A stretch of 64,000 nt of DNA from Sediminitomix flava (GTDB taxonomy: Bacteria; Bacteroidota; Bacteroidia; Cytophagales; Flammeovirgaceae), in the NCBI RefSeq assembly GCF_003149185.1, contig NZ_QGDO01000001.1, positions 930,001 through 994,000 on the forward strand, written 5' to 3'. Shown piece after piece: positions 1-64,000 of this stretch (its first letter is position 1; the number at the start of each line of letters is the position of its first letter). Under the pieces are notes generated by a model. It made no database searches. It was not told the origin of the DNA and was given only the letters and a program-made list of their open reading frames with translations. A program made the translations under genes and the position numbers.

Positions 1-96
1 CTACTTTTAATGATAAGACAAAGTTAGTTGACGGCTTTTCGAAGTCTTTTGACAAATATCAAAAAGCAATTGGCAGACTATTTTCTGCTAAAGAAC

Positions 97-684
97 TTAT
101 TTACTTTTCTTTCTCACTCTACTCAAGGTTTCTTGCGTAATCCCTAAATAGGTAGCGATTTGCCCTAATGAAGCCCTTTGGATTACTTCAGGTTGGTTTG
201 TCATCAAATCATCGTATCTTTCTTTTGCGGAGTGCATCTGAAGAGAAAGAATACGTTTTTCTAGACTTAAATAATATCTATCCCTTAACAATCGTCCGAA
301 ATAAAGTGAGTCTATAGATTCATGATATAATTCTTGGATATTTTGAAAGCCAATTTGGATAACCGTAGAATTCTCTACAGCCTCTAAATAATCTAATGAA
401 GCTTTTCCTGTTGTGATAGAGTAGATCGAAGTGATCATTTCGTTCTCGTGAGCAAATTCTAATGTAATATCTTTCCCATCTTGCAGCGTATATCTACGAA
501 TAAAGCCTTTGTGAATGATGTAGGCATTTTTACAGTACTCTCCCTCTTTCAGTAAATTAGTTCCTTTTTCGTATTCTTTGACCTCAGAAATCTCTAAAAG
601 AAGCGTTAATAATTCATCTATAATCTTTTCTGTGGATATAACAGGCTGTAAAAAGGCTTTAAAAGTTTGCTTAATGTCATTCAT
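97..684 (-). CDS. Crp/Fnr-family transcriptional regulator
   Basis: A 195-residue one-domain-plus-HTH regulator. Residues about 25-125 form a cyclic-nucleotide-binding beta-roll with the typical turn 'KGTNLLKEGEYCKNAYIIHKG'-like pattern (residues about 40-61), followed by a long dimerisation helix and a C-terminal winged helix whose recognition part reads SLGQIATYLGITQETLSRVR. That last pattern is the common Bacteroidota Crp-like HTH. The residues that bind cAMP in E. coli Crp are not conserved, as usual for this subgroup, so the effector is unknown. It is divergent from the AraC-family gene at 888 and shares a 203-bp upstream region with it. In Bacteroidota such regulators often sit next to the small oxidoreductase operon they control; that role here is inference. 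Confidence 0.85.
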   Translation of the reverse strand: MNDIKQTFKAFLQPVISTEKIIDELLTLLLEISEVKEYEKGTNLLKEGEYCKNAYIIHKGFIRRYTLQDGKDITLEFAHENEMITSIYSITTGKASLDYLEAVENSTVIQIGFQNIQELYHESIDSLYFGRLLRDRYYLSLEKRILSLQMHSAKERYDDLMTNQPEVIQRASLGQIATYLGITQETLSRVRKKSK

Positions 685-887
685 CGATCTACTCGGGCTG
701 ATTTATAATTGAAACGAGATAGACAAATATTCAGTTTATTTCCAACCAAGTCAAATGACCAAACTTACTTTCTACATCAAAAATGAAGATTATTCTACAA
801 ATCAGAATTTATTCGTCCATTTTGAAATTTAGAATATAGAAGCTCTTTGGTAAGAGTTATATGTAAAATACAATTCTGAGTAAAAAT

Positions 888-1748
888 ATGCCCAAGACCT
901 ATTCTATAACTGAATTCACAAAATATCTGAATATTGATGGATGTAAAAGCAACAAAGTCCACCTTACCAATTATGACGACCACTCAAACCTCAAACTTAG
1001 TTCTGAACCTATTATTGTTGATTTTTATTTGATGGCTATCAAATTGAATTTTAGTGAAACTGAAGCTTTTGGCAAGACAAAAGAAGACACCCGCAATACT
1101 TTTGCCTTTTTAGATGTCCCTAAAAAAACATTGGCTTGGGACGTAAAACAAACTTGGGGAGGCTATCATATACTACTAAGTGAAGCGGTTTTTAAAAAGT
1201 ATACTGATGAATACAGCTTTTTCAAATACGAAAATCATGAGTCTTTATTTTTAACTGAAGAAGAAGAAGTTGTACTTATTGACATCTTTAAAAAAGCATA
1301 TGATGAATATCAGAAAGAAGATTTTAACGAAGCAATTATTCTCTCTTATGCACAATTGATACTCACCTATATTCATTCATACTACAAACGCCAATTCGAT
1401 ACAAGAAGCAATGACTACAATAAAGTCGTTGATTCGTTCCTCTCAGAACTAGACGGTTATTTTTATGAACCCGAACAGGAAGTTTATTTACCTTCCGTGT
1501 CCTTCTTCGCAGATAGAGCCAATCTTTCTCCAAACTATTTCGGAGATGTGATTAAACACTTCACAGGTAAATCTCCACTAGAACATATTCATGAAAACAT
1601 CGTCAAACAAGCAAAATCCAAACTCAGAAAAACCAACTTAAGTATCAGTCAGATTGCTTATAGTTTGGGTTTTGAATATCCTACCTATTTCACCCGTTTC
1701 TTCAAGAAAAAAACAGGGCTATCTCCTAAGGTCTATCGAAATCAGTAA
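888..1748 (+). CDS. AraC-family transcriptional regulator
   Basis: A 286-residue protein with a non-conserved N-terminal sensory half (about 1-170) and a C-terminal AraC/XylS DNA-binding domain (about 185-286). The second helix-turn-helix is clear: LSISQIAYSLGFEYPTYFTR, followed by FFKKKTGLSPKVYRNQ, the standard AraC ending. The first HTH is FFADRANLSPNYFGDVIKH. No membrane segment is visible, so it is cytoplasmic. It precedes, on the same strand, the operon of hydrolase, DUF2255, ABM and SDR genes and is a likely activator of it (inference from position). The ligand cannot be told from the sequence. Confidence 0.9.
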   Translation: MPKTYSITEFTKYLNIDGCKSNKVHLTNYDDHSNLKLSSEPIIVDFYLMAIKLNFSETEAFGKTKEDTRNTFAFLDVPKKTLAWDVKQTWGGYHILLSEAVFKKYTDEYSFFKYENHESLFLTEEEEVVLIDIFKKAYDEYQKEDFNEAIILSYAQLILTYIHSYYKRQFDTRSNDYNKVVDSFLSELDGYFYEPEQEVYLPSVSFFADRANLSPNYFGDVIKHFTGKSPLEHIHENIVKQAKSKLRKTNLSISQIAYSLGFEYPTYFTRFFKKKTGLSPKVYRNQ

Positions 1749-1895
1749 AATGTTTCATTTTTTAAGTGATCTGTGCATTCACATTTATTTAAAATAAAGC
1801 GACATTGCTTTCATCAAACATCCTCTGTTTTAGCTGATTTACCTATTGCTAGTCAAACAAAATCTTATTGTATCACTCTTACAACTTGAAATATT

Positions 1896-2912
1896 ATGTT
1901 TCAAAAAACTTTAGAGTATCAAATAGATAGCACTTTGAAAAGTAGAATGGGCGAAGAACGCTACCTGAAAGCTATCGAGCAACAAAAATCAATTGCTGAA
2001 AAAGACTACGCTACGATTAAATATTTGGCAGAATTTGCGGTTCGTCCGATGTTCCGCACACCCGTCCATAAAACCCCAAAAGATCATGGAATTCCTAACT
2101 GGGAAGATGTGTACTTCCCTTCATCAGATGGTGTCCCATTGGAAGGTTGGTACATCCCTGCGGTAGATGGAGAAAGCGACAAACTAATTATTATCAACCA
2201 CCCTATGCCTATGAGTCGTTCGGGTTTCACAGGACACTTTGGAGAGCCTTTCTCTAATGTAGATACGCTTGAAATCGACTTTGTAGCCCATATGGCTCAC
2301 CTTTCAAGGGCAGGCTATAATATTTTGGCTTATGATCTCCGAAATCATGGAAATAGCGGCAGTGCCAATGGCGGAATCTGTGGAATTGGTCGTTATGAAT
2401 GGCGAGACTGCGTAGGAGCGAAAAAATACGTGGATGCGCACCCAAAACTATCCAAAATGACCGTAGGACTTTACAGTCGTTGTACGGGAGGAAATGCACA
2501 ATATGAAGCGATTTACAGACATCCCGAGTTATTTGAAAACCTTAAATGCTTCTTTGGGCCAATGACGGTTTCCATGACAGCTCTCATGACCTCATTTGCA
2601 GGGCTAATGGGAGTAAATCAGTACATGGAACTGATGGATTTTGAACAAGTCAAATTAGGTGGTTTTACCAATGGAGAAATGCATCCTCAGAATTATTCAT
2701 CGGCGGTGAAAGTCCCTTATTTTATGGCTGAAGTCCTAGACGATGTATGGACTGACAACCCTAAAGATGCTCAAGAAATCTTCGATAATATCAGCTCAGA
2801 AGAGAAAGAACTGTTTTGGATTGAAGGAACAGACAGACGTTTCGATGGCTATAATTACTTTGGTCTTTACCCAGAAAAGATGACTACTTTCTTTGATAAA
2901 TACATGAAATAA
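1896..2912 (+). CDS. Alpha/beta hydrolase with a probable Cys nucleophile
   Basis: A 338-residue alpha/beta-hydrolase-fold protein. The segment 'SSDGVPLEGWYIPA' (about 76-89) is the usual first strand pair of this fold, 'YNILAYDLRNHGNSG' (about 143-157) is the strand-4 D-R-N-H-G-x-S pattern, and the nucleophile elbow reads GLYSRCTGGNA (about 196-206). The normal G-x-S-x-G motif is here S-x-C-x-G, so the nucleophile would be cysteine, as in dienelactone hydrolases. A late His expected for the triad is not obvious. There is no signal peptide. It is the first gene of a four-gene same-strand run with gaps of 6, 18 and 23 bp. Substrate unknown. Confidence 0.75.
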   Translation: MFQKTLEYQIDSTLKSRMGEERYLKAIEQQKSIAEKDYATIKYLAEFAVRPMFRTPVHKTPKDHGIPNWEDVYFPSSDGVPLEGWYIPAVDGESDKLIIINHPMPMSRSGFTGHFGEPFSNVDTLEIDFVAHMAHLSRAGYNILAYDLRNHGNSGSANGGICGIGRYEWRDCVGAKKYVDAHPKLSKMTVGLYSRCTGGNAQYEAIYRHPELFENLKCFFGPMTVSMTALMTSFAGLMGVNQYMELMDFEQVKLGGFTNGEMHPQNYSSAVKVPYFMAEVLDDVWTDNPKDAQEIFDNISSEEKELFWIEGTDRRFDGYNYFGLYPEKMTTFFDKYMK

Positions 2913-2918
2913 ATCGCT

Positions 2919-3293
2919 ATGACAAAAGACGAAATCTTAAAGCTCGTAGACGAAACAAAAACACCACAAATCCGAGCTGGAGAAACCCATTCTTTCAATG
3001 ACATCTGGATGGTTGTAGTTGATGGTAGAATATTCTGTAGACAGTATTCATTTAGTGAAAGAAGCTGGTATTCAAGTTTCCTTTCCGATTCTAAAGGCGC
3101 AATCAAATGTGATGACAAAATCATTGAAGTCAATGGCATTATCCCTAAAGATTTAGATGAAATCAACGAAGAGGTGAATAAAGCCTACATCGAAAAGTAT
3201 GATAATCGGCTAAATCACTACCCTCAGATAGCTCATCAGATGACAGGTGAAAAATATATGGCAAAGACCATGGAGCTTATACCAATTATATGA
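2919..3293 (+). CDS. DUF2255 family protein
   Basis: A 124-residue protein that matches the DUF2255 pattern as I remember it: 'DIWMVVVDGRIFCRQYS' near residue 28, an R-x-W-Y segment, an R/K-rich beta strand and 'VNKAYIEKYD' followed by a hydrophobic end with 'MELIPI'. The fold is expected to be split-barrel-like (flavin-reductase or pyridoxamine-oxidase-like), but no cofactor motif can be seen. It begins 6 bp after the hydrolase stop, so the two are surely co-transcribed. Members are often found with oxidoreductases and hydrolases in small operons; the reaction is not known. Confidence 0.7.
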   Translation: MTKDEILKLVDETKTPQIRAGETHSFNDIWMVVVDGRIFCRQYSFSERSWYSSFLSDSKGAIKCDDKIIEVNGIIPKDLDEINEEVNKAYIEKYDNRLNHYPQIAHQMTGEKYMAKTMELIPII

Positions 3294-3311
3294 TGACTAA
3301 AGACAAACCCT

Positions 3312-3608
3312 ATGAATACACCATTATATGTATTTGCAAAATTCCATTGCCAAGCTGACAAAGTGAAAGAAATGAAAGCACTTCTTCAAGAGTTTATTAC
3401 AGAAACCCTAGCGAATGAAGAAGGCTGTATCACTTATACTTATTTGCAGTCAACCGAAGATGAAACCCTTTTTACTTCCTTAGAAATTTGGCAAAACTCG
3501 GAAGTAGAAGCGGCACATTGGGAAATGGAACATATGAAAAGATTATTAGCCAAACTGCCCGAAGTTGCAGATGGTGATGCCGAAATCACCAAATACACAA
3601 GAGCTTAA
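3312..3608 (+). CDS. ABM-type quinol monooxygenase (YgiN-like)
   Basis: A 98-residue single-domain protein of the antibiotic-biosynthesis-monooxygenase (dimeric alpha/beta barrel) type. Typical features are 'FAKFHCQADKVKEMKALLQEFI' at residues about 8-29, 'EEGCITYTYLQSTEDE' at about 38-53 and 'SLEIWQNSEVEAAHWE' at about 57-72, ending with the helix 'HMKRLLAKLPE'. These enzymes act without metal or flavin on quinols and related compounds, or simply bind them. It is the third gene of the operon. An overlapping 75-codon frame at 3565-3792 is a shadow. Confidence 0.85.
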   Translation: MNTPLYVFAKFHCQADKVKEMKALLQEFITETLANEEGCITYTYLQSTEDETLFTSLEIWQNSEVEAAHWEMEHMKRLLAKLPEVADGDAEITKYTRA

Positions 3609-3631
3609 TTATTCACTTTATTCAACTAACT

Positions 3632-4474
3632 ATGAAAAGGATTCTAATAACAGGAGCTGGTTCTGGGCTAGGAAAAGGTACAGCTTTAGGGCTTGCAAAA
3701 AATGGACATCACGTCATTGCGGCTGTTCACCTTTGGGAACAAAAAACTGCACTGCTAGAAGAAATAGAAGCTTTAGGTCTACAGAACATTGAAGTCACAA
3801 AAATAGATATCCTAGATCAGATTGATCGAAGAAAAGCATGGCAATATGATATTGATATTTTAGTCAACAATGCAGGTATCGGAGAAACTGGACCTATTGC
3901 TGAAATCCCTGTTGATCTCCTACGAAAAGTGATGGAAACGAATGTTTTTGGTACGCTCGAATTCACACAAGGTTTCGTAAAGAAAATGGTAGAAAGAAGG
4001 GCGGGTAAAATCTTCTTTGTGTCTTCTATGGCAGGTGTTTCTACCTACCCTTTTCTAGCTCCTTACAATGCTTCCAAACACGCTTTGGAAGCCGTAGCAC
4101 AATGTATGCGCGATGAGCTAAAGCCTTTTGATATTACTGTCGCGACGATCAATCCTGCGGCTTTCAGAACAGGATTTAATGATCGAATGTATGACTCGGT
4201 AGATCAATGGTACGATGAAAATAAAAACTTTACAGAAGCAAAAGCGATTAGAGATATTCAAGAAAGTGTCGCTAGCCCTGATGGTCAATATGACCCTGAA
4301 ATGATGATAAAGGGAATGATAGATGTTATTCCGAAAGACAAACACAAATTCAGAACGATGATTCCGAAGGAAGTAGAAGATTGGTGTAAAAATTACCAAG
4401 TCAACCAATGGACGTTAGAGGTCGAGGTCAAAAACTCGGACGAAAATAATTCAAATATTAGAGCTGCTTCTTAA
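3632..4474 (+). CDS. Short-chain dehydrogenase/reductase (SDR)
   Basis: A 280-residue classical SDR. The cofactor motif T-G-A-G-S-G-L-G is at residues 7-14, NNAG (about 84-87) follows, and the catalytic triad is present as Ser in 'FFVSSMAGV' (about 131-132) and Y-x-x-x-K in 'APYNASKHALEA' (about 144-148). The C-terminal 40 residues are longer than usual and polar. It uses NAD(P)H to reduce or oxidise a small carbonyl or alcohol; the substrate is unknown. It is the last gene of the operon and is followed within 20 bp by a strong hairpin. Confidence 0.9.
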   Translation: MKRILITGAGSGLGKGTALGLAKNGHHVIAAVHLWEQKTALLEEIEALGLQNIEVTKIDILDQIDRRKAWQYDIDILVNNAGIGETGPIAEIPVDLLRKVMETNVFGTLEFTQGFVKKMVERRAGKIFFVSSMAGVSTYPFLAPYNASKHALEAVAQCMRDELKPFDITVATINPAAFRTGFNDRMYDSVDQWYDENKNFTEAKAIRDIQESVASPDGQYDPEMMIKGMIDVIPKDKHKFRTMIPKEVEDWCKNYQVNQWTLEVEVKNSDENNSNIRAAS

Positions 4475-4489
4475 TGAAATAAACATCAA

Positions 4490-4516
4490 AAGACTAGAAA
4501 GTAACTTTCTAGTCTT
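4490..4516 (+). terminator. Hairpin terminator after the SDR operon
   Basis: A 12-bp perfect stem (AGACTAGAAAG with CTTTCTAGTCT plus one A-T pair) with a 3-nt TAA loop begins 15 bases after the SDR stop codon. The following tail is only weakly T-rich, so it may be an RNA-stabilising end rather than a textbook intrinsic terminator. Confidence 0.7.
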
Positions 4517-4679
4517 AATCACCTATCTCAAAATAGCTCATCACATGAAGTAAATCATCAAACTTTTATTTATATTTTTAAATTATATCACTTAAATTTA
4601 GATAGTCAAAAAAGACAACTCTTTTTAAAATTTCAAAAGTATTTTTCAGCTATTTATCATTCATTAAACTCAATTTAAA

Positions 4680-5747
4680 GTGAAACATTTTTTTTATTTT
4701 TTTTTAATATCCCTAGTTTCTTGCGAAGGAGAAATTGGACTGACAGAGGGTAATAGTTTGTTCAATATTGTCAATGAACCTATCGGAGAAAATTGTTCCG
4801 CTGGAGGACAAAAAATAGATATCGGAATAGACCTTAACAAAAATGGTACTCTTGATTATGAAGAAATAGAATCAACTCAATACATATGTAATGGGGAAAA
4901 TGGTACCGATGGACAAAGTAGTCTTATAAAATTGACAGAAGAAAAAGCAGGAAACAACTGCTTTTATGGAGGGTATAAGATCGAAACGGGTATCGACTTA
5001 AACAAAAACGATATCCTTGACGAAGAAGAAGTTGAATACACCCAATACATTTGTCACACTGACTCATATGTTTCATTAAAAAGTAATCTTGTTGCATATT
5101 ACCCTTTTATTGGTAATGGAGACGATATTACAGACAACGGGAATAACAGTACTGTATATAATGCAAGTTTAACAAATGACAGAAAAAGCAACACCAATAG
5201 CGCTTACCACTTTGATGGTAATAGCTATATCAGCATACCTCATAGTTCGTCATTTGCTTTTGACACACAGTTTTCAATAGCTGTATGGGTTAAGCCTTCT
5301 GCATTTAATTCCGATAACTGTGAATCTAACCGGATAATAGAAAAAGGTATTGAAACTCAAAGAGGTAATTGGGGTTTATATTACGATGATAACTTTGAAG
5401 GAAATGGCTGTGGAGAACTTGATCCAAATAAGGTTCGATTTAAATTCGGTATCGTTGGTGATAATGGATATAGGTATGCGTATGTTGGTGAAACAAACAT
5501 AAATTTAAATGAATGGTATTTCGTAACAGGAACTTATGATGGTTCACAAATGAAACTATATGTAAATGGAGAAGTTGAATTTAGTGAAAATGTATCTATT
5601 AATTTATACACAAATACAGCACCAATAACTATCGGAAAACAAGACCATAGTTCATATCCTTACTTCTTAAACGGAGCGATTGATGATATCCATATTTTTA
5701 ATAAAGCCCTCACTAAAGAGGAAGTAGATTTACTATATAATCTATAA
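4680..5747 (+). CDS. LamG-domain lipoprotein with DUF7151-like repeats
   Basis: A 355-residue predicted lipoprotein (LISLVSC, lipidated Cys15). The start is GTG, forced by an in-frame TAA 15 bases upstream. Residues about 25-72 and 78-126 are two repeats of a DUF7151-like module, each with G-x-N-C-x-x-G-G-x-K-I, an EF-hand-like D-x-N-x-N-x-x-x-D-x-E-E loop and a closing Y-I-C. Residues about 135-355 form a laminin-G/concanavalin-like jelly roll ('NLVAYYPFIGNGDDITDN', 'FSIAVWVKPSAF', 'WYFVTGTYDG', 'DDIHIFNKALTKEEV'). It is likely a calcium-dependent surface glycan- or protein-binding protein. The leader region has runs of 8 and 9 T separated by one A, a slippage-prone sequence. Standalone gene. 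Confidence 0.8.
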   Translation: MKHFFYFFLISLVSCEGEIGLTEGNSLFNIVNEPIGENCSAGGQKIDIGIDLNKNGTLDYEEIESTQYICNGENGTDGQSSLIKLTEEKAGNNCFYGGYKIETGIDLNKNDILDEEEVEYTQYICHTDSYVSLKSNLVAYYPFIGNGDDITDNGNNSTVYNASLTNDRKSNTNSAYHFDGNSYISIPHSSSFAFDTQFSIAVWVKPSAFNSDNCESNRIIEKGIETQRGNWGLYYDDNFEGNGCGELDPNKVRFKFGIVGDNGYRYAYVGETNINLNEWYFVTGTYDGSQMKLYVNGEVEFSENVSINLYTNTAPITIGKQDHSSYPYFLNGAIDDIHIFNKALTKEEVDLLYNL

Positions 5748-5781
5748 AAATATTCAGATTTTAACTTACAAGTTAAAAATT

Positions 5782-5816
5782 ATGCCTCTATTGGTTAATA
5801 ACTAATAGAGGCATTT
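5782..5816. terminator. Hairpin terminator between LamG gene and methyltransferase
   Basis: An 11-bp perfect stem (ATGCCTCTATT / AATAGAGGCAT) with an 11-nt loop, followed by TTCTTA on the + strand. It lies between two convergent genes and can serve both. Confidence 0.75.
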
Positions 5817-5831
5817 CTTAATAAATTAATT

Positions 5832-6635
5832 TTAAAAGTTAGGCATCCCCAAAATATAATAACCCAATTTTTTACCATTTTCTTTTTCTGCTGGCTTTAC
5901 TTCCCAAGTATATTCATTGTCTGAAGGTGGAAGTAATTCTTCAATATCTTCAAAAGTATAAGTTCTGGGTAAAGAAGCTTGTCCATCCCAAGCATAGAAA
6001 ATAGGAACAAGAGGAATTAGCCATGTAAATAAAATGTCCTTAAAAGTTAACGGCTTGATAAAAGGCAGCATAAAAATAGACATGATAGCCAATATAGGTA
6101 AGGTAATGGGTAACAACAATCCCCAAACAAACACGGGTACTTTATTTTCACCTAACTCATAGATCAGGATACTTTCTTTATTCTTTTGAGCTGAAGCTAA
6201 AATCTCACTTGCTATTTTGGGAGGCATATGGTGAAAACTATTGATCATAGTTTTTATCCCTTCTGGAGTATTATCCAAGTTTACTGCATCTAATGATTCT
6301 TCTTGATAAGAAATAGAATTACTTTCATCTGAATTAAATGATACTGCAAGTTTTGCATTAGGATGTAAATCAGTTAAAAGCAAATCGACTATTTCAGCCT
6401 CAAATTGAGAATTCAAATACGCTATAGCCATTGGCATTGCTCCTCCAGACCCAGAACCTAGATCTACTACTCTGGTAAAATTTGTCTTCTGTTTAGCTTC
6501 CAATAAAAGGTTAGCAATCACCTTCTCTACTCCCATCATCTTTTGTAAGACATTGAGTAGCTTCGTCATTGTCATTCTGAAAGAATTAGGAAACCATTGG
6601 AAATCTTCAAACTCAAAAAGTTGTATGCGCTTCAT
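5832..6635 (-). CDS. Class I SAM-dependent methyltransferase with C-terminal membrane hairpin
   Basis: A 267-residue protein. The SAM-binding motif I is VVDLGSGSGG at about residues 56-65, and 'LLLTDLHPNAKLA' (about 86-98) is the acidic motif II strand. A His-rich 'NSFHHMPP' (about 131-138) takes the place of motif IV. Residues about 165-215 are two hydrophobic stretches ('FVWGLLLPITLPILAIMS', then 'ILFTWLIPLVPIFYAW'), so the enzyme is probably anchored in the inner membrane. The substrate is not evident. It is a single gene; the next gene in the same direction lies 257 bp upstream and has its own terminator. Confidence 0.75.
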   Translation of the reverse strand: MKRIQLFEFEDFQWFPNSFRMTMTKLLNVLQKMMGVEKVIANLLLEAKQKTNFTRVVDLGSGSGGAMPMAIAYLNSQFEAEIVDLLLTDLHPNAKLAVSFNSDESNSISYQEESLDAVNLDNTPEGIKTMINSFHHMPPKIASEILASAQKNKESILIYELGENKVPVFVWGLLLPITLPILAIMSIFMLPFIKPLTFKDILFTWLIPLVPIFYAWDGQASLPRTYTFEDIEELLPPSDNEYTWEVKPAEKENGKKLGYYILGMPNF

Positions 6636-6812
6636 CTCAATAATTTGGTTTAGATAAAAAATAGATGATAAGGTAATTTCCTAAAGTTAATCGAATCTTC
6701 TTCAAATTCTCTGTCTAAGCTCTTTCCTACCTTGAATTCTCTCTCCCTTAAATGAATAAAGTTAGGCTCTAATAGTGACAACTAACTGATTTTAATACAA
6801 CTGAAAAGAAAA

Positions 6813-6858
6813 AACCCACTTTCAAGTCTTCTTAAAAAGAAGAATTGAAGCGGGTTTC
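6813..6858 (-). terminator. Intrinsic terminator of the carbonic anhydrase gene
   Basis: A long stem of about 20 bp with a few mismatches: on the minus strand AAACCCGCTTCAATTCTTCT pairs with the later AAGACTTGAAAGTGGGTTT, followed by a run of six T. It starts about 35 bases after the stop codon at 6893. Confidence 0.85.
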
Positions 6859-6892
6859 TGATAGAAAACGAAATATAATAATACAGTTTAGC

Positions 6893-7663
6893 TTAGTTGG
6901 CGTCAACTGGTCTTGAACACATTGGTTGTACGTGTCTGGCATTATTGCCTTCAATTGCATTAATTTTCTCGATCTGCGCTTGAGAGGCTTCAAAAGTATC
7001 TTTAATCACCAACCACTCCACTGTCTCAGTGTATGGAGGTGTTGTCAACGAACCCTGATAATGATAGTAATGAAGGTCTTCCAAAGCACTTTCATGGCCT
7101 GAAGCACACTCAGATAAGTAAATACCATCTTTGTCTACCATTTCTTTTTCATGCGCTTTTTTAGGGACTTTATTCAAGAATTCTTTAATCATTCTGTTTT
7201 CTTGTCCCATCTTAAACATGATACCCACAACCAAATAGTCAGTTTGCTCTGGGTTTTCATCATTGGTTCTTGTATGTACAAGGTGCATTTCCATAGGGTA
7301 AGTCATTCCATCAATTAGGTGCTCCGATGGTGTATGAAAATGACACTGTACAAAATTATAATCCTTACCGTCAAAAGTTGTAGGCGCTCCTTTCTCAAAA
7401 TCAAGTTGGATGGTATGCCCTTTATTTACTACATCTATAGCGTGAGCAGACTTACAGCCCAAAGAGATTGTATGTTTTCCTGTTTTTGCCTCTGAAGTCA
7501 CAATATTAATTGGTGACTGCGCCTTACCATGCTCAATATCTGCAAAAGCATAAAGGCTCTTACTTTCAGTTCCATGAGCATCATGCTCTCCGTGCTCCGT
7601 ATGATCTTCTCCACAAGAGACCATGAACGCTGCTAAAATCGCAGTAAAAATTACTTTTTTCAT
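6893..7663 (-). CDS. Alpha-class carbonic anhydrase, lipoprotein
   Basis: A zinc enzyme that interconverts CO2 and bicarbonate in the periplasm or at the surface. The ATG start gives a 256-residue protein beginning MKKVIFTAILAAFMVSC, a clean lipoprotein signal; the longer frame would start at GTG 27 bases upstream. The three zinc His are in 'CHFHTPSEH' (His108, His110) and 'EMHLVH' (His127). 'KAQSPINI' and 'GSLTTPPYTETVEWLV' are family signatures. The usual N-terminal Trp-Tyr region is reduced, and the linker after the lipid Cys is rich in His (EDHTEHGEHDAHG), a possible metal-gathering tether. It is monocistronic with its own promoter and terminator. Confidence 0.92.
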   Translation of the reverse strand: MKKVIFTAILAAFMVSCGEDHTEHGEHDAHGTESKSLYAFADIEHGKAQSPINIVTSEAKTGKHTISLGCKSAHAIDVVNKGHTIQLDFEKGAPTTFDGKDYNFVQCHFHTPSEHLIDGMTYPMEMHLVHTRTNDENPEQTDYLVVGIMFKMGQENRMIKEFLNKVPKKAHEKEMVDKDGIYLSECASGHESALEDLHYYHYQGSLTTPPYTETVEWLVIKDTFEASQAQIEKINAIEGNNARHVQPMCSRPVDAN

Positions 7664-8063
7664 TTTACGTTTAGTCGAAGTTGTTTGCACAGGCAGTGAT
7701 CAGTCTTTCGTTGCCTATACTATTTTAGTAGTGAGATTAAAAACGGTCGCAAATGTGAAGTAATGCCTCACATTGTGCAAATTTGAAATGTGATGATAAC
7801 AGAAAATAACAATTGTATCAACCACATTTTTAAGCCTTTACCAAAAGCACAAAACATACTTTCTATGGCTTTTAATGTTTTTTTAGGTTTTTGAACGCCC
7901 AAAGTTAAAGTATCCCAAAATGATTTTTTGTAACCTAGGTTATACTAAAAAGATGCTTTTTGTCTTGTACTATACACCTACTCAAATAGACTCATTCGGA
8001 ATCATTTACAAATATTTACTGTTTGTGTACTGACGAGAAATCGCGAAGATTAAGTCTTTAGGT
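7664..8063. other. Intergenic region, divergent carbonic anhydrase / 131-aa protein
   Basis: No reading frame of 60 codons or more is present. It holds the carbonic anhydrase promoter (7750-7781) and a perfect 12-bp palindrome TAACCTAGGTTA at 7931-7942, about 120 bases before the + strand gene. I found no clear TAnnTTTG box for that gene; TACTGTTTG at 8017-8025 has a spacer one base too long. Confidence 0.5.
7750..7781 (-). promoter_or_regulatory. Promoter of the carbonic anhydrase gene, with inverted repeat
   Basis: On the minus strand a -33 box TTTG is followed after exactly 20 bases by CACATTTG, one base off the Bacteroidota -7 consensus TAnnTTTG. Inside the spacer and -7 box lies the inverted repeat AATGTGA-N9-TCACATT (7752-7774), a plausible operator. 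The start of transcription would be near 7743, about 80 bases before the ATG. Confidence 0.6.
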
Positions 8064-8459
8064 GTGAAGCTATTAGGGTATATCATATTGATGTGGGTAA
8101 TATTTCTCCCTTCTTTAAATTTGGAAGAAGTGCTAGATCAGTATGTGCCTAAAACCGAAATAATCCAATCTGAAACAGCTTCAAATAAGGCTATCACAAT
8201 TAATGACATTCGTCACCTTTCAGATGAAGACAAAGTAATTGTACTCCATATCGGAAATTCTACTTTTATCATTCCAGAGAAAAGACTTTTTGAAGAGCAA
8301 GAGCTAAAAGGTCACTTAGAAGATTATCATTTTACGGCTACTTTCCACCCTGAAAAAGGCGTCAAAATTGTAGATACAGAAGAGGCTCCTCTTCCTTATG
8401 AAACTTCCAATTGGCTACAGGTAAGTAGTCTTTATGACAATGCTTTAGTATTGCATTAA
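8064..8459 (+). CDS. Hypothetical exported protein
   Basis: A 131-residue protein that I do not recognise. The GTG start is forced, since an in-frame TGA lies 33 bases upstream and no ATG follows before the hydrophobic leader. Residues 1-20 (MKLLGYIILMWVIFLPSLNL) look like a signal peptide or N-terminal anchor. The rest is a small soluble domain with alternating strands ('DKVIVLHIGNSTFIIPE', 'YHFTATFHPEKGVKIV'). There are no Cys and no obvious active-site motif. It is followed after 88 bp by the U32 gene on the same strand. Confidence 0.55.
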   Translation: MKLLGYIILMWVIFLPSLNLEEVLDQYVPKTEIIQSETASNKAITINDIRHLSDEDKVIVLHIGNSTFIIPEKRLFEEQELKGHLEDYHFTATFHPEKGVKIVDTEEAPLPYETSNWLQVSSLYDNALVLH

Positions 8460-8510
8460 AACCTTGTTTACAATCAGAAGGTAGATTTTAAACTCATTCA
8501 CAGTATATTA

Positions 8511-8541
8511 TTGACAAACTACTCAAGTACCGCTACTTTAG
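8511..8541 (+). promoter_or_regulatory. Possible promoter of the U32 gene
   Basis: ATTG is followed after 20 bases by TACTTTAG, one base off TAnnTTTG. If used, transcription would begin within a few bases of the ATG at 8548, giving a leaderless or near-leaderless mRNA. Confidence 0.3.
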
Positions 8542-8547
8542 TCGGTT

Positions 8548-10383
8548 ATGAGAAAGCTTGAGTTATTGGCACCTGCCAAAAATTTGGAACAAGGAAAAAT
8601 AGCAATCAATTACGGTGCGGATGCATTGTATATAGGAGCTAATCAGTTCGGTGCAAGAGCTAATGCATCTAATTCTTTAGAAGATATTGAAGCACTCATT
8701 CAATATGCTCACCGATTTAACGCTCAAGTGTTCGTGACGTTGAACACTTTGCTTTATGAACAGGAAATCAGAAAAGCTCAAACACTTATTGATCGACTTT
8801 ATCAGATGGGTGCAGATGCCCTTATCATTCAAGATATGGGCTTATTAGAGCTTGATCTCCCTCCTATTCCATTGCATGCAAGTACTCAGACACACAATTA
8901 TGAGCTGCCTAAGATTCAGTTTATGGAAAAAGCTGGATTTGATCGTGTAGTTCTAGCTAGAGAACTTTCTTTGGCTCAGATTCAAGAAATCCAACAAAAT
9001 ACAAATGTAGAACTCGAATACTTTGTGGCAGGAGCTTTATGTGTAAGCTTCAGTGGACAATGCTATATGAGTCATGCAATCGGAAAAAGGTCTGCCAATA
9101 GAGGCGAATGTGCTCAACCCTGTCGCTTAAAATACCAAATGACCGACAGAGATGAACAGATCATTGAAAAAGATAAGCACTTGCTTTCTCTGAAAGACCT
9201 GAACCTTTCTCATAGAGTTGACGAATTGGCAAAAGCTGGGATTACTTCTTTCAAGATTGAAGGAAGGTTAAAAGGGCCTGATTATGTAAAAAATATGGTC
9301 ACACAATTCAGAAAAGAATTGGATGACTGTATGGAAAAAGATGCTTCATTTATTCCTGCTTCTAGCGGAAAAGTGGTTCAGACGAAATTCGACGCTGATC
9401 TTGAAAAAACTTTCAATAGAGGATTCACCTCTTATTTTTTAGATGGACGTGAAGGAGATCAGATTACTTCCTTCGATTCACCTAAATCAAGAGGTAAATT
9501 GGTAGGAAAGGTTAAACAAGTCGGAAATAAATTCTTTACGCTGGACAATGACACCCCGTTTGCAAATGGAGATGGGATTATGTTTTGGGATCGGAAAAAA
9601 ACGGCTTTTGTCGGTACAAAAATCAATACAGTAGACGGAAACAAATTATTTCCGATGAGTATGAATGGTATCCGAAACGGCTTGGAAATTTTCAGAAACC
9701 ATGATCATCAATTTGAAAAAACATTACTTCAAGATCAAAGCAGAAGAGTACTAGATGTAAAAATCAGTTTATCAGAATATGATGGTAAGTTCTTACTAGA
9801 AGCTACTGACAAAGACCAAAACACGGTAACCTCTACTTTTGAGGCACAAGTTGAGCTTGCTCAAAAAGAAGACGTTGCCCTTAAAAATATTGAGAAACAA
9901 CTTTCAAAAAGTGGAGATTCGGATTTCTACATTTCGGAAGTAGCTATTCAGACCTCAAAAATGTACTTCTTCCCTGCTTCAATGCTCAACCAATGGCGTA
10001 GAGAAGTTCTAGATAAATTGGCTGAAAAACGAATCAATTCTTACCCAAAACCGATTCGTCAAAACTTTCCACAAGAAGTTTCTTTTCCAAGTGCAACCTT
10101 GGATCATCATGGAAATATTCTGAATTCTTTGGCTGAGTCTTTTTACAAAAAACATGGAGTAGATAGCCTAGAAAAAGGTTTTGAACTCCAAAAAGATGCG
10201 AAAGGCAAAACTGTAATGACCACAAAACATTGCCTAAAGTATGAATATGGTTTTTGTAAAAAATTTGGTGATAAGAAACCAAAAGATGGAGTAAAAATGC
10301 CTTATAGACTCCGACAAGGTGATTACAGTTTCAGACTTGCTTTTGACTGTAAACAATGTGTCATGAAATTGATCATGGAATAA
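8548..10383 (+). CDS. Peptidase U32 family protein (RlhA/YegQ type)
   Basis: A 611-residue protein. The N-terminal TIM-barrel-like U32 domain opens with 'MRKLELLAPAKNLEQGKIAI' and carries the U32 signature EYFVAGALCVSFSGQCYMS (about residues 156-174), then 'RGECAQPCRLKY', giving the four-Cys set thought to bind an Fe-S cluster. A second U32 collagenase-like segment ('KGPDYVKNMVTQFRKELD') and a C-terminal Cys-containing domain with 'HCLKYEYGFC' and 'CKQCVMKLIM' follow, the layout common in Bacteroidota. E. coli RlhA of this family hydroxylates C2501 of 23S rRNA; other members act in ubiquinone hydroxylation or tRNA modification. RNA modification is more likely than proteolysis. Cytoplasmic. 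Confidence 0.85.
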   Translation: MRKLELLAPAKNLEQGKIAINYGADALYIGANQFGARANASNSLEDIEALIQYAHRFNAQVFVTLNTLLYEQEIRKAQTLIDRLYQMGADALIIQDMGLLELDLPPIPLHASTQTHNYELPKIQFMEKAGFDRVVLARELSLAQIQEIQQNTNVELEYFVAGALCVSFSGQCYMSHAIGKRSANRGECAQPCRLKYQMTDRDEQIIEKDKHLLSLKDLNLSHRVDELAKAGITSFKIEGRLKGPDYVKNMVTQFRKELDDCMEKDASFIPASSGKVVQTKFDADLEKTFNRGFTSYFLDGREGDQITSFDSPKSRGKLVGKVKQVGNKFFTLDNDTPFANGDGIMFWDRKKTAFVGTKINTVDGNKLFPMSMNGIRNGLEIFRNHDHQFEKTLLQDQSRRVLDVKISLSEYDGKFLLEATDKDQNTVTSTFEAQVELAQKEDVALKNIEKQLSKSGDSDFYISEVAIQTSKMYFFPASMLNQWRREVLDKLAEKRINSYPKPIRQNFPQEVSFPSATLDHHGNILNSLAESFYKKHGVDSLEKGFELQKDAKGKTVMTTKHCLKYEYGFCKKFGDKKPKDGVKMPYRLRQGDYSFRLAFDCKQCVMKLIME

Positions 10384-10400
10384 TTTTGAAAACAGATGAG

Positions 10401-10442
10401 GAACAGTTTATGTATATATAAAAAATATACATAAACCGTTTC
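10401..10442. terminator. Long AU-rich hairpin between U32 and DUF1573 genes
   Basis: A 12-bp perfect stem (GTTTATGTATAT / ATATACATAAAC, 10406-10417 and 10425-10436) is extended by three more pairs beyond one mismatch. It lies 18 bases after the U32 stop and about 40 bases before the next start. There is no T-tract after it, so it may stabilise the upstream mRNA or act as a weak terminator. Confidence 0.5.
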
Positions 10443-10479
10443 GAATTTAATTGAACTAGAAGTCTTAAATACCGATAAA

Positions 10480-11211
10480 ATGTATTCTCAACTGAAACAT
10501 TATTTTTTTATTTTCTTGAGTTTAGTTTCTCTCAACTCAGTAGCACAAGGAGTTTTGTATTTAGAGGCAAATGATATTGATTTAGGAGAAGTTGCCTCAG
10601 ATAAAATTATCACTTTTGCACTACCACTTGAAAACATTGGATCTACTGAATTAGCATTGAATGAGGCTATTGGAGATTGTGACTGCACGTCATTAATTCT
10701 TTCCAAACAAACACTTAAAGCTAATGAGATAGCTGAGCTAAAAGTTTCAATAGACACAAAAGGATATGATGGCTATTTCTATAAAAATATCTATATAACT
10801 ACAGATGAGTTTCCTTTCGAATATCAAGTAAAAATTAGAGCCAATGCATCTAAGACATCTGACCGTACCAATAATGTTGAATGGGCAGGAAAAAGCAGAG
10901 GTGCTCAATTTTTAGTTGAAAACAAAAGATTTTATTTCGAAGAAATCCCTCAATTTCAACCAAAAGTTCAGAAAGTAAAACTTATTAATACTGGAAAATC
11001 AAATTTACAAATTAAAGCTCCAGCTACAGAATTAGTACACTGTGAACTACCTACAACTAGCTTGAAAAGTGGTGAGCAAACAGAATTAGAATTGCATATA
11101 AACACAAATACGTTAGGCTTTCAAAAATTCTATTACCCTATCCTTATCGATGACAAAAAAGTAACGTTCAGAATAGAAGCAAATGTCATAGAAGCTGAAC
11201 CGAACAATTAA
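10480..11211 (+). CDS. Exported DUF1573 protein (two Ig-like domains)
   Basis: A 243-residue protein with a signal peptide (cleavage expected after the Ala of 'LNSVAQG', about residue 22). Residues about 26-125 are a DUF1573/ASPM-SPD-2-Hydin-like Ig module: 'DIDLGEVASDKIITFALPLENIGSTEL' type start, a buried Cys pair in 'GDCDCTS', then 'ELKVSIDTKGYDGYFYKNIYITTD'. A second, more diverged copy fills about 135-240. Such proteins are secreted and usually of unknown role. Its TAA stop overlaps by four bases the stop of the convergent kinase gene. Confidence 0.75.
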   Translation: MYSQLKHYFFIFLSLVSLNSVAQGVLYLEANDIDLGEVASDKIITFALPLENIGSTELALNEAIGDCDCTSLILSKQTLKANEIAELKVSIDTKGYDGYFYKNIYITTDEFPFEYQVKIRANASKTSDRTNNVEWAGKSRGAQFLVENKRFYFEEIPQFQPKVQKVKLINTGKSNLQIKAPATELVHCELPTTSLKSGEQTELELHINTNTLGFQKFYYPILIDDKKVTFRIEANVIEAEPNN

Positions 11212-13058
11212 AGTTCTTCACCAAATACATTTATACCTTCAATACGGATAAACGTACCTTGTGCCGAAGATTCAACAACAAGTTGCCCTCCAAGTGCTTT
11301 TGCTCTGAAAGATATATTCTGAAGACCTATACCGTCATCTGGTGGAGAGTCTTCAAAACCAACTCCATTATCTTCGTAGATAATTCTCGTGTCTTTTCCT
11401 CCAAAAAACTGAATATAAACAGAGTTTGCTTTACTATGCTTTTCTGCATTTTGAAGCAACTCTTGAACAATGCGATAACAATGATTAAGAGCTGTCAAAT
11501 TTTCTGATGGCTCCCAATCATGAAAACTAATATGTACTTTTCGATCTTTTGAATTATACTTAGCTCCCAAATCTGTTATTGACTCCTCAAATTCTTCATA
11601 CTCAAATGAAGGTGAAACAAGACCATGACTCAAATTCCTCACAGATCGAATTGTTTCATGAATTAACTTTCTAACATCTCCTCCTCTGAAGTTTTTTGTC
11701 TTATTGATAAGTGCCAAATTCCCACCTACATAATCATGTAATTCTCGTCCTATTCGATTTCGCTCTATTTCTTGCCCTTTGATCAGCGCCTCAGAAACTT
11801 GCTTCTGGACCACATGATTTTCTAAAATAAGCATTTCTCTTTCATTCAAGATAGTCACCGCCCTACGCACAATAGCAATAAAAAATGCAAATGCCTCAAA
11901 AGTATAAAGTACGTAGATGTACAAGAAACTATTGATATTTCTGCCAAATACACCCAAGTATGGAAGCGATACTATAATAAATGCACTGCTCAAGGTTATT
12001 AGATGGATAATGAAAAGATATTTAGCCAACTCATTTCCTTCTTTTGCTCTCCTCAAGCATACAGCAAGATTATAGACCCCAGAAACATAGGTGAGAATTA
12101 TAACGAAAGCTGAAGAGATACTACTGATTAAATAACTATTGTATCTGAAAACAGAGAATAAGACACAACACGCAATAGCAGCTATAATTAGTGGATGAAG
12201 CCACTTATCAGATTTAAAGAGATAAACACCTTTAGGTTCATTCAAAATACGTCTAAAGAATAGATAAGAACACAATATAATTCCTGTATTTGCCCAATAT
12301 CTCACCAATAAAAACGTACTGTAAGTATCCTTCTCAAAAATTATCCATAATGTTCCTATTTCACTTTCGGTGAATAAAAATATGGATAGGAAAAACATGG
12401 AGTAATACAGAAAAAACTTCTGCCTTGTAAAAGCAAACAGAATAAGGCTAAGAAAAATGATCAGGGTTGTTACTGTTCTGAATACAATAAAATATCGGCT
12501 TAAAGTATTTGTTTCTTCCTCTAACAAACTTGGATCAGCCAAATAGATATTTGAAAGGTGTGGTTGTCCGAATGCTTGAAAATGGATATAACAAGTATAA
12601 TTACTTCCTTTCTTAAACTCTGCATTGTATGTAAAACCTGATTTAATTTTTGGCATTGAAACCAAAAACCTCCTTTCAGTCCCCAAATGTATTGATTGTA
12701 CAATCTTTGTTTCTTCTTCAATGAGCCAAATATCCAAGATTGGAATGGACGGACAACTTGTAAAAATACTTTTGACCACATCCTCTTGAGATCTCACTTG
12801 AAATTTAAACCAATCTTGATCACTACCAGGGCCAAAATCTAAACCCGAACTAGGCACTTTCTCCCAGTTTTGAGCTGTAAATGTTGGAAGGTTCTCTCCA
12901 TCAAAATTTGGTGTAACTGAATAATGATATAGAAAAGGAGTCAAATCTAATCTTTCATTGACTTGATCTGCAAAAAGAATTTCTTCTTCAATTGGTTGTC
13001 CAAAAGAAAATTGAAATGAAAAAAAGAATAGTAAAAGTGAAAAAGTATACTTTGACAT
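11208..13058 (-). CDS. 7TM sensor histidine kinase, HisKA_3 type
   Basis: A 616-residue NarX/DesK-class sensor. A signal peptide (FSFGQ, about 20) leads to an outside jelly-roll domain (about 30-175) like 7TMR-DISMED2. Seven hydrophobic segments follow (about 185-400), then a helix with the phospho-acceptor in 'RELHDYVGG' (His441). The HATPase domain has the N box 'ELLQNAEKHSKA', the G1 box 'YEDNGVGF' and 'GIGLQNI'. It faces the response regulator at 13121, 62 bp upstream on the same strand, and the pair surely works together. DISM domains often bind carbohydrates; the signal here is unknown. Confidence 0.88.
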   Translation of the reverse strand: MSKYTFSLLLFFFSFQFSFGQPIEEEILFADQVNERLDLTPFLYHYSVTPNFDGENLPTFTAQNWEKVPSSGLDFGPGSDQDWFKFQVRSQEDVVKSIFTSCPSIPILDIWLIEEETKIVQSIHLGTERRFLVSMPKIKSGFTYNAEFKKGSNYTCYIHFQAFGQPHLSNIYLADPSLLEEETNTLSRYFIVFRTVTTLIIFLSLILFAFTRQKFFLYYSMFFLSIFLFTESEIGTLWIIFEKDTYSTFLLVRYWANTGIILCSYLFFRRILNEPKGVYLFKSDKWLHPLIIAAIACCVLFSVFRYNSYLISSISSAFVIILTYVSGVYNLAVCLRRAKEGNELAKYLFIIHLITLSSAFIIVSLPYLGVFGRNINSFLYIYVLYTFEAFAFFIAIVRRAVTILNEREMLILENHVVQKQVSEALIKGQEIERNRIGRELHDYVGGNLALINKTKNFRGGDVRKLIHETIRSVRNLSHGLVSPSFEYEEFEESITDLGAKYNSKDRKVHISFHDWEPSENLTALNHCYRIVQELLQNAEKHSKANSVYIQFFGGKDTRIIYEDNGVGFEDSPPDDGIGLQNISFRAKALGGQLVVESSAQGTFIRIEGINVFGEEL

Positions 13059-13120
13059 TGTTTTAAAAAATACCTTACGTGTAAGGTAACAAAGATCTAA
13101 GAAATTAAAAATCTCTTGTT

Positions 13121-13738
13121 TTATAAAATGAGGTTATCTATCGCATATTTTATCAGTTCAGCTTTGTTCCCAACTTTAAGCTTAGATTTAATATTTTTAG
13201 CGTGTGTTTTCACAGTTTCTAAACTAATGGAAAAATCTTCTGCAATCTCCTGCATGCTAAGTCCTTGTGCCAAATGATTCAATATTTCTTCTTCACGAAG
13301 TGTCAATACAATTTCTTCCTTAGGACTTTGGAGCATCGTATCAATTACTTGTTTTGAGTAATACTCATTTCCATCAAGGATACTCAGAATTCCGTTTAAA
13401 AAATCTATTGCATCATCGTCTTTGAGCATATAGCCCATTATCTTCTCCTTCTGTACTTTTCGAATGATTGAAAGTTTATTGTGCATTGTAACTATCATAA
13501 ACTTCAAATCTTCGTACTGATCTCTTGCTCTTTTGATAAACTCAAAACCTTTGATCTGTGGCATATCCATATCAACCAAAATGAGGTCAAATGTAGATAA
13601 AGGTAATTCTAAGCCCAAAAGCGGATTATTTACGATAACTACTTCTGCATTTGTGATGTGTTGTTTTATGATTTGCTCTAGACCATTACAAAAAAGTACA
13701 TGATCATCTACTATGAGTAATTTTAGATTTTGATCCAT
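13121..13738 (-). CDS. LuxR/NarL-type response regulator
   Basis: A 205-residue regulator. The receiver domain (about 5-120) has the acidic pair 'VDDH', the phosphorylation site Asp56 in 'LILVDMDMP', a Thr in 'IVTMH' and the Lys in 'YMLKDD'. The C-terminal HTH (about 140-205) reads LTLREEEILNHLAQGLSMQE, then 'ETVKTHAKNIKSKLKV', the LuxR pattern. It is transcribed before and with the kinase at 11208. It is divergent from azoR, so that gene is one possible target (inference). Confidence 0.92.
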   Translation of the reverse strand: MDQNLKLLIVDDHVLFCNGLEQIIKQHITNAEVVIVNNPLLGLELPLSTFDLILVDMDMPQIKGFEFIKRARDQYEDLKFMIVTMHNKLSIIRKVQKEKIMGYMLKDDDAIDFLNGILSILDGNEYYSKQVIDTMLQSPKEEIVLTLREEEILNHLAQGLSMQEIAEDFSISLETVKTHAKNIKSKLKVGNKAELIKYAIDNLIL

Positions 13739-13936
13739 ATTGTCAATTTTCTCATAATAATAAAATAATTTCTAAAGCTTATCTATACCTAAATAGGGGG
13801 ATTTTCTACTTTTCCATTCTTTTTTTAGTCCAAAATAAATCTAAACCTTGTCAACAGGTTATAAATAAAGCCTTTACTCTTCAACTTTTAAATTGAATTA
13901 TTTCTAATAATCATTTCATAAATGACTGAAGTCAAT

Positions 13937-13976
13937 GTTAATTAACAAAAAAATCAAGTAATTATTTTACATGTAA
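13937..13976. promoter_or_regulatory. Two palindromes in the azoR upstream region
   Basis: Perfect 10-bp palindromes GTTAATTAAC (13937-13946) and TTACATGTAA (13967-13976) lie 21 bases apart centre-spaced at 30 bp, 50-90 bases before the azoR ATG. They could bind a dimeric repressor, but in AT-rich DNA such palindromes also arise by chance. Confidence 0.3.
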
Positions 13977-14026
13977 TATAATTACAAGTATATTGCAGAG
14001 TAATCAAACAAAAAATCACTTTCAAG

Positions 14027-14623
14027 ATGACTATTCTTAAAATTAACTCAAGCCTTCAAGACATTAATACTTCAGCTAGCCGTCAGTTAGTAGAAGAAAT
14101 CATAAAGACAATCAATACTTCTGATGCTAAGATCATTGAAAAAGACCTAGCAGAAGGATTGCCACTTTTATCTCCTCAAATGTTAGGCGCATTCTTCACT
14201 CCAGAAGGAGATAGAACTGCAGAGCAAAAAGAGGAAATAGCTGTTTCTGATCAATTTATTGCAGAACTACTAGAAGCTGATACTCTTGTTATCGGAGCTC
14301 CTATGTACAACTTTGGTGTTACAGCGTCACTTAAAGCTTATTTTGACTTGGTAGCTAGAGCAGGTGTAACATTCAAATACACTGAAAATGGACCTGTAGG
14401 TCTTTTGGAAGGTAAAAAAGCTTATGTTGTAATCTCTACTGGAGGAACACCACTTGGTTCTGACTGGGATCATACTTCAAACCACATCAAAACATTCCTA
14501 GGGTTTATCGGAATCACTGACGTTACAATTGTGGATGCTTCTCTAAACAATGGAAGAGTAGAAGAGGTTGTAAACAATGCAAAAGCAAAAATTGCTGAGC
14601 TTTCATCAGAAAGCATTGCTTAA
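14027..14623 (+). CDS. azoR: FMN-dependent NADH azoreductase
   Basis: A 198-residue flavodoxin-like quinone/azo reductase. The N-terminal 'LKINSSLQDINTSASRQLVEEI' is the AzoR phosphate-binding start. 'APMYNFGVTASLKAYFDLVARAGVTFKYTENGP' (long family signature, about 96-128) contacts FMN, and 'VVISTGGTP' (about 140-148) matches the AzoR dimer/FMN loop. It reduces quinones, nitro- and azo-compounds by two electrons, protecting against thiol-reactive quinones. It ends in a strong terminator. It is divergent from the response regulator at 13121. Confidence 0.92.
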   Translation: MTILKINSSLQDINTSASRQLVEEIIKTINTSDAKIIEKDLAEGLPLLSPQMLGAFFTPEGDRTAEQKEEIAVSDQFIAELLEADTLVIGAPMYNFGVTASLKAYFDLVARAGVTFKYTENGPVGLLEGKKAYVVISTGGTPLGSDWDHTSNHIKTFLGFIGITDVTIVDASLNNGRVEEVVNNAKAKIAELSSESIA

Positions 14624-14645
14624 TAAAAGCAACTCATCTCATACT

Positions 14646-14685
14646 AAAAAATCCTGTGTACGACCCTTTGTACACAGGATTTTTT
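14646..14685 (+). terminator. Intrinsic terminator of azoR
   Basis: A perfect 16-bp stem (AAAAAATCCTGTGTAC / GTACACAGGATTTTTT) with an 8-nt loop. The stem ends in T6. The stop codon of the convergent VOC gene (14684-14686) lies in its 3' arm, so the hairpin also ends that mRNA region. Confidence 0.92.
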
Positions 14686-15061
14686 ATTTGAAATCAAAAA
14701 AGTCTCCAATATGCCATAAAACACCTGAAGGATCGTGTAAAAAGAACTCATTACCCCATTCTTGATTGACTATCGATGAGATACGTATCTCTCTATATGT
14801 TTCTGACAAGTTTTTACTCAAAAGCTCCTCTCTGAACTCCTCTGCACTATTTACTTCTAAAAAGAGCATTGTATTATTCACCCACTCTTCTACATAGTAA
14901 TCTTGTAAATAAAAGCTGACTTGTTCTCCTTTATGAAACAAGCTCATCTTTTCACCTATCATCACTTCCTCAAAACCCAGTGAATGATAAAATGCTTTCG
15001 ACAATTCAAAATCCTTTGCACCAATAAAAGCTCTTATTGATTTTACTGAATCTTCTTTCAT
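14684..15061 (-). CDS. VOC (glyoxalase/bleomycin-resistance-like) protein
   Basis: A 125-residue single-domain vicinal-oxygen-chelate protein. I start at the ATG giving MKEDSVKSIRAFIGAKDF; the longest frame adds 22 residues that do not fit the family and run towards the tRNA terminator. The two beta-alpha-beta-beta-beta modules show 'AFIGAKDFELSKAFYHSLGF' and 'EFFLHDPSGVLWHIGDFF'. The second matches the 'D-P-x-G-x-x-W-x-I' end of lactoylglutathione-lyase-like members. Some metal ligands may be absent, so enzyme or binding role is open. Confidence 0.8.
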   Translation of the reverse strand: MKEDSVKSIRAFIGAKDFELSKAFYHSLGFEEVMIGEKMSLFHKGEQVSFYLQDYYVEEWVNNTMLFLEVNSAEEFREELLSKNLSETYREIRISSIVNQEWGNEFFLHDPSGVLWHIGDFFDFK

Positions 15062-15115
15062 CTTACTGTTACTTAAACAAATAATATCTGATGAATTTGA
15101 GAAAATAGAGGGAAT

Positions 15116-15147
15116 AAAAAAAGCCACTTCAAATTTTGAAGCGGCTT
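15116..15147 (-). terminator. Intrinsic terminator of the tRNA-Val array
   Basis: On the minus strand AAGCCGCTTCAAA pairs with TTTGAAGTGGCTT (one G-U pair) followed by T7. It begins 15 bases after the last tRNA, in the direction of array transcription, and shields the VOC gene. Confidence 0.9.
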
Positions 15148-15161
15148 CTGATTTTCTTGTG

Positions 15162-15236
15162 TGGGACGTATTGGATTCGAACCAATGACCCCCTGCTTGT
15201 AAGGCAGGTGCTCTAAACCAACTGAGCTAACATCCC
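15162..15236 (-). tRNA. tRNA-Val(TAC), copy 9 in transcription order
   Basis: Acceptor GGGATGT/ACGTCCC, D-stem GCTC/GAGC, anticodon stem CCTGC/GCAGG with loop CTTACAA (anticodon TAC), T-arm ATTGG-TTCGAAT-CCAAT. Discriminator A; CCA is not encoded. Last copy before the terminator. Confidence 0.97.
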
Positions 15237-15250
15237 TGTTATTCTATGTG

Positions 15251-15325
15251 TGGGACGTATTGGATTCGAACCAATGACCCCCTGCTTGTAAGGCAGGTGC
15301 TCTAAACCAACTGAGCTAACATCCC
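15251..15325 (-). tRNA. tRNA-Val(TAC), copy 8
   Basis: Identical to the other array copies; 14-base spacer to copy 9. Confidence 0.97.
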
Positions 15326-15340
15326 TGTTATTCTTATGTG

Positions 15341-15415
15341 TGGGACGTATTGGATTCGAACCAATGACCCCCTGCTTGTAAGGCAGGTGCTCTAAACCAA
15401 CTGAGCTAACATCCC
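15341..15415 (-). tRNA. tRNA-Val(TAC), copy 7
   Basis: Identical to the other array copies; 15-base spacer to copy 8. Confidence 0.97.
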
Positions 15416-15430
15416 TGTTATTCTTATGTG

Positions 15431-15505
15431 TGGGACGTATTGGATTCGAACCAATGACCCCCTGCTTGTAAGGCAGGTGCTCTAAACCAACTGAGCTAAC
15501 ATCCC
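15431..15505 (-). tRNA. tRNA-Val(TAC), copy 6
   Basis: Identical to the other array copies; 15-base spacer to copy 7. Confidence 0.97.
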
Positions 15506-15520
15506 TGTTATTCTTATGTG

Positions 15521-15595
15521 TGGGACGTATTGGATTCGAACCAATGACCCCCTGCTTGTAAGGCAGGTGCTCTAAACCAACTGAGCTAACATCCC
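15521..15595 (-). tRNA. tRNA-Val(TAC), copy 5
   Basis: Identical to the other array copies; 15-base spacer to copy 6. Confidence 0.97.
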
Positions 15596-15609
15596 TGTTA
15601 TTCTATGTG

Positions 15610-15684
15610 TGGGACGTATTGGATTCGAACCAATGACCCCCTGCTTGTAAGGCAGGTGCTCTAAACCAACTGAGCTAACATCCC
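15610..15684 (-). tRNA. tRNA-Val(TAC), copy 4
   Basis: Identical to the other array copies; 14-base spacer to copy 5. Confidence 0.97.
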
Positions 15685-15698
15685 TGTTATTCTATGTG

Positions 15699-15773
15699 TG
15701 GGACGTATTGGATTCGAACCAATGACCCCCTGCTTGTAAGGCAGGTGCTCTAAACCAACTGAGCTAACATCCC
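15699..15773 (-). tRNA. tRNA-Val(TAC), copy 3
   Basis: Identical to the other array copies; 14-base spacer to copy 4. Confidence 0.97.
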
Positions 15774-15787
15774 TGTTATTCTATGTG

Positions 15788-15862
15788 TGGGACGTATTGG
15801 ATTCGAACCAATGACCCCCTGCTTGTAAGGCAGGTGCTCTAAACCAACTGAGCTAACATCCC
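15788..15862 (-). tRNA. tRNA-Val(TAC), copy 2
   Basis: Identical to the other array copies; 14-base spacer to copy 3. Confidence 0.97.
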
Positions 15863-15876
15863 TGTTATTCTATGTG

Positions 15877-15951
15877 TGGGACGTATTGGATTCGAACCAA
15901 TGACCCCCTGCTTGTAAGGCAGGTGCTCTAAACCAACTGAGCTAACATCCC
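15877..15951 (-). tRNA. tRNA-Val(TAC), copy 1
   Basis: Identical to the other array copies; first copy after the promoter, with a leader of about 30 bases. Confidence 0.97.
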
Positions 15952-15987
15952 GTTCTTTTCAGAAACCTTATTTCCGAAAGGCGAGTG

Positions 15988-16019
15988 CAAATGTAGTAGC
16001 TTTGTTTAAACTGTGCAAG
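15988..16019 (-). promoter_or_regulatory. Promoter of the tRNA-Val array
   Basis: On the minus strand CTTG (-33) is followed after 20 bases by a perfect TACATTTG (-7), the consensus of the Bacteroidota primary sigma factor. A GC-rich stretch (GCACTCGCC) directly follows the -7 box. Transcription would begin near 15980, 30 bases before the first tRNA. Confidence 0.8.
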
Positions 16020-16146
16020 TCATTAATGGTAAAAAAAAGTCAACAATTGATTTATGACTGATAACCAAGGGAGAAAAAATTCATGTTTTATTACAATTTT
16101 TCAATATCCACACTCAAAACACGACTATTTACTCTTATTTACATTG

Positions 16147-19100
16147 TTAGTCCGCTAAGGTTATTCGACCTGTTTTTTGGAAATTTTGCTTCTCATTTCC
16201 TAAAGATGAATAACTAACTACAAATGTATAAACACCTAAAGGCATCAATTCACCTCTATATTTCCCATCCCAACCATTTTCAGGAATACTTGCCTCTACT
16301 GCATCTTCATAATTTCTTTCAAAAATAACTTCTCCCCATCTGTTAAAGATTTGTAAAGTTATTTCTGCAGTATACGCCGTCTCCAAAAAGAAGTAATCAT
16401 TGATTCCATCATTATTTGGAGTGAAAGCATCAGGAGCAAACATCCGATTAGGGCAAACATCCGTGATTGTAATAGTTTGCTCAGTTACACAATTCAGCGG
16501 ATTAGATATATCAGTCATCCAAACGGTATACTCTCCTACCTTATTTCTAACAACTGATTGTGTTGTTTCTCTTGTGTCTTGCCACTCATAAAGCACATCT
16601 GTAAAAGAAGGAGCTGAAATAGTTACTTCTTGACTGTCTTCGAAACAATGATCAATTACATCATTCGCTATTTCTAATTGAGGATAATCTACAACCACAA
16701 AATCTGCTGTATATGTACAATTTGCTTGAGAAGGGTGTAAAGTTTGAACCTCCACACTGTATGTATCAGGTTGACTAATAGATACCAACCTATTTGTTTC
16801 TCCTGTTGACCAAGAGTAGCGGATAGCTGTTCCCTCAGTTACAATTCTTCGAGCATCAATTTCTAAAGGCTCTCCAAAACATTTGTATAGTGTATCCCTC
16901 GTATACGTATTTGGTGAAACTTGAATAAAAACAGAGTCCATAGAAGAACAGCCTGTCGTACTGAAAACTTCAACCGATACCCACCTAGATTCTTCAGCAA
17001 GTTTATCTATACGTTGTTCGGTAGATCCATCTTCCCACAGATATGTTTCCCCTCCTTGTGCTTCTAAAGTAAACCACTCCCCATAACAAACATAAGTTGG
17101 CGCTTCTAAAACTACTTCTGGACGAATTCCTACTTCAATAATTTGTGATAAAGTATCAATACAACCATTCGTCCGTTCAACTCTAGCAAAGACAGTATAT
17201 AGCCCTACTCGATCAAACTGATGATTTATTTGGAGACCATTGGTTGTCAGATTACTTCCCAAATGTTCATGATAATTCAAATCCCAACTCACCTCTTGCA
17301 CTGATGCTTCAGGATAATTTGACGAAAATTGAATGGTAACATTTTCATTTAAACAAGCCTGTGATAACAATTGAATTTCTGGCTTGAAGATATTATCTAT
17401 TTCAATTTCTTGCTGGAATACGTCTCCTATACAACCATTAGGACTAATAGTTCTTGCACTGAAAATATAAATCCCCTCTTCATATGCTCTAACTAACATT
17501 AAGGAATCAGAACTTGATTCAAAAACTCCATCATTATCTAAATCCCATTCCCATCTATAAGTATTCGGGAGAGTTGTCATACTTCGATCAAAAGTTAACT
17601 CACCGAGTTTACAAGGATTTTGAGAATTAACTTCAAATCTGGCTTCAATTGAAGGTTCAATGACTAAATAAATTTCCTCAGAAATCTGACAATCCAGATT
17701 CACTCTGTTACTCCCTACCCTATTAAGAGTTAAGAGCATTCTACTAGCTAAAGGATCAAAAGTCAAATCTGAAATAGTTGGATTAAATGAATTGATATCT
17801 TGTAAACTTGCAGTCCCTCCACTTGTATTGGTGATAGACCATTGATAGGTATAAGCAGAATTCTCTGTCAGATTACTATCTAAAACCGTTAATTCGTCGG
17901 TATTTTCACACAAATAAATTGTATCTCCACCTACCAAATTGGGACGATTATAGAATGACAGTGTTACGGTATCTGCTGAGAATATATTTTCGTTTAGTTC
18001 ATTCGTGATTTTTAGCACATAAGTAGCACTTATTTCACTGATCGTTTCATCTAAATCTGGGACATAGAGTCTTAAGGTATCAAAACCTACATTTCTTTGA
18101 TCTAAACCATTTCGTATTCTGTTTTCTTGGATGGCTTGAGCTTTTCCATTCTGATCTGTAACAGTTATTCTAGACCAAGTTTTTATAAATCCACTTTCGA
18201 TAAGACTGTCAGGATAAATCAATGTTTCTTCCTCAAAACACACTCCTGTAGAATCAAATATCAAATCAAAGATTGGTTCTTTGTAGAATGTCACTGTAAT
18301 TGTATCTCGATCTGCACAGTCTTCGTTACTCACAATCAACTCATAAGTAAAATCCACCTTTATTTCTCCTACTGGGAATGTAGGATTACTCAGATTTAAG
18401 TTTTCTCCTAAAACACTTTCTTGTACACTTGCGGTATTTGGAGTAGAACTCAACTGATTCCAAGTATATACGCTATTTGGGTAAACCTCTCTCGAGCTTA
18501 AATTGATTTGTTGTGACTGGGGAGCTTCTGTTTTATCTGCTATAATTTCAGCATTCGGAGTTCTTAGGAAATGAAAATTGATTGTTTTTCGATCAGTACA
18601 ACTAGAAGTCTGATTTGAGACTTCTACTATCGCGCTAACAAATAATTGATCTTGGCCATCTTCAAAGAAAGCAACGCTTATATCTAAAGACGGAGAGCTC
18701 AAACTTTGGGCTTCAACTCTTCCATTTGTAGCTTGTAAAACCCATTCAAAATCATAAGCTGGTAATGGATTTGTCATTGCATCAATAGAGGCTTCTGTAG
18801 CACAATTAGGAATATAAATTGTATCGTTGTCTACAAATCCATCAATTTCGGGAAAGCGGTGAATCGTGAGGTTTACAGTGTCTAAATCTTCACAGAATGT
18901 ACTTAATTCTGCATCGAACGTTCTCACAGTAAAAGTAGTATTAATAATCGCACTTGGCGTCTCAAAATTGATAGAATCAAAAGTTATCCCTACACGATCT
19001 GTTCTAACATAATTTTCTTGAACAGTCCCACCTGTCTCAGCTATTTTCGTCCATTCGTAATCCCAATCTGGGTTTGCATAATTTGTTGAAAAAATCGTAT

Positions 19101-22100
19101 CTAAAAATGCTTCACAAATTGTTATTGAATTTGCAATATCAGTAAACGGTTTTTCTTTAACCTCAATTGAAACTTCTGTACTATCAACACATCCTCTTTC
19201 ACTACTTACAATCAATTTCACAGTATAATCTCCTACTTCTGAATACTCATGAACAGGATTCTGAGCCAAACTGGTACTATCATCTCCAAAATCCCAAGAC
19301 CACGCATTGATTTCATTAGTCCCTACAGGTAATGGTATCGGGATTAAAGATGAGATATTTTGATTATCAATTTGAGAACGATCCGTAAAACTCAAGACCT
19401 CAGATACACATATTTTTTGGGCAGAAGTCTCAAAATCAGCTTGTGGAGGGTTAAACCTAAAAATAGGAATATCTACTACAACAGAATCTTCACAACCATT
19501 GACAGTCGTGACCTTTACCCAAACTTGATGATATTGTTCTACACCGAAATTTTCAGCTTCATAATCAATAACTATTTGATTTAAATTTTGCCCTGCCCTA
19601 TCTACTTGTGGTAAAATTCCATCGTAATTAAAATCCCACTCCCAATTCAGAATACTATCTAAAGGAACTCGTGGATTTTGGATTTCAGCAACAAACGAAA
19701 CCTCATAAGTACCACAGTTTATCTGATTTGACAACTGCAACTCGGGTAAAGGGAAAATTCTAGCATCTTGAACAAGTGTATCAGCACATCCTGAAGTTGA
19801 ATTCACGATCAGTTGAACAGGGTATACTCCATCTCCAATAAATTCATGAGTAGTTGTCAATCCCTCTGCTGTATTTCCATCGCCAAAATCCCACTGATAA
19901 GACTCAATCGTATACCCCAAACCTGCCAAAGAAGTCGTTGCATCAAATAAATATATTCCTTGCCCACAACGCCCTGTTTGTGGCACACTTTCAAATAATG
20001 CTGTTGGTGGAGGTCTAAAAGTAATTCTGAATGAAGTTTCTTTTTCGCATGACACTTGATTTGAGACAGACTTTTGAGGATTTAGAAAGTCGGTGTAATC
20101 AGAAACCACCCAATACTTCACTGTGATTTCTTCTCCGTCAGTGTCCAAAGGATCAATTTCATTTGAGCTTGTAGTTCCAGATAAAAACTGCACATTATTT
20201 AATCCTTCTCCTTCTGCCACGACAGTCCCATCTTCTCTTAACCATTGGAAGTAAATCTCTCCTTCAATCTGTGCTCTATTCAAACTGTCTTCCCATTCAT
20301 AAAAATCTATAAAATTGAAATCTTCAAGGTTTACCGTCAATCCTTCTTCAGTGGCACACAAAGTTGTATCTTCATAAGACAAGGTCGGACAATTTAAAAT
20401 ACTAATTGTTCCTGCATAATCAGCTGTAGTGACACAACCATCCGCATCTGCAAAAGATAAAGCGGGTTCTGCTGTCTTTAGATTAACAGTATCGGGAATT
20501 GTATAAGTGAATTCTTGAATAGGAAACGAACTACCTCCTTGTCCATCTCCTGAAGTCCAAATTAAAGCTACACTATCAGGGTCTATTCCTGGAGTTTCAA
20601 TAGTGGCGGTGAGATCAATATCTTCTTCCCCATAAAAAATTAGTTTTTCGATATCAAAACTTCCAAGAACACCACCAACTGTAATTGATTTTGATTCTGA
20701 CTCATGTCTACAAGTTCGCCCATTTGGAAGTTCCTCTTCAATCGTTAGAGTAACTTGATAAGAAGAATCTGGTGGGGAAGGTTTTGTATAAAAGTGTGCA
20801 ACTTCACCCGTAAGAGTAGTAGCTGTATTCCCATCACCAAAATCCCAAATCCATCGAACGATTGGCACTTCGTAAGTCGTTGAATCATTTTCTGTGATTA
20901 CTCTTGGGGTTGAACTTCCAATTGTCCCATCGGCAGAATCAAAGAAACTGATAAAACCTGGACAATCTAAAGAGAATACATCGGCAGAAAAATCTACTTC
21001 TGGAATTACTGATGTTGGCACTTCAAAGCTGGTTTCTTCCATAGAAGTACAACCATTCCCATCTGTGACTAATAAGCGTAGTTGGTAGGCTTCACCTTCT
21101 TCAAAATTAAAGGTAAAAGTAAAATCAGCAGGGAAACCATAATCGAAATCATCTTCGAAGGTATCTACCCAATCAGTACCATCAAAAATTTGCCATTGGA
21201 AGCTAGGAAAGGGGAAAAACAGAAATCCTTTAGGTCCTATTCTTGGGGTTATTTTGGTTTCTGTTCCTTCACATCCATAATCAAAGGTTACATTATCTGC
21301 GATGTTGAAATCGGGATATGTCAGATTAAAAAGAAAATCATTTTCCCATTCACAACTATCTGTAAACACATTCAGCGTTATACGTTGTCTATCGTCTTGT
21401 GGGAATCTTGCTTCAATAGGAAAAATGCCTTCCAAATTATCAATCGTACCGTCTGTAGAGGTTCCTTCTTCTAAAACCTCTCCATTCCAAAGCCATTTCC
21501 ATTGTATGGTATCAGAAGTTGTCCACACCTCACTGACTTCAATAATAACGGAATCTCCTTCACACAATTGATCATTTCCATCCAACTCGAAAGATGTACC
21601 CAATACGGTAAAAGGTTCTATTGGTACTCTTCGAATACAAGTCGGAGATAACAACACTTCATAAAGTCCTTCCCACTCTCCTGCTTTCGGAAATATTGCG
21701 GTTGTATAGCTATTGAATTCTAGTAAAGTGGTACTATCATCTTCATGTGTAAAAGTCCAACGATATGCCGCATCTACAGGTAATTCACCTCCCTCAAAAA
21801 ATGCTGCTCTGCCTACACAAACCTCCGTAGGTACACTAATGATTTCGGGAATTCCTACTTCTTCTGCAAGTTGAATAGTATTCGAAAATCCATCAGTACA
21901 AGTACCTTCAGTTGCGACCATAGAAACTTCTACAAAAGCTTCGCTTGGTAAAATTCCTCGAGGATTTCCATTAAATGTAGGAAAATTGGGATGCTGAACA
22001 GGATCATCACTTGCATTGGTGGTAGACAAAGTGAAAACTTCTCCATTGACAATAATTTCCCAATCAAATCGATCTCCTCCTACAGAAGTGTTTTCGATCT

Positions 22101-24159
22101 GCAAGAGTGTAGGCGAACACTCGTCATTTACATAATTAAACTCTGCTTTTGGTGGTAAAATTTGAACCTGTTTTTCCAATATTCGTTCTTCACAATCATA
22201 GCCTTCATAATAAGCTCTCAAACGTACATTGATAAAGACAAAAGGGTCTGCTAGGTCATACTGAAACCTACCATCGCCTTGAGGATTTACAGCATTATCA
22301 TAAGAACCACCACCAGTATAATCCCACTCATATTTTATGGAATCGGCATAAGGTGTTGAAATCCCTCCGAAAGAAGATAAGTTTCTAAATGTTACGATAG
22401 TCTCGTTACAAATAGCTGAGTCGGGTAAAATCTCAAAATCAAGTATAGGAAGTATTCTGATATCTACAGGCTTTTCTAAGACAAACTCACAGGAAGGGTT
22501 ATTACCTATGGGTTCGGTACGTACCAATGCCTCAATCTTATAATTCCCATCATCGTTGATCGAAAATTGAAAATCTCGTTGATTACTCGTTTCAATCTCT
22601 GTTTCTGTTCCATTTTCAAGTTGGATGAGTGACCAGTTTACTGAAGCAATTTCTACATTCTCTACATCAGAAATAGTATATCGTCCATCAAAAGGTAAAC
22701 AGCCTCCGTCATTTCCTACAATTTCAAAATCTGGGATTTCAGACCTTACTCGAATAGAATCTAGCACACAAAAATTACTTCCTTCTTCAGTTACAACTTC
22801 TATCGTAAATGAGCCAATAGAGTTTACAGGGATTTGTGGAGCTCTTTCGTTTTGTCCGTATCGTTGTGATTCCCCTCGAATCTGCCAATACCAATTCCCT
22901 AGATTGGAATCATCACGAAGTATAGGAGAAACGGTAAAAGGAGATTGGCAAAAAACAGTATCATCAAGTTGTATTTCAGCTCTAGATAAAACAGGAATTA
23001 GGATTGGTCTAATAAATTGACAGCCAAAGTTTACTCCTCCTTCTATTTCCATTACCACATTTTCCGTTTGAGAAGATGCTGTGTTATTTGTAAAGCGATG
23101 TTCTACTCCTTCAGGGTATACACTTCGCTTGACACTTCCATCTTCAAATCGCCAAACTAGTTCTGTTCCAACTAAAGAATTTTCCAACAGGGGTGTAAAA
23201 ACAATAGCACCATAATCGGTACAATAAGGTGGGGTAAGTGTATTGAATTCAAAACCGTTGGTCTGATCTATAAAATACATCCCATCGGAAATAGTAATGC
23301 TATTAGAACAACCCGCTGGACTGCTAGCTGTCACACTAATGTCAAATGATTTTCCACTTGACCTGTCGTAGTTATGAAGTAAAGATTTACCTAGACCTTG
23401 CCAACCATCTCCAAAATCCCAATCATACTGAATGTTTGTGTCATCAACTTGATTTCCATCCGTATCAAATATAGCTGCGGTATACATCACCATGGCATTA
23501 TCCTCGCAGCTATACGTTTTTTCGGGGGTAATTCTCACCTCAAAAGGCGGAACGACTTCAATAATTCCACTATAATTTTCTATCAGTCTACACCCTTGCG
23601 CATGTGTTCCTTCCATAAAAATGGAGAACTGACCAGCTTTATCCATAGGTACAATGGCTGGATAACCATCTTGTGAAGCATCGCCTTGGTATAGTTGATT
23701 ATCTATTAAATACTCAACTTCTGCAAACGTTCCTACAGGAGCATCATTGCTTACAACCAACTCTTCCCCCAAACATAATAATGTACAATCAACGAGAATA
23801 TTGACCACATTAACATTATTGATTTCTATAAAATCTACAGGACTTGAAATAACCTGTGTACTCCCATCCGATAATTCAATAGTGACAGAGATAGTGTAAG
23901 TCCCTACCGAATTATATTGCTCCACTGGATTTGGTAATACTGAGGTGTTCCCATTTCCAAAATCCCAATTATAACTATTCACCCCAGAAAATCCATCTAG
24001 TCTTAGGCGAAGAACCAAGCCATTACAAGCCACAATTTCATTTCCTGTGATAGCATCAATTTCTTCTAAACCCGTATCCACTACTATGGATTGCGCCTTA
24101 GAAGAAATCTGTGATGTTATAAGTAGGACTCCACTAAAGAAGAGTACTAGGTATTTCAT
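16147..24159 (-). CDS. Giant PKD-repeat adhesin with T9SS type B (CHU_C) C-terminus
   Basis: A 2670-residue secreted protein, by far the largest in the window. A signal peptide (about 1-22, ending in SSKAQS) is followed by many Ig/PKD-like domains. At least eight carry a W-D-F-G-D/N-G-type strand, for example 'YNWDFGNGNTS', 'WIWDFGDGNTA', 'YQWDFGDGNTA', 'WSWDFGDDSTS' and 'WEWDLDNDG'. Each domain has about one Cys pair. The last 100 residues, starting at 'CPNRMFAPDAFTPNNDGIND' and ending 'VSYSS...GRITLAD', are the gliding-motility-associated C-terminal domain that directs export and surface attachment through the type IX system. The family includes SprB-like gliding adhesins. It lies 69 bp after the PorP/SprF gene, its usual partner. 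No transmembrane anchor is present. Substrate or surface bound is unknown. Confidence 0.93.
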   Translation of the reverse strand: MKYLVLFFSGVLLITSQISSKAQSIVVDTGLEEIDAITGNEIVACNGLVLRLRLDGFSGVNSYNWDFGNGNTSVLPNPVEQYNSVGTYTISVTIELSDGSTQVISSPVDFIEINNVNVVNILVDCTLLCLGEELVVSNDAPVGTFAEVEYLIDNQLYQGDASQDGYPAIVPMDKAGQFSIFMEGTHAQGCRLIENYSGIIEVVPPFEVRITPEKTYSCEDNAMVMYTAAIFDTDGNQVDDTNIQYDWDFGDGWQGLGKSLLHNYDRSSGKSFDISVTASSPAGCSNSITISDGMYFIDQTNGFEFNTLTPPYCTDYGAIVFTPLLENSLVGTELVWRFEDGSVKRSVYPEGVEHRFTNNTASSQTENVVMEIEGGVNFGCQFIRPILIPVLSRAEIQLDDTVFCQSPFTVSPILRDDSNLGNWYWQIRGESQRYGQNERAPQIPVNSIGSFTIEVVTEEGSNFCVLDSIRVRSEIPDFEIVGNDGGCLPFDGRYTISDVENVEIASVNWSLIQLENGTETEIETSNQRDFQFSINDDGNYKIEALVRTEPIGNNPSCEFVLEKPVDIRILPILDFEILPDSAICNETIVTFRNLSSFGGISTPYADSIKYEWDYTGGGSYDNAVNPQGDGRFQYDLADPFVFINVRLRAYYEGYDCEERILEKQVQILPPKAEFNYVNDECSPTLLQIENTSVGGDRFDWEIIVNGEVFTLSTTNASDDPVQHPNFPTFNGNPRGILPSEAFVEVSMVATEGTCTDGFSNTIQLAEEVGIPEIISVPTEVCVGRAAFFEGGELPVDAAYRWTFTHEDDSTTLLEFNSYTTAIFPKAGEWEGLYEVLLSPTCIRRVPIEPFTVLGTSFELDGNDQLCEGDSVIIEVSEVWTTSDTIQWKWLWNGEVLEEGTSTDGTIDNLEGIFPIEARFPQDDRQRITLNVFTDSCEWENDFLFNLTYPDFNIADNVTFDYGCEGTETKITPRIGPKGFLFFPFPSFQWQIFDGTDWVDTFEDDFDYGFPADFTFTFNFEEGEAYQLRLLVTDGNGCTSMEETSFEVPTSVIPEVDFSADVFSLDCPGFISFFDSADGTIGSSTPRVITENDSTTYEVPIVRWIWDFGDGNTATTLTGEVAHFYTKPSPPDSSYQVTLTIEEELPNGRTCRHESESKSITVGGVLGSFDIEKLIFYGEEDIDLTATIETPGIDPDSVALIWTSGDGQGGSSFPIQEFTYTIPDTVNLKTAEPALSFADADGCVTTADYAGTISILNCPTLSYEDTTLCATEEGLTVNLEDFNFIDFYEWEDSLNRAQIEGEIYFQWLREDGTVVAEGEGLNNVQFLSGTTSSNEIDPLDTDGEEITVKYWVVSDYTDFLNPQKSVSNQVSCEKETSFRITFRPPPTALFESVPQTGRCGQGIYLFDATTSLAGLGYTIESYQWDFGDGNTAEGLTTTHEFIGDGVYPVQLIVNSTSGCADTLVQDARIFPLPELQLSNQINCGTYEVSFVAEIQNPRVPLDSILNWEWDFNYDGILPQVDRAGQNLNQIVIDYEAENFGVEQYHQVWVKVTTVNGCEDSVVVDIPIFRFNPPQADFETSAQKICVSEVLSFTDRSQIDNQNISSLIPIPLPVGTNEINAWSWDFGDDSTSLAQNPVHEYSEVGDYTVKLIVSSERGCVDSTEVSIEVKEKPFTDIANSITICEAFLDTIFSTNYANPDWDYEWTKIAETGGTVQENYVRTDRVGITFDSINFETPSAIINTTFTVRTFDAELSTFCEDLDTVNLTIHRFPEIDGFVDNDTIYIPNCATEASIDAMTNPLPAYDFEWVLQATNGRVEAQSLSSPSLDISVAFFEDGQDQLFVSAIVEVSNQTSSCTDRKTINFHFLRTPNAEIIADKTEAPQSQQINLSSREVYPNSVYTWNQLSSTPNTASVQESVLGENLNLSNPTFPVGEIKVDFTYELIVSNEDCADRDTITVTFYKEPIFDLIFDSTGVCFEEETLIYPDSLIESGFIKTWSRITVTDQNGKAQAIQENRIRNGLDQRNVGFDTLRLYVPDLDETISEISATYVLKITNELNENIFSADTVTLSFYNRPNLVGGDTIYLCENTDELTVLDSNLTENSAYTYQWSITNTSGGTASLQDINSFNPTISDLTFDPLASRMLLTLNRVGSNRVNLDCQISEEIYLVIEPSIEARFEVNSQNPCKLGELTFDRSMTTLPNTYRWEWDLDNDGVFESSSDSLMLVRAYEEGIYIFSARTISPNGCIGDVFQQEIEIDNIFKPEIQLLSQACLNENVTIQFSSNYPEASVQEVSWDLNYHEHLGSNLTTNGLQINHQFDRVGLYTVFARVERTNGCIDTLSQIIEVGIRPEVVLEAPTYVCYGEWFTLEAQGGETYLWEDGSTEQRIDKLAEESRWVSVEVFSTTGCSSMDSVFIQVSPNTYTRDTLYKCFGEPLEIDARRIVTEGTAIRYSWSTGETNRLVSISQPDTYSVEVQTLHPSQANCTYTADFVVVDYPQLEIANDVIDHCFEDSQEVTISAPSFTDVLYEWQDTRETTQSVVRNKVGEYTVWMTDISNPLNCVTEQTITITDVCPNRMFAPDAFTPNNDGINDYFFLETAYTAEITLQIFNRWGEVIFERNYEDAVEASIPENGWDGKYRGELMPLGVYTFVVSYSSLGNEKQNFQKTGRITLAD

Positions 24160-24161
24160 AG

Positions 24162-24220
24162 TGATAAACAGTGCTTCTGTGAAATATAAATTTCGAGTTT
24201 GCCGTGTTAGCTGTTTATCA
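24162..24220 (-). promoter_or_regulatory. Inverted repeat in the leader of the giant adhesin gene
   Basis: A 10-bp perfect inverted repeat, TGATAAACAG and CTGTTTATCA, is separated by 39 bases. The second arm ends two bases before the adhesin ATG. In the mRNA it would place the start codon beside a stem, so it could limit translation or mark a processing site between the two genes. Confidence 0.45.
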
Positions 24221-24228
24221 ATTGATAG

Positions 24229-25281
24229 TTATAACCAAGGTATTGGTGTAGGACAAATTACTTTACCTTTTCTTTTTCTCCTTTTTTTAGGGTAATCTTT
24301 ATTGAAATTAAAATCAAAGGATAAAGAAACTTCATGTGTTTGTGCTAATTGCTGAGGTAAATCCGAAAGATTAACATCATAGCTATAGCCTACTTTCACA
24401 CTTTTCAATTTGAAACCGACCAAAAAAGCTAGTGCATCTTGATTTAGCCCTTCTCCGTTTTCTTTCAAAACAGGTAATCCTCTGTACCATACACCCAGCA
24501 TTACTGGAGAATACAATCCATAAATACCCAAACTTAATTGATCTGATTTACCTTGACTTTGGTAAAGAATTACAGGTGTAAGTATTTTATTGTCTAAGTT
24601 CTCACCTCCATATTTTGTTTTATGACTAAAGGGAATTACATAACCTGCCATTACAGAATACTTGATAGGCAAGGTCTGAGAGCCTCCTGTAAAACTTGTT
24701 TCAGGAGAATTCACATGATGAGCAGAGAAACCAAACCACATTTTTTCATGTAAGAGTAAACCTCCAAGAGAAATATCTGGATAAAACTTACGTTCATCCA
24801 GATTAGGTTCTTGCGTAGGTTGTCCCGTAGGTCCAAAATTATCTAGCTGATCTCCAAAGAGGAAATTATTGAAATCAAGATCTGATTGTACTATTCCTCC
24901 TTGAATCCCCAAATTCAGCGACCAAGACTTTGAAATACGAAGAAGATAAGCTGTCGAAATAGATAATTGTGTGTTTGAAAGAGGTGCATCTTGCCCTAAA
25001 TTATCATGCTTCAGCATTAGCCCAAGAGACAATCCACTTCCAATAAAGTGATGATCAAAACCGAATAAATAAGATTCGTAATTTGACGGTAGTCTTGTCC
25101 ATTGATTTCGGTAATTGAAGTTCATTCTAGCATCTAAGCTAGAACCTGTCATTGCAGGATTCAAGTAAAGGGGTGCTGCATAGAATTGTGTGTATTGTGG
25201 ATCTTGCGCCTCACAATTACTGCGAGCAAGACATACAATGAATAATGTTAGTAATAAACTAGAAGCGTAAGTTAACTTCAT
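24229..25281 (-). CDS. PorP/SprF family type IX secretion membrane protein
   Basis: A 350-residue outer-membrane beta-barrel protein. I take the ATG giving MKLTYASSLLLTLFIVCLAR; the longer frame starts at TTG. After the signal peptide comes the family opening 'DPQYTQFYAAPLYLNPAMTGS' (residues about 26-46, highly typical), then alternating amphipathic strands to the end. The C-terminus has a basic stretch KKRRKRKGK and ends 'ICPTPIPWL', similar to the I-C-P-x-F ends of the family. In Flavobacterium SprF is needed to send SprB to the surface. It comes first in the pair with the giant adhesin, so it likely assists that protein. Confidence 0.93.
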   Translation of the reverse strand: MKLTYASSLLLTLFIVCLARSNCEAQDPQYTQFYAAPLYLNPAMTGSSLDARMNFNYRNQWTRLPSNYESYLFGFDHHFIGSGLSLGLMLKHDNLGQDAPLSNTQLSISTAYLLRISKSWSLNLGIQGGIVQSDLDFNNFLFGDQLDNFGPTGQPTQEPNLDERKFYPDISLGGLLLHEKMWFGFSAHHVNSPETSFTGGSQTLPIKYSVMAGYVIPFSHKTKYGGENLDNKILTPVILYQSQGKSDQLSLGIYGLYSPVMLGVWYRGLPVLKENGEGLNQDALAFLVGFKLKSVKVGYSYDVNLSDLPQQLAQTHEVSLSFDFNFNKDYPKKRRKRKGKVICPTPIPWL

Positions 25282-25772
25282 GTTTTTCAGTTGTAGTAAC
25301 AAATTAGGTTTAGGTAATAAGAAGTTAGTTGGTTGTTAGTTGTGTAGTTATGCTTATTAAAGTGGGAAGAAACGCAATTCGGTTGTAGTAATTGTAGAGT
25401 TACGCATAAATTAAAAGGTTTATTGCATTTTCTAACACATGAAGCTTTATCGGCTATATTTCGTTCCTACACTGTTCGTTTGTCTACAATTTTTATATCA
25501 CTTTTTTCAAATAGTCCTATTCTTAAGCTTTTCAAGCGGTTTTCCACTCTCATAACCATTAATTACTTGATGTAATATTTACCAAGCTATGTTCTAATAA
25601 AGCTGTAATGAATAATTCACAAACTATTAATAATTTTTATTATTAATAATATTGTTTTTAATATTTTATATTCTTTATATTGCAATCAAATAAAACAAAT
25701 AATAGTAAAATCTCTACTTGTAGAGTTATCAACACATTTTTTCACCCTTTATTGATATAAACTCGAAGAACC
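25282..25772. other. Divergent intergenic region, porP/sprF and nagA
   Basis: No frame of 60 codons. It is very AT-rich towards nagA. Inverted repeats seen: TATTAATAAT-N4-ATTATTAATA at 25625-25648 and CTCTAC-N2-GTAGAG at 25712-25725, the latter 48 bases before the nagA ATG and a possible operator. No clear TAnnTTTG box was found for either gene. Confidence 0.4.
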
Positions 25773-26936
25773 ATGAAGAAGATCTTATCAAATTGCCATA
25801 TCATGACTGGAGAAAGGGAACTATGGAACCACTCCATTATTATTCAGGATGGAAAAATATTAGACGTTGTTCCTTACGCGTCTATGGCGCCAGAAGATTG
25901 CGAAGTGATAGATATGTCAGGAAAATTTCTTCTTCCTGGATTTATAGATTTACAAGTTAATGGAGGTGGAAGTGAATTCTTTACACACAACATTAGTAAG
26001 GAAGCTGTTGAGGTTATGTATAAGTCTCACCTAAAGTTTGGTACTACCAGATTTTTACCAACGCTTATATCTACCTCAAAAGAGAATATTCTGAATGCTT
26101 GTAATGTCATTAAAGAGTGCCAAGAAGAAAATGCTTATGGGGTTTTAGGAATGCACTTAGAAGGGCCTTATTTCAATATGGAGAAAAAAGGGGCTCATTA
26201 TCCTAAGTTTATTAGAGAACCTCAAGAAAATGAGTTAAATGAGATTATAGAGGTAGGAAAAGAAGTCATCAAAATTATCACTGTTGCACCAGAAAAGTTT
26301 TCAGATGATTTATTAAAGCTTCTAGTAAATAATTTTGTTGTCTCGGCTGGACATAGTAATGCGACATATGACCAAGCCAAAAGAGCATTTAACTTGGGTA
26401 TTAAAAAGGTAACTCACCTTTTCAATGCCATGTCTCAGTTTAATAGCCGTAACCCCGGATTGGTAGGGGCATTCTTTGATGAGAAAGATGTATTCGGAGG
26501 TATTATTGTTGATGGCGTTCACTGTGATTTCGCCTCAGTAAGAGCTGCACACGCCTTGAAGAAAGGTAAATTATTCCTCGTTTCCGATGCCTCATTTGTA
26601 GACAATGATGTAGAATCGTTTGAGTTTGATGGTTTCCAATTGAAAAATATAGGCGGAAACTTCTATACAGAAGCAGGAAATCTTGCAGGCTCATCTATCA
26701 GTATGTTAGATGCAGTGAGAAACTGTGTTCTTAATGTAGGAATATCTCTAGAGGAAGTTGCGAAAATGGCTTCAACCTACCCTGCACAATGTTTGGGTAT
26801 TCAAGATGAATTTGGAAAAATTAAAGCTGGTTATGTTGCTGACCTCGTAGTACTTGACAATAACCTTAATTTGGAAAGTGTAATTGTTGAAGGAAAAGAA
26901 GTTGTTTCATATAAAGAAGAAATGGAGTTAGCTTAA
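25773..26936 (+). CDS. nagA: N-acetylglucosamine-6-phosphate deacetylase
   Basis: A 387-residue amidohydrolase that converts GlcNAc-6-P to GlcN-6-P and acetate in the cytoplasm. All key motifs are present: 'PGFIDLQVNGGGSEFF' (about 55-70), the metal-binding Glu in 'HLEGPYFN' (about 127-134), 'SAGHSNATYDQA' (about 191-202), 'VTHLFNAMSQF' (about 212-222), 'DGVHCD' (about 247-252) and the catalytic Asp in 'LVSDASF'. Length matches the family. It stands alone, but it supplies the step after MurQ encoded at 42818, so it belongs functionally to the peptidoglycan-salvage genes of this window. Confidence 0.95.
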   Translation: MKKILSNCHIMTGERELWNHSIIIQDGKILDVVPYASMAPEDCEVIDMSGKFLLPGFIDLQVNGGGSEFFTHNISKEAVEVMYKSHLKFGTTRFLPTLISTSKENILNACNVIKECQEENAYGVLGMHLEGPYFNMEKKGAHYPKFIREPQENELNEIIEVGKEVIKIITVAPEKFSDDLLKLLVNNFVVSAGHSNATYDQAKRAFNLGIKKVTHLFNAMSQFNSRNPGLVGAFFDEKDVFGGIIVDGVHCDFASVRAAHALKKGKLFLVSDASFVDNDVESFEFDGFQLKNIGGNFYTEAGNLAGSSISMLDAVRNCVLNVGISLEEVAKMASTYPAQCLGIQDEFGKIKAGYVADLVVLDNNLNLESVIVEGKEVVSYKEEMELA

Positions 26937-26960
26937 ACTTTATTTTAATTACTCGTTTGG

Positions 26961-26996
26961 AACCCTATTGAAGAAATTCGATGGGGTTATTTTTTA
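26961..26996 (+). terminator. Intrinsic terminator of nagA
   Basis: A 10-bp stem with two G-U/T-G wobbles (AACCCTATTG / CGATGGGGTT), 8-nt loop, then ATTTTTTAT. It starts 24 bases after the stop. Confidence 0.8.
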
Positions 26997-27007
26997 TCAG
27001 AATAAAA

Positions 27008-28453
27008 CTAAACTTCTACAGCAAGAGCTAAAACATCATCAGTTTGAGGCGTATCTCCTTTCCACCCCAACCAACTTTGGACTATGGCATCAAGATGATT
27101 TTCAAAGTTTTCATTATGATCTTCTAAAATCAGATTCCTAATTCTTTTTTGAAGAATTTTCTTATCTCTTGGTCCTCCAAACTGATCTGTTATACCATCA
27201 GTAAACATAAATAAGATATTCCCTTTCTCCAATACAACTGATTGATCTTCAAAACAAAGATCTTTATGATAATCTATTCCCCCAATTGTCTTCTTCGTTC
27301 CTTTCAATTCTATTAGTTCAGAATTTTTTAAAAGCCAAAGAGGGCGTCTAGCTCCAGAAAAAATTAACTCTCCTGTAGGTTTATGATACCTTACTAAACT
27401 CAATTCCATTCCATCCTCGATATGAAATTTATTTCCTTTCACAGAGATGGCTGCTCTAAACTCTTTTTGAAGCTGTTCAAAAATTTCTGCTGGCGTAATT
27501 TCAGTCTCAGCTTTATCAACTATGGTATCTAGTAATACTTTTGCGATAATTGTTAGAAATGAAGCAGGAACACCATGTCCAGTACAATCTACGATTGCAG
27601 TATAGAAATACCCATTCTTTTCTTTCCACCAATAAAAATCACCTGATACAATATCTTTAGGCTGATAGATGATTCTATGCTTCTGATAGTAATTATCTAA
27701 GAGCTGTACATCTGGTAAAAAGGCTTGTTGAATTCTCAGAGCATACCTTACACTTGAAGTTATATTTTCATATAATTTGGATAGTTCTTGATTTTGATGG
27801 TGTGTTAGCTCTAACTGTATCTTAAGTTCTTCAGATTGATTTTCTACTTCCTGCTGCTTTTCTTGTAATTTTTCATTTGCAAGATTCAGACTCTTCTTTG
27901 TTTTTAATTCATTGATAATTCCGTTGTGTCTACTTTTCATCATAAACACAGAGAGAATTGATAGAACTAAGGTCATAGGATAACCATTGTCTATCACATC
28001 GGCCCAAGTCATTTCATGAAAAAAATGAATACCTAAAGTGAAAATCAAAAAACATAAAATGTTGATAACTGCAGAATGTTTAGAATCCCAAACAATCAAA
28101 CCATTACCAGCTAAAATAGCAGCAGACAATGCGCTAAAATAAACAGGACTATGTTCACTTGGACTTATCGAACAGAGGTAGCTCAATTGTAAGGACATCC
28201 CTCCATAAACTACGTAATTAAAAACAACAGCCCTCCTATAAATCCCTAGCTTATACATTATATAAAAAAGTAAGGTCACTAGGGCTTGAAATACTCTGAT
28301 AAAAAGAAAATCAGCAGCTATATTTTGAGGTAAAAGTCTATGGTCCATTATCGCACATAATGGGTAAACAATTACTCCAACAATAGTAAGAATTCCTATG
28401 TACTTGCTGTTGAAAGGTTCTAAGTACCTTTCGTTTTCTCTATCTAAAGTCAT
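27008..28453 (-). CDS. Membrane PP2C (SpoIIE-type) serine/threonine phosphatase
   Basis: A 481-residue protein from the ATG giving MTLDRENERYLEPF; the longer frame starts at TTG. Six hydrophobic segments (about 20-180) precede a coiled coil (about 185-230, rich in E, Q and L) and a SpoIIE/PP2C domain (about 240-480). The metal-binding motifs are 'GDFYWWKEKNGYFYTAIVDCTGHGVPASF' pattern (D..DCTGHG, about 270-298) and 'MFTDGITDQFGG' (about 417-428). Such proteins commonly control anti-sigma-factor antagonists by dephosphorylation. No partner STAS or anti-sigma gene is adjacent. It has its own promoter. Confidence 0.9.
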   Translation of the reverse strand: MTLDRENERYLEPFNSKYIGILTIVGVIVYPLCAIMDHRLLPQNIAADFLFIRVFQALVTLLFYIMYKLGIYRRAVVFNYVVYGGMSLQLSYLCSISPSEHSPVYFSALSAAILAGNGLIVWDSKHSAVINILCFLIFTLGIHFFHEMTWADVIDNGYPMTLVLSILSVFMMKSRHNGIINELKTKKSLNLANEKLQEKQQEVENQSEELKIQLELTHHQNQELSKLYENITSSVRYALRIQQAFLPDVQLLDNYYQKHRIIYQPKDIVSGDFYWWKEKNGYFYTAIVDCTGHGVPASFLTIIAKVLLDTIVDKAETEITPAEIFEQLQKEFRAAISVKGNKFHIEDGMELSLVRYHKPTGELIFSGARRPLWLLKNSELIELKGTKKTIGGIDYHKDLCFEDQSVVLEKGNILFMFTDGITDQFGGPRDKKILQKRIRNLILEDHNENFENHLDAIVQSWLGWKGDTPQTDDVLALAVEV

Positions 28454-28477
28454 AAAAAGTGTGGATCGGTATTTCCA

Positions 28478-28508
28478 CAAAAATAAACCAAATACTTACA
28501 TATTTAAA
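28478..28508 (-). promoter_or_regulatory. Promoter of the PP2C phosphatase gene
   Basis: On the minus strand TTTA is followed after 19 bases by a perfect TATTTTTG (-7 consensus TAnnTTTG). Transcription would start near 28473, about 20 bases before the ATG, which supports that start over the TTG at 28480. Confidence 0.55.
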
Positions 28509-28672
28509 TTAATTATATAAATAATCCTATTTTCAATTATCGCGATAGAATTATCTAATAGAAATTTAGAAACAAATAAATGAACTTAAATAACTTTCAG
28601 AATAATTAATAAAAGCTCTTCAAATAATTCAACAACAAACAATAATGATCTAATTTTTAGATAAATAACAAA

Positions 28673-29761
28673 CTAAACAAACTTCAACTTACTATTGAAA
28701 TCATATATCTGCCCACCTACATTATCTACTAAAGCTCCTGTTACACTTGACAAACAGTTGACTTCACCTCTGACTTTTAAGACTCCTAATAATCCAAAAA
28801 TTAAAGCTTCTTTCATTTCAATCAACTCAGATGAGGTTGTTGCAAATTCAACACCTGAAGCATAATATTTGATTCTATCAATGAAGTAAGAATTAAATGC
28901 CCCTCCACCTGTAATAAGGCATTTTTCATTTTGATCTAACTTATACTTCTCTAAACAAACTCCAATTTGCATAGAAGCATGCTCCACAGCTGTTGCTAGT
29001 TTATCCTCAAGGGTTGGTATTTGATCTAATAATGGAATGACATACTCCAATACCCACTCTTTCCCTAATGACTTAGCTCCTTCTTTTTTATAGAAATCCA
29101 ATTCATTTAGTTTATTCAAAATATCTAAATCAACTTTCCCAGAAGCTGCTAATTTTCCATCTTCATCATACGATTTCCCAATAGTTCGCATATAATGATT
29201 TAAAGGCATATTGGCTATTCCTACATCAAATGCAAGACGTTCGCCATTTGTACCTTCAAAGGATATATTCGATATTCCCCCTAAATTCAAACAATATCTA
29301 AATTCACTGAATAACAGACGATCACCTATTGGTACTAATGGAGCTCCTTGTCCACCTAAAGCCACATCTGTAGTTCTAAAATCTGCAACCACAGGAATTT
29401 TCGTAATTGCATTTATATGGGCAGGACTCCCAATTTGAGTGGTAAGTGAAAACTCATCTGGTTGATGAAAAATAGTATGACCGTGAGAGCAAATAAAATC
29501 TACCTCCAGTTGATACTCATCTATAAACTTTTTGACTTCTTCAGCGAAAAACTTACCGAGTTCTACATCAAAACGAGCATACGCCAAAGCAGAACCAGAT
29601 TCTACTGAAGCTAATTTTTCTTGTAAAGAATGATCATAATCTACGCTTTTACTCTTTTTGATTTCAAATTTCCAATTATCAGTCACATCAAAATGGACAT
29701 AACACAAATCTAGACCATCTAAACTTGTCCCCGACATCATACCAATCACCTTATATTTCAT
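28673..29761 (-). CDS. anmK: Anhydro-N-acetylmuramic acid kinase
   Basis: A 362-residue sugar kinase of the ASKHA fold that opens the 1,6-anhydro ring of anhMurNAc while phosphorylating it to MurNAc-6-P. Diagnostic segments are 'GMMSGTSLDGLD' (residues about 7-18), 'CSHGHTIFHQP' (about 90-100), 'TTQIGSPAHI', 'VVADFRTTDVALGGQGAPLVP' pattern (about 124-144) and 'CLNLGGISNI' (about 156-165); 'LITGGGAFN' lies near 285. It feeds MurQ. It is separated from the salvage operon by 13 kb and sits between a phosphatase and an XRE-type regulator gene, all in the same direction with gaps of about 200 bp. Confidence 0.95.
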   Translation of the reverse strand: MKYKVIGMMSGTSLDGLDLCYVHFDVTDNWKFEIKKSKSVDYDHSLQEKLASVESGSALAYARFDVELGKFFAEEVKKFIDEYQLEVDFICSHGHTIFHQPDEFSLTTQIGSPAHINAITKIPVVADFRTTDVALGGQGAPLVPIGDRLLFSEFRYCLNLGGISNISFEGTNGERLAFDVGIANMPLNHYMRTIGKSYDEDGKLAASGKVDLDILNKLNELDFYKKEGAKSLGKEWVLEYVIPLLDQIPTLEDKLATAVEHASMQIGVCLEKYKLDQNEKCLITGGGAFNSYFIDRIKYYASGVEFATTSSELIEMKEALIFGLLGVLKVRGEVNCLSSVTGALVDNVGGQIYDFNSKLKFV

Positions 29762-29891
29762 AACTCAGAATTGTTCTTTATCTCAAAAAATAAAACCTTA
29801 AACTTCTTCTGTAAATCTAATTTCAAAACTGATATTTCACCTCACTAAATACGGTTATTTCTGCTTTTAACCTTTGAAGAATTATATACAA

Positions 29892-29932
29892 AAAAAGTGA
29901 GTTGAGCCTTTTACAGCCACAACTCACTTTTT
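29892..29932. terminator. Intrinsic terminator after the XRE gene
   Basis: A perfect 13-bp stem (AAAAAGTGAGTTG / CAACTCACTTTTT) with a 15-nt loop; on the minus strand it ends in T6. It lies 22 bases after the stop at 29954 and separates that gene from anmK. Confidence 0.88.
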
Positions 29933-29953
29933 AGTAATTAACAACAGATTTAA

Positions 29954-31441
29954 TTATTCCATTAAACCTTTCAATATATCTTCTATTTCTTTTTCTCTCT
30001 TATCTTTTTCCAATACAGTTGGGGCAAAACCTCTAACTGTACAATCTGTAGAAGGACATCTCTCACAAGTTTCATTCACCATCTCTACTTTTATACTAGG
30101 GTCACTCAAGAAACGGCAGGTTTGTTTAAGTGTATCATCAATAAAGAATCCAATTGTAATACTTGTATTTACAGCAGGTTGTCTATTCAGACCATGTGCC
30201 AATGTAATACAGAAATATTCTTTTCCAGAAGTGATATATCTTGAAACTTGAGAGTTACAAACAATCTTCTTAGGATCTTCTAATTGATCTTTCTCAAGTT
30301 GTTGGAAAATCTTTAACGAAACCCACCTTCTACAATAATGTTCACTTAATACAGTTCCATGAGGAGAGTGTAAACCAGCCAAATGAAGTTCTTTAGTTAG
30401 TTTAAATGCATTATCCCCTGGATTATTATTTAACCTTAGGAAGAATATTTTATCGATTCCGAAAAACTTTGGTAAAATACTCGTTAACCTTGAAAGGAAA
30501 ATCTCAGGTGAAACTTGGTATTTATTAAAGATATCTAGGAATTTATTCTGACTAAAAGTCTCACTTGATAAGAAATCAGCTAGGTCAGTTGCAATTTCTT
30601 TTTCGGGCATCAATAAAGCTCCAGCAAAGTAGCTAGCCATATGATGATTTAATAGCTCATCAAATGATTTCACTCGAACCCAAGAATAAGTTTTAGTTCG
30701 ATCCTGAATCTCCATAAAATTATATGCAGCTTCTCTACAAAGTACAAATAACTTATGATCAGGTGAAAGTTGCGGATGAAGCATCAAAGTTTTCTTACCA
30801 TCTTCACCATCATCTTTTAAGAAAGAATGCAAACTACCTTTAGATGGATTGACAGCTAATTGTTGCTCATCAAATTCGTAACCGTGTTCTTCTTTCAAGA
30901 ATTTTTCTAAATCTTCAATGTTCGGCTTTCCTTCATTGAAATATTTAGACATAAAATTTTGAGCAGCTTCTTCCACTTCCTCAAAATAATTTTCATGCAT
31001 TTCCTGATAAGACCTAAGAACCGAGAAATAAAGATTCTCAACAGTAAGGTCATAATTTCTCGAAATTTCTACGATGGTATTGATAAACGCACTCAATTTC
31101 GCTGGTGCATCTGAAACTAACTCTAATAAGTTTCGAGGCTCAATACCAAAAACTTCTAGCGGCAACTCTTGAAGTAAATTTGATTTGAGAAGATTTGAAA
31201 GTGGACTGAGTTTCTTTGAAATTTTCAAGGAAACCAATTGATCGTAAGATAGTTGAAGAGCATTCGCTAAAAGCACTATTTTAGTTCTTTTAGGATACTT
31301 TTTCCCCTTCTCTATTTCATTTAAATAGGAAACAGATAATTCCGCTTTTTTAGCTAATTCAGACAAAGATAATCCTAACTCCTGTCTACGCATTCTTACC
31401 TTTAGTCCTAAGATTAAGCGTATGTTCTCTTCTCTTACCAC
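29954..31441 (-). CDS. XRE-family regulator with IrrE/ImmA-like domain (ScfR/RamB type)
   Basis: A 495-residue regulator. The start is GTG, since TAG lies directly upstream and the first HTH helix begins within 10 residues. Residues about 10-65 form a Cro/CI HTH ('LGLSLSELAKKAELSVSYLNE', 21 residues, helix 2-3). The central part (about 150-320) matches the IrrE N-terminal-like region of the short-chain fatty-acyl-CoA regulators, but the H-E-x-x-H zinc motif is replaced by 'CREAAYNF'. The C-terminal part carries the Cys set 'CERCPSTDC' (about 462-470). In actinobacteria relatives control acetate and propionate metabolism. Here the target is unknown; a perfect palindrome upstream suggests self-control. 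Confidence 0.8.
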   Translation of the reverse strand: MVREENIRLILGLKVRMRRQELGLSLSELAKKAELSVSYLNEIEKGKKYPKRTKIVLLANALQLSYDQLVSLKISKKLSPLSNLLKSNLLQELPLEVFGIEPRNLLELVSDAPAKLSAFINTIVEISRNYDLTVENLYFSVLRSYQEMHENYFEEVEEAAQNFMSKYFNEGKPNIEDLEKFLKEEHGYEFDEQQLAVNPSKGSLHSFLKDDGEDGKKTLMLHPQLSPDHKLFVLCREAAYNFMEIQDRTKTYSWVRVKSFDELLNHHMASYFAGALLMPEKEIATDLADFLSSETFSQNKFLDIFNKYQVSPEIFLSRLTSILPKFFGIDKIFFLRLNNNPGDNAFKLTKELHLAGLHSPHGTVLSEHYCRRWVSLKIFQQLEKDQLEDPKKIVCNSQVSRYITSGKEYFCITLAHGLNRQPAVNTSITIGFFIDDTLKQTCRFLSDPSIKVEMVNETCERCPSTDCTVRGFAPTVLEKDKREKEIEDILKGLME

Positions 31442-31525
31442 CTATTTTTTACTTAAATTGATTCTACTCTGATGTTTTCGGGAATAAATCTACAACAATA
31501 GTCTCAAATGAAAAAAAAATATACA

Positions 31526-31545
31526 AAAAGCGAAATTTCGCTTTT
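31526..31545. promoter_or_regulatory. Perfect 20-bp palindrome, likely operator
   Basis: The sequence has core GCGAAATTTCGC flanked by AAAA and TTTT and is fully self-complementary. It lies 85 bases upstream of the XRE regulator gene and covers the -33 position of the rightward promoter. An autoregulatory site of the XRE protein is the simplest reading, which is inference. Confidence 0.55.
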
Positions 31546-31572
31546 AATTATGAATTCGTTTCTATACATTTG
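31542..31572 (+). promoter_or_regulatory. Promoter of the candidate small RNA
   Basis: TTTT (-33, within the palindrome) is followed after 19 bases by a perfect TACATTTG (-7). The start would lie near 31577-31579. Confidence 0.55.
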
Positions 31573-31576
31573 TAAT

Positions 31577-31700
31577 GTTACTTGAGAGACAATTTAGTCG
31601 CCGTATTTTTATTGTACAGGTGCTTAACTCTGTCAATCAGACATTATTAATTTTTCGTTTTCAATATAAAAAGGCATTCCTCATGGGAATGCCTTTTTTT
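31577..31700 (+). ncRNA. Candidate small RNA
   Basis: A stretch of about 124 bases lies between a consensus-like promoter and a perfect 13-bp terminator hairpin (AAAAAGGCATTCC / GGAATGCCTTTTT, followed by more T). No credible reading frame explains it: a 50-codon frame from 31575 runs through the hairpin and begins in front of the predicted transcript start. Internal pairing such as ACAG...CTGT is weak. It does not match 4.5S, 6S or tmRNA as I know them. Confidence 0.45.
31668..31700 (+). terminator. Intrinsic terminator without an annotated gene upstream
   Basis: A perfect 13-bp stem with a 5-nt loop TCATG, followed by seven T. There is no protein gene within 220 bases upstream on this strand. 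Confidence 0.88.
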
Positions 31701-32186
31701 GTTATTGTTTCTAAAATTGAAAAATAAATGAATACGAACTTTTTTAATACAAACAGTCAGTCGTTATATCAAATACTAAATTGAGGACACTTAAATGGTA
31801 ACAAGAACAAGCTCAACATGTAATAAAAAATAAAACTTTGTAAATAAATCCGAACTCAATTGAATCATAGCAATAATACATTACACTTTATAAAGATTAT
31901 TTAAGCTCTAAATACTAAATCCCAAACCAATCATATAATTTTAGGCCATTCAAAATTTAGGCGTTAGCCACAATCCAAAATCTTAATACATACATTTTAT
32001 TATGTATGTAATTACTATGTAAAATATTAACCTAAAATCATCTTTCTATCGACCAATTATTTCCAAATCCTAGATTTCATCAAAAGCTCTCGACCTTCGT
32101 CTTGTGCCGAGTAAATTGGACTCGGAGCTAGTCTTTTTTACCAAAATTCACCCATTAACAAAAACTCTTTTTTAATAAAAAGTAAA

Positions 32187-34973
32187 ATGAAACTTTTAAA
32201 ATTTTTCCCGATTCTATTCCTACTATCTCTTATTGCTTGTCAAGAATATCAATTAGAAGAATCTGAAGTTCTTGAACAAGAGGTTGGTAATAACAAGCGT
32301 ATGGCTTTTAATCAAGATGTTTATTTCTTGAATAGCGCCAATGGTAAATCTGAAATTTTCGATGTTGACTTTGATTTCCAAGGTTTGACAGGGCATGCAG
32401 ATTTAACAAAGTTAGAACTCACAAAAGACGGGGTTCCATTTGAGCTTCCAAATGGTGGACACATGTGTGTATCTCCAGACAATCGTTTTCTTACTGTTGT
32501 TGTGGCTAAACAGAGTAAAATTTTTCTTGTAGAAATAAGTTCGGGTATCGTAAAAGAAGCGACACTCATGGCTTATGACCTCAACAAGACTAGCATCAGT
32601 ACAGTATTGGCTGACCCAGAAAAATATAAGATGCAAAATCTTAAAAATGCTAAGGGTAAAAAGATCGGAGGTATTACTCAAGTTGATGTAGACAAAGAAG
32701 GTTATCTATTTATAGCAGGTAAAGCCGGTTTTTTTAGAGTTGTAGCTGATAGAGGAAATGGTGAAAAAGACCCATCTGAAGTTAATTACGGAAAGGACAT
32801 TTGGTCAGAAATTTGGGCACAACAAGATCTTGCTTATTTACAAAGAAATAATGTAGATACAGATACTCATGGTTCAAACTGGGTTCATGCTATTCATTAT
32901 CAATTCTCAGGAAGTGTTGCCGTTGAATCGTCCGAAGACGAATTTGAGGAAGAGTATTTTGAAGAGGTTGATACTTTTAATCCGAAAAAAGTAAAATTCA
33001 GAGGTGGAGATATTTTATTTACTCAAAACTCTGCTGAAACTGATGGTTTTGAACAACAAAGATTAATCTCTTTTTCACAATGGAAAGGAGGTACTGCAAT
33101 CTATCTAGACCTTCACTGGGACTGGAAAAACGAGCAAATTTATTTTGACGCAGGAAGAGTGATGGAAGGATTAAACATGAATCGTAACAACGAAAGTGGA
33201 AAGGGAGCTGGTAGAGTTACTGGAGCTGCGCTTACAGGAGATAATATGGTATTTACCTCTCATCATTTTAGTAACTATCTTCAATTAAGAACATTAGATG
33301 GTACTGTAATTCGTGATGATATTGAATTAAGAATTGATGGAGATGAAAACAACCTTCTCAGACACAATTGGGGGGATATGGCTTCAACTCAACAATTTGA
33401 TAAGAACTCTCAAAATCCTGTTGCAGGAGGAAGTTCAAAAGAAATAGACGGTGAATATTATAATGCATGGTATAGAGGTGAAGAAATAGGTCATCAATAC
33501 GCAGAAGTAAAACTTTACAGACCTGAGAAAAAAGTATATGACATCAACGAGCTATCAAATACTGAAGCTAGCTACAATGCAACTAAAGATTCAAGAGGAA
33601 ACTCGGCAAATGCTGACCTAGCTGATTACCGTAAAAACGCAGAGAAGTTTGTCTCTCTAGGAGGTGATGGCGGTTATGTCTTAATGCAACTACAAATGCC
33701 TATCACTGTCTCTAAACAATCAATGCTTCAGGTTGTAGAAACTAGTTGGAACAAAGCATCCGATTATACACCAACTTCTGCAGGTTGGAATTCATATAAA
33801 GAATCTGCTGAAGTTTATGTTTTAGAAGGAAACACTTCAAAATACTATGATCCTACTGAAATGGATCCAAATAATTCAAATTGGACGTCTGTAGGTGTTG
33901 CTTACATCGCTAATAACGAATTCAAGCTATCTGAAGCTATCGATTTAGGTACTGATATCAGATGGATTATGGTAAAAGATTCTGGTTCTAAAACAAGTGA
34001 TGGTTTTGACGTCAATTTTGTATCGTCTTATGAAGCTCAACCCGAAATTCTAATCAACCAAACTGACTACACTTGGCTACCTTGTGACATTACGGTTGAC
34101 AGTTATGCAATAAGATCAGGTGACGATAATCCGAGTAACAAAGTTAGAGGAGGCGAAGCAATGTATAAAATACCTGACGCTGATGACATTGTTGCAAGTA
34201 GTATCATTCAATTAACTCAAGCACAAATGGATGAACTTGGTACAAAGTCAGGAAGAAGTAGAGTGATAGGTCTATTTACAGCGGAAATTGATGGTAAACT
34301 TCATGCTTATGAAATTCATGACGATTGTGCAGTTAAAGGAATGAGACATTTTGAATGGGGCGGAGAAAATAAAAATGCATCCTTTGTTCCACTTCCTCTA
34401 AAAGCTGACAAATACGACATGTCTCAAGTTACTACTTCATTTGTAGACTGGGATGGATTTGACATCATCTATAACCTCAATGGAGAAACGAAAAGAGTAC
34501 CATTTGCTCAAAAGCAAGAGGCTCGTTTAAGATATAAGAAAGCTATAGACTATGTTAAAGTACTCACTCTCTGGGGAGATATTATTCCAAAGCTCTCTAT
34601 TTGTGGTGACAAAGGTGATATAATTGAAGTAGACTCTAAATATCATTGGGATCAGAATAGATTTACTAGTGATAAAGTTTACATATCTAGTATGTCTAAA
34701 GATTTAAACACAAATAACCCAATCACAACTGATGTTTTCCAAATTCTTAATGGTTATAGTTATGATATTAAAGTTGATTTGAATATCGATGGTGAAATTT
34801 TAGAAATAGAGGTTCCTGCTAATACTTGGATTATGGGTAAAGGTGTTTTCAATGCTAATCTAAAAGGATATACCATTTATCGTAAAAGTAACAATGAAGA
34901 AATTAGTAATAAAGGACAATTTGGAACATTTGGTTCAACACAAATGCTTGAGTATGAATGCTCGTCTTTATAG
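32187..34973 (+). CDS. Large surface lipoprotein of unknown family, paralogue 1
   Basis: A 928-residue predicted lipoprotein (LFLLSLIAC, lipid Cys18). Residues about 40-420 look like a beta-propeller: 'GGHMCVSPDNRFLTVVVAKQ' (about 90-109), 'GGITQVDVDKEGYLFIAGKAG' pattern (about 160-180), 'GGDILFTQNSAETDGFEQQR' and 'GRVTGAALTGDNMVFTSHH'. Residues about 470-650 resemble the beta-sandwich of Bacteroidota surface proteins with 'VSLGGDGGYVLMQLQ', 'AEVYVLEG' and 'DSGSKTSDGFDVNFVSS'. The rest has no recognisable motif. No T9SS tail is seen. It is a close paralogue of the next gene; they match to about residue 788 and then diverge. Function unknown; a role in binding or processing an outside polymer is a guess. 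Confidence 0.75.
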   Translation: MKLLKFFPILFLLSLIACQEYQLEESEVLEQEVGNNKRMAFNQDVYFLNSANGKSEIFDVDFDFQGLTGHADLTKLELTKDGVPFELPNGGHMCVSPDNRFLTVVVAKQSKIFLVEISSGIVKEATLMAYDLNKTSISTVLADPEKYKMQNLKNAKGKKIGGITQVDVDKEGYLFIAGKAGFFRVVADRGNGEKDPSEVNYGKDIWSEIWAQQDLAYLQRNNVDTDTHGSNWVHAIHYQFSGSVAVESSEDEFEEEYFEEVDTFNPKKVKFRGGDILFTQNSAETDGFEQQRLISFSQWKGGTAIYLDLHWDWKNEQIYFDAGRVMEGLNMNRNNESGKGAGRVTGAALTGDNMVFTSHHFSNYLQLRTLDGTVIRDDIELRIDGDENNLLRHNWGDMASTQQFDKNSQNPVAGGSSKEIDGEYYNAWYRGEEIGHQYAEVKLYRPEKKVYDINELSNTEASYNATKDSRGNSANADLADYRKNAEKFVSLGGDGGYVLMQLQMPITVSKQSMLQVVETSWNKASDYTPTSAGWNSYKESAEVYVLEGNTSKYYDPTEMDPNNSNWTSVGVAYIANNEFKLSEAIDLGTDIRWIMVKDSGSKTSDGFDVNFVSSYEAQPEILINQTDYTWLPCDITVDSYAIRSGDDNPSNKVRGGEAMYKIPDADDIVASSIIQLTQAQMDELGTKSGRSRVIGLFTAEIDGKLHAYEIHDDCAVKGMRHFEWGGENKNASFVPLPLKADKYDMSQVTTSFVDWDGFDIIYNLNGETKRVPFAQKQEARLRYKKAIDYVKVLTLWGDIIPKLSICGDKGDIIEVDSKYHWDQNRFTSDKVYISSMSKDLNTNNPITTDVFQILNGYSYDIKVDLNIDGEILEIEVPANTWIMGKGVFNANLKGYTIYRKSNNEEISNKGQFGTFGSTQMLEYECSSL

Positions 34974-35276
34974 TTCTTAAAGTATAAATAATGCATGAAG
35001 GCTATCACATTTTGATAGCCTTCTTTATTTATACCTACGAAGTATTGCAAAGAAATATTTACTTCGATCTACTTAACATCAAAAACCGAAAACAATAATT
35101 TCTACTAATCTTAATAATGTAAGATCATACTACTTTTTGATATAAAATCATCTACTTGCCAACCAATTTTTTAGTAAGCACTACTGTTATATGAGAGAAG
35201 TATAATCTTCTAATTAAGGGCAAAACAAACGTAGCCTTTGAACTAAACTAAAACTTCTCAATAAACTACAAGTAAG
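34974..35276. other. Intergenic region between paralogous lipoproteins
   Basis: It contains the terminator of the first gene and, at 35143-35171, a box TAAAATCATCT...ACCAATT that is shared with 32033-32061 upstream of the first paralogue. No reading frame or RNA is evident. TAGCCTTTG at 35232-35240 is close to a -7 box but has three instead of two free bases. Confidence 0.45.
34997..35027 (+). terminator. Intrinsic terminator between the two paralogues
   Basis: A perfect 11-bp stem (GAAGGCTATCA / TGATAGCCTTC), 5-nt loop, then TTTATTT. The two paralogues are therefore mainly separate transcription units. Confidence 0.85.
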
Positions 35277-37979
35277 ATGAAATCTCTCAAATTCATCTCA
35301 TTATTTCTACTCATTTATTTTGTAGGATGTAATGAATACCAACAACTAGAAAACGAAGCCATTCCAACCCATGAAGTTGGTAACCACAAACGGATGGCTT
35401 TCAACCAAGATGTTTATTTATTAAACAGTACCAACAAATCTGAAATCTATAAAGTAGGTTTTGACTTTCAAGGCTTACAAGGAGATGCTACACTTACTAA
35501 GCTTGATCTATGGACAGAAGACAACCAAGATTTTGAACTTCCTAGAGGAGGACATATGTGTGTATCACCAGATAACCGTTTTCTTACGGTTGTCATAGCA
35601 AAAAGAAGTAGAATCTATTTAATTGACTTAAATACGTATGAAGTTCGATCATCACTCCTACTCGGGTATCGATATGATCAACGCCAAACAAGTATCAGCA
35701 CTGTCAGAGAAAACCCACAAGCTTTCTATATGAGCAAAATTGGGGGAATAACCCAAGTAGATGTAGATCAAGAAGGCTTCTTATTTATAGCGGGTAAAGC
35801 TGGCTTCTTTAGAGTAGTCTCAGACAGGGGAAATGGTATGCAAGACCCATCTAACATTAATACAGGTAAAGATATCTGGACTGAAATTTGGGAAAGAGAT
35901 GACCCTAGCTTAGAAAATAATGAAAATTGGGTTCACGCGCTACAGTACAAATTCAATGGAAATCTCAGTGTTGAATCTACAGAAGACGGAGAAGAATACT
36001 TTGAAGATGTCACTCCTTTCAATCCTAAAAAAGTAAAATTCAGAGGTGGTGATATTTTATTCACCCAAAACAGTAATGAAACCGACGGTTTTGAACATCA
36101 ACGTTTAATCTCTTTTTCACAGTGGAAAGGCGGTACTGCTATATATCTTGACCTAGAGTGGAATTGGGCTACTCAAACCATTCAGTTTGATGCAGGAAAA
36201 GTAATGGGAGGATTGAACATGAACCGTAATAACGAAAGCGGCAAAGGAACTGGTCGAGTAACAGGAGCAGCTCTGACAGGAGATAATATGGTTTTTACCT
36301 CTCACCATTCTAGTAAATTCTTACAGCTAAGAACATTAGATGGTACAGTTGTCCGTGATGATATCGAATTGCAGTTAGATGGAAATGAGGAAAACCTCCT
36401 AATACATAATTGGGGTGATATGGCATCAACCCAACAATTTGATAGAAACACGAATAATCCTAATGATAAAACACTTAGCAACAAAGAAATTGATGGTCAA
36501 TATTTTGAAGATTGGTATAAAGGAGAAAAAGAGGGTCATCAATATGCAGAAGTGAAGCTATACAGACCAAAACGAAGAATATACGAACCGAATGATTTGT
36601 CTCAACCCGATCCAGAAGAAAGCTATAATGCAACAAGAGATTCTCGAGGAAACGCTGCTAATGCAGATTTAGCTGATTATCGTAAAAATGCCCAGAAATT
36701 TGTTTCATTAGGAGGAGAAGGAGGCTATGTATTGATGCAACTCCAAACGCCTATTAAAGTAAATTCATATTCAACGCTTCAAGTTGTAGAAACGAGCTGG
36801 AATAGAGCTCCACAGTTCACCCCAACATCTTCAGGGTTTAATTCTTATGCAGAAAAGGCTAAAGTTTTCGTTTTACCCAATGATGATTCACGCTATTATT
36901 CTGATACCGACATGCAAGTAGATGATCCTGACTGGATTGAAATAGGGGAAGCCTTTATTGCAAATAATGAGTTTTCACTTTCAGAGACCGTCAGTGAGGG
37001 AACTACGATCAAATGGATCATGATTAAAGATTCTGGCTCTGAAACACCTGATGGTTTCGATCTTAACTTTGTTTCAGCATATGAATTTAAACCAGAAGTT
37101 TTGATTACTCAAGACGATCATCCTTGGCTGCCTTGCGACCTCACTGAAGACAGCTTTGCTATAAGAACTGGAGATGACAACCCAAGCACAAAAGTAAGAG
37201 GTGGTGAAGCAATGTTTAGAATTCCTCAAGCCAATGAAATCATTGAGAGTAGTATTATAGAACTTACGCAAGAACAAAAAGATTTTCTTGGAACGAAATC
37301 TGGAAGAAGTAGAGTCATCGGTCTATTTACAGCCGAAATTGATGGAAAACTTCATGCATATGAAATCCATGACGACTGTTCTATTAAAGGGATTCGACAT
37401 TTTGAATGGGGCGGAGAAAATAAAAATGCATCCTTTGTGCCACTGCCGTTAAACCCCAATAATTACGACTTATCTCAAGTTACCACAGCGTTTAAAAAAT
37501 GGAAAGGTTTCGATCTTGTTTATACATTAAATGGGGAAACCAAAAAAGTCCCATTTGCAAACAAACAAGAAGCTCGCCTTAGATATAAAAAGGCTATTGA
37601 CTATACCGAACCAACATGGAATAGTGTCATTCAAAAACTTTCGGGCTGTGGTGAAATAGGAGACAAAGTAAATATCACGACTGAGCTATGTTTAACTCCA
37701 ACTGGAGGTTTTGCTCGTTCTACCATAGAGGGTTCAGATGTATTCCAACTAAGAAACCCTAGTGATGATGATGTTACATTTATCGTTACGACTAATACTC
37801 AAGGTACATTTGAGATTTTTGCCCCTGCTAAAACTTGGCATTTTGTAAAAGGCGGTACAGGTACTGTAATTACTAATGTGAAAGCTTATACCGATTTTGG
37901 AGGTACTTCTCAAACAGAAGTTTGGAATAAAGGTGGTACTTCTACCTTAGGAAGCGAACTTAATTGTCCTATGCAATAA
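35277..37979 (+). CDS. Large surface lipoprotein of unknown family, paralogue 2
   Basis: A 900-residue predicted lipoprotein (LIYFVGC, lipid Cys18) with the same architecture as its upstream neighbour: propeller-like part with 'GGHMCVSPDNRFLTVVIAKR', 'GGDILFTQNSNETDGFEHQR' and 'GRVTGAALTGDNMVFTSHH', then the beta-sandwich with 'VSLGGEGGYVLMQLQ' and 'DSGSETPDGFDLNFVS'. Long blocks are identical between the two, including 'GTKSGRSRVIGLFTAEIDGK'. After about residue 775 similarity falls, but spaced words remain (KLS-x-CG, DVFQLRN, PA-x-TW), so the C-terminal domain is related yet fast-changing. Function unknown. It ends at a strong hairpin. Confidence 0.75.
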   Translation: MKSLKFISLFLLIYFVGCNEYQQLENEAIPTHEVGNHKRMAFNQDVYLLNSTNKSEIYKVGFDFQGLQGDATLTKLDLWTEDNQDFELPRGGHMCVSPDNRFLTVVIAKRSRIYLIDLNTYEVRSSLLLGYRYDQRQTSISTVRENPQAFYMSKIGGITQVDVDQEGFLFIAGKAGFFRVVSDRGNGMQDPSNINTGKDIWTEIWERDDPSLENNENWVHALQYKFNGNLSVESTEDGEEYFEDVTPFNPKKVKFRGGDILFTQNSNETDGFEHQRLISFSQWKGGTAIYLDLEWNWATQTIQFDAGKVMGGLNMNRNNESGKGTGRVTGAALTGDNMVFTSHHSSKFLQLRTLDGTVVRDDIELQLDGNEENLLIHNWGDMASTQQFDRNTNNPNDKTLSNKEIDGQYFEDWYKGEKEGHQYAEVKLYRPKRRIYEPNDLSQPDPEESYNATRDSRGNAANADLADYRKNAQKFVSLGGEGGYVLMQLQTPIKVNSYSTLQVVETSWNRAPQFTPTSSGFNSYAEKAKVFVLPNDDSRYYSDTDMQVDDPDWIEIGEAFIANNEFSLSETVSEGTTIKWIMIKDSGSETPDGFDLNFVSAYEFKPEVLITQDDHPWLPCDLTEDSFAIRTGDDNPSTKVRGGEAMFRIPQANEIIESSIIELTQEQKDFLGTKSGRSRVIGLFTAEIDGKLHAYEIHDDCSIKGIRHFEWGGENKNASFVPLPLNPNNYDLSQVTTAFKKWKGFDLVYTLNGETKKVPFANKQEARLRYKKAIDYTEPTWNSVIQKLSGCGEIGDKVNITTELCLTPTGGFARSTIEGSDVFQLRNPSDDDVTFIVTTNTQGTFEIFAPAKTWHFVKGGTGTVITNVKAYTDFGGTSQTEVWNKGGTSTLGSELNCPMQ

Positions 37980-37990
37980 ATTTATAATTC

Positions 37991-38020
37991 ACCTCCCCTC
38001 AAGAAATCTTAAGGGGAGGT
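37991..38020. terminator. Bidirectional terminator
   Basis: A 13-bp stem (ACCTCCCCTCAAG / CTTAAGGGGAGGT; the single C-A mismatch on + is a G-U pair on -) with a 4-nt loop, between convergent genes. Confidence 0.85.
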
Positions 38021-38026
38021 TTATTC

Positions 38027-39187
38027 TTATTTCTTGTAGGTCACTCGATAAATAGCTCCGGCAAAATCATCAGAAATCAAAAGTGAACCATCTGGTTGTT
38101 CTAGTACATCAACAGGTCTACCCCATTGCTTTTGTGTTTCTTCGTTTAACCAACCTTCAATAAAAGGTTGAAAAATCTCAGATTTATTCCCATCCAACAA
38201 AACTAAAGATACTTTATAACCTGACTTTTTACTTCTGTTCCAAGATCCATGCTCTGCTACAAATACTGATTTTTTATACAATTCTGGGAACATATCTCCC
38301 GTGTAAAATGACATTCCTAAAGGAGCTACATGCGCTCCCATCTTCTGAACAGGATCAATGTAATCTTCTGACTTCGTTCCTTTTCCAAATTCAGGGTCTT
38401 CTACATCACCCGCATGCCAATAAGGATAACCAAAATGCTGTCCCTTTTCTGTAGCTACATTTAACTCACAATCGGGAATATCATCTCCCATCATGTCTCT
38501 ACCGTTATCTGTAAACCACAATTGTCCTGTTTCAGGGTGCCAATCAAAACCTACTGTATTTCTCACGCCATGTGCATAAACCTCAAAATCACTACCATCA
38601 TCGTTCATTCTAGTAATAGATGCAAACTGAGGATCATCTGACTTACAGATATTACAAGGTGCACCTACAGGAATATATAATTTCCCGTCAGGACCAAAAG
38701 CAATATACTTCCATCCATGATGTCTCTCGGTCGGAAATTTATCATAGATAACGACAGGCTTTGGAGGATTTTTAAGATTCGCTTCTATATCATCAAAACG
38801 GAGGATTCTATTGACTTCTGCTACATATAAATTCCCATCTTTTAAAGCTACTCCATTTGGCATACTCAAGCCTTCTGCAATTACATAGCGATCATCTGCA
38901 TAACCATCTTGATCTGAATCGACCAATGCCCATACCTTATCTTCTTTACGGTTTCCAACAAAAATAGTCCCTTTTTCTCCTCTTGCAAGCGAACGAGCAT
39001 TAGGGATATCTTCTGCAAAAACATTGACCTCAAAACCGTTTGGTAAAGACAGTTTTTCTATTGGTAACTTGGTAGAAGGTTTCTCTATTTTGACTGTCTC
39101 TGTGTTTTTTTTCTCTTCTGCTTTATTCTCCACACAAGAGCTAGAAAATAGCGCTAGGATTGAAAGAATTGGTAATAGCTTTTTCAT
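38027..39187 (-). CDS. Sorbosone-dehydrogenase/PQQ-type beta-propeller lipoprotein
   Basis: A 386-residue lipoprotein (ILALFSSSC, lipid Cys18) followed by a charged linker and a six-bladed propeller of the glucose/sorbosone dehydrogenase kind. Typical words are 'LPNGFEVNVFAEDIPNARSLA' pattern at the start, 'RHHGWKYIAFGPDGKLYIPVG' pattern (about 155-175), 'HGVRNTVGFDWHPETGQLWF' (about 206-225), 'DNGRDMMGDDIPDCELN' and 'VFVAEHGSWNRS'. Members oxidise sugars with PQQ or are uncharacterised; PQQ is seldom made by Bacteroidota, so an enzyme activity is not certain. It is monocistronic and convergent with the paralogue gene. Confidence 0.85.
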   Translation of the reverse strand: MKKLLPILSILALFSSSCVENKAEEKKNTETVKIEKPSTKLPIEKLSLPNGFEVNVFAEDIPNARSLARGEKGTIFVGNRKEDKVWALVDSDQDGYADDRYVIAEGLSMPNGVALKDGNLYVAEVNRILRFDDIEANLKNPPKPVVIYDKFPTERHHGWKYIAFGPDGKLYIPVGAPCNICKSDDPQFASITRMNDDGSDFEVYAHGVRNTVGFDWHPETGQLWFTDNGRDMMGDDIPDCELNVATEKGQHFGYPYWHAGDVEDPEFGKGTKSEDYIDPVQKMGAHVAPLGMSFYTGDMFPELYKKSVFVAEHGSWNRSKKSGYKVSLVLLDGNKSEIFQPFIEGWLNEETQKQWGRPVDVLEQPDGSLLISDDFAGAIYRVTYKK

Positions 39188-39262
39188 AAAAGATTTGTGA
39201 GTTTCCGTGTTTAATATTTATACATTCGAATTTATCGTCATTAAACAAGCCCAATTTATAAA

Positions 39263-39300
39263 CAAAAAAACTCAGAACAATTATATAAATTGAACTGAGT
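39263..39300 (-). terminator. Terminator of the salvage operon
   Basis: On the minus strand ACTCAG and CAATT pair with AATTG and CTGAGT around a small internal T-T loop, followed by T7. It begins 27 bases after the nagZ stop. Confidence 0.75.
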
Positions 39301-39326
39301 CTTTTCTTCTATGGAAATAATGACCT

Positions 39327-41039
39327 CTATGCGTTTACTGCATTTCTTTGTCCATCCCCTGCCTTGAAATTTGAAAGGCTAACAGGTAATGTTCCATTCG
39401 CTTCTTCTTTACCCAATAACACATCTACTACAGCATCTTGGAAATAGATACTATCTTGATAAGTGATAAAAATAGTAGAAGCATTTTTATGACCTTCTAC
39501 CTCATCTAAAGCGTATGCATTTCCAAACAATAAAATTGTAGTTGAAATATTTCCTAAATTCTTCATCAATTCTAGTCTGACGAACTCAGGAATATCAAAG
39601 TTATTGAAAGGCTTAATGTTCACGCCATGAAGACTTACAATCACCTCATCAGAAGATTTTGCTTCGCCGATCAATTCTTGCAGTGCTTCAATTCCTTGAC
39701 TTTCTCTCCAAGTCAATACAGTCACATTATCTAGCTCATTTTGTAATCTTTCAGCTAGAATGTTCGCCTCCTTCTTTTCAACTTCTTTCAAGTGATGCGC
39801 TACTTGATCTCTTGAAGTCAGCGTTTTATTCTCTGCAAAAATTTGAATTACAGCAATCTTCTTTTCTCTATTTTGAAGCGGAATAAAATCACCTTCTCCC
39901 AATTGAGTTACTGCTGCTTTTGCAAGTTGCTTGTTAAGCGCAACTGAAGCTTCATCATTCAAGTCTTTTTCAAGCTGTGCTAAAGAAATAGATTTGAACT
40001 GATCTAAAGCTGCCCATTTTTTCATCGCTAGAACTTTCTGAACAATCGAATTCAATTGTTCTTCCGTTAGGATATTTTGAGCTAAAGCTTCTTTCAGTTT
40101 CTCCACTCCTTTTGGTACACTCTTACTATTTGTAATGATGTGATTTCCGGCCAAAATAGCTCTCAAATCTGCATCACCATCCTCATAGTGATTTGTAATA
40201 CCGTGCATATCCATGGCATCTGTGATCGCTAGACCTTTAAAGTCTAGTTCTCCAAATAATAGATCACTCAAAATCTTTTCAGAAAGAGTCACAGGCATAT
40301 GCTCTCTATTATCCAAAGATGGAATCTCCAAATGAGCTGTCATTACAGAACTTAGTCCTTCATCGATCAAACGCTTGAAAGGATAAAGTTCTAAATTATC
40401 CAAACGTTCTTTAGAGTGCATCAACTTAGGTAGCTCCAAATGTGAATCTGTAGCAGTGTCTCCATGCCCTGGGAAGTGCTTCGCATTATCTAGAATATTT
40501 GAAGCTTGTAAGCCTTTCATATAGGCTACTCCCTTTTCTGCAACCTTTTCCTTATCCTCTCCAAAAGAACGATAATTGATTACAGGGTTTTTAGGGTTAT
40601 TATTGACATCTACTACAGGAGCTAAAGCTGAACTGACGCCGATGCGTTGACAATGTTCACCGATTTTCTTTGCCATTTTAAAAATCAGCTCATTGTCTTG
40701 GATCGCTCCTAAAGCCATCTGATATGGAAACTGGGTTGTCCCGTCAAGACGCATAGCCAATCCCCATTCAGCATCTATATTGATAAATAAAGGTACTTTG
40801 CTTTTTGCTTGGTATTTGTTTGTTAGTTCAATCTGTTTTTCAGGAGTTCCTTGAAAAAAGGTCAAACCTCCCAAATGATATTTTTCGATCAGTTCTTCAA
40901 TAAACTGCTCATGTTCTTCGTCACGATTAGAGAAGGCTGCAACTTGAAAAAGTTGACCAATTTTCTCCTCTACACTCATTGATGACAGGGTTTCTAATAC
41001 CCACTCATCATTTAAATAGGTTAAAAATGGAGGTTGCAT
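39327..41039 (-). CDS. nagZ: GH3 beta-N-acetylglucosaminidase (NagZ-like)
   Basis: A 570-residue glycoside hydrolase family 3 enzyme. The NagZ-type motif KHFPGHGDTATDSH (about 187-200) supplies the Asp-His acid/base pair, and the nucleophile Asp is in 'LAITDAMDMHG' (about 267-277). The TIM barrel fills about 1-350 and a C-terminal alpha/beta sandwich the rest, the two-domain form. There is no signal peptide, so it acts in the cytoplasm on GlcNAc-anhMurNAc or GlcNAc-MurNAc brought in by the permease encoded just upstream. The gap to that gene is 2 bp. It is the last gene of the operon. Confidence 0.9.
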   Translation of the reverse strand: MQPPFLTYLNDEWVLETLSSMSVEEKIGQLFQVAAFSNRDEEHEQFIEELIEKYHLGGLTFFQGTPEKQIELTNKYQAKSKVPLFINIDAEWGLAMRLDGTTQFPYQMALGAIQDNELIFKMAKKIGEHCQRIGVSSALAPVVDVNNNPKNPVINYRSFGEDKEKVAEKGVAYMKGLQASNILDNAKHFPGHGDTATDSHLELPKLMHSKERLDNLELYPFKRLIDEGLSSVMTAHLEIPSLDNREHMPVTLSEKILSDLLFGELDFKGLAITDAMDMHGITNHYEDGDADLRAILAGNHIITNSKSVPKGVEKLKEALAQNILTEEQLNSIVQKVLAMKKWAALDQFKSISLAQLEKDLNDEASVALNKQLAKAAVTQLGEGDFIPLQNREKKIAVIQIFAENKTLTSRDQVAHHLKEVEKKEANILAERLQNELDNVTVLTWRESQGIEALQELIGEAKSSDEVIVSLHGVNIKPFNNFDIPEFVRLELMKNLGNISTTILLFGNAYALDEVEGHKNASTIFITYQDSIYFQDAVVDVLLGKEEANGTLPVSLSNFKAGDGQRNAVNA

Positions 41040-41041
41040 AA

Positions 41042-42328
41042 CTATTCTTTTTCAGGTAGTTTTTCATGTATTTTCTTAACAATCCAGATACTTGGGATTC
41101 CTGACAACAATACCCATACGAAGAAATTGTCATAACCCAATACCTCTTGCAGTTTACCCGAAAACAAGCCAGGAATCATCATACTCAAAGCCATAAATGC
41201 AGTTGCAATTGCAAAGTGCGCCGTTTTGTATTTTCCTTCTGACATATGAATCATATACATCATATAGGCTGTAAAACCAAAACCATAACCGAAGGTCTCA
41301 AAGATAATTGAACCACCAATTAAGTATAAGTTTTCTGGTAAAACCCAAGAAAGGTAAATGTAAGTCATGTGTGGTAGGTTAATAGCTACCAACATAATCC
41401 AGATCATTTTCTTTAATCCATATTTTGAAACGGCCATACCTCCTAGAATACCTCCTAGAATCAGACCTATTGGACCAACCGTACCGTAAACCGTACCTAC
41501 TTCTGTAGTGCTCAAACCTAAACCTCCTACTTCAGCCGTATCCAACAAGAATGGTTGAGCCATTTTTACCAATTGAGCTTCCCCAAAACGATAAAGTAAA
41601 AGGAATGCAATTGATAACCACACACCTTCTTTTTCAAAAAACGTTTTGAAAGTTGCGAAGAATTCATTGATGATATTACCTGCAGACTTTTCTTCTTCTG
41701 AAGTTGTTTCAACCTTAGGAATAAACACACTATGGTATAACCAAGATACTGCCATCAATATAGCCATAACGCCTAAAGTCACTGACCAAGCCATTGGCAC
41801 ACTATTGAATTCTTTTTCAAGGTATCCTCCCAAAACAACTACACCACCTTGGGTAAATACCATTGAAATACGGTAGAATAAGCTTCGGATACCGATAAAA
41901 TAAGCTTGATCGTCTTTACTGGCACCGATCATATAGAAACCATCTGCCGCTATATCATGAGTTGCAGAACTAAATGCGATTAACCAGAAAAACGCTAAAG
42001 ATGCCTGGAACCAAAATTCCGTATTTAAGGTAAATGCAATCCCTGCCAAAGCTACTCCAATGACAAATTGCATGATAAGAATCCACCAACGTTTGGTTTT
42101 CAATATGTCAATGAATGGAGACCAAATTGGTTTTATAACCCAAGGCAAATAAAGCCATGAAGTATAAAAAGCTAATTCAGTGTTTGACAATCCCATATTC
42201 TTGTACAGAATTGTCGTCACATACATGACTAAACCGTATGGAAGACCTTCCATAAAATAAAGCGAAGGAATCCACGTCCAAGGGGATTTTTGCTTTATTT
42301 GTTCTCTTTCTAACGTTGTGTCCCTCAT
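41042..42328 (-). CDS. AmpG/MurT-like MFS muropeptide or amino-sugar permease
   Basis: A 428-residue transporter from the ATG giving MRDTTLEREQIKQK; the longer frame starts at TTG inside the upstream gene. About 12 membrane segments are seen, starting at 'WIPSLYFMEGLPYGLVMYVT', and 'WLYLPWVIKPIWSPFID' is the AmpG-like loop 2 region, with the D-G-F-Y of 'HDIAADGFYMI' at about residue 130. AmpG family members import GlcNAc-anhMurNAc; in Tannerella forsythia the related MurT imports MurNAc. Its place between murQ, the kinase and nagZ makes a peptidoglycan sugar the likely cargo. The gap to the GNAT gene is 1 bp. Confidence 0.9.
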   Translation of the reverse strand: MRDTTLEREQIKQKSPWTWIPSLYFMEGLPYGLVMYVTTILYKNMGLSNTELAFYTSWLYLPWVIKPIWSPFIDILKTKRWWILIMQFVIGVALAGIAFTLNTEFWFQASLAFFWLIAFSSATHDIAADGFYMIGASKDDQAYFIGIRSLFYRISMVFTQGGVVVLGGYLEKEFNSVPMAWSVTLGVMAILMAVSWLYHSVFIPKVETTSEEEKSAGNIINEFFATFKTFFEKEGVWLSIAFLLLYRFGEAQLVKMAQPFLLDTAEVGGLGLSTTEVGTVYGTVGPIGLILGGILGGMAVSKYGLKKMIWIMLVAINLPHMTYIYLSWVLPENLYLIGGSIIFETFGYGFGFTAYMMYMIHMSEGKYKTAHFAIATAFMALSMMIPGLFSGKLQEVLGYDNFFVWVLLSGIPSIWIVKKIHEKLPEKE

Positions 42329-42329
42329 C

Positions 42330-42806
42330 TTACCTAAGCATATTTTTGTAAATACCTGGAGTTGAACCTTCAATTAGGCTAGCCCCAACAACTTTCTCAT
42401 AAAATTCTGCAGGACCAATGCCTCCTATGAAGCCATAGGCATAGCCCATATGTTTTAGCTCGTGAAGTGTTTCGATCAATAATAATTTACCGATTCCCTT
42501 TCCTCTCATTGTTTCATCTACTCCTGTAGGTCCAAAAAATGCCTTGCAAGTAGCTTCTACACAAGCAAATCCTTTCATTTGCCCATCTTGAATGGCTATA
42601 AAACATGAAATCGGATTATTTGAAAAAGCAGCTTCTACCTCACTTGCCCAATGCGGATTAAAATGTGTTTTCACCCAATCTACAACAATATGTCTTTCGG
42701 GTGCAATAGCCCTACGAATTTCGATGCCTTCTTCGCTGAGTAAATCATAGTTTTTTTGAAACTCAGCTTTCTGAGGAAGGTCATACAACTTTACGAGCAT
42801 GTCCAT
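42330..42806 (-). CDS. GNAT-family N-acetyltransferase in the salvage operon
   Basis: A 158-residue GNAT protein. The acetyl-CoA loop is in 'VDETMRGKGIGKLLLIETLH' (about 95-114; R-G-K-G-I-G), and 'GPAEFYEKVVGA' (about 131-142) is the usual end motif. It is packed between murQ (11 bp) and the permease (1 bp), so it is co-expressed with peptidoglycan-sugar enzymes. A natural guess is re-acetylation of deacetylated GlcN or MurN, but neither the substrate nor any precedent can be shown from sequence. Confidence 0.85.
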   Translation of the reverse strand: MDMLVKLYDLPQKAEFQKNYDLLSEEGIEIRRAIAPERHIVVDWVKTHFNPHWASEVEAAFSNNPISCFIAIQDGQMKGFACVEATCKAFFGPTGVDETMRGKGIGKLLLIETLHELKHMGYAYGFIGGIGPAEFYEKVVGASLIEGSTPGIYKNMLR

Positions 42807-42817
42807 AATCCTTGCAG

Positions 42818-43624
42818 TTATTTCTGTTTATTAAAAAAATCAACGGCCTTACGTACAGAACCTTCTTGTAATAAAAGTTTTTGAGCTTCCTCATAAGAAA
42901 TAGAAGAAACCTCATCCATGATCATACGAGTACCTCTATCCACCAACTTTTCATTACTCAATTGCATATCGACCATCTTATTGCCTTTCACATGCCCCAA
43001 ACGGATCATTGCCGCAGTAGAGATCATGTTCAATACCAATTTCTGAGCCGTACCCGATTTCATACGTGTTGAACCTGTCACAAACTCGGGTCCTACTTCT
43101 GCTACAATCGGAATTTCAACTTCAGGAATCAGTTTAGCATTTGAATTACACACAACACAAGCTGTCAGCAATCCTTCTTCTTTTGCCTTTCTCACGCCAC
43201 CAATCACGTATGGTGTTCTTCCCGATGCCGCAATACCTACCAAAATATCATTTTCATTGATATCATAAGCTTGAAGGTCTACCCACGCTTGGTCAAAATC
43301 ATCTTCAGCATTTTCTACTGCATTTCTGATAGCATGATCTCCACCAGCAATGATACCGATTACCTTATCACGTACGCCGTATGTAGGAGGGATTTCTGAC
43401 GCATCAAGAATACCAAGTCTACCACTTGTTCCTGCTCCGATATAGAAAATTCTTCCGCCTTTTTTCATACGCTCTACCGCACCGTCTACCAACAAAGTGA
43501 TTTCATTAAGTGCTTTAGCTACTGCCAAATGTACTTTGGCGTCCTCCTGATTCATATTGAATAGGATTTCTGAAGTAGCCATTTTATCAAGATCGTTATA
43601 TAATGAAGGTGATTCTGTTTGCAT
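42818..43624 (-). CDS. murQ: N-acetylmuramic acid 6-phosphate etherase
   Basis: A 268-residue SIS-domain lyase that splits MurNAc-6-P into GlcNAc-6-P and D-lactate. The signature 'YIGAGTSGRLGILDASEIPP' (about 61-80) is nearly invariant in MurQ, 'AGGDHAIRNAVENAEDD' (about 93-109) follows with the catalytic Glu, and 'GIAASGRTPYVIGG' (about 130-143) and 'TGSTRMKSGTAQKLVLNM' (about 188-205) complete it. Length is somewhat below the usual 300. It is the second gene of the operon, 24 bp after the kinase. Confidence 0.97.
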   Translation of the reverse strand: MQTESPSLYNDLDKMATSEILFNMNQEDAKVHLAVAKALNEITLLVDGAVERMKKGGRIFYIGAGTSGRLGILDASEIPPTYGVRDKVIGIIAGGDHAIRNAVENAEDDFDQAWVDLQAYDINENDILVGIAASGRTPYVIGGVRKAKEEGLLTACVVCNSNAKLIPEVEIPIVAEVGPEFVTGSTRMKSGTAQKLVLNMISTAAMIRLGHVKGNKMVDMQLSNEKLVDRGTRMIMDEVSSISYEEAQKLLLQEGSVRKAVDFFNKQK

Positions 43625-43648
43625 CTTATTTTTGTTTTATGTTTTTAA

Positions 43649-44509
43649 TTACAAAACTGTCGACTTATCGACTGTGTAATCGATTAGACCATCAATTGGC
43701 GATTGCATCACTTTATCTATTTCCACGCCTTTTTGTACTGCAATAGTTTCAATTTGCTCCGAAAAGTGAAATGCGATTGAACCTGCTAGTCTAATTTTTA
43801 GATTTTCAACTTCTGAATATTTTAAAATATAATAGTCGAAAAATTTATTGAAATTATCCTCTAAAATAGCTTGGCATTGCGGATGAAAACTATTTTCCTT
43901 TAGAAATGGAGTAAAAGATGCCAAATATTTATTTGGTTTACTCTGATGGTATATCCTGTCCAACACATCTAACTTATTGATCTCATATTTATCATAAAAA
44001 GCTTCAATAAGCTTAGGATCCATTTTATGCGTAAGCATTTCACTCAATAAATCTCGTCCTAATACAGCCCCACTTCCCCAATCGGAAAGAATGTAACCAA
44101 GAGAAGCTACATTTTTAACTATCCCTTGATTTTGGTACACACAAGAATTTGCTCCTGTACCTAAAATTGCAGCTATTCCATCTTCATTTTGCCAAAGAGC
44201 GATAGCTGCGCCTAACATATCACTCCCGACATGGGTTTCAATACTTGAGCCATAACAGGCTTCGAAAGCTTCGGTCAATATTTTTGTAGAACTAGGATTT
44301 CCACAGCCAGCAGCATAAAACAACACTTTAGTAAGTGCGATACCTACTGTCTCAGGAACTACCGCTTGTTTTAACTCTTCGATTAGTTCTGCGAAAGTAT
44401 AAAAATACGGATTAATGCCTTTAGTTCTAAACCGTTTTATTGGGCCTCGCTCAGGATCGACAACTACCCATTCTGTCTTTGTAGATCCGCCATCTCCAAC
44501 AAGCACCAT
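43649..44509 (-). CDS. BadF/BadG-type N-acetylhexosamine kinase (GlcNAc/MurNAc kinase)
   Basis: A 286-residue ASKHA-fold sugar kinase. The phosphate-1 motif is 'LVGDGGSTKTEWVVVD' (residues 3-18), the sugar/phosphate-2 region 'AAILGTGANSCVYQN' (about 110-124), 'GYILSDWGSGAVLGRDLL' (about 132-149) the conserved E/D-G-S loop, and 'IRLAGSIAFHF' (about 238-248) the adenosine motif. Eukaryotic NAGK and T. forsythia MurK belong here. It heads the salvage operon and would phosphorylate MurNAc and/or GlcNAc at O-6, giving the substrate of MurQ or NagA. Divergent from the giant kinase gene. Confidence 0.88.
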   Translation of the reverse strand: MVLVGDGGSTKTEWVVVDPERGPIKRFRTKGINPYFYTFAELIEELKQAVVPETVGIALTKVLFYAAGCGNPSSTKILTEAFEACYGSSIETHVGSDMLGAAIALWQNEDGIAAILGTGANSCVYQNQGIVKNVASLGYILSDWGSGAVLGRDLLSEMLTHKMDPKLIEAFYDKYEINKLDVLDRIYHQSKPNKYLASFTPFLKENSFHPQCQAILEDNFNKFFDYYILKYSEVENLKIRLAGSIAFHFSEQIETIAVQKGVEIDKVMQSPIDGLIDYTVDKSTVL

Positions 44510-44599
44510 ATTATTATATATTTAAATTTCTTATTTAGATATCGAAAAAATTACGTTTACCTTGCTTATACTATTTCATAGGTATTTTAGTATTTACTA

Positions 44600-44627
44600 C
44601 AAAGCTAGTGAACATCTGCAAGCCAAA
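44600..44627 (-). promoter_or_regulatory. Possible promoter of the salvage operon
   Basis: On the minus strand a perfect -7 box TAGCTTTG lies about 90 bases before the kinase ATG. The only TTTG upstream is 16 bases away instead of 19-21, so the -33 element is weak and an activator may be needed. Confidence 0.4.
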
Positions 44628-44707
44628 ATTCACTGAAAATGGCTATTTAGAGAAACACACTTTTTAGGGCAGTATGTTAACTTTTTTCAGTTGTTTAAAA
44701 AGTAAAT

Positions 44708-47700
44708 ATGGATCAGACGACTTCAACACACAGGTCGATAAGCTCTGAATTAGAAACCACCATCAACACACTAATTGAGGCGACCTATATACAACATAGA
44801 GTATCTCTTATACAAGGAATTGAGGGCACTGGAAAACAGCGAATTGTAGATCAGCTTGCACATTCATTTCAAGGGAAAATTCACTTTATAAAAGTCAGTT
44901 GTACTCAACTTTCATCGAATGTGCCATACTATGCCTATCGTATGGTAGTACAAGCGCTCATTCAAGAATTACTACTGAGTGAGCGATTAGAGCTGCTTCA
45001 AAAAGTTTATGATAAATTCATCAAATCACACTCTTTAGAAATATTCACAAATCTAGAATCCTTTATTCCCGAATTGAAAGGTGTGATTTCAAAAAAAACG
45101 GAGGATTCAAAAACACAGCAACAGCCAACAAGAGAGAATAGCCTTGAATACTTTCGTAAATTCATGGAACTATGCTTTCAAGAAGCTGAAAAACCTGTTG
45201 TTTTGGTTTTTGAAAAAATTGAATGGTTGGATAGCTCAAGTTCTTTTTTCCTAAAAAGTCTATTCAAAGAGTGGAATAGTGGAAAAGCGCTTTTCATATT
45301 CCTGAGTTCACTAAACGAAAATGAAGGGCATTCTAATAACTTCTTGAATATTGTTAAAGCGCATAGTTCAGCTACATTTCTCATAAGCATTATCTCAAAA
45401 ACTGATTTTGAAAAAGCTTTGGAAGTTAAACTAGCTCCAAACATTGTCAGTAAAAGTGTCCGAAATGAATTGTACCGATTAACTGGAGGAAATATACAAT
45501 ACCTTTCATCTATTCTGAGTTGGCTAGAAAGTAAAAGGCTCATTTGGCTATTAGATGGACTTTGGTGTACGGATATATTTGCCTTAAGAAAACACCTAAA
45601 ACCACAATCTGCTGAGAGTCTATTAAAGGATCAGTTAAAAAGACTTTCAGCTTTAGAATTATCCATTCTCAACCATATTGTAATTGCCCAAGAATGTGAT
45701 ATAGAGTTGCTTTGCCATTTATTAGCATTATCTAATAGTCAACTTCAGCAAGAACTGCTGTCCCTTGTAGAAAAGCAATTTATCAATCTCAATGATCAAG
45801 GTGAATTTGAACTAGAAGAGTTATATCGAACTAAACTTCTCTATGAGCTTATTCCCGCTCCAGAAAGAAATAAGACTCATTTTAAGATAGGGTTTAGTGT
45901 TTTACAAGAAGCAAAAGAACGTCATCGAATCTTTTCAGCAGTTCATCACCTCAATAGAGGAAGCCAATACGCACTAAAAAACAACAAACATGAGTTACTC
46001 GCAAAGGCTAATTTAAAGGCTGGAGAACAAGCACTAAAATCGGGCATTTTTCAAGAAGGAAGACATTATTTTCGAATGGCAGAAATGCATCTCAATTTTG
46101 ATGGATCACTTCAAAAATACAAACTCTATTATCAGATCATCACCCAAAGAGCGCAGCTTGAATATCTTCTTAAAAATTATGATTATGCGAACCTCAGACT
46201 TGATGATCTTTTAGTACCACATTACCCACTTGAAGACCGAATTAATGTTTATGTCAAAAAGATAAAACTCAATAACCACCTAGGCAGATATACCACTGCT
46301 AGAGATGTTCTATTAGATGGATTAAGTGCATTGGGTTTTAAAAACTTCTTTGAGACTGCCCCACAAAAAATTAAAAGACTTCAAACAGATATTGATTCTA
46401 AAGTCAAACTTTTCTTAGCTTCTTTAGACCATGATGACTTAGATGAAATGCCATCTCATTTCGTCCATAAAAATACGCTTTTATACAATGCAGGGATAGC
46501 GATTCATCATACATCTGAAGAAGAAATGCTATTATCGAATCTATCTATTATTACAGATGGATTGAAGTATAAAAAAACAGGTGAACTAGCGGTTGCTTGT
46601 TGTGTGTATGGACGTTTCCTATTTACACAGCAACAAGATATTGAACGCGCAATTAGCTTTGGTCAGTTAGGACTTAAAATAGCTGAATCTCTTGAAAATA
46701 AACTGTATCTAGCTAGAGCTTACGGAATTTTCACTTTCTACACCTTACCATGGAAAAGAACGCTACATGAAAACCTTAAATACCTTGACCAAGGAGCTTC
46801 TATCGCTAAAAAAGAAAAAGATTTTTACCTACAATCCATTCTTCAAACACATGCCTATACACTCCAAGTTCTTTTAGGAAATCATTTAGAAGATGTAACA
46901 GATTTAGGTGAACAGCTAAGTAATCAAAATAGTCCGATAGCCTACAGTGTTTCGGCTCTAAATCATCTGATCAAATTTTTGAGTGGAAAATTAAATAGCT
47001 TACCAAAGGCTTATCAGTCAATTCACTCAACGACTGTTTACAGTAAAAATGAGACACTTTTCTTTCAAAGCTTTTCTAAAGGAGTCGGCTTATTTACAAT
47101 TGGTTTGTATGCTTTTGCGGCAATAGAATTTGAAAAAGCTTATGCACACTCAGTATTGCAAAGAGGTTCTATTCTTTACAACATTAATCTAATGTTTCTA
47201 GGTATTTCTCTAGCAGAACATCAGAACTCAAATCATAAAGAAGAATATCTGTTACAATTGATTTCAGAATTAGAGCGGTATGAAAAAGAAACTTCTACAA
47301 GCTCTCAAATCTTTACTTTTTCTACATTACTGAAAGCTGTTTTCTATTCTTCAAAAAATGAAAATGCAACAGCAGAGTTTTTCTTTGATCGTTTTGTCAA
47401 TAATCAAAATACACCCCAAGGATTTAAAGCACTAGGTTATGAGCTTAAATTCAATCATCAGCTTAAAAATCAAAAAGAGGATAAGTCCACCCTAGAAAAA
47501 GCAATAGAAAACTACAAATTATGGGGAGCGGATTATAAGGCTAATACCCTAAACCAAGCATATAGAAAGTTTAGAAAAGACAGCGAATATAAACAACTAG
47601 ACACCTTCAAAGTATATCTCGAATTTCAGAATTTACTTGAAGAACTTTCTAGTATAGAAGAGGTCAGTAGCTTTGCTTTAAAGTATCTGTTTTTACTGAG

Positions 47701-48781
47701 TTCAGCCAATAATGGAAGTGTCTATCTCTATCAAAAAGATCATTTTATTTTAATCAATAAAGCGCACAATTTCCCTTTCAACTGTTTTACCTATTCACCA
47801 GAAATGAATGTAAAAGGGCAAGCTTATCAACTAAATATTGCCTACCAAACCAAAATTGAACAACAAATCATCAGTCATAAATCAACAGATCATCTTAAAG
47901 TCCCCACTACTCTTCACAACTTCTATAGCATACCAATGAACAGCGGAGACTTTATAGGTACAATTTTATTAGAAAATTTAGATGAGCAGCTAAATGAAGA
48001 TTTGGAAAATCAACTTCAACTATTTACAAGACTCATCTCGTCTAAAATCAGACAAATCTTAAGCTCTGAAAAAGAAAGGTTTTTAAATCAACAATTGATT
48101 GAAGAAGTCAAAAAGAAAGATTTACTAAATCAAGAAATTAAAGCGCAAAATAAAACTTGGCTAAAAGCTACAATTGAGGGGCAAGAAAAAGAGCGATTAC
48201 GTATTGCGCAAGACCTTCACGACAGCGTTGGAGCTATGCTTGGAGCTGTGAAACTGAATATTCAGAATGTGATTGAACCTGAATCTGATACTCAAAGAAT
48301 TTCTCCAATCTTAGAGCAAATAGATGAAGTCTGTCAAGATATCAGACGCATTTCGCATAATATGCTACCAAGTGCACTGACAAGGTTTGGGTTAAGTGTT
48401 TCTTTAGAAAAATTAATTGACCAATACGAAACCCTTGATAAGTTTGAGATTGACTTTTCAATAATGGGTTTAAATGAAACACCTTTAAGTCAAGATATTG
48501 AAATTTCGGTTTTCAGAATCATACAAGAGGCTTTACAGAATATTCAAAAATATGCAGGCTGTACTGAAGTCTGTATCCAATTAATCGCAAGAGACGATGC
48601 ATTATCTATTTTTATTTCAGATGATGGTTGCGGCTTTGATACAAACACCACTGCAAAAGGTATCGGGCTGCTCAACATCGAATCTCGAATTATATCTCTC
48701 GACGGTACTTGGACATTGGACTCTACACAAGGAAGAGGTACAGAAATAAACATCGAAATACCACTAAATAAATTAACATGA
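44708..48781 (+). CDS. Giant STAND/AAA-TPR-GAF sensor histidine kinase
   Basis: A 1357-residue cytoplasmic protein. Residues about 15-330 form an AAA_16/STAND-like ATPase: Walker A is GIEGTGKQ (37-44), with Gln where Ser/Thr is normal, and Walker B is VVLVFEKIEW (164-173), with Lys where Asp/Glu often follows Glu. About 330-970 is alpha-helical TPR-like, 975-1125 GAF-like, 1125-1165 coiled coil. The HisKA_3 phospho-acceptor is His1171 in 'RIAQDLHDSVGAMLG', and HATPase motifs are 'EALQNIQKYA' and 'SDDGCGFDT...KGIGLLNI'. No membrane segment is seen. The stop overlaps the regulator start as ATGA. It lies between the two peptidoglycan gene sets, so control of them is likely (inference). Confidence 0.88.
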   Translation: MDQTTSTHRSISSELETTINTLIEATYIQHRVSLIQGIEGTGKQRIVDQLAHSFQGKIHFIKVSCTQLSSNVPYYAYRMVVQALIQELLLSERLELLQKVYDKFIKSHSLEIFTNLESFIPELKGVISKKTEDSKTQQQPTRENSLEYFRKFMELCFQEAEKPVVLVFEKIEWLDSSSSFFLKSLFKEWNSGKALFIFLSSLNENEGHSNNFLNIVKAHSSATFLISIISKTDFEKALEVKLAPNIVSKSVRNELYRLTGGNIQYLSSILSWLESKRLIWLLDGLWCTDIFALRKHLKPQSAESLLKDQLKRLSALELSILNHIVIAQECDIELLCHLLALSNSQLQQELLSLVEKQFINLNDQGEFELEELYRTKLLYELIPAPERNKTHFKIGFSVLQEAKERHRIFSAVHHLNRGSQYALKNNKHELLAKANLKAGEQALKSGIFQEGRHYFRMAEMHLNFDGSLQKYKLYYQIITQRAQLEYLLKNYDYANLRLDDLLVPHYPLEDRINVYVKKIKLNNHLGRYTTARDVLLDGLSALGFKNFFETAPQKIKRLQTDIDSKVKLFLASLDHDDLDEMPSHFVHKNTLLYNAGIAIHHTSEEEMLLSNLSIITDGLKYKKTGELAVACCVYGRFLFTQQQDIERAISFGQLGLKIAESLENKLYLARAYGIFTFYTLPWKRTLHENLKYLDQGASIAKKEKDFYLQSILQTHAYTLQVLLGNHLEDVTDLGEQLSNQNSPIAYSVSALNHLIKFLSGKLNSLPKAYQSIHSTTVYSKNETLFFQSFSKGVGLFTIGLYAFAAIEFEKAYAHSVLQRGSILYNINLMFLGISLAEHQNSNHKEEYLLQLISELERYEKETSTSSQIFTFSTLLKAVFYSSKNENATAEFFFDRFVNNQNTPQGFKALGYELKFNHQLKNQKEDKSTLEKAIENYKLWGADYKANTLNQAYRKFRKDSEYKQLDTFKVYLEFQNLLEELSSIEEVSSFALKYLFLLSSANNGSVYLYQKDHFILINKAHNFPFNCFTYSPEMNVKGQAYQLNIAYQTKIEQQIISHKSTDHLKVPTTLHNFYSIPMNSGDFIGTILLENLDEQLNEDLENQLQLFTRLISSKIRQILSSEKERFLNQQLIEEVKKKDLLNQEIKAQNKTWLKATIEGQEKERLRIAQDLHDSVGAMLGAVKLNIQNVIEPESDTQRISPILEQIDEVCQDIRRISHNMLPSALTRFGLSVSLEKLIDQYETLDKFEIDFSIMGLNETPLSQDIEISVFRIIQEALQNIQKYAGCTEVCIQLIARDDALSIFISDDGCGFDTNTTAKGIGLLNIESRIISLDGTWTLDSTQGRGTEINIEIPLNKLT

Positions 48782-49437
48782 TACAAACACAAACGATCAA
48801 AGTAGCCATAGTAGACGACTACAGCATCATTGCTGATGGTATACGCCTACTCATAGAACCTGAGGAGGATTTAGAAATATATGGTGTATTTAATAATGGA
48901 AAGGCTTTCGTGAATGCCTTAGAAAAAGAGGAAGAACACCCAAACGTTGTTTTGATGGATATCAACATGCCTATTATGGACGGTATTGAAACCACAAAAC
49001 ATCTGATGAAAAACTTTCCCAACATCAATGTTTTAGCGCTTTCTATGCACAACGAAAGAGAATTTATATCGGGAATTTTGAAGGCGGGTGCATTGGGTTA
49101 CGTTCTGAAAAACACAAGTAAGTTTGAACTTTTACATGCTATTCAAAATGTAGCCAATGGCGAAACCTATATTTCAGGTGAAGCTTCAAAAGTGCTTCTT
49201 AGTGGATTTGTGAAAAAGAAACAGACCTTATCAGAAAAAGTATCTAAAAGAGAAATGGAAGTCTTGGTCAAAATTTCGGAAGGACTAACCACACAAGTCA
49301 TTTCAGAAATGTTATCGATTTCAAAAAATACAGTGGAAACACATCGAAAAAACTTGCTATACAAACTGAAAGCAAAAAATACGGCTGAGCTTGTCAATAT
49401 TGCCTACAAAAAGCAATTGTTAGGCATGGATGAATAA
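48778..49437 (+). CDS. LuxR/NarL-type response regulator, coupled to giant kinase
   Basis: A 219-residue regulator. The receiver has 'IVDDYSI', the phosphorylation site Asp61 in 'VVLMDINMPIMDG', 'LALSMHNE' and the Lys in 'GYVLKNT'. The C-terminal HTH is 'SKREMEVLVKISEGLTTQVI' then 'KNTVETHRKNLLYKLKAKN'. Its ATG overlaps the kinase stop by four bases, which points to translational coupling and a one-to-one pair. It ends before a bidirectional terminator. Likely targets are the divergent murK-nagZ operon and the facing SusC/SusD operon, which is inference from position. Confidence 0.93.
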   Translation: MIQTQTIKVAIVDDYSIIADGIRLLIEPEEDLEIYGVFNNGKAFVNALEKEEEHPNVVLMDINMPIMDGIETTKHLMKNFPNINVLALSMHNEREFISGILKAGALGYVLKNTSKFELLHAIQNVANGETYISGEASKVLLSGFVKKKQTLSEKVSKREMEVLVKISEGLTTQVISEMLSISKNTVETHRKNLLYKLKAKNTAELVNIAYKKQLLGMDE

Positions 49438-49444
49438 ATAAGCA

Positions 49445-49475
49445 AGCCCATCTCAAAAACAGTATGAGATGGGCT
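49445..49475. terminator. Bidirectional terminator between regulator and GHL10 gene
   Basis: A perfect 11-bp stem (AGCCCATCTCA / TGAGATGGGCT) with a 9-nt loop between convergent genes, followed by AATTTTA on +. Confidence 0.85.
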
Positions 49476-49506
49476 AATTTTATGAACGCTTAAAAGTGTA
49501 TATGCA

Positions 49507-51039
49507 TTAAATCTGCTTGATTTTAGATTTCTTCACTTTAACAGAAACAGCATTTCCTGCTTCTCCTTCATCATGAACTCGATTACAAGCCGTCACGATA
49601 TAAGTATAAACTTTTCCTTTCTCAGCTGATTTATCTACAAAAGTAGTTTCAGCATAAGGTGCTCTTTTCAATGTTCCTAAAAGGTTTCCTGCAGTAGACA
49701 TCTCCCCTGCCTTTTCTCCTTCAAAACGATACACAACAAAGTAGTCTGCATTACTTTCTGTTGGGGTCGTAATCTTCACAACTACTTCATCTCCTTGCTT
49801 CTCTACTTTCTTGATTTCAGCTTGTGCTGGTTTTTCAATATTCAACCAAGGCATTTGAGGAACCAAAGCTGGTTTTCTGTAATGATCATTTCGTAAGGTA
49901 TCTGCTACTGCCACAGCATTTGAACCAAAAGATTTAGCACTGAAGTACATACTTCCATTTATTTCCTTAATCGTTCTGTTCAAATTCAACTGTCTCGGAA
50001 GCTCAGATAAATCTTCCCACGCTCCCTTTTTTCCTACTCGATATGGTGCTTGACCTACATAAATATGCTTACCATAGCCATGTTGTTTCCACCAGTTCAC
50101 CAAAATCTCGTAATCGGCTACTTTCTTACCAATTTCCCAATATAACTGAGGAGTAATGTAATCTACCCAACCTTCTTTCACCCACAATAAAACGTCTGCA
50201 TACAAGTCATCATAATTGGTTTGACCTGCTTTAGTTGCTGAACCTGTAGGATCTTTATCTTGATTTCTCCACACACCAAATGGGCTAATACCATATTTTA
50301 CATAAGGTTTTTCTGCCTTGATACGTGTATTCAATTCTTTCACAAAAGATGAAACATTGTCTCTTCTCCAATCTTCAATATTGTCAAACTTGTCTTTTCC
50401 GAATTGCTCATAAGTCAATGAATCTGGAAAATCTTCACCAGGTACTTTGTAAGGATAAAAATAATCATCCATGTGAACCGCATCGATATCGTAAGTTCTC
50501 ACGACCTCCATGATATTCTCCAACACATATTCTTTTGCCTCAGGAATGCCAGGGTTGTAGTACATTTTCTTACCATACTCCACAAACCACTCTGGGTATT
50601 TATTTACAGGGTGCTGCTCTGAAAGCTCAACTTTTTCCGAATTTTTTGCTCTATATGGGTTGAACCAAGCATGAAATTCCAAGTTTCTTTTATGTGCCTC
50701 TTCTAGCATAAATGCTAACGGATTATAAGCAGGTTGCACACCTTGCTCTCCTGTAATAAATCTTGACCAAGGCTCTCTTTGAGAAGGATAAAAAGTATCT
50801 GCCACAGGTCTAACCTGTACCACTACAGCATTCATCCCTAGAGACTTTTGCTCATCCAATAGTTTGACAAATTCTTCTTTTTGTTGCTGAACGGAAAGTC
50901 CTTTCTTACTTGGCCAGTCAATATTTGCTACGGTTGCAATCCAACAAGCTCTTAATTCTCTTTTTGGAGGATTTCCATCAGAGGCAATTACTTGGTTTGT
51001 CATCAGTAATGCCATTACTATCTGAAATATCTTTTTCAT
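49507..51039 (-). CDS. GHL10 (DUF187) glycosidase, DigH/YngK type
   Basis: A 510-residue exported enzyme: signal peptide to about residue 19 (NQVIA-SDG), GHL10 catalytic barrel about 25-390, and a C-terminal Ig/Fn3-like domain about 400-505 ending in a basic tail. Family words are 'RELRACWIATVANIDWPSKKG' pattern at about 27-47, 'VVVQVRPVADTFYPS' (about 73-87), 'HAWFNPYRA' (about 121-129), 'VHMDDYFYPY' (about 190-199), 'YGISPFGVWRN' and 'YITPQLYWEIG'. E. coli DigH of this family cuts denuded peptidoglycan glycans. No T9SS tail, so probably periplasmic. A terminator separates it from the upstream paralogue. Confidence 0.88.
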   Translation of the reverse strand: MKKIFQIVMALLMTNQVIASDGNPPKRELRACWIATVANIDWPSKKGLSVQQQKEEFVKLLDEQKSLGMNAVVVQVRPVADTFYPSQREPWSRFITGEQGVQPAYNPLAFMLEEAHKRNLEFHAWFNPYRAKNSEKVELSEQHPVNKYPEWFVEYGKKMYYNPGIPEAKEYVLENIMEVVRTYDIDAVHMDDYFYPYKVPGEDFPDSLTYEQFGKDKFDNIEDWRRDNVSSFVKELNTRIKAEKPYVKYGISPFGVWRNQDKDPTGSATKAGQTNYDDLYADVLLWVKEGWVDYITPQLYWEIGKKVADYEILVNWWKQHGYGKHIYVGQAPYRVGKKGAWEDLSELPRQLNLNRTIKEINGSMYFSAKSFGSNAVAVADTLRNDHYRKPALVPQMPWLNIEKPAQAEIKKVEKQGDEVVVKITTPTESNADYFVVYRFEGEKAGEMSTAGNLLGTLKRAPYAETTFVDKSAEKGKVYTYIVTACNRVHDEGEAGNAVSVKVKKSKIKQI

Positions 51040-51161
51040 ACGTTTCGCAATTAATCAACCCAAATATCAAAATCGTAACGATTGTATTTATTTAGTGTAA
51101 AACTAGAATAATTATAGCTTTAAAAATTCACCAATTATGGGGATTTCTATTTTTCACTAGC

Positions 51162-51193
51162 AAAAAGAGGTTCCCTTTTTTTGAGAACCTCTT
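51162..51193 (-). terminator. Terminator between the two GHL10 genes
   Basis: On the minus strand AAGAGGTTC pairs with GAACCTCTT around an A-rich loop, followed by T5. It lies 27 bases after the larger enzyme's stop and marks the probable end of the SusC/SusD operon. Confidence 0.8.
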
Positions 51194-51219
51194 CAGTAGA
51201 TTTGGTTAGCCAGAAACGA

Positions 51220-53958
51220 CTACTCAATTACCATTTTTTTAGTGTACTGAATATCATCAATAATGATGGAGTAAAAATAAATTCCAGAAGTCCATTTAGA
51301 GACATCTAATGAAAGCTTATGACTCCCTGCCTCAAGAGTCCCTTCTTTCTTCAAGTAGACTCTATTTCCAATTATATCATGAACAAGCAATTGTACCTCC
51401 GAACGTTTTTCTAGTTCAAATGCAACCGTAGTCATATCTGAAGCCGGGTTTGGGTAATTCTGCTTCAGAGCTCGGTTCAATTTATCATCGTCTGTACCCG
51501 TAGGTATTTTTTCTTTTACATAGAAATGATAAATAGCTGACCATTCACTTTGACTACCTACCGCATTTGATCGAATACGGAAGTAATAATTAATTCCTTC
51601 GTCTAGGGTATAACTAAAGTCCGTTTCTTGAGTCTCTGTACTTTCAAGTATTGTGCTCTCTTCAAATGCAGACGATGTCGCCCACTGATACTGCCCCGAT
51701 GAAGTACCGAGAGGATATTCCCATGTAATTTCTATTGTACCAACATCCAACAATTCATTTTCTGTATCTGTAGGTTTCAAAATTTGAGGAGAAACCAGAA
51801 GAGCATCATCCATGTAAAATAGATATGTATTAGACCATTCTCCATACCCCAACAAGCTATTTGATCTGATTCGGAAATAATACTTCTGACCGATTTTGAG
51901 TTCACTAAATGACTTAGTTGTTACCTCTGATTCTTCATCAAGTAGGATGCTCTCTTCTGCAAAATCGGATGTCGTTGCCCATTGGTAATTTGCTGAATTC
52001 ACACCCATCGGATATTCCCAAGTGATTTGGACATGGTCGATATCTAATTCATTACTTTCATCTAAGTCTAAAAGACTTGGTGCCATTGGTAAATCCTTTT
52101 TGAGGTAAAAGTGATAAACTTCTTCTGTCCAATCTCCATAACCCGCTAATGAATTATAAGAACGAACTCTGAAATAATAGTCTGCTCCAAGTATCAAATC
52201 TGAGAAAGTAACTGAAGTATCTACAGTTCCTCTATTTTCTACAATACTTCCTTCATCAAAATCTTTTGTAGTTGCCCATTGGTATTCAACCCCAAGTGAG
52301 CCTTCTTCTAAAGTCCAATCAATACGAACCTCAGCTTCTAGTACTTCATTTTCTAGTTGTGTCGGATTTGTCACTACAGGAGCATTTGGTTTTACAAGTT
52401 CAGATTCTTCCCACATGTTATTTTCCGAAAGCACTTTTACTTCGTAATTCGAAAGATCAACATTTGAAATATGTATTGAAGTACCATAAGTTAGACCGAT
52501 AACAACTGCTTCCGCATTTGCCGTTTCACCATAATAAACTACAAATTTCTTATTCGGTATCTCTTTCGAATTGTCAGTCCAAATCAAACTATCTCCTACA
52601 ATCGCTAAATCAGAAGGAGCATTAGGAACAACGGTTTCCAACCAAGGCATTGCTGGAGGTAACGCAACTTCTGCGTAAGCTTCTCCAAATACATCCTCTG
52701 TATTTATACCATTCATGACCTGTTGTGCTCTGAAAAACACACTACCAAGTGAATTCTTATTTCTATTTTCCTCTTTTCGATCTTCCTGTATTTGTCTAGC
52801 AATTTCATTTTCTGATGATACAGTATTTTGAACTTGTAGTCTTGAATTTGCTTCCAAATTTGAAAGGTTCATATAAGCTTTCAACTCATGTAAATCTTGA
52901 GGATATTCTTCAGATTGACGAGCTGTAGCCGCCGTTGCCACATCTTGATCTAAGTATTTTAGCTCATGACCGCTGTACAAATGACGTTCAGCTTTTTTAC
53001 ACTGATCTGCCCACCAACTTACCAAACTCGTATAATCTTGTCCACCTCCAATTGGCCAATACAACTGAGGTGTTAAATAATCCACAACTGGAATTCCTAC
53101 AGGAGTATCCGAATTTACATCTACTCCCAACCAAGAAAGTGCATCAGCATAAATCTGATTGTAGGCATTCATCCCAACGATTCCTTGTGGATAATTTGGC
53201 TTCCATATTCCAAAAGGACTGATTCCGAACCTTACAGAAGGCTTTAACTCTTTGATTCGTCGGTTGACCTTCCCTAACATTTGGGTGATATTATTTCTTC
53301 TCCAATCTCCGATGTTAGTATAATCAGCTCCATAAGTTTCAAATGTGTCTTTATCTTCACTTGTCGTTCCATTGTAAGAGTAGAAGTAATCATCAAAATG
53401 AATTCCATCTACGTCATAATTAGCTACAACATCTGCTACAACATCTGAAATGTATTCAGAGACTGCTGGGATACCTGGGTCTAAGATTTTCTTACCATCA
53501 GCATATTTCAAAATCCATTCGGGATGTTTTTTAGAAACGTGCTCTTCAGGATAAGTATAACTCGTAGATGCATTTACACGGTATGGATTCAACCAAGCAT
53601 GTAACTCTATACCTCTTTTATGAGCCTCTTCAATTGCAAAAGCAAGAGGGTCATATTCTGGCTCTCCGCCTACATTTCCAGTCAAATACCTCGACCAAGG
53701 TTCGTAAGCTGAACTATAAAACGCATCGCATTCTGTTCTTACTTGCAAAAAAACTGCATTAAAATTCAAACGCTCTAGCTCATCAAGCATTAGAATTAGT
53801 TTTTCTTTTTGAGCTTCAGCCGTATCATATTTATTAGGCCAGTCAAGTCCAAAAACGGTAGCAATCCATACTGCTCTAAACTCCCGATCGTAGGTTGTTT
53901 GTGAAAAAGCAGAGGAAGTGATAAATAGGCTTAAAAAGAGAATGTAAAATTTTTTCAT
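51220..53958 (-). CDS. GHL10 glycosidase with Fn3 repeats and T9SS type A tail
   Basis: A 912-residue secreted enzyme. After the signal peptide (SSAFS-Q, about 19) comes the GHL10 barrel (about 22-430) with 'AVFLQVRTECDAFYSS', 'HAWLNPYRV', 'IHFDDYFYSY', 'FGISPFGIWKP' and 'YLTPQLYWPIG'. An Ig-like segment (about 450-530) and three Fn3-like repeats of about 95 residues follow, each with 'YQWATT/S', 'YYFRIRS' and a closing 'Y-x-F-Y'. The last 80 residues, from 'LKQNYPNPASDMTTVAFELE' to 'YTKKMVIE', are a T9SS type A sorting domain. It is thus sent to the surface, unlike its paralogue. Likely a hydrolase of outside glycan strands, feeding SusC/SusD. Confidence 0.9.
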   Translation of the reverse strand: MKKFYILFLSLFITSSAFSQTTYDREFRAVWIATVFGLDWPNKYDTAEAQKEKLILMLDELERLNFNAVFLQVRTECDAFYSSAYEPWSRYLTGNVGGEPEYDPLAFAIEEAHKRGIELHAWLNPYRVNASTSYTYPEEHVSKKHPEWILKYADGKKILDPGIPAVSEYISDVVADVVANYDVDGIHFDDYFYSYNGTTSEDKDTFETYGADYTNIGDWRRNNITQMLGKVNRRIKELKPSVRFGISPFGIWKPNYPQGIVGMNAYNQIYADALSWLGVDVNSDTPVGIPVVDYLTPQLYWPIGGGQDYTSLVSWWADQCKKAERHLYSGHELKYLDQDVATAATARQSEEYPQDLHELKAYMNLSNLEANSRLQVQNTVSSENEIARQIQEDRKEENRNKNSLGSVFFRAQQVMNGINTEDVFGEAYAEVALPPAMPWLETVVPNAPSDLAIVGDSLIWTDNSKEIPNKKFVVYYGETANAEAVVIGLTYGTSIHISNVDLSNYEVKVLSENNMWEESELVKPNAPVVTNPTQLENEVLEAEVRIDWTLEEGSLGVEYQWATTKDFDEGSIVENRGTVDTSVTFSDLILGADYYFRVRSYNSLAGYGDWTEEVYHFYLKKDLPMAPSLLDLDESNELDIDHVQITWEYPMGVNSANYQWATTSDFAEESILLDEESEVTTKSFSELKIGQKYYFRIRSNSLLGYGEWSNTYLFYMDDALLVSPQILKPTDTENELLDVGTIEITWEYPLGTSSGQYQWATSSAFEESTILESTETQETDFSYTLDEGINYYFRIRSNAVGSQSEWSAIYHFYVKEKIPTGTDDDKLNRALKQNYPNPASDMTTVAFELEKRSEVQLLVHDIIGNRVYLKKEGTLEAGSHKLSLDVSKWTSGIYFYSIIIDDIQYTKKMVIE

Positions 53959-54021
53959 ATCAATATTCTAGCTAAAAAATTGATAACATATTAAACAATA
54001 ATATTCTAAAAACCACTAAAA

Positions 54022-54062
54022 CCTGACTTTCCTTCATATAAAGTCATATGCAGAAAGTCAGG
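54022..54062 (-). terminator. Hairpin between PKD lipoprotein and GHL10 gene
   Basis: A perfect 10-bp stem (CCTGACTTTC / GAAAGTCAGG) with a 21-nt loop, followed on the minus strand by TTTTAGTGGTTTTT. It lies 34 bases after the lipoprotein stop. It could lower expression of the downstream enzyme relative to SusC/SusD. Confidence 0.65.
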
Positions 54063-54096
54063 CTTAGAATAAATTGGGCTTCTCTAAAACAAACGA

Positions 54097-55701
54097 TTAA
54101 CGTCTTACTGGATCGATTGCCATTCCCATTGGCGCATAACCAGAAAGATACATTTCTACTTCACTTCCGTCTAGGTTTGCTCTTTTGACACCAGAGGTTT
54201 CTGGGGCTTGATCTGCTGATCTGTAACTCCAGTAAATTTTATCATTCATCTCGTCTATAGCGATACCTGTGATCCCCACCAAACAAGAGTAAGACAAACC
54301 TTCTAGGTTACCAAATTGATCAAATTCTGAAGCTTCGTAGCTTTCAATTTCTTGAACATTTGTACCATTCAAATCACACATATACAAGCCTGTTTTTAGC
54401 ATTGCAGATGTATTTGGATCAGTACTTGGTACATTCACTGCAAAATAGATTTTATCCTTATACACCTTGAATGTTTTCACAGAAACACCTGCTAGGAGAC
54501 GATCGTGAGCAGTTTTACCATCTCTACTGAAAGTATAGATACTTTGTCCATTATTCGCTTTCGACCAATAGAACTTATCTCCTACCAACTGACCATCACC
54601 ATTCATATTACCCCATCCAATTCCACCTGGCTCACCAGGTTGAGCTGTTGAATTATAAAAAGCGGTTAGTGTATTATTTTTCACAAAATGAGCTGGTAAA
54701 TCTGCTTCTGCTAAGTTTTCAGTAAACTTATTAATTGAACGAAAACCTTCTCTACGATCTAGATAATAGACATTGTTACCTTCTACTGTACCTGCATAGG
54801 GAACATTATTTGCAGAAATAGCATCTAAGATGACTTTCATTTCTTTTGACACAACATCAAAAGCGTATAATTGTCCAGCTGTACCCGAGCCTAAGAAGAA
54901 CGAACCTTCACCAGCATCAAAAACATAAACTTTTCCGTCAGCAACCTCCAAGTCCATAGCATGTGCCGCAGAAAACTCTGTAGCCATCGCCTCTGTTTCT
55001 GTTCTGACTGTTAGCGGCTTTCTGAAAATTTTCCCTGTTGCTAAATCATGGAAATATAAACCTTGTGCTAACTCTGGTTTCACCTCCACTTCAAAAGTAG
55101 AATTCAACACCTCTTCTCCGTCATTGACAGTAAGAAGAATATGATACATACCTGCTTCTTCCCAAGCCATTTTCACAGATGATTCCGTAAATGTTTCTCC
55201 ATTCCCGAAATCCCATGAGTAGCTCACATCTTTGCCTTCATAAGTAAAAACCTTAGCACTGAAAGTCACAGAATCTTGCATTTCGATTGCCTCTTTATCC
55301 ATCAGAAGCTTTGGCATTGGTTTTACCACATTGATATCTAAAGATGTGCTTTCTTTGACACCATTTGCATCCGTGACATCCAAGTTAATGGTATAACTAC
55401 CTGGTAAATCGTAACGGATGGTATCTGGAGTTAAACCTGAATAACTATCCGCTTTATTCAAATCATTTTTTAAATAACCTTCTGGAAATGACCATTCGTG
55501 AGACACTGCATTTTTTGAAGCATTTATTACGACAACATTAGCAGGTGCTTCAAGTGGATTTTCAACAGTAACTTCATTGGCTAATTTCAAACCTGCCGTA
55601 ATTGGTAGACTCTCTGAGTCTTCTGTCTGACAAGCACCCATGCCTATAGCTAACGCAAAAATGCCTGCAAACTTCAATCTATTTAATACGCTCTTTTTCA
55701 T
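54097..55701 (-). CDS. PKD-domain lipoprotein with propeller, sus-operon member
   Basis: A 534-residue lipoprotein (AIGMGAC, lipid Cys24, followed by Q-T-E-D). Two PKD-like domains fill about 40-125 and 130-205 ('VSHEWSFPEG', 'VSYSWDFGNGETF'). Residues about 210-534 are a beta-propeller of the YWTD/LDL-receptor-B kind, with 'YFHDLATGKIFRKPL', 'KFYWSKANNGQSIYTFSRDG' and 'DKIYWSYRSADQ' followed by 'VKRANLDGSEVEMY'. It is the fourth gene after SusC and the 59-bp spacing supports co-transcription. A surface glycan-binding or substrate-holding role is likely; catalysis cannot be excluded. Confidence 0.8.
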   Translation of the reverse strand: MKKSVLNRLKFAGIFALAIGMGACQTEDSESLPITAGLKLANEVTVENPLEAPANVVVINASKNAVSHEWSFPEGYLKNDLNKADSYSGLTPDTIRYDLPGSYTINLDVTDANGVKESTSLDINVVKPMPKLLMDKEAIEMQDSVTFSAKVFTYEGKDVSYSWDFGNGETFTESSVKMAWEEAGMYHILLTVNDGEEVLNSTFEVEVKPELAQGLYFHDLATGKIFRKPLTVRTETEAMATEFSAAHAMDLEVADGKVYVFDAGEGSFFLGSGTAGQLYAFDVVSKEMKVILDAISANNVPYAGTVEGNNVYYLDRREGFRSINKFTENLAEADLPAHFVKNNTLTAFYNSTAQPGEPGGIGWGNMNGDGQLVGDKFYWSKANNGQSIYTFSRDGKTAHDRLLAGVSVKTFKVYKDKIYFAVNVPSTDPNTSAMLKTGLYMCDLNGTNVQEIESYEASEFDQFGNLEGLSYSCLVGITGIAIDEMNDKIYWSYRSADQAPETSGVKRANLDGSEVEMYLSGYAPMGMAIDPVRR

Positions 55702-55760
55702 TTTTGAGATAGATTTAAAACCAAAAAATATCTATTCAAGTATTCTAGTTTAGTACCTAC

Positions 55761-56591
55761 TTATTGGATCATTGCACTGATCTCTCTGTTGTAGATTCTT
55801 GAAATCCCTTTCGTATTTGTTGCTTTGGCTTCAAAGAACATCTCATTCTCTGAAGTGAATACGAACTTAGAACCATCAGCTGATTTAGCAATTACTTCAA
55901 GTACTGAGGCATCTGATTGACTTACTAGCTCTGTAGCACCAACTTCTGTTAGTACCCATTCTGTGATAGGAGGCTCATCTCCTTCTGATTCTTCTACGAC
56001 AACTTCTTCAAAGAATGTCATGAAGGTTTCCAAATCATAAATGGCTAAATCATCTACAAATACTGATTGTAAAAACTCATGAGAGAGTTCAGGTACAATC
56101 TCGTTTGCAATTTCATTGATGAGAACAGATTCAATAGAGCTTAAGTAGCTTAAATCCTCTTCTTTTACAGGCGCATATTCTGGAAGAATAAGATGTGCAT
56201 GGTCTGTGATATAAGCACTCTGCGCTGTTTGCCAGTCTTCAATGAAGTTTTCTGATTTAGTGAAAATATTTCCTTTCTCACCTAAGGCTTCATCATCTAC
56301 TTTCTTATTGTAGGCATAAGTCTCTTCCCCTGAAGTAATCGAATATGTCAATGTATAAGATTGAAGTATCCAAGCATTGATTTCTACACTTTCAATGTTA
56401 TCATCTTGTCCCCAATATCTAACTCTCAGATCAAACTCTTTCCCTGCAGCTGAAGCCTTAACCCTATCCATTGTAATTGTTGGAGCATCACCTGTTACAG
56501 TCCCTTGATCGGCTAAAGGATCGTTTTCCTCACAGCCCGTAAAAAATAGGACTGCAAGTACTAAAAGTATGGTATATGTCAATCTTGTCAT
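55761..56591 (-). CDS. SusE-position lipoprotein of unknown family
   Basis: A 276-residue lipoprotein from the ATG giving MTRLTYTILLVLAVLFFTGC (lipid Cys20, followed by EEND); the longer frame starts at GTG inside the SusD gene. After a short linker an Ig-like start ('APTITMDRVKASAAGKEFDL') is seen, then an acidic, mostly helical part and a final beta-rich segment ('KFVFTSENEMFFEAKATNTKG'). It follows SusD by 35 bp, the place where SusE/SusF-type surface glycan-binding proteins are encoded. I do not recognise a known domain, so the glycan-binding role rests on position. Confidence 0.7.
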   Translation of the reverse strand: MTRLTYTILLVLAVLFFTGCEENDPLADQGTVTGDAPTITMDRVKASAAGKEFDLRVRYWGQDDNIESVEINAWILQSYTLTYSITSGEETYAYNKKVDDEALGEKGNIFTKSENFIEDWQTAQSAYITDHAHLILPEYAPVKEEDLSYLSSIESVLINEIANEIVPELSHEFLQSVFVDDLAIYDLETFMTFFEEVVVEESEGDEPPITEWVLTEVGATELVSQSDASVLEVIAKSADGSKFVFTSENEMFFEAKATNTKGISRIYNREISAMIQ

Positions 56592-56626
56592 GATTTCTAT
56601 TTTTAAGGTTAAAAAAAGATGATAGG

Positions 56627-58135
56627 TTATTTTTGCCACCACATTTTTTTAGTAATCCAGTCTTCTGCTTTTGCACCCAATCTCTCGATTTCTGGAAGAT
56701 TGTAGATATACTCCGTTTCTGGATCATAAGGAAGACGGTTGAACCAATCCCCATGCATTTCAGGAAGCACCTGTGAAGGATAAGTCATTCCTCTGAACAC
56801 CGTTGGGTCAAAATTGTATCTACGCATATCCGTCCAAGACTCAGGAGCAAGGTAAAGTGCTACATATTTTTGCTCCATGATATCTGCCAACGTTAGTGCA
56901 TCTACAGATTCAGCTACTAAATCGGAATCCATTAAGTCTTCAACTTCAGAAGTTTCAACACCCAACCTTGCAAGATTCAAGCGAATACCTTCTTGGTAAG
57001 CGGCAAATGCTGTTGATTTATCTCCTGTTTGGAATGCTGCTTCTGCTTTGATGAACTGTAATTCTTCATCTAGGAAAAGAGGCTGAGAGGATAAATCTAA
57101 AGTCCAGTGACCGCCATAAAGTGTTGGGTAATCATTGGCACTCGCTGTTCCTAGCCCTTCCGATACAATAATTCCATTAAAGTTTTCTACTCCACCTTGA
57201 CCTGCATTAGCTGCTGCAGTCATCAGTTTTGCTAAACGAGGATCCTCAAAAGATGCGGACTTTACTTTTGACATAAAGAATGTTGTTGGCAAACTCGTAT
57301 CTAAATCATTTGTAACGTGATCCCACTGCGGTCTAGACTTAGAAGGTCCCATTGGGCTTGTAGACCAAGTTCCAGAACCGTCATATCTATAAAGTGCTCC
57401 TTCAAAACCAACTTGTTCTGCTTCTGAAACAGCTTCTAAAACTTTCGCGTATCTATCTGGCTGAATTGCGGTAAGGTGCAAATGCATTTTAGCTCTTAAG
57501 GCTTTGTTTAGCCCTTCCCACTTTCTGATATCTCCTCCATAAATAAGGTCTTCCCCATTACCCATTGGTAAATCCTTCGCCGTCCCTGCCTTTTCGTATG
57601 CTACATCAGCTTCTGCCAATAAGTTTTCAATGTATTTATACACCTCTTCTTGAGCATCGTAATGCGGATCAATTACTCCTTGAAAAGCTTCATAAACGGG
57701 CATATCACCAAAGTGGTCTGTGGCAAGCATCGTACTGTATGCCATAATCGTTTTACCGACGGCTACATAATTGTAGTTTTCATCTTTTTCTGCACGAAGA
57801 ATCAGGTTATTCACATTTCCTCCTACATCAAAATAATGACGTCTCCATTCTCCAATACGATAAGGGTTTCTGTAATCCCACTTATCATGAAATGAACTCG
57901 TTCCCCACAATGTCGTTCTGTACTGAGTTGTATATGAATCTCGAAGTGTATGCTGATAGAAAGAAATTGAAAGCATTCCTTCAACTCCTGGTAATAAGAA
58001 GTTTGGAGTAGTGGTTACAGGATCATCTTCTGGTTGGTTTACATCCAAAAAGCTATCCATGTCACAGCTTGTTGTTCCTACTAAAAGAACCAACAAGAAT
58101 GTCCATAATTTATATGTTAAATTAAATCTTTTCAT
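56627..58135 (-). CDS. susD: SusD/RagB-like outer-membrane glycan-binding lipoprotein
   Basis: A 502-residue SusD-like protein. I use the ATG giving MKRFNLTYKLWTFLLVLLVG with lipid Cys24 (TTSC-DMDSFLDVNQP); another ATG lies 18 bases upstream within SusC. 'SFLDVNQPEDDP' is the common SusD N-terminus, 'VAVGKTIMAYSTMLATDHFGDMPVYEA' pattern (about 120-145) carries the family W/H-x-F-GD-x-P motif, and 'FIKAEAAFQTGDKSTAFAAYQEGI' pattern (about 365-390) is the TPR-like helix pair. It caps the SusC channel and picks the ligand. This member is of the SusD/RagB-2 type; the substrate is probably a peptidoglycan fragment in this context. Confidence 0.92.
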   Translation of the reverse strand: MKRFNLTYKLWTFLLVLLVGTTSCDMDSFLDVNQPEDDPVTTTPNFLLPGVEGMLSISFYQHTLRDSYTTQYRTTLWGTSSFHDKWDYRNPYRIGEWRRHYFDVGGNVNNLILRAEKDENYNYVAVGKTIMAYSTMLATDHFGDMPVYEAFQGVIDPHYDAQEEVYKYIENLLAEADVAYEKAGTAKDLPMGNGEDLIYGGDIRKWEGLNKALRAKMHLHLTAIQPDRYAKVLEAVSEAEQVGFEGALYRYDGSGTWSTSPMGPSKSRPQWDHVTNDLDTSLPTTFFMSKVKSASFEDPRLAKLMTAAANAGQGGVENFNGIIVSEGLGTASANDYPTLYGGHWTLDLSSQPLFLDEELQFIKAEAAFQTGDKSTAFAAYQEGIRLNLARLGVETSEVEDLMDSDLVAESVDALTLADIMEQKYVALYLAPESWTDMRRYNFDPTVFRGMTYPSQVLPEMHGDWFNRLPYDPETEYIYNLPEIERLGAKAEDWITKKMWWQK

Positions 58136-58139
58136 GTTC

Positions 58140-61100
58140 TTAGAATTTAGCATTTACACCAAATGTGAAACCTTTTGTTGGAGGTACCCCGAAGTAGTCA
58201 ATCCCCATTGTACCCGCACCAGCCGTAGATGAACCTGTAGAGTTCACCTCAGGATCTCCACCTGAATAGTTGGTGAAAAGAAGTAGGTTACGACCTGTTG
58301 CTGAGAACTCCACATCTTTGATTTTCCATTTGTCTAACAACGAATTTGGAAGTCTGTAGCTAAACGTCACATAACGAAGTCTCAACCAATTCACATCTTC
58401 TACAAAGTTGGTTCCTACTTGTTGGTAGTTATCTCTGTAGTAGTCGTAGTCCATCACAACTTCCTTCTCATTCTTTTTATAAGTTGTATTTCCTGCTTCA
58501 TCGGTTACTGGTACTACTCCGTCAAAGACAATTGTTGCATCTCTATAATTCTCTAGCATCTTATCTTGACCGTAAGTAATCATGTGATAACTATTGGCAT
58601 TCAAGACATCGCCTCCAAGACTGCAATCAAATAAGAATGAAAGACCGAAGTTTTTATAAGTAAAGCTGTTTGTCCAACCTGCAATCAAGTCAGGCATTCT
58701 ATCTCCTATATTTTTTCTTTGTGTATCAACAACAGGATAACCATTCTCACCAATAATCATTTGTCCATCAGGTGTTCTTGCATAATCAGTGCCTGTTACA
58801 CCAAATACTGTTTCTCCCACAAATGAGCTACCGTATGCGGTATTCCCCATCACTTGAGCCTGTGCAATCACATATTCTGACACGAAACTTGGTAACTCTT
58901 CAAGAGTAGATTTTGATTGAGATAGGTTCAAAGTTGAATTCCATGTGAAATCCGCTTTCTTGATAATATCTGCATCAATCATTAATTCCCAACCTGAGTT
59001 ATCAATTGTACCTGAGTTAAATGTCTGAATGATATAACCAGTTACTGGAGAAATACGGGCCGTGATAATCTGATCATGAGACACTTGGTTATAAACAGCT
59101 CCTTCTACTCTCAAACGACCATCCAAGAAGGCCATATCAATACCTATTTCTCTAGACTCTGTTCTTTCAGGTTTCAAGTTCGGGTTACCCGCTGTATGGT
59201 AGTTGACAAATCCGCCATTCGCACCCAAGTAAGGAGTCAATGTTGGATACAACTTCTGAATAGGAGCATCCTTACCTACTTGTGCATAAGAGACATGCAA
59301 CTTACCGTATGATAGAATATTATTTTCTGGTAGAAGTTCTCCGAACACAATACCTCCAGAAACTGCTGGATAGAAGAATGACCTGTTGTTTACTGGCATG
59401 GTAGAAGACCAGTCATTACGACCTGTAACGTTTACATAAGCCACACCTTTATAGTCCAACTTCACATCTCCGAATACACCAACTCTATTTCTTTTTCGTG
59501 TTGATTGTTTCGAAAATACCTCTTCCATATTATTGATAGAGATCAAATCTTTATTCAGTAGTCCTCTACCTTCTTGAATGGCTCCATAGCTTTCATACAT
59601 TTCAACGTTATTACCAACCAAAGCACTCAATGTAAAACTTTGATTAAAAGTCTTGTTGAAAGATGCAGTTATCGTTGAAGTTGTAATAGAACTCATTGAC
59701 ATCACTCTGTCCATTCCCCCTTGGAAATAACCGACAGTAGAATAGGCCATCTTTCTCTCATATTTGTTTGTGTACTCGTCACGTCCGAGTCGGTATGAGA
59801 TATTGAGTGATTCAAAAGGTTGCCAGTTCAGATTCGTATTTACGATCAAACGATTGTTTTGCTCCTCTACAGGGTTATGATCTAAAACCCAAAGCTTGTT
59901 ATCAAATTGAGGACCTGCTTCTGTATCAGTCACTAGACTAGGAAGTGCCCAAACCTTTTCTCCATTTGCTTCCTTGTAATGAGTAATGTCTTTTGTAGAC
60001 GGCCAAAGCATTACATTTCTTGCAAAACCACCTGAATAATTTAAAGCACCACGTATGTTTGTAGAATTGATGTAGTTGGCTGATGCTCCTACTCTTAGAT
60101 TATCTCTAAGTTTGAAAGTACCTTTTAATAGTATACTTGTTTTATCATAACCTGTCATAGGTACTACCCCATCTTGTGTAAGATTATTGATAGATGCATA
60201 CGCCGTTGTATTTTCAGTTCCTCCAGAAATTGTTGCACTGTTGGTAAACGCTGCCGCTGTTTGGTAAAAATTCTCAGGATTATTATATGTCTTTTCATCG
60301 GGTCTAAGAAGCGGTCCCCACATCATCATGGTTTCATCGTTTGCAAGACCAAGACTACCCTGTGAATATTTTTTTTGTTGCTCTGGTAACCTTCCTACTT
60401 TATCAATATCTACCGAGCTAGAAAATGTCACTTGTGTTTCACCTGCTTTACCACTTTTAGTTGTGATAATAATTGCTCCGTTGGCACCATCCATACCGTA
60501 AAGCGCTGCAGCTGCAGGACCTTTCAAAACAGTCATGCTTTCAATATCATTTGGGTTGATATCGGCGGCCCTGTTTACCCCACCATTTTGAGATGAGTTA
60601 TCGATCGGAATACCATCAATGACAAAAAGTGGTTGGTTATCTCCTGTAAGTGAATTGGCTCCACGAATCATAATCTGAGAAGATGCACCTGGCATACCTC
60701 CACCTGAAGTAATCTGAACCCCTGCTACTTTACCTTGTAGCGCATTAACCATGTTAGACTGCTTAGATTGTACAAGTTCTGCAGCATTCACTTCTTGTAC
60801 AGCATAGTTCAAAGCTTTCTTTTCTTGCTTTACCCCAAAAGCAGTTACTACAACTTCCTGAAGTTCTTCAGCATCAATTTCCATGAATACTTCCACCTCA
60901 GACTCAGTACCGATCTCTACTTCTTGCGGCTTATAGCCCACATAAGTAATCAATAGGGCTGTTTTTCCTTCTGGTACGAGCAATGTGAATGCTCCGTCAA
61001 AATTGGTGATTGTACCATTTGAAGTACCCTTTACAACAATGTTTGCACCAATGACTGCAGTTTTGTCTGATGCATCTCGGACGACACCGCTAATTGTTCT

Positions 61101-61172
61101 TTCCTGAGCAAATGTCAAGGTAGAGCAGAACAATGCGATCATCCCAAAGAGTGAAACCTTTAGTAACCTCAT
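58140..61172 (-). CDS. susC: SusC/RagA-family TonB-dependent transporter
   Basis: A 1010-residue outer-membrane transporter from the ATG giving MRLLKVSLFG; the longer frame starts at TTG. A signal peptide (TFAQ, about 22) leads to a carboxypeptidase-like regulatory domain ('ISGVVRDASDKTAVIGANIVVKG' pattern, about 26-48), the TonB-box-like 'EEVVVTAFG', the plug with the SusC signature 'LFVIDGIPIDN' (about 190-200), and the barrel ending 'VNAKF' in phenylalanine. No N-terminal STN or anti-sigma-type domain is present, so it is not controlled by a FecR-like pathway. It is first in the operon and overlaps no neighbour; SusD starts 4 bp later. Confidence 0.95.
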   Translation of the reverse strand: MRLLKVSLFGMIALFCSTLTFAQERTISGVVRDASDKTAVIGANIVVKGTSNGTITNFDGAFTLLVPEGKTALLITYVGYKPQEVEIGTESEVEVFMEIDAEELQEVVVTAFGVKQEKKALNYAVQEVNAAELVQSKQSNMVNALQGKVAGVQITSGGGMPGASSQIMIRGANSLTGDNQPLFVIDGIPIDNSSQNGGVNRAADINPNDIESMTVLKGPAAAALYGMDGANGAIIITTKSGKAGETQVTFSSSVDIDKVGRLPEQQKKYSQGSLGLANDETMMMWGPLLRPDEKTYNNPENFYQTAAAFTNSATISGGTENTTAYASINNLTQDGVVPMTGYDKTSILLKGTFKLRDNLRVGASANYINSTNIRGALNYSGGFARNVMLWPSTKDITHYKEANGEKVWALPSLVTDTEAGPQFDNKLWVLDHNPVEEQNNRLIVNTNLNWQPFESLNISYRLGRDEYTNKYERKMAYSTVGYFQGGMDRVMSMSSITTSTITASFNKTFNQSFTLSALVGNNVEMYESYGAIQEGRGLLNKDLISINNMEEVFSKQSTRKRNRVGVFGDVKLDYKGVAYVNVTGRNDWSSTMPVNNRSFFYPAVSGGIVFGELLPENNILSYGKLHVSYAQVGKDAPIQKLYPTLTPYLGANGGFVNYHTAGNPNLKPERTESREIGIDMAFLDGRLRVEGAVYNQVSHDQIITARISPVTGYIIQTFNSGTIDNSGWELMIDADIIKKADFTWNSTLNLSQSKSTLEELPSFVSEYVIAQAQVMGNTAYGSSFVGETVFGVTGTDYARTPDGQMIIGENGYPVVDTQRKNIGDRMPDLIAGWTNSFTYKNFGLSFLFDCSLGGDVLNANSYHMITYGQDKMLENYRDATIVFDGVVPVTDEAGNTTYKKNEKEVVMDYDYYRDNYQQVGTNFVEDVNWLRLRYVTFSYRLPNSLLDKWKIKDVEFSATGRNLLLFTNYSGGDPEVNSTGSSTAGAGTMGIDYFGVPPTKGFTFGVNAKF

Positions 61173-61894
61173 ATCCAAAAATTACTGTTTACAAAAAATG
61201 TTATCTCGTGGTTTTATAGATCAAAGGATGTAATCATATCAGTTGTATTCCTTATCCACGATGTGAAATTGACACTTATGAGATTTAAAATCCTCACTGA
61301 AAATAAGGATAAACAGAAATACACATTTAAGATGATAGGTAGAATTTAGCTATAAAATACTAAATATCAACCCATTAAATTCACTCCTCAAAAATTCCTG
61401 TATCCTTTATTTCATCATCATTTTTAGAGAATTGGTGGTTACTTAGCAGAAGGTGTATGAAATCTAAGTAAAACTCTAAAAACATCTGTTTAATTAAAAT
61501 TTCAGAAATTTGGTATCATTCAAATAATCTAATGTTAAAAAATACCAAAGGACAAGGTGCAAAATTTAAAGCTTAGCTTCACATAATGATTGTTAAGCCT
61601 AAGTAGTTGAATAAGTGATTTTGGGTTTAAAAAAATATTGTTCTTTGAGAAACTCTAAAAACTCATAAATGAAAGAAGGAGACGAACACAGTTCTTCAGA
61701 CTCGACATTTTAGCAAACTTTGGAGTCTAAAGCCTCTAATTTCCATTTCTTAATTCGAAGACCACTTCATTAACTCTTCGAATAGAATACCCGAAATCAT
61801 TTATCACAGTAATTATTTCACTTTCAAATAAAAAAGCCCTAAAAAGACATAATGCTTTCTAGGGCTTGAACCTCTAAATATGTATTGAAAAATC
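61173..61894. other. 722-bp region upstream of susC
   Basis: No frame of 60 codons. It must hold the susC promoter on the minus strand, but I could not find a convincing TTTG/TAnnTTTG pair. An 8-bp inverted repeat TTTGGTAT-N25-ATACCAAA lies at 61509-61549. The right end holds the terminator of the BatC-like gene. The long leader would suit regulated transcription by the nearby two-component system. Confidence 0.4.
61829..61867 (-). terminator. Intrinsic terminator of the BatC-like gene
   Basis: On the minus strand AAGCCCTA and further pairs meet TAGGGCTT, then TTTTATTTG. It begins 27 bases after the stop. Confidence 0.8.
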
Positions 61895-62809
61895 TTACCA
61901 ATCTGGTCGGTCAGAATTTTGTGGTTTCTTAGACTTACGCTTCAATTGCTGATAATACTGTTGCTCTTTATTTTTCAAAGCTTCCAATATCATTTTAGCC
62001 TGATCTTCAGACATCTGTATCTCTTCCATACGCTGCTGCTTTTGCTGCATACGCTGTTGTTTTTCTTCTTCCGCTTTTTCCTCTTCAGATTGCTCAGGTT
62101 GTTGCTCTTTTTCGCTTTCAGATTCTTTTCCTTCCTGATCCTGATTTTCCTTCTCTTCGGCGTCTTTTTCGTCATCAGACTTATCAGACTCCTGTTCTTT
62201 ATTCTCTTTCTCAGATTCCTCTTTTTCTTTAGATTCATCTGAGTCTTCATTTTCTTTATCCTGATCGGAATTCTCCTTATTCTCCTGTTCTTTATTCTGC
62301 TCGTCTTGGTCTCCTTTTTCGTCTTTATTTTGATCGTCTTGGTTCTGCTGATTTTGCTGTTGCTGATCTTGCTCCTCCTTCATTTTCTTGACAATCTCAT
62401 AATTTTGGCGAGTGACCTCATTCGTTGGGTCAGCCTTCAAAGCTTCTTTAAATGAAAAAATAGATCTTTCCAGATCTGGTTTTTCACCTTCCACAGCCAT
62501 CATTCCCAATTGGTGATAAGCCGCCGACTTCACCATATTATCATTATTCCTACTCAACTGCTCATAAAGCGGTTTTGCACTATCCTTTTGCCCTGCTTTG
62601 TAATAAGCATGAGCTAAATTTAAAAGTACAGCCGCATCTTCCACTTCTTCAGTGTAAACCAGATGTTTGTATTTTTCTATGGCAGTATTATAATCTGAGG
62701 CGAGAAAAGCTTCTTTGGCAGCTTCTTTATACTCATTAATACGAGCAATCTTAGTAGGATCAACAGACCCTAGCATTGTCAAAAGTAAGATAGCAAGTAA
62801 GTGCTTCAT
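61895..62809 (-). CDS. BatC-like TPR protein with low-complexity acidic tail
   Basis: A 304-residue exported protein: signal peptide (about 1-16, LLTMLGS), three TPR repeats (about 25-145, with 'AFLASDYNTAIEKYKHLVYT', 'LLNLAHAYYKAGQKDSAKPL' and 'SIFSFKEALKADPTN'), then a 110-residue stretch made almost only of E, Q, K, D, N and S, and a basic end with 'EALKNKEQQYYQQLKRKSKK'. This is the layout of BatC/BatE aerotolerance proteins of Bacteroidota. The usual Bat neighbours (MoxR ATPase, BatA/B with VWA domains) are not next to it here. The low-complexity DNA gives several long false frames on both strands. Confidence 0.75.
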   Translation of the reverse strand: MKHLLAILLLTMLGSVDPTKIARINEYKEAAKEAFLASDYNTAIEKYKHLVYTEEVEDAAVLLNLAHAYYKAGQKDSAKPLYEQLSRNNDNMVKSAAYHQLGMMAVEGEKPDLERSIFSFKEALKADPTNEVTRQNYEIVKKMKEEQDQQQQNQQNQDDQNKDEKGDQDEQNKEQENKENSDQDKENEDSDESKEKEESEKENKEQESDKSDDEKDAEEKENQDQEGKESESEKEQQPEQSEEEKAEEEKQQRMQQKQQRMEEIQMSEDQAKMILEALKNKEQQYYQQLKRKSKKPQNSDRPDW

Positions 62810-63026
62810 GATTTAAAAAGAATAAAAATGATTGACAGTACGATGTATAGACCATATTTCGGACTGTATACTAATGTGGAATATACGACTTCGGATATCT
62901 TTAGTAAAATGTCTTTTTGTTTGAGAAAGGATTTTTAAGATAGTTTAAGAATAGTAATCAACACATTCATATTATTCTATTTCCTTCTCATATTCATGAT
63001 TAAAGTGAATGAAGGAAAAATTCCTA

Positions 63027-63057
63027 TTTTAAAAGCTATCAAACTAGCTTACCTTTG
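63027..63057 (+). promoter_or_regulatory. Promoter of the glycosyltransferase gene
   Basis: TTTT (-33) is followed after 19 bases by a perfect TACCTTTG (-7). Transcription would start near 63062, before the ATG at 63089, which supports that ATG over an in-frame one at 62996. Confidence 0.55.
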
Positions 63058-63088
63058 TACAACAGCACGAATTCGATCAGGGTATCAG

Positions 63089-64000
63089 ATGAACAAGAAA
63101 TCTATTTTTTTAGCTTCTACACAAAAACCTATCAATGATAGTAGAATGTTTGAGAAATTTGCTTTATCGCTCTCTCAACATTTCCGACTAAGCGTTTTTG
63201 GATGGAATGCACCTGTCCCTAATGTTCCCGAGATTGAATTTATCTGCCTTCACACCACTCAACGTTTACAATGGTATAAAGAGTTTTGGAAAAGTCTTCA
63301 CACTCAAAAACCAGACTATATCATCGTTCATCATCCCGAATTATTGCCTGTCTCTCTCGCCTATAAAATCAAGCACCCTAGTGTTTGTTTATTTTATGAT
63401 ATGCAAGAGAATTATTTTCGGAATTTCCATTATCAAAATCTGTATCCCAAAGGCATAAAAACCATACTTGGTATAGGCTTTAGAACTCTGGAATATTTAT
63501 CACTACCATTTCTTCAAAAAATCTTCTGTGCCGAAAAGTGCTACCCCAATGAAATTCCATTTATAAAAAAGAAAGCGCTCGTTCTTGAAAATAAATACAA
63601 GAGTCTCTATCCTTCTGAAAAAGATAAAATCAAAGAACCCTTAAAACCTAAAGTCCTTAAACTGCTTTTGTGTGGTACAATTTCTAAAGTTTTTGGAGCA
63701 GAAAGAGCCATTGAATTTGTTGAACGTCTAAACCAAGAATCAACTTTGGTTCAGCTTAAAATAATTGGAAAAGGAGTTGAAGAAGATTTAATTTCTGAGA
63801 TCAAGGAAAAAGCAGAGAAACTAGATTATATCACAATTGAAGGTATTGACCAACTCGTAGCTCATCAGCAAATTATAAATGAAATGAAAAAAGCTGATGC
63901 AATACTTCTTCCTTACCTTCCAAACAAAAGTACGGAAAACTGTATTCCAACGAAGCTCTACGAAGCTATGGCTTTGGGGATTCCTATGTTAATTCAAAAA
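63089..64000 (+). CDS. Glycosyltransferase (GT4-like), cut by the window end
   Basis: An open frame of 304 codons without a stop before the window edge. The protein starts MNKKSIFLASTQKPINDSRM. The N-terminal Rossmann half has 'PDYIIVHHPELLPVSLAYKI' (about 87-106) and 'VCLFYDMQENYFRN' (about 112-125), and the second half 'LKLLLCGTISKVFGAERAIE' (about 205-224), 'VQLKIIGKGVEEDLI' and 'ADAILLPYLPNKSTENCIPT' followed by 'KLYEAMALGIPML', the GT-B end pattern E-A-M-A-x-G-x-P. It would transfer a sugar from a nucleotide donor, probably in surface polysaccharide synthesis. No signal peptide. The in-frame upstream ATG would add 31 residues. Confidence 0.8.
   Translation, partial: MNKKSIFLASTQKPINDSRMFEKFALSLSQHFRLSVFGWNAPVPNVPEIEFICLHTTQRLQWYKEFWKSLHTQKPDYIIVHHPELLPVSLAYKIKHPSVCLFYDMQENYFRNFHYQNLYPKGIKTILGIGFRTLEYLSLPFLQKIFCAEKCYPNEIPFIKKKALVLENKYKSLYPSEKDKIKEPLKPKVLKLLLCGTISKVFGAERAIEFVERLNQESTLVQLKIIGKGVEEDLISEIKEKAEKLDYITIEGIDQLVAHQQIINEMKKADAILLPYLPNKSTENCIPTKLYEAMALGIPMLIQK

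Follow-up and report, generated by a model that had tools for sequence, protein, structure and literature searches.

Organization of the locus

We analyzed a stretch of 64,000 nucleotides from the Sediminitomix flava genome (contig NZ_QGDO01000001.1), hereafter called the window, and all positions refer to it. Open reading frames and family profiles matched the gene content and positions described for the locus in an earlier sequence-only reading, with 13 genes found at the coordinates given there. These genes, together with nagA and anmK, are as follows.

39327-41039, minus strand, NagZ-like GH3 β-N-acetylglucosaminidase (PF00933, 257 bits; carries KHFPGHGDTATDSH)
41042-42373, minus strand, AmpG-like muropeptide permease, MFS (TIGR00901, 191.9 bits; cut-off 350)
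42330-42806, minus strand, GNAT acetyltransferase (Pfam PF00583)
42818-43624, minus strand, MurQ, MurNAc-6-phosphate etherase (NF003915, 359.9 bits; cut-off 168)
43649-44509, minus strand, MurK-like amino-sugar kinase, BadF-type (phmmer E 8e-55 to 8oqw)
44708-48781, plus strand, AAA_16-HisKA_3-HATPase histidine kinase, HK (Pfam)
48778-49437, plus strand, LuxR-type response regulator, RR (PF00072, PF00196)
49507-51039, minus strand, short GHL10 glycosidase (PF02638, 297 bits)
51220-53958, minus strand, GHL10 with fn3 and Por (type IX secretion) tail (PF02638, 235.7 bits; PF18962, 48.9 bits)
54097-55701, minus strand, PKD-domain lipoprotein, also matching DUF5050 (Pfam)
55761-56642, minus strand, small lipoprotein (Pfam match absent; acidic past the lipobox Cys)
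56627-58153, minus strand, SusD-like lipoprotein (PF12771, 138.9 bits)
58140-61178, minus strand, SusC TonB-dependent transporter (ATG at 61172; TIGR04056, 673.2 bits; cut-off 368.25)
25773-26936, plus strand, NagA, GlcNAc-6-phosphate deacetylase (TIGR00221, 356 bits; cut-off 225.65)
28673-29761, minus strand, AnmK, anhydro-MurNAc kinase (NF007144, 456.9 bits; cut-off 436)

The GH3, AmpG, GNAT, MurQ and kinase genes form a run on the minus strand with spacings of 2, -44, 11 and 24 bases, and the adjacent SusC and SusD genes overlap by 14 bases. The HK-RR pair on the plus strand separates the two minus-strand operons. The enzymes linked to SusC/SusD are the two GHL10 glycosidases in the same run and the GH3 enzyme beyond the regulator pair. 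NagA and AnmK, which had also been counted toward the pathway, are indeed encoded within the window, but they lie 10 to 13 kb outside the range assigned to the locus.

Salvage genes

The closest solved relative of the GH3 enzyme was the NagZ YbbD of Bacillus subtilis (3bmx, E 3e-67), and the alignment covers the KHFPGHGDTxxDSH stretch. The score of the GH3 enzyme against PRK05337 was 130.7 (cut-off 207). A signal peptide was not seen by inspection, and the enzyme is probably cytoplasmic. The permease had been described as AmpG/MurT-like. Its best NCBIfam model, although scoring below the cut-off, and all four of its structure matches, including 9c3f with an E value of 8e-22, were AmpG. We call it AmpG-like rather than MurT; AmpG and MurT are separate genes in Tannerella. 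The AmpG-like permease also adjoins GHL10 or NagZ in other genera. GNAT copies with 54-69% identity adjoin AmpG, NamZ or GHL10 in seven other genomes, suggesting that the acetyltransferase is a conserved partner of the salvage genes. A role as a GlmA-type glucosaminide acetyltransferase was considered and rejected: the sole match covered 29 residues with an E value of 0.006 to a "Predicted acetyltransferase", and the open-licence literature searched contained nothing on such a link.

MurQ was 74% identical to its copy in G003, a genome of a second genus, and scored 297.3 bits against TIGR00274, about 5 bits below that stricter cut-off of 302. The kinase scored 31.2 bits against the BadF-type profile, marginally below the Pfam cut-off of 31.5. 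We took its closest match, 8oqw, as Tannerella forsythia MurK, because residues 94-95, 119 and 133-135 agree with the published MurK numbering. In the phmmer alignment, S133/P134/L135 of MurK are replaced by A/S/L and T94 by S, while the catalytic D95 is retained. No bulky charged or polar residue occupies the positions equivalent to 133-135 and 94, and the pocket would therefore fit MurNAc as that of MurK does, bearing in mind that the authors of the MurK study stated that sequence cannot identify MurNAc binding. NamZ, which we take to be the ybbC of the T. forsythia operon, and a sodium/solute symporter (SSF) are absent from the locus in the window. They are found together about 50 kb past the window (G000:C1, ~1.0427-1.0455 Mb, locus L079), and both lie inside the locus in G003.

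SusC/SusD, surface lipoproteins and GHL10 enzymes

The SusD-like protein showed 61% identity to its counterpart in G003 and 44% to that in L099, a locus in a Bacteroidales metagenome-assembled genome. The PKD lipoprotein was 60% identical to the G003 copy and displayed an N-terminal lipobox by eye; it is possibly a surface glycan-binding protein. Homologs of the small lipoprotein occupy the same position in five other loci, some of them scoring just 24-31 bits. Structure models built from two sequences each had pLDDT values of 33 for the small lipoprotein and 39 for the PKD lipoprotein, too low for use.

Among solved structures, Cwp19 (5oq2, E 7e-113) was the sole GHL10 relative identified for the short enzyme. 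All 13 pocket residues of Cwp19 are kept in the short enzyme, and 12 of the 13 in the Por-tailed enzyme, in which S368 is replaced by R. The short GHL10 carries a signal peptide by inspection and is probably periplasmic, and the type IX tail of the GHL10-fn3-Por enzyme suggests that it is placed at the surface or secreted. The E. coli control genome yielded a GHL10 match as well, presumably DigH. Cwp19 of Clostridioides difficile is reported, in the available text, as an autolytic GHL10 lytic transglycosylase (PMC6016235, PMC5765458), and the locus is therefore no less compatible with anhydro products and AnmK than with a DigH-type hydrolase. Cwp19 itself is a Gram-positive autolysin with cell-wall-binding repeats, whereas the window encodes a periplasmic-type and a type IX-secreted GHL10 in a SusC/SusD locus. 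DigH, compared here by its description, is a hydrolase specific to denuded glycans that serves cell separation and, unlike the GHL10 enzymes of the window, stands outside any uptake locus as far as the available text goes (PMC12288456). Furthermore, membership in GHL10 alone is no proof of a peptidoglycan substrate, because DogH, also a GHL10, has been reported to be active on starch.

Elsewhere in the same genome, a GHL10-Amidase_3 fusion is encoded, and the genome has very large Por-tailed amidase-GHL10 and β-lactamase-fold-GHL10 proteins. In addition, a Por-tailed Amidase_3 gene lies 2.8 kb ahead of a paralogous SusC gene, with two housekeeping-type genes intervening. The very large proteins, and the autolytic character of Cwp19, would also suit a role in attack rather than feeding, in which the secreted GHL10 enzymes lyse competitors or prey and the salvage genes serve to dispose of the remains. 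We regard this as highly improbable, since the gene arrangement ties the enzymes to import and catabolism and is explicable without the lysis of live cells.

Gene neighborhoods in other genomes

In G003, the same genes occur in a single same-strand run, which includes both GHL10 genes and adds NamZ, the symporter and a second SusC/SusD pair. In L099, the genes for a MurNAc-type kinase and MurQ immediately precede a cassette of SusC, SusD, small lipoprotein, PKD lipoprotein and GHL10. Next after the cassette come a propeller protein and a Por-tailed Amidase_3. Much of the set recurs in other genera in a different order, more than chance would give, which suggests that its parts work together.

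The pairing of GHL10 and AmpG extends further. It was present in all nine AmpG-bearing genomes of genus g3, pairs recur in other families, and the order Amidase_2-GHL10-GNAT-AmpG was found in G111, G146 and G228, all of one genus. Across the class, GHL10 and AmpG were no more than 10 kb apart in 5 of the 16 genomes having both (3 of 11 genera) and unlinked in the other 11, two of which are very fragmented.

SusD proteins from six loci formed one clade (100/100), and the small lipoprotein, PKD lipoprotein and Por-tailed GHL10 accompanied SusD in all six. Salvage genes were near this cassette in three of them; in the retrieved stretches they were not found at the S. flava paralog, G193 or G197, and FecR and sigma-type genes lie upstream instead in the latter two. 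Among wider SusD relatives, GHL10 was not found nearby in 14 of 18 loci, two weak matches being Por tails only. The cassettes lacking nearby salvage genes, the activity of DogH on starch and the oppositely oriented two-component system that splits the operons in the window would all agree with two unrelated neighbors, a wall-sugar recycling operon lying by chance beside a SusC/SusD-GHL10 operon for another glycan (chitin-like, exopolysaccharide or starch-like). However, G003 and L099, which differ in arrangement, both have salvage genes contiguous with the cassette, and peptidoglycan amidases are found beside the L099 cassette and near the S. flava paralog, while another is fused to a GHL10 elsewhere in the S. 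flava genome. A chance neighborhood is accordingly unlikely.

Wall recycling in E. coli classically relies on AmpG, NagZ, AnmK and MurQ, and the locus could instead serve the cell's own wall, recovering muropeptides and denuded glycans shed as cells grow and divide, with SusC/SusD only recapturing leakage. The cell-separation function described for E. coli DigH in the available text (PMC12288456) would be in line with this. So would G165, where the order GHL10-AmpG-NagZ-AnmK was observed and no SusC/SusD homolog was found in the surrounding 20 kb. Yet a type IX-tailed GHL10 and a TonB-dependent importer exceed the needs of inner-wall recycling, and type IX-tailed amidases are encoded with or near related loci, so that we consider own-wall recycling quite unlikely. 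As a separate observation, the adjacency of AnmK to GHL10-AmpG-NagZ in G165 lends indirect support to 1,6-anhydroMurNAc products.

Comparison with known systems

In T. forsythia, an ampG-ybbC-murTKQ operon is under the control of GppX (PMC5388701). According to the available text of that report, it resembles the locus described here in combining an AmpG-type permease, a MurK-type kinase and MurQ with a two-component regulator, and it uses external muropeptides, as we propose for the window. However, the operon genes named in the Figure 2 legend include neither SusC/SusD nor GHL10, both of which are present in the window, and GppX is a hybrid with an AraC-like domain, in contrast to the separate AAA_16 HK and LuxR-type RR. 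Conversely, NamZ and a MurT-type transporter are not in the window's locus. T. forsythia is also reported to lack MurA and MurB, whereas the S. flava genome has murA, and hence the MurA lesion is not common to the two.

The nearest published relative may be a ~27-kb polysaccharide-utilization locus (PUL) of the Urechidicola mussel symbiont, most genes of which concern murein metabolism and whose substrate was left open between gill and environment (PMC10199937). As presented in the available text, it contains two susCD pairs with murQ, nagB, ampG, ampD, dacA and GH3/18/171/10 genes, and its regulator is DeoR; MurK, GNAT, a type IX-secreted GHL10 and an AAA_16 regulator are not named there. The "GH10" of that locus could actually be a GHL10. 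Besides this PUL, no peptidoglycan locus combining MurQ/AmpG with SusC/SusD was found among the papers listed from the open-licence literature.

Proposed pathway

The gene identities, their recurring co-localization and the conserved pocket residues point to a SusC/SusD PUL that draws on peptidoglycan glycan strands of external origin, a reading that we consider probable. It had been proposed from the sequence, and the gene contexts in G003 and L099, the GHL10-AmpG pairs and the GHL10-amidase fusion support it. The type IX-secreted GHL10 would cut glycan strands at the surface; in a related locus, a Por-tailed amidase could strip the peptides beforehand. SusD and the surface lipoproteins would bind the pieces and SusC would import them, after which the periplasmic GHL10 may shorten them, leaving 1,6-anhydroMurNAc ends by analogy with Cwp19. 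Disaccharides would then be carried to the cytoplasm by the AmpG-like permease, where NagZ would release GlcNAc, the MurK-like kinase would phosphorylate MurNAc and AnmK would handle anhydroMurNAc. Finally, MurQ would remove the lactyl group and NagA would yield GlcN-6-P.

PULs acting on plant, algal and host glycans have been described, and, to our knowledge, the entry of foreign peptidoglycan pieces across the outer membrane of Gram-negative bacteria is much less described. A locus that encodes a cutter, a binder, an outer-membrane importer, an inner-membrane permease and the sugar pathway makes the outer-membrane step testable gene by gene. It would also give a context-based substrate to some members of the widespread GHL10 family, and it flags the conserved GNAT as a candidate without an assigned role.

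Regulator and candidate operator

PUL regulators are typically hybrid two-component systems (HTCS), SusR or ECF sigma/anti-sigma pairs. Such a regulator was not found at the locus, which carries the separate AAA_16 HK and LuxR-type RR instead; homologs of both adjoin the kinase gene in G003 and surround the kinase and GHL10 genes in G307. The peak 19-residue hydropathy was 1.44 for the HK and 1.71 for its G003 copy, compared with 2.41 for the AmpG control, and the HK thus appears to lack an obvious membrane segment. As a cytosolic protein, it would probably sense an internal sugar product and, with the RR, control both operons.

Upstream regions, eight in all, were inspected visually and through the longest word shared among them. 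The window carries two candidate operator sites.

44629-44646, minus strand, candidate operator preceding the kinase operon (a single good half, TTTTCAGTGA)
61293-61310, minus strand, candidate operator ATCCTTATTTTCAGTGAG, ~115 bases before SusC

We next looked for the word TTTTCAGTGA in five of these regions (kinase and SusC of the window; kinase, SusC and SusC2 of G003). It occurred in four of the five, a number reached by 1 of 1000 shuffles, in a test that is post hoc because the two GHL10 spacers of the window and the region upstream of the G003 HK were dropped after the word was known. The window contains two exact copies of the 10-mer, a count also reached by 10 of 100 shuffles and unremarkable by itself. 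With a model built without the window sites, the SusC promoter ranked first in the window at 20.2 bits, the best of 20 shuffled windows reaching 18.4; the kinase-operon site ranked third, within background, with 13.2 or 10.7 bits in the 18-base models.

A second model, built from the G003 and G307 sites only and hence with the S. flava genome held out, was run on the window, seven other loci of this genome and 20 background stretches (400 kb). It gave 17.9 bits for SusC of the window and 10.7 for the kinase operon. Its top site (23.8 bits) had a sensor kinase gene on one side and a pseudouridine synthase gene on the other, and other sites were found at the paralogous SusC (21.6 bits), ahead of an aspartokinase-homoserine dehydrogenase gene (19.2 bits) and ahead of the gene preceding the amidase-GHL10 fusion (17.1 bits). 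In 1.68 Mb of loci outside the S. flava genome, L039, L040, L132 and the short L010-L038, 11 sites reached at least 16 bits, the best scoring 19.6. Some of the sites lie near stop codons and could be terminator hairpins. The site before the kinase operon is weak, and sites scoring as high or higher occur by unrelated genes. These mixed results are no more than suggestive of an operator shared by both operons, which we treat as a candidate.

Taken as one joint statement, a murein PUL with a dedicated SusC/SusD importer, surface GHL10 lytic enzymes and type IX-secreted amidases would have been reshuffled across several Bacteroidota families, its cytosolic AAA_16 HK reading an internal wall sugar with binding to an ATCCCT-N6-AGKGAT-type operator, and its GNAT adding an undescribed acetylation before NagZ. 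We offer this combination tentatively, at somewhat less than an even chance. Some of the sites lie near stop codons and could be terminator hairpins.

Locus layout and proposed salvage route

The most economical account of the locus is that it is a polysaccharide-utilization locus (PUL) for external peptidoglycan glycans, which would be passed from the PUL to an AmpG-NagZ-MurK/AnmK-MurQ-NagA route. All 13 genes that the sequence-only reading had placed here were found at the coordinates it claimed, as open reading frames with family matches.

39327-44509, minus strand: kinase-MurQ-GNAT-AmpG-NagZ, a tight run with gaps of 24, 11, -44 and 2 bases
44708-49437, plus strand: histidine kinase (HK) and response regulator (RR), with a 4-base overlap
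49507-61178, minus strand: SusC-SusD-lipoprotein-PKD lipoprotein-GHL10(Por)-GHL10, Por denoting a type IX secretion tail

NagA and AnmK lie 10-13 kb from the locus. In its proposed working the locus resembles both a PUL and the Tannerella salvage operon, as far as the latter is described in the available text of PMC5388701, and it holds parts of each. Murein genes with susCD have already been described in a Urechidicola PUL, the substrate of which was left open in the text available (PMC10199937), and the present locus is thus not the first such combination. The accessible text of the open-licence literature searched contained no GHL10-AmpG-GNAT link, type IX-secreted GHL10/amidase front end, AAA_16 regulator or candidate operator.

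Elsewhere in the window, a strikingly long single-tRNA run of nine tandem tRNA-Val (TAC) genes with spacers of 13-14 bases (15161-15951, minus strand) was observed, as well as a 2670-aa PKD-repeat protein with a CHU_C type IX signal adjoining a PorP/SprF gene (16147-25302, minus strand). Just outside the locus, on its NagZ side, two plus-strand genes (32187-34973 and 35277-37979) encode products of 928 and 900 aa that had no Pfam match.

Salvage enzymes

The MurQ assignment by sequence is secure, with an NF003915 score of 359.9 bits against a cut-off of 168. The kinase matched structure 8oqw with an E value of 8e-55; we take this structure to be that of Tannerella MurK, as its residue numbering fits the available text of the MurK paper (PMC10465942). 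In the alignment to 8oqw, A/S/L occupy the lactyl-accommodating MurK positions S133/P134/L135, T94 is replaced by S, and D95 is retained. The MurK authors caution, in the text available, that sequence cannot identify MurNAc binding (PMC10465942). NagZ and AmpG both scored below curated cut-offs, and their best solved relatives were B. subtilis NagZ (E 3e-67) and AmpG (E 8e-22), respectively. No signal peptide was seen by eye at the NagZ N-terminus. The GNAT gene (42330-42806) consistently accompanies AmpG, NamZ or GHL10, an association seen in 8 genomes from 5 genera; the copies in seven loci (L039, L055, L094, L095, L128, L129 and L130) showed 54-69% identity to that of the window.

GHL10 enzymes and lipoproteins

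The short, probably periplasmic GHL10 matched Cwp19 with an E value of 7e-113. Thirteen Cwp19 pocket residues were compared, taken from the available text of PMC5765458 (12 from its list, and Asp195); all 13 were kept in the short enzyme and 12/13 in the Por-tailed enzyme, where Arg replaces S368. The same replacement was present in the Por-type copies of G003, a genome from a second genus of the family, and of the own paralog, a second SusC/D cassette locus elsewhere in the Sediminitomix flava genome. The copy in the Bacteroidales MAG locus L099 showed two additional pocket changes, G328S and F367Y. By eye, the N-termini of both window GHL10 enzymes carry signal peptides, and those of SusD and both lipoproteins carry lipobox cysteines. 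According to the portions of the sources available, the products of Cwp19 are anhydro-muropeptides (PMC6016235) and DigH cleaves denuded glycans (PMC12288456). Membership in the family does not in itself settle the substrate, since the Deinococcus GHL10 DogH is reported, in the text available, to be active on starch (PMC9967864). The own genome has 8 GHL10 matches, including tandem Por-tailed proteins of 1882 and 1886 aa (L145 2633-13974, G000:C3); the former combines GHL10, Amidase_3, the Por tail and Ig-like domains, and in its neighbour GHL10 is fused to a beta-lactamase-type domain.

Conservation of the gene set

Among 38 genomes (own plus 37 relatives), G003 carried SusD (61% identity to the window), the PKD protein (about 60-61%), MurQ (74%), the short GHL10 (59%) and AmpG inside 25 kb. 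A 40-kb reading revealed a single plus-strand run, HK-RR-kinase-GNAT-AmpG-NagZ-SusC-SusD-lipoprotein-PKD-GHL10(Por)-SusC2-SusD2-NamZ-sodium/solute symporter-MurQ-short GHL10, with protein identities to the window from 29% (HK) to 74% (MurQ). The common content is not simply undisturbed synteny, because gene order differs. L099, found via SusD alignment, showed kinase-MurQ-SusC-SusD-lipoprotein-PKD-GHL10-propeller-Amidase_3 with a Por tail on one strand, the contig ending immediately before the kinase. In a further genus, AmpG lay directly 3' of the short GHL10 in 9/9 genomes with an AmpG match; a kinase homolog was immediately ahead of GHL10 in 7 and ~5 kb ahead in one (L049), and none was found nearby in the remaining one (L050). 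No co-location of AmpG with GHL10 was found in G001, G004, G007 and G011, the AmpG contigs being short in G007 (6 kb) and G011 (21 kb).

In a phylum sample of 395 genomes, SusD relatives (E <= 1e-60) gave 31 matches in 27 genomes, own included. In the neighbourhoods read for 18 of the 29 non-own matches, G193 and G197 showed the full SusC-SusD-lipoprotein-PKD-GHL10(Por) cassette, G201 and G421 had a GHL10 ~1.4 kb from SusD, and 14 loci yielded no GHL10, two weak matches being Por tails only. In the SusD tree (29 rows), the window, G003, L099, G193, G197 and the own paralog formed one group with 100/100 support. The cassette was present in all six of these loci, and salvage genes adjoined it in three (window, G003 and L099). 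In the own paralog, a Por-tailed Amidase_3 lies 2.8 kb ahead of SusC, with ferredoxin-type and CvfB-type genes in between, and an efflux pump follows the cassette. No salvage genes or amidase homologs were found in the 40 kb read for each of G193 and G197, apart from one weak symporter match in G197, and FecR and sigma-type genes lie upstream; this branch speaks against a peptidoglycan reading there. Separately, a double SusC/D run in G142 (L109 1706-13902) has NamZ ~1 kb away and is possibly another MurNAc-related PUL.

AmpG-GHL10 linkage across the class

The class survey covered 395 genomes, own included, with only the best few candidates scored in each: AmpG (E <= 1e-60) was found in 28, the short GHL10 (E <= 1e-125) in 56 and both in 16. 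Of the 16, five (own, G111, G146, G228 and G165), or 3/11 genera, had the two genes within 10 kb of each other; with an assumed chance of 0.6% per genus, the probability of at least 3 linked genera is 3e-5. G111, G146 and G228, of one genus, shared Amidase_2-GHL10-GNAT-AmpG; in G111 and G228, NagZ comes next. G165 showed (NagB-type+PIG-L)-GHL10-AmpG-NagZ-AnmK, with MurQ ~3 kb from GHL10; its first gene (L131 11765-13708) fuses a glucosamine-6-phosphate isomerase domain to a PIG-L de-N-acetylase. In G307, RR-kinase-GHL10-HK, with regulator types as in the window, lies near a SusC-SusD-NagZ run, in which NagZ is truncated where the sequence read stops.

Regulator and candidate operator

The hydrophobicity maximum of the window HK was 1.44, compared to 2.41 for AmpG, and because no stretch is as hydrophobic as a membrane segment, the kinase probably senses a cytosolic signal. 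A candidate operator shared by the two window operons is a lead towards their co-regulation, not proof: the word TTTTCAGTGA occurs at 44630-44639 and 61294-61303, one copy ahead of each operon, a count that alone is not rare, and tests of the candidate gave mixed results and were partly post hoc. The word also stands ahead of the kinase and of SusC2 in G003; elsewhere it occurred once between genes beside another G003 GHL10, or inside coding sequence at unrelated loci. In G307, perfect palindromes (ATCCCT-N6-AGGGAT) precede both kinase-GHL10 and SusC-SusD-NagZ, and a closely similar copy accompanies the own paralogous SusC.
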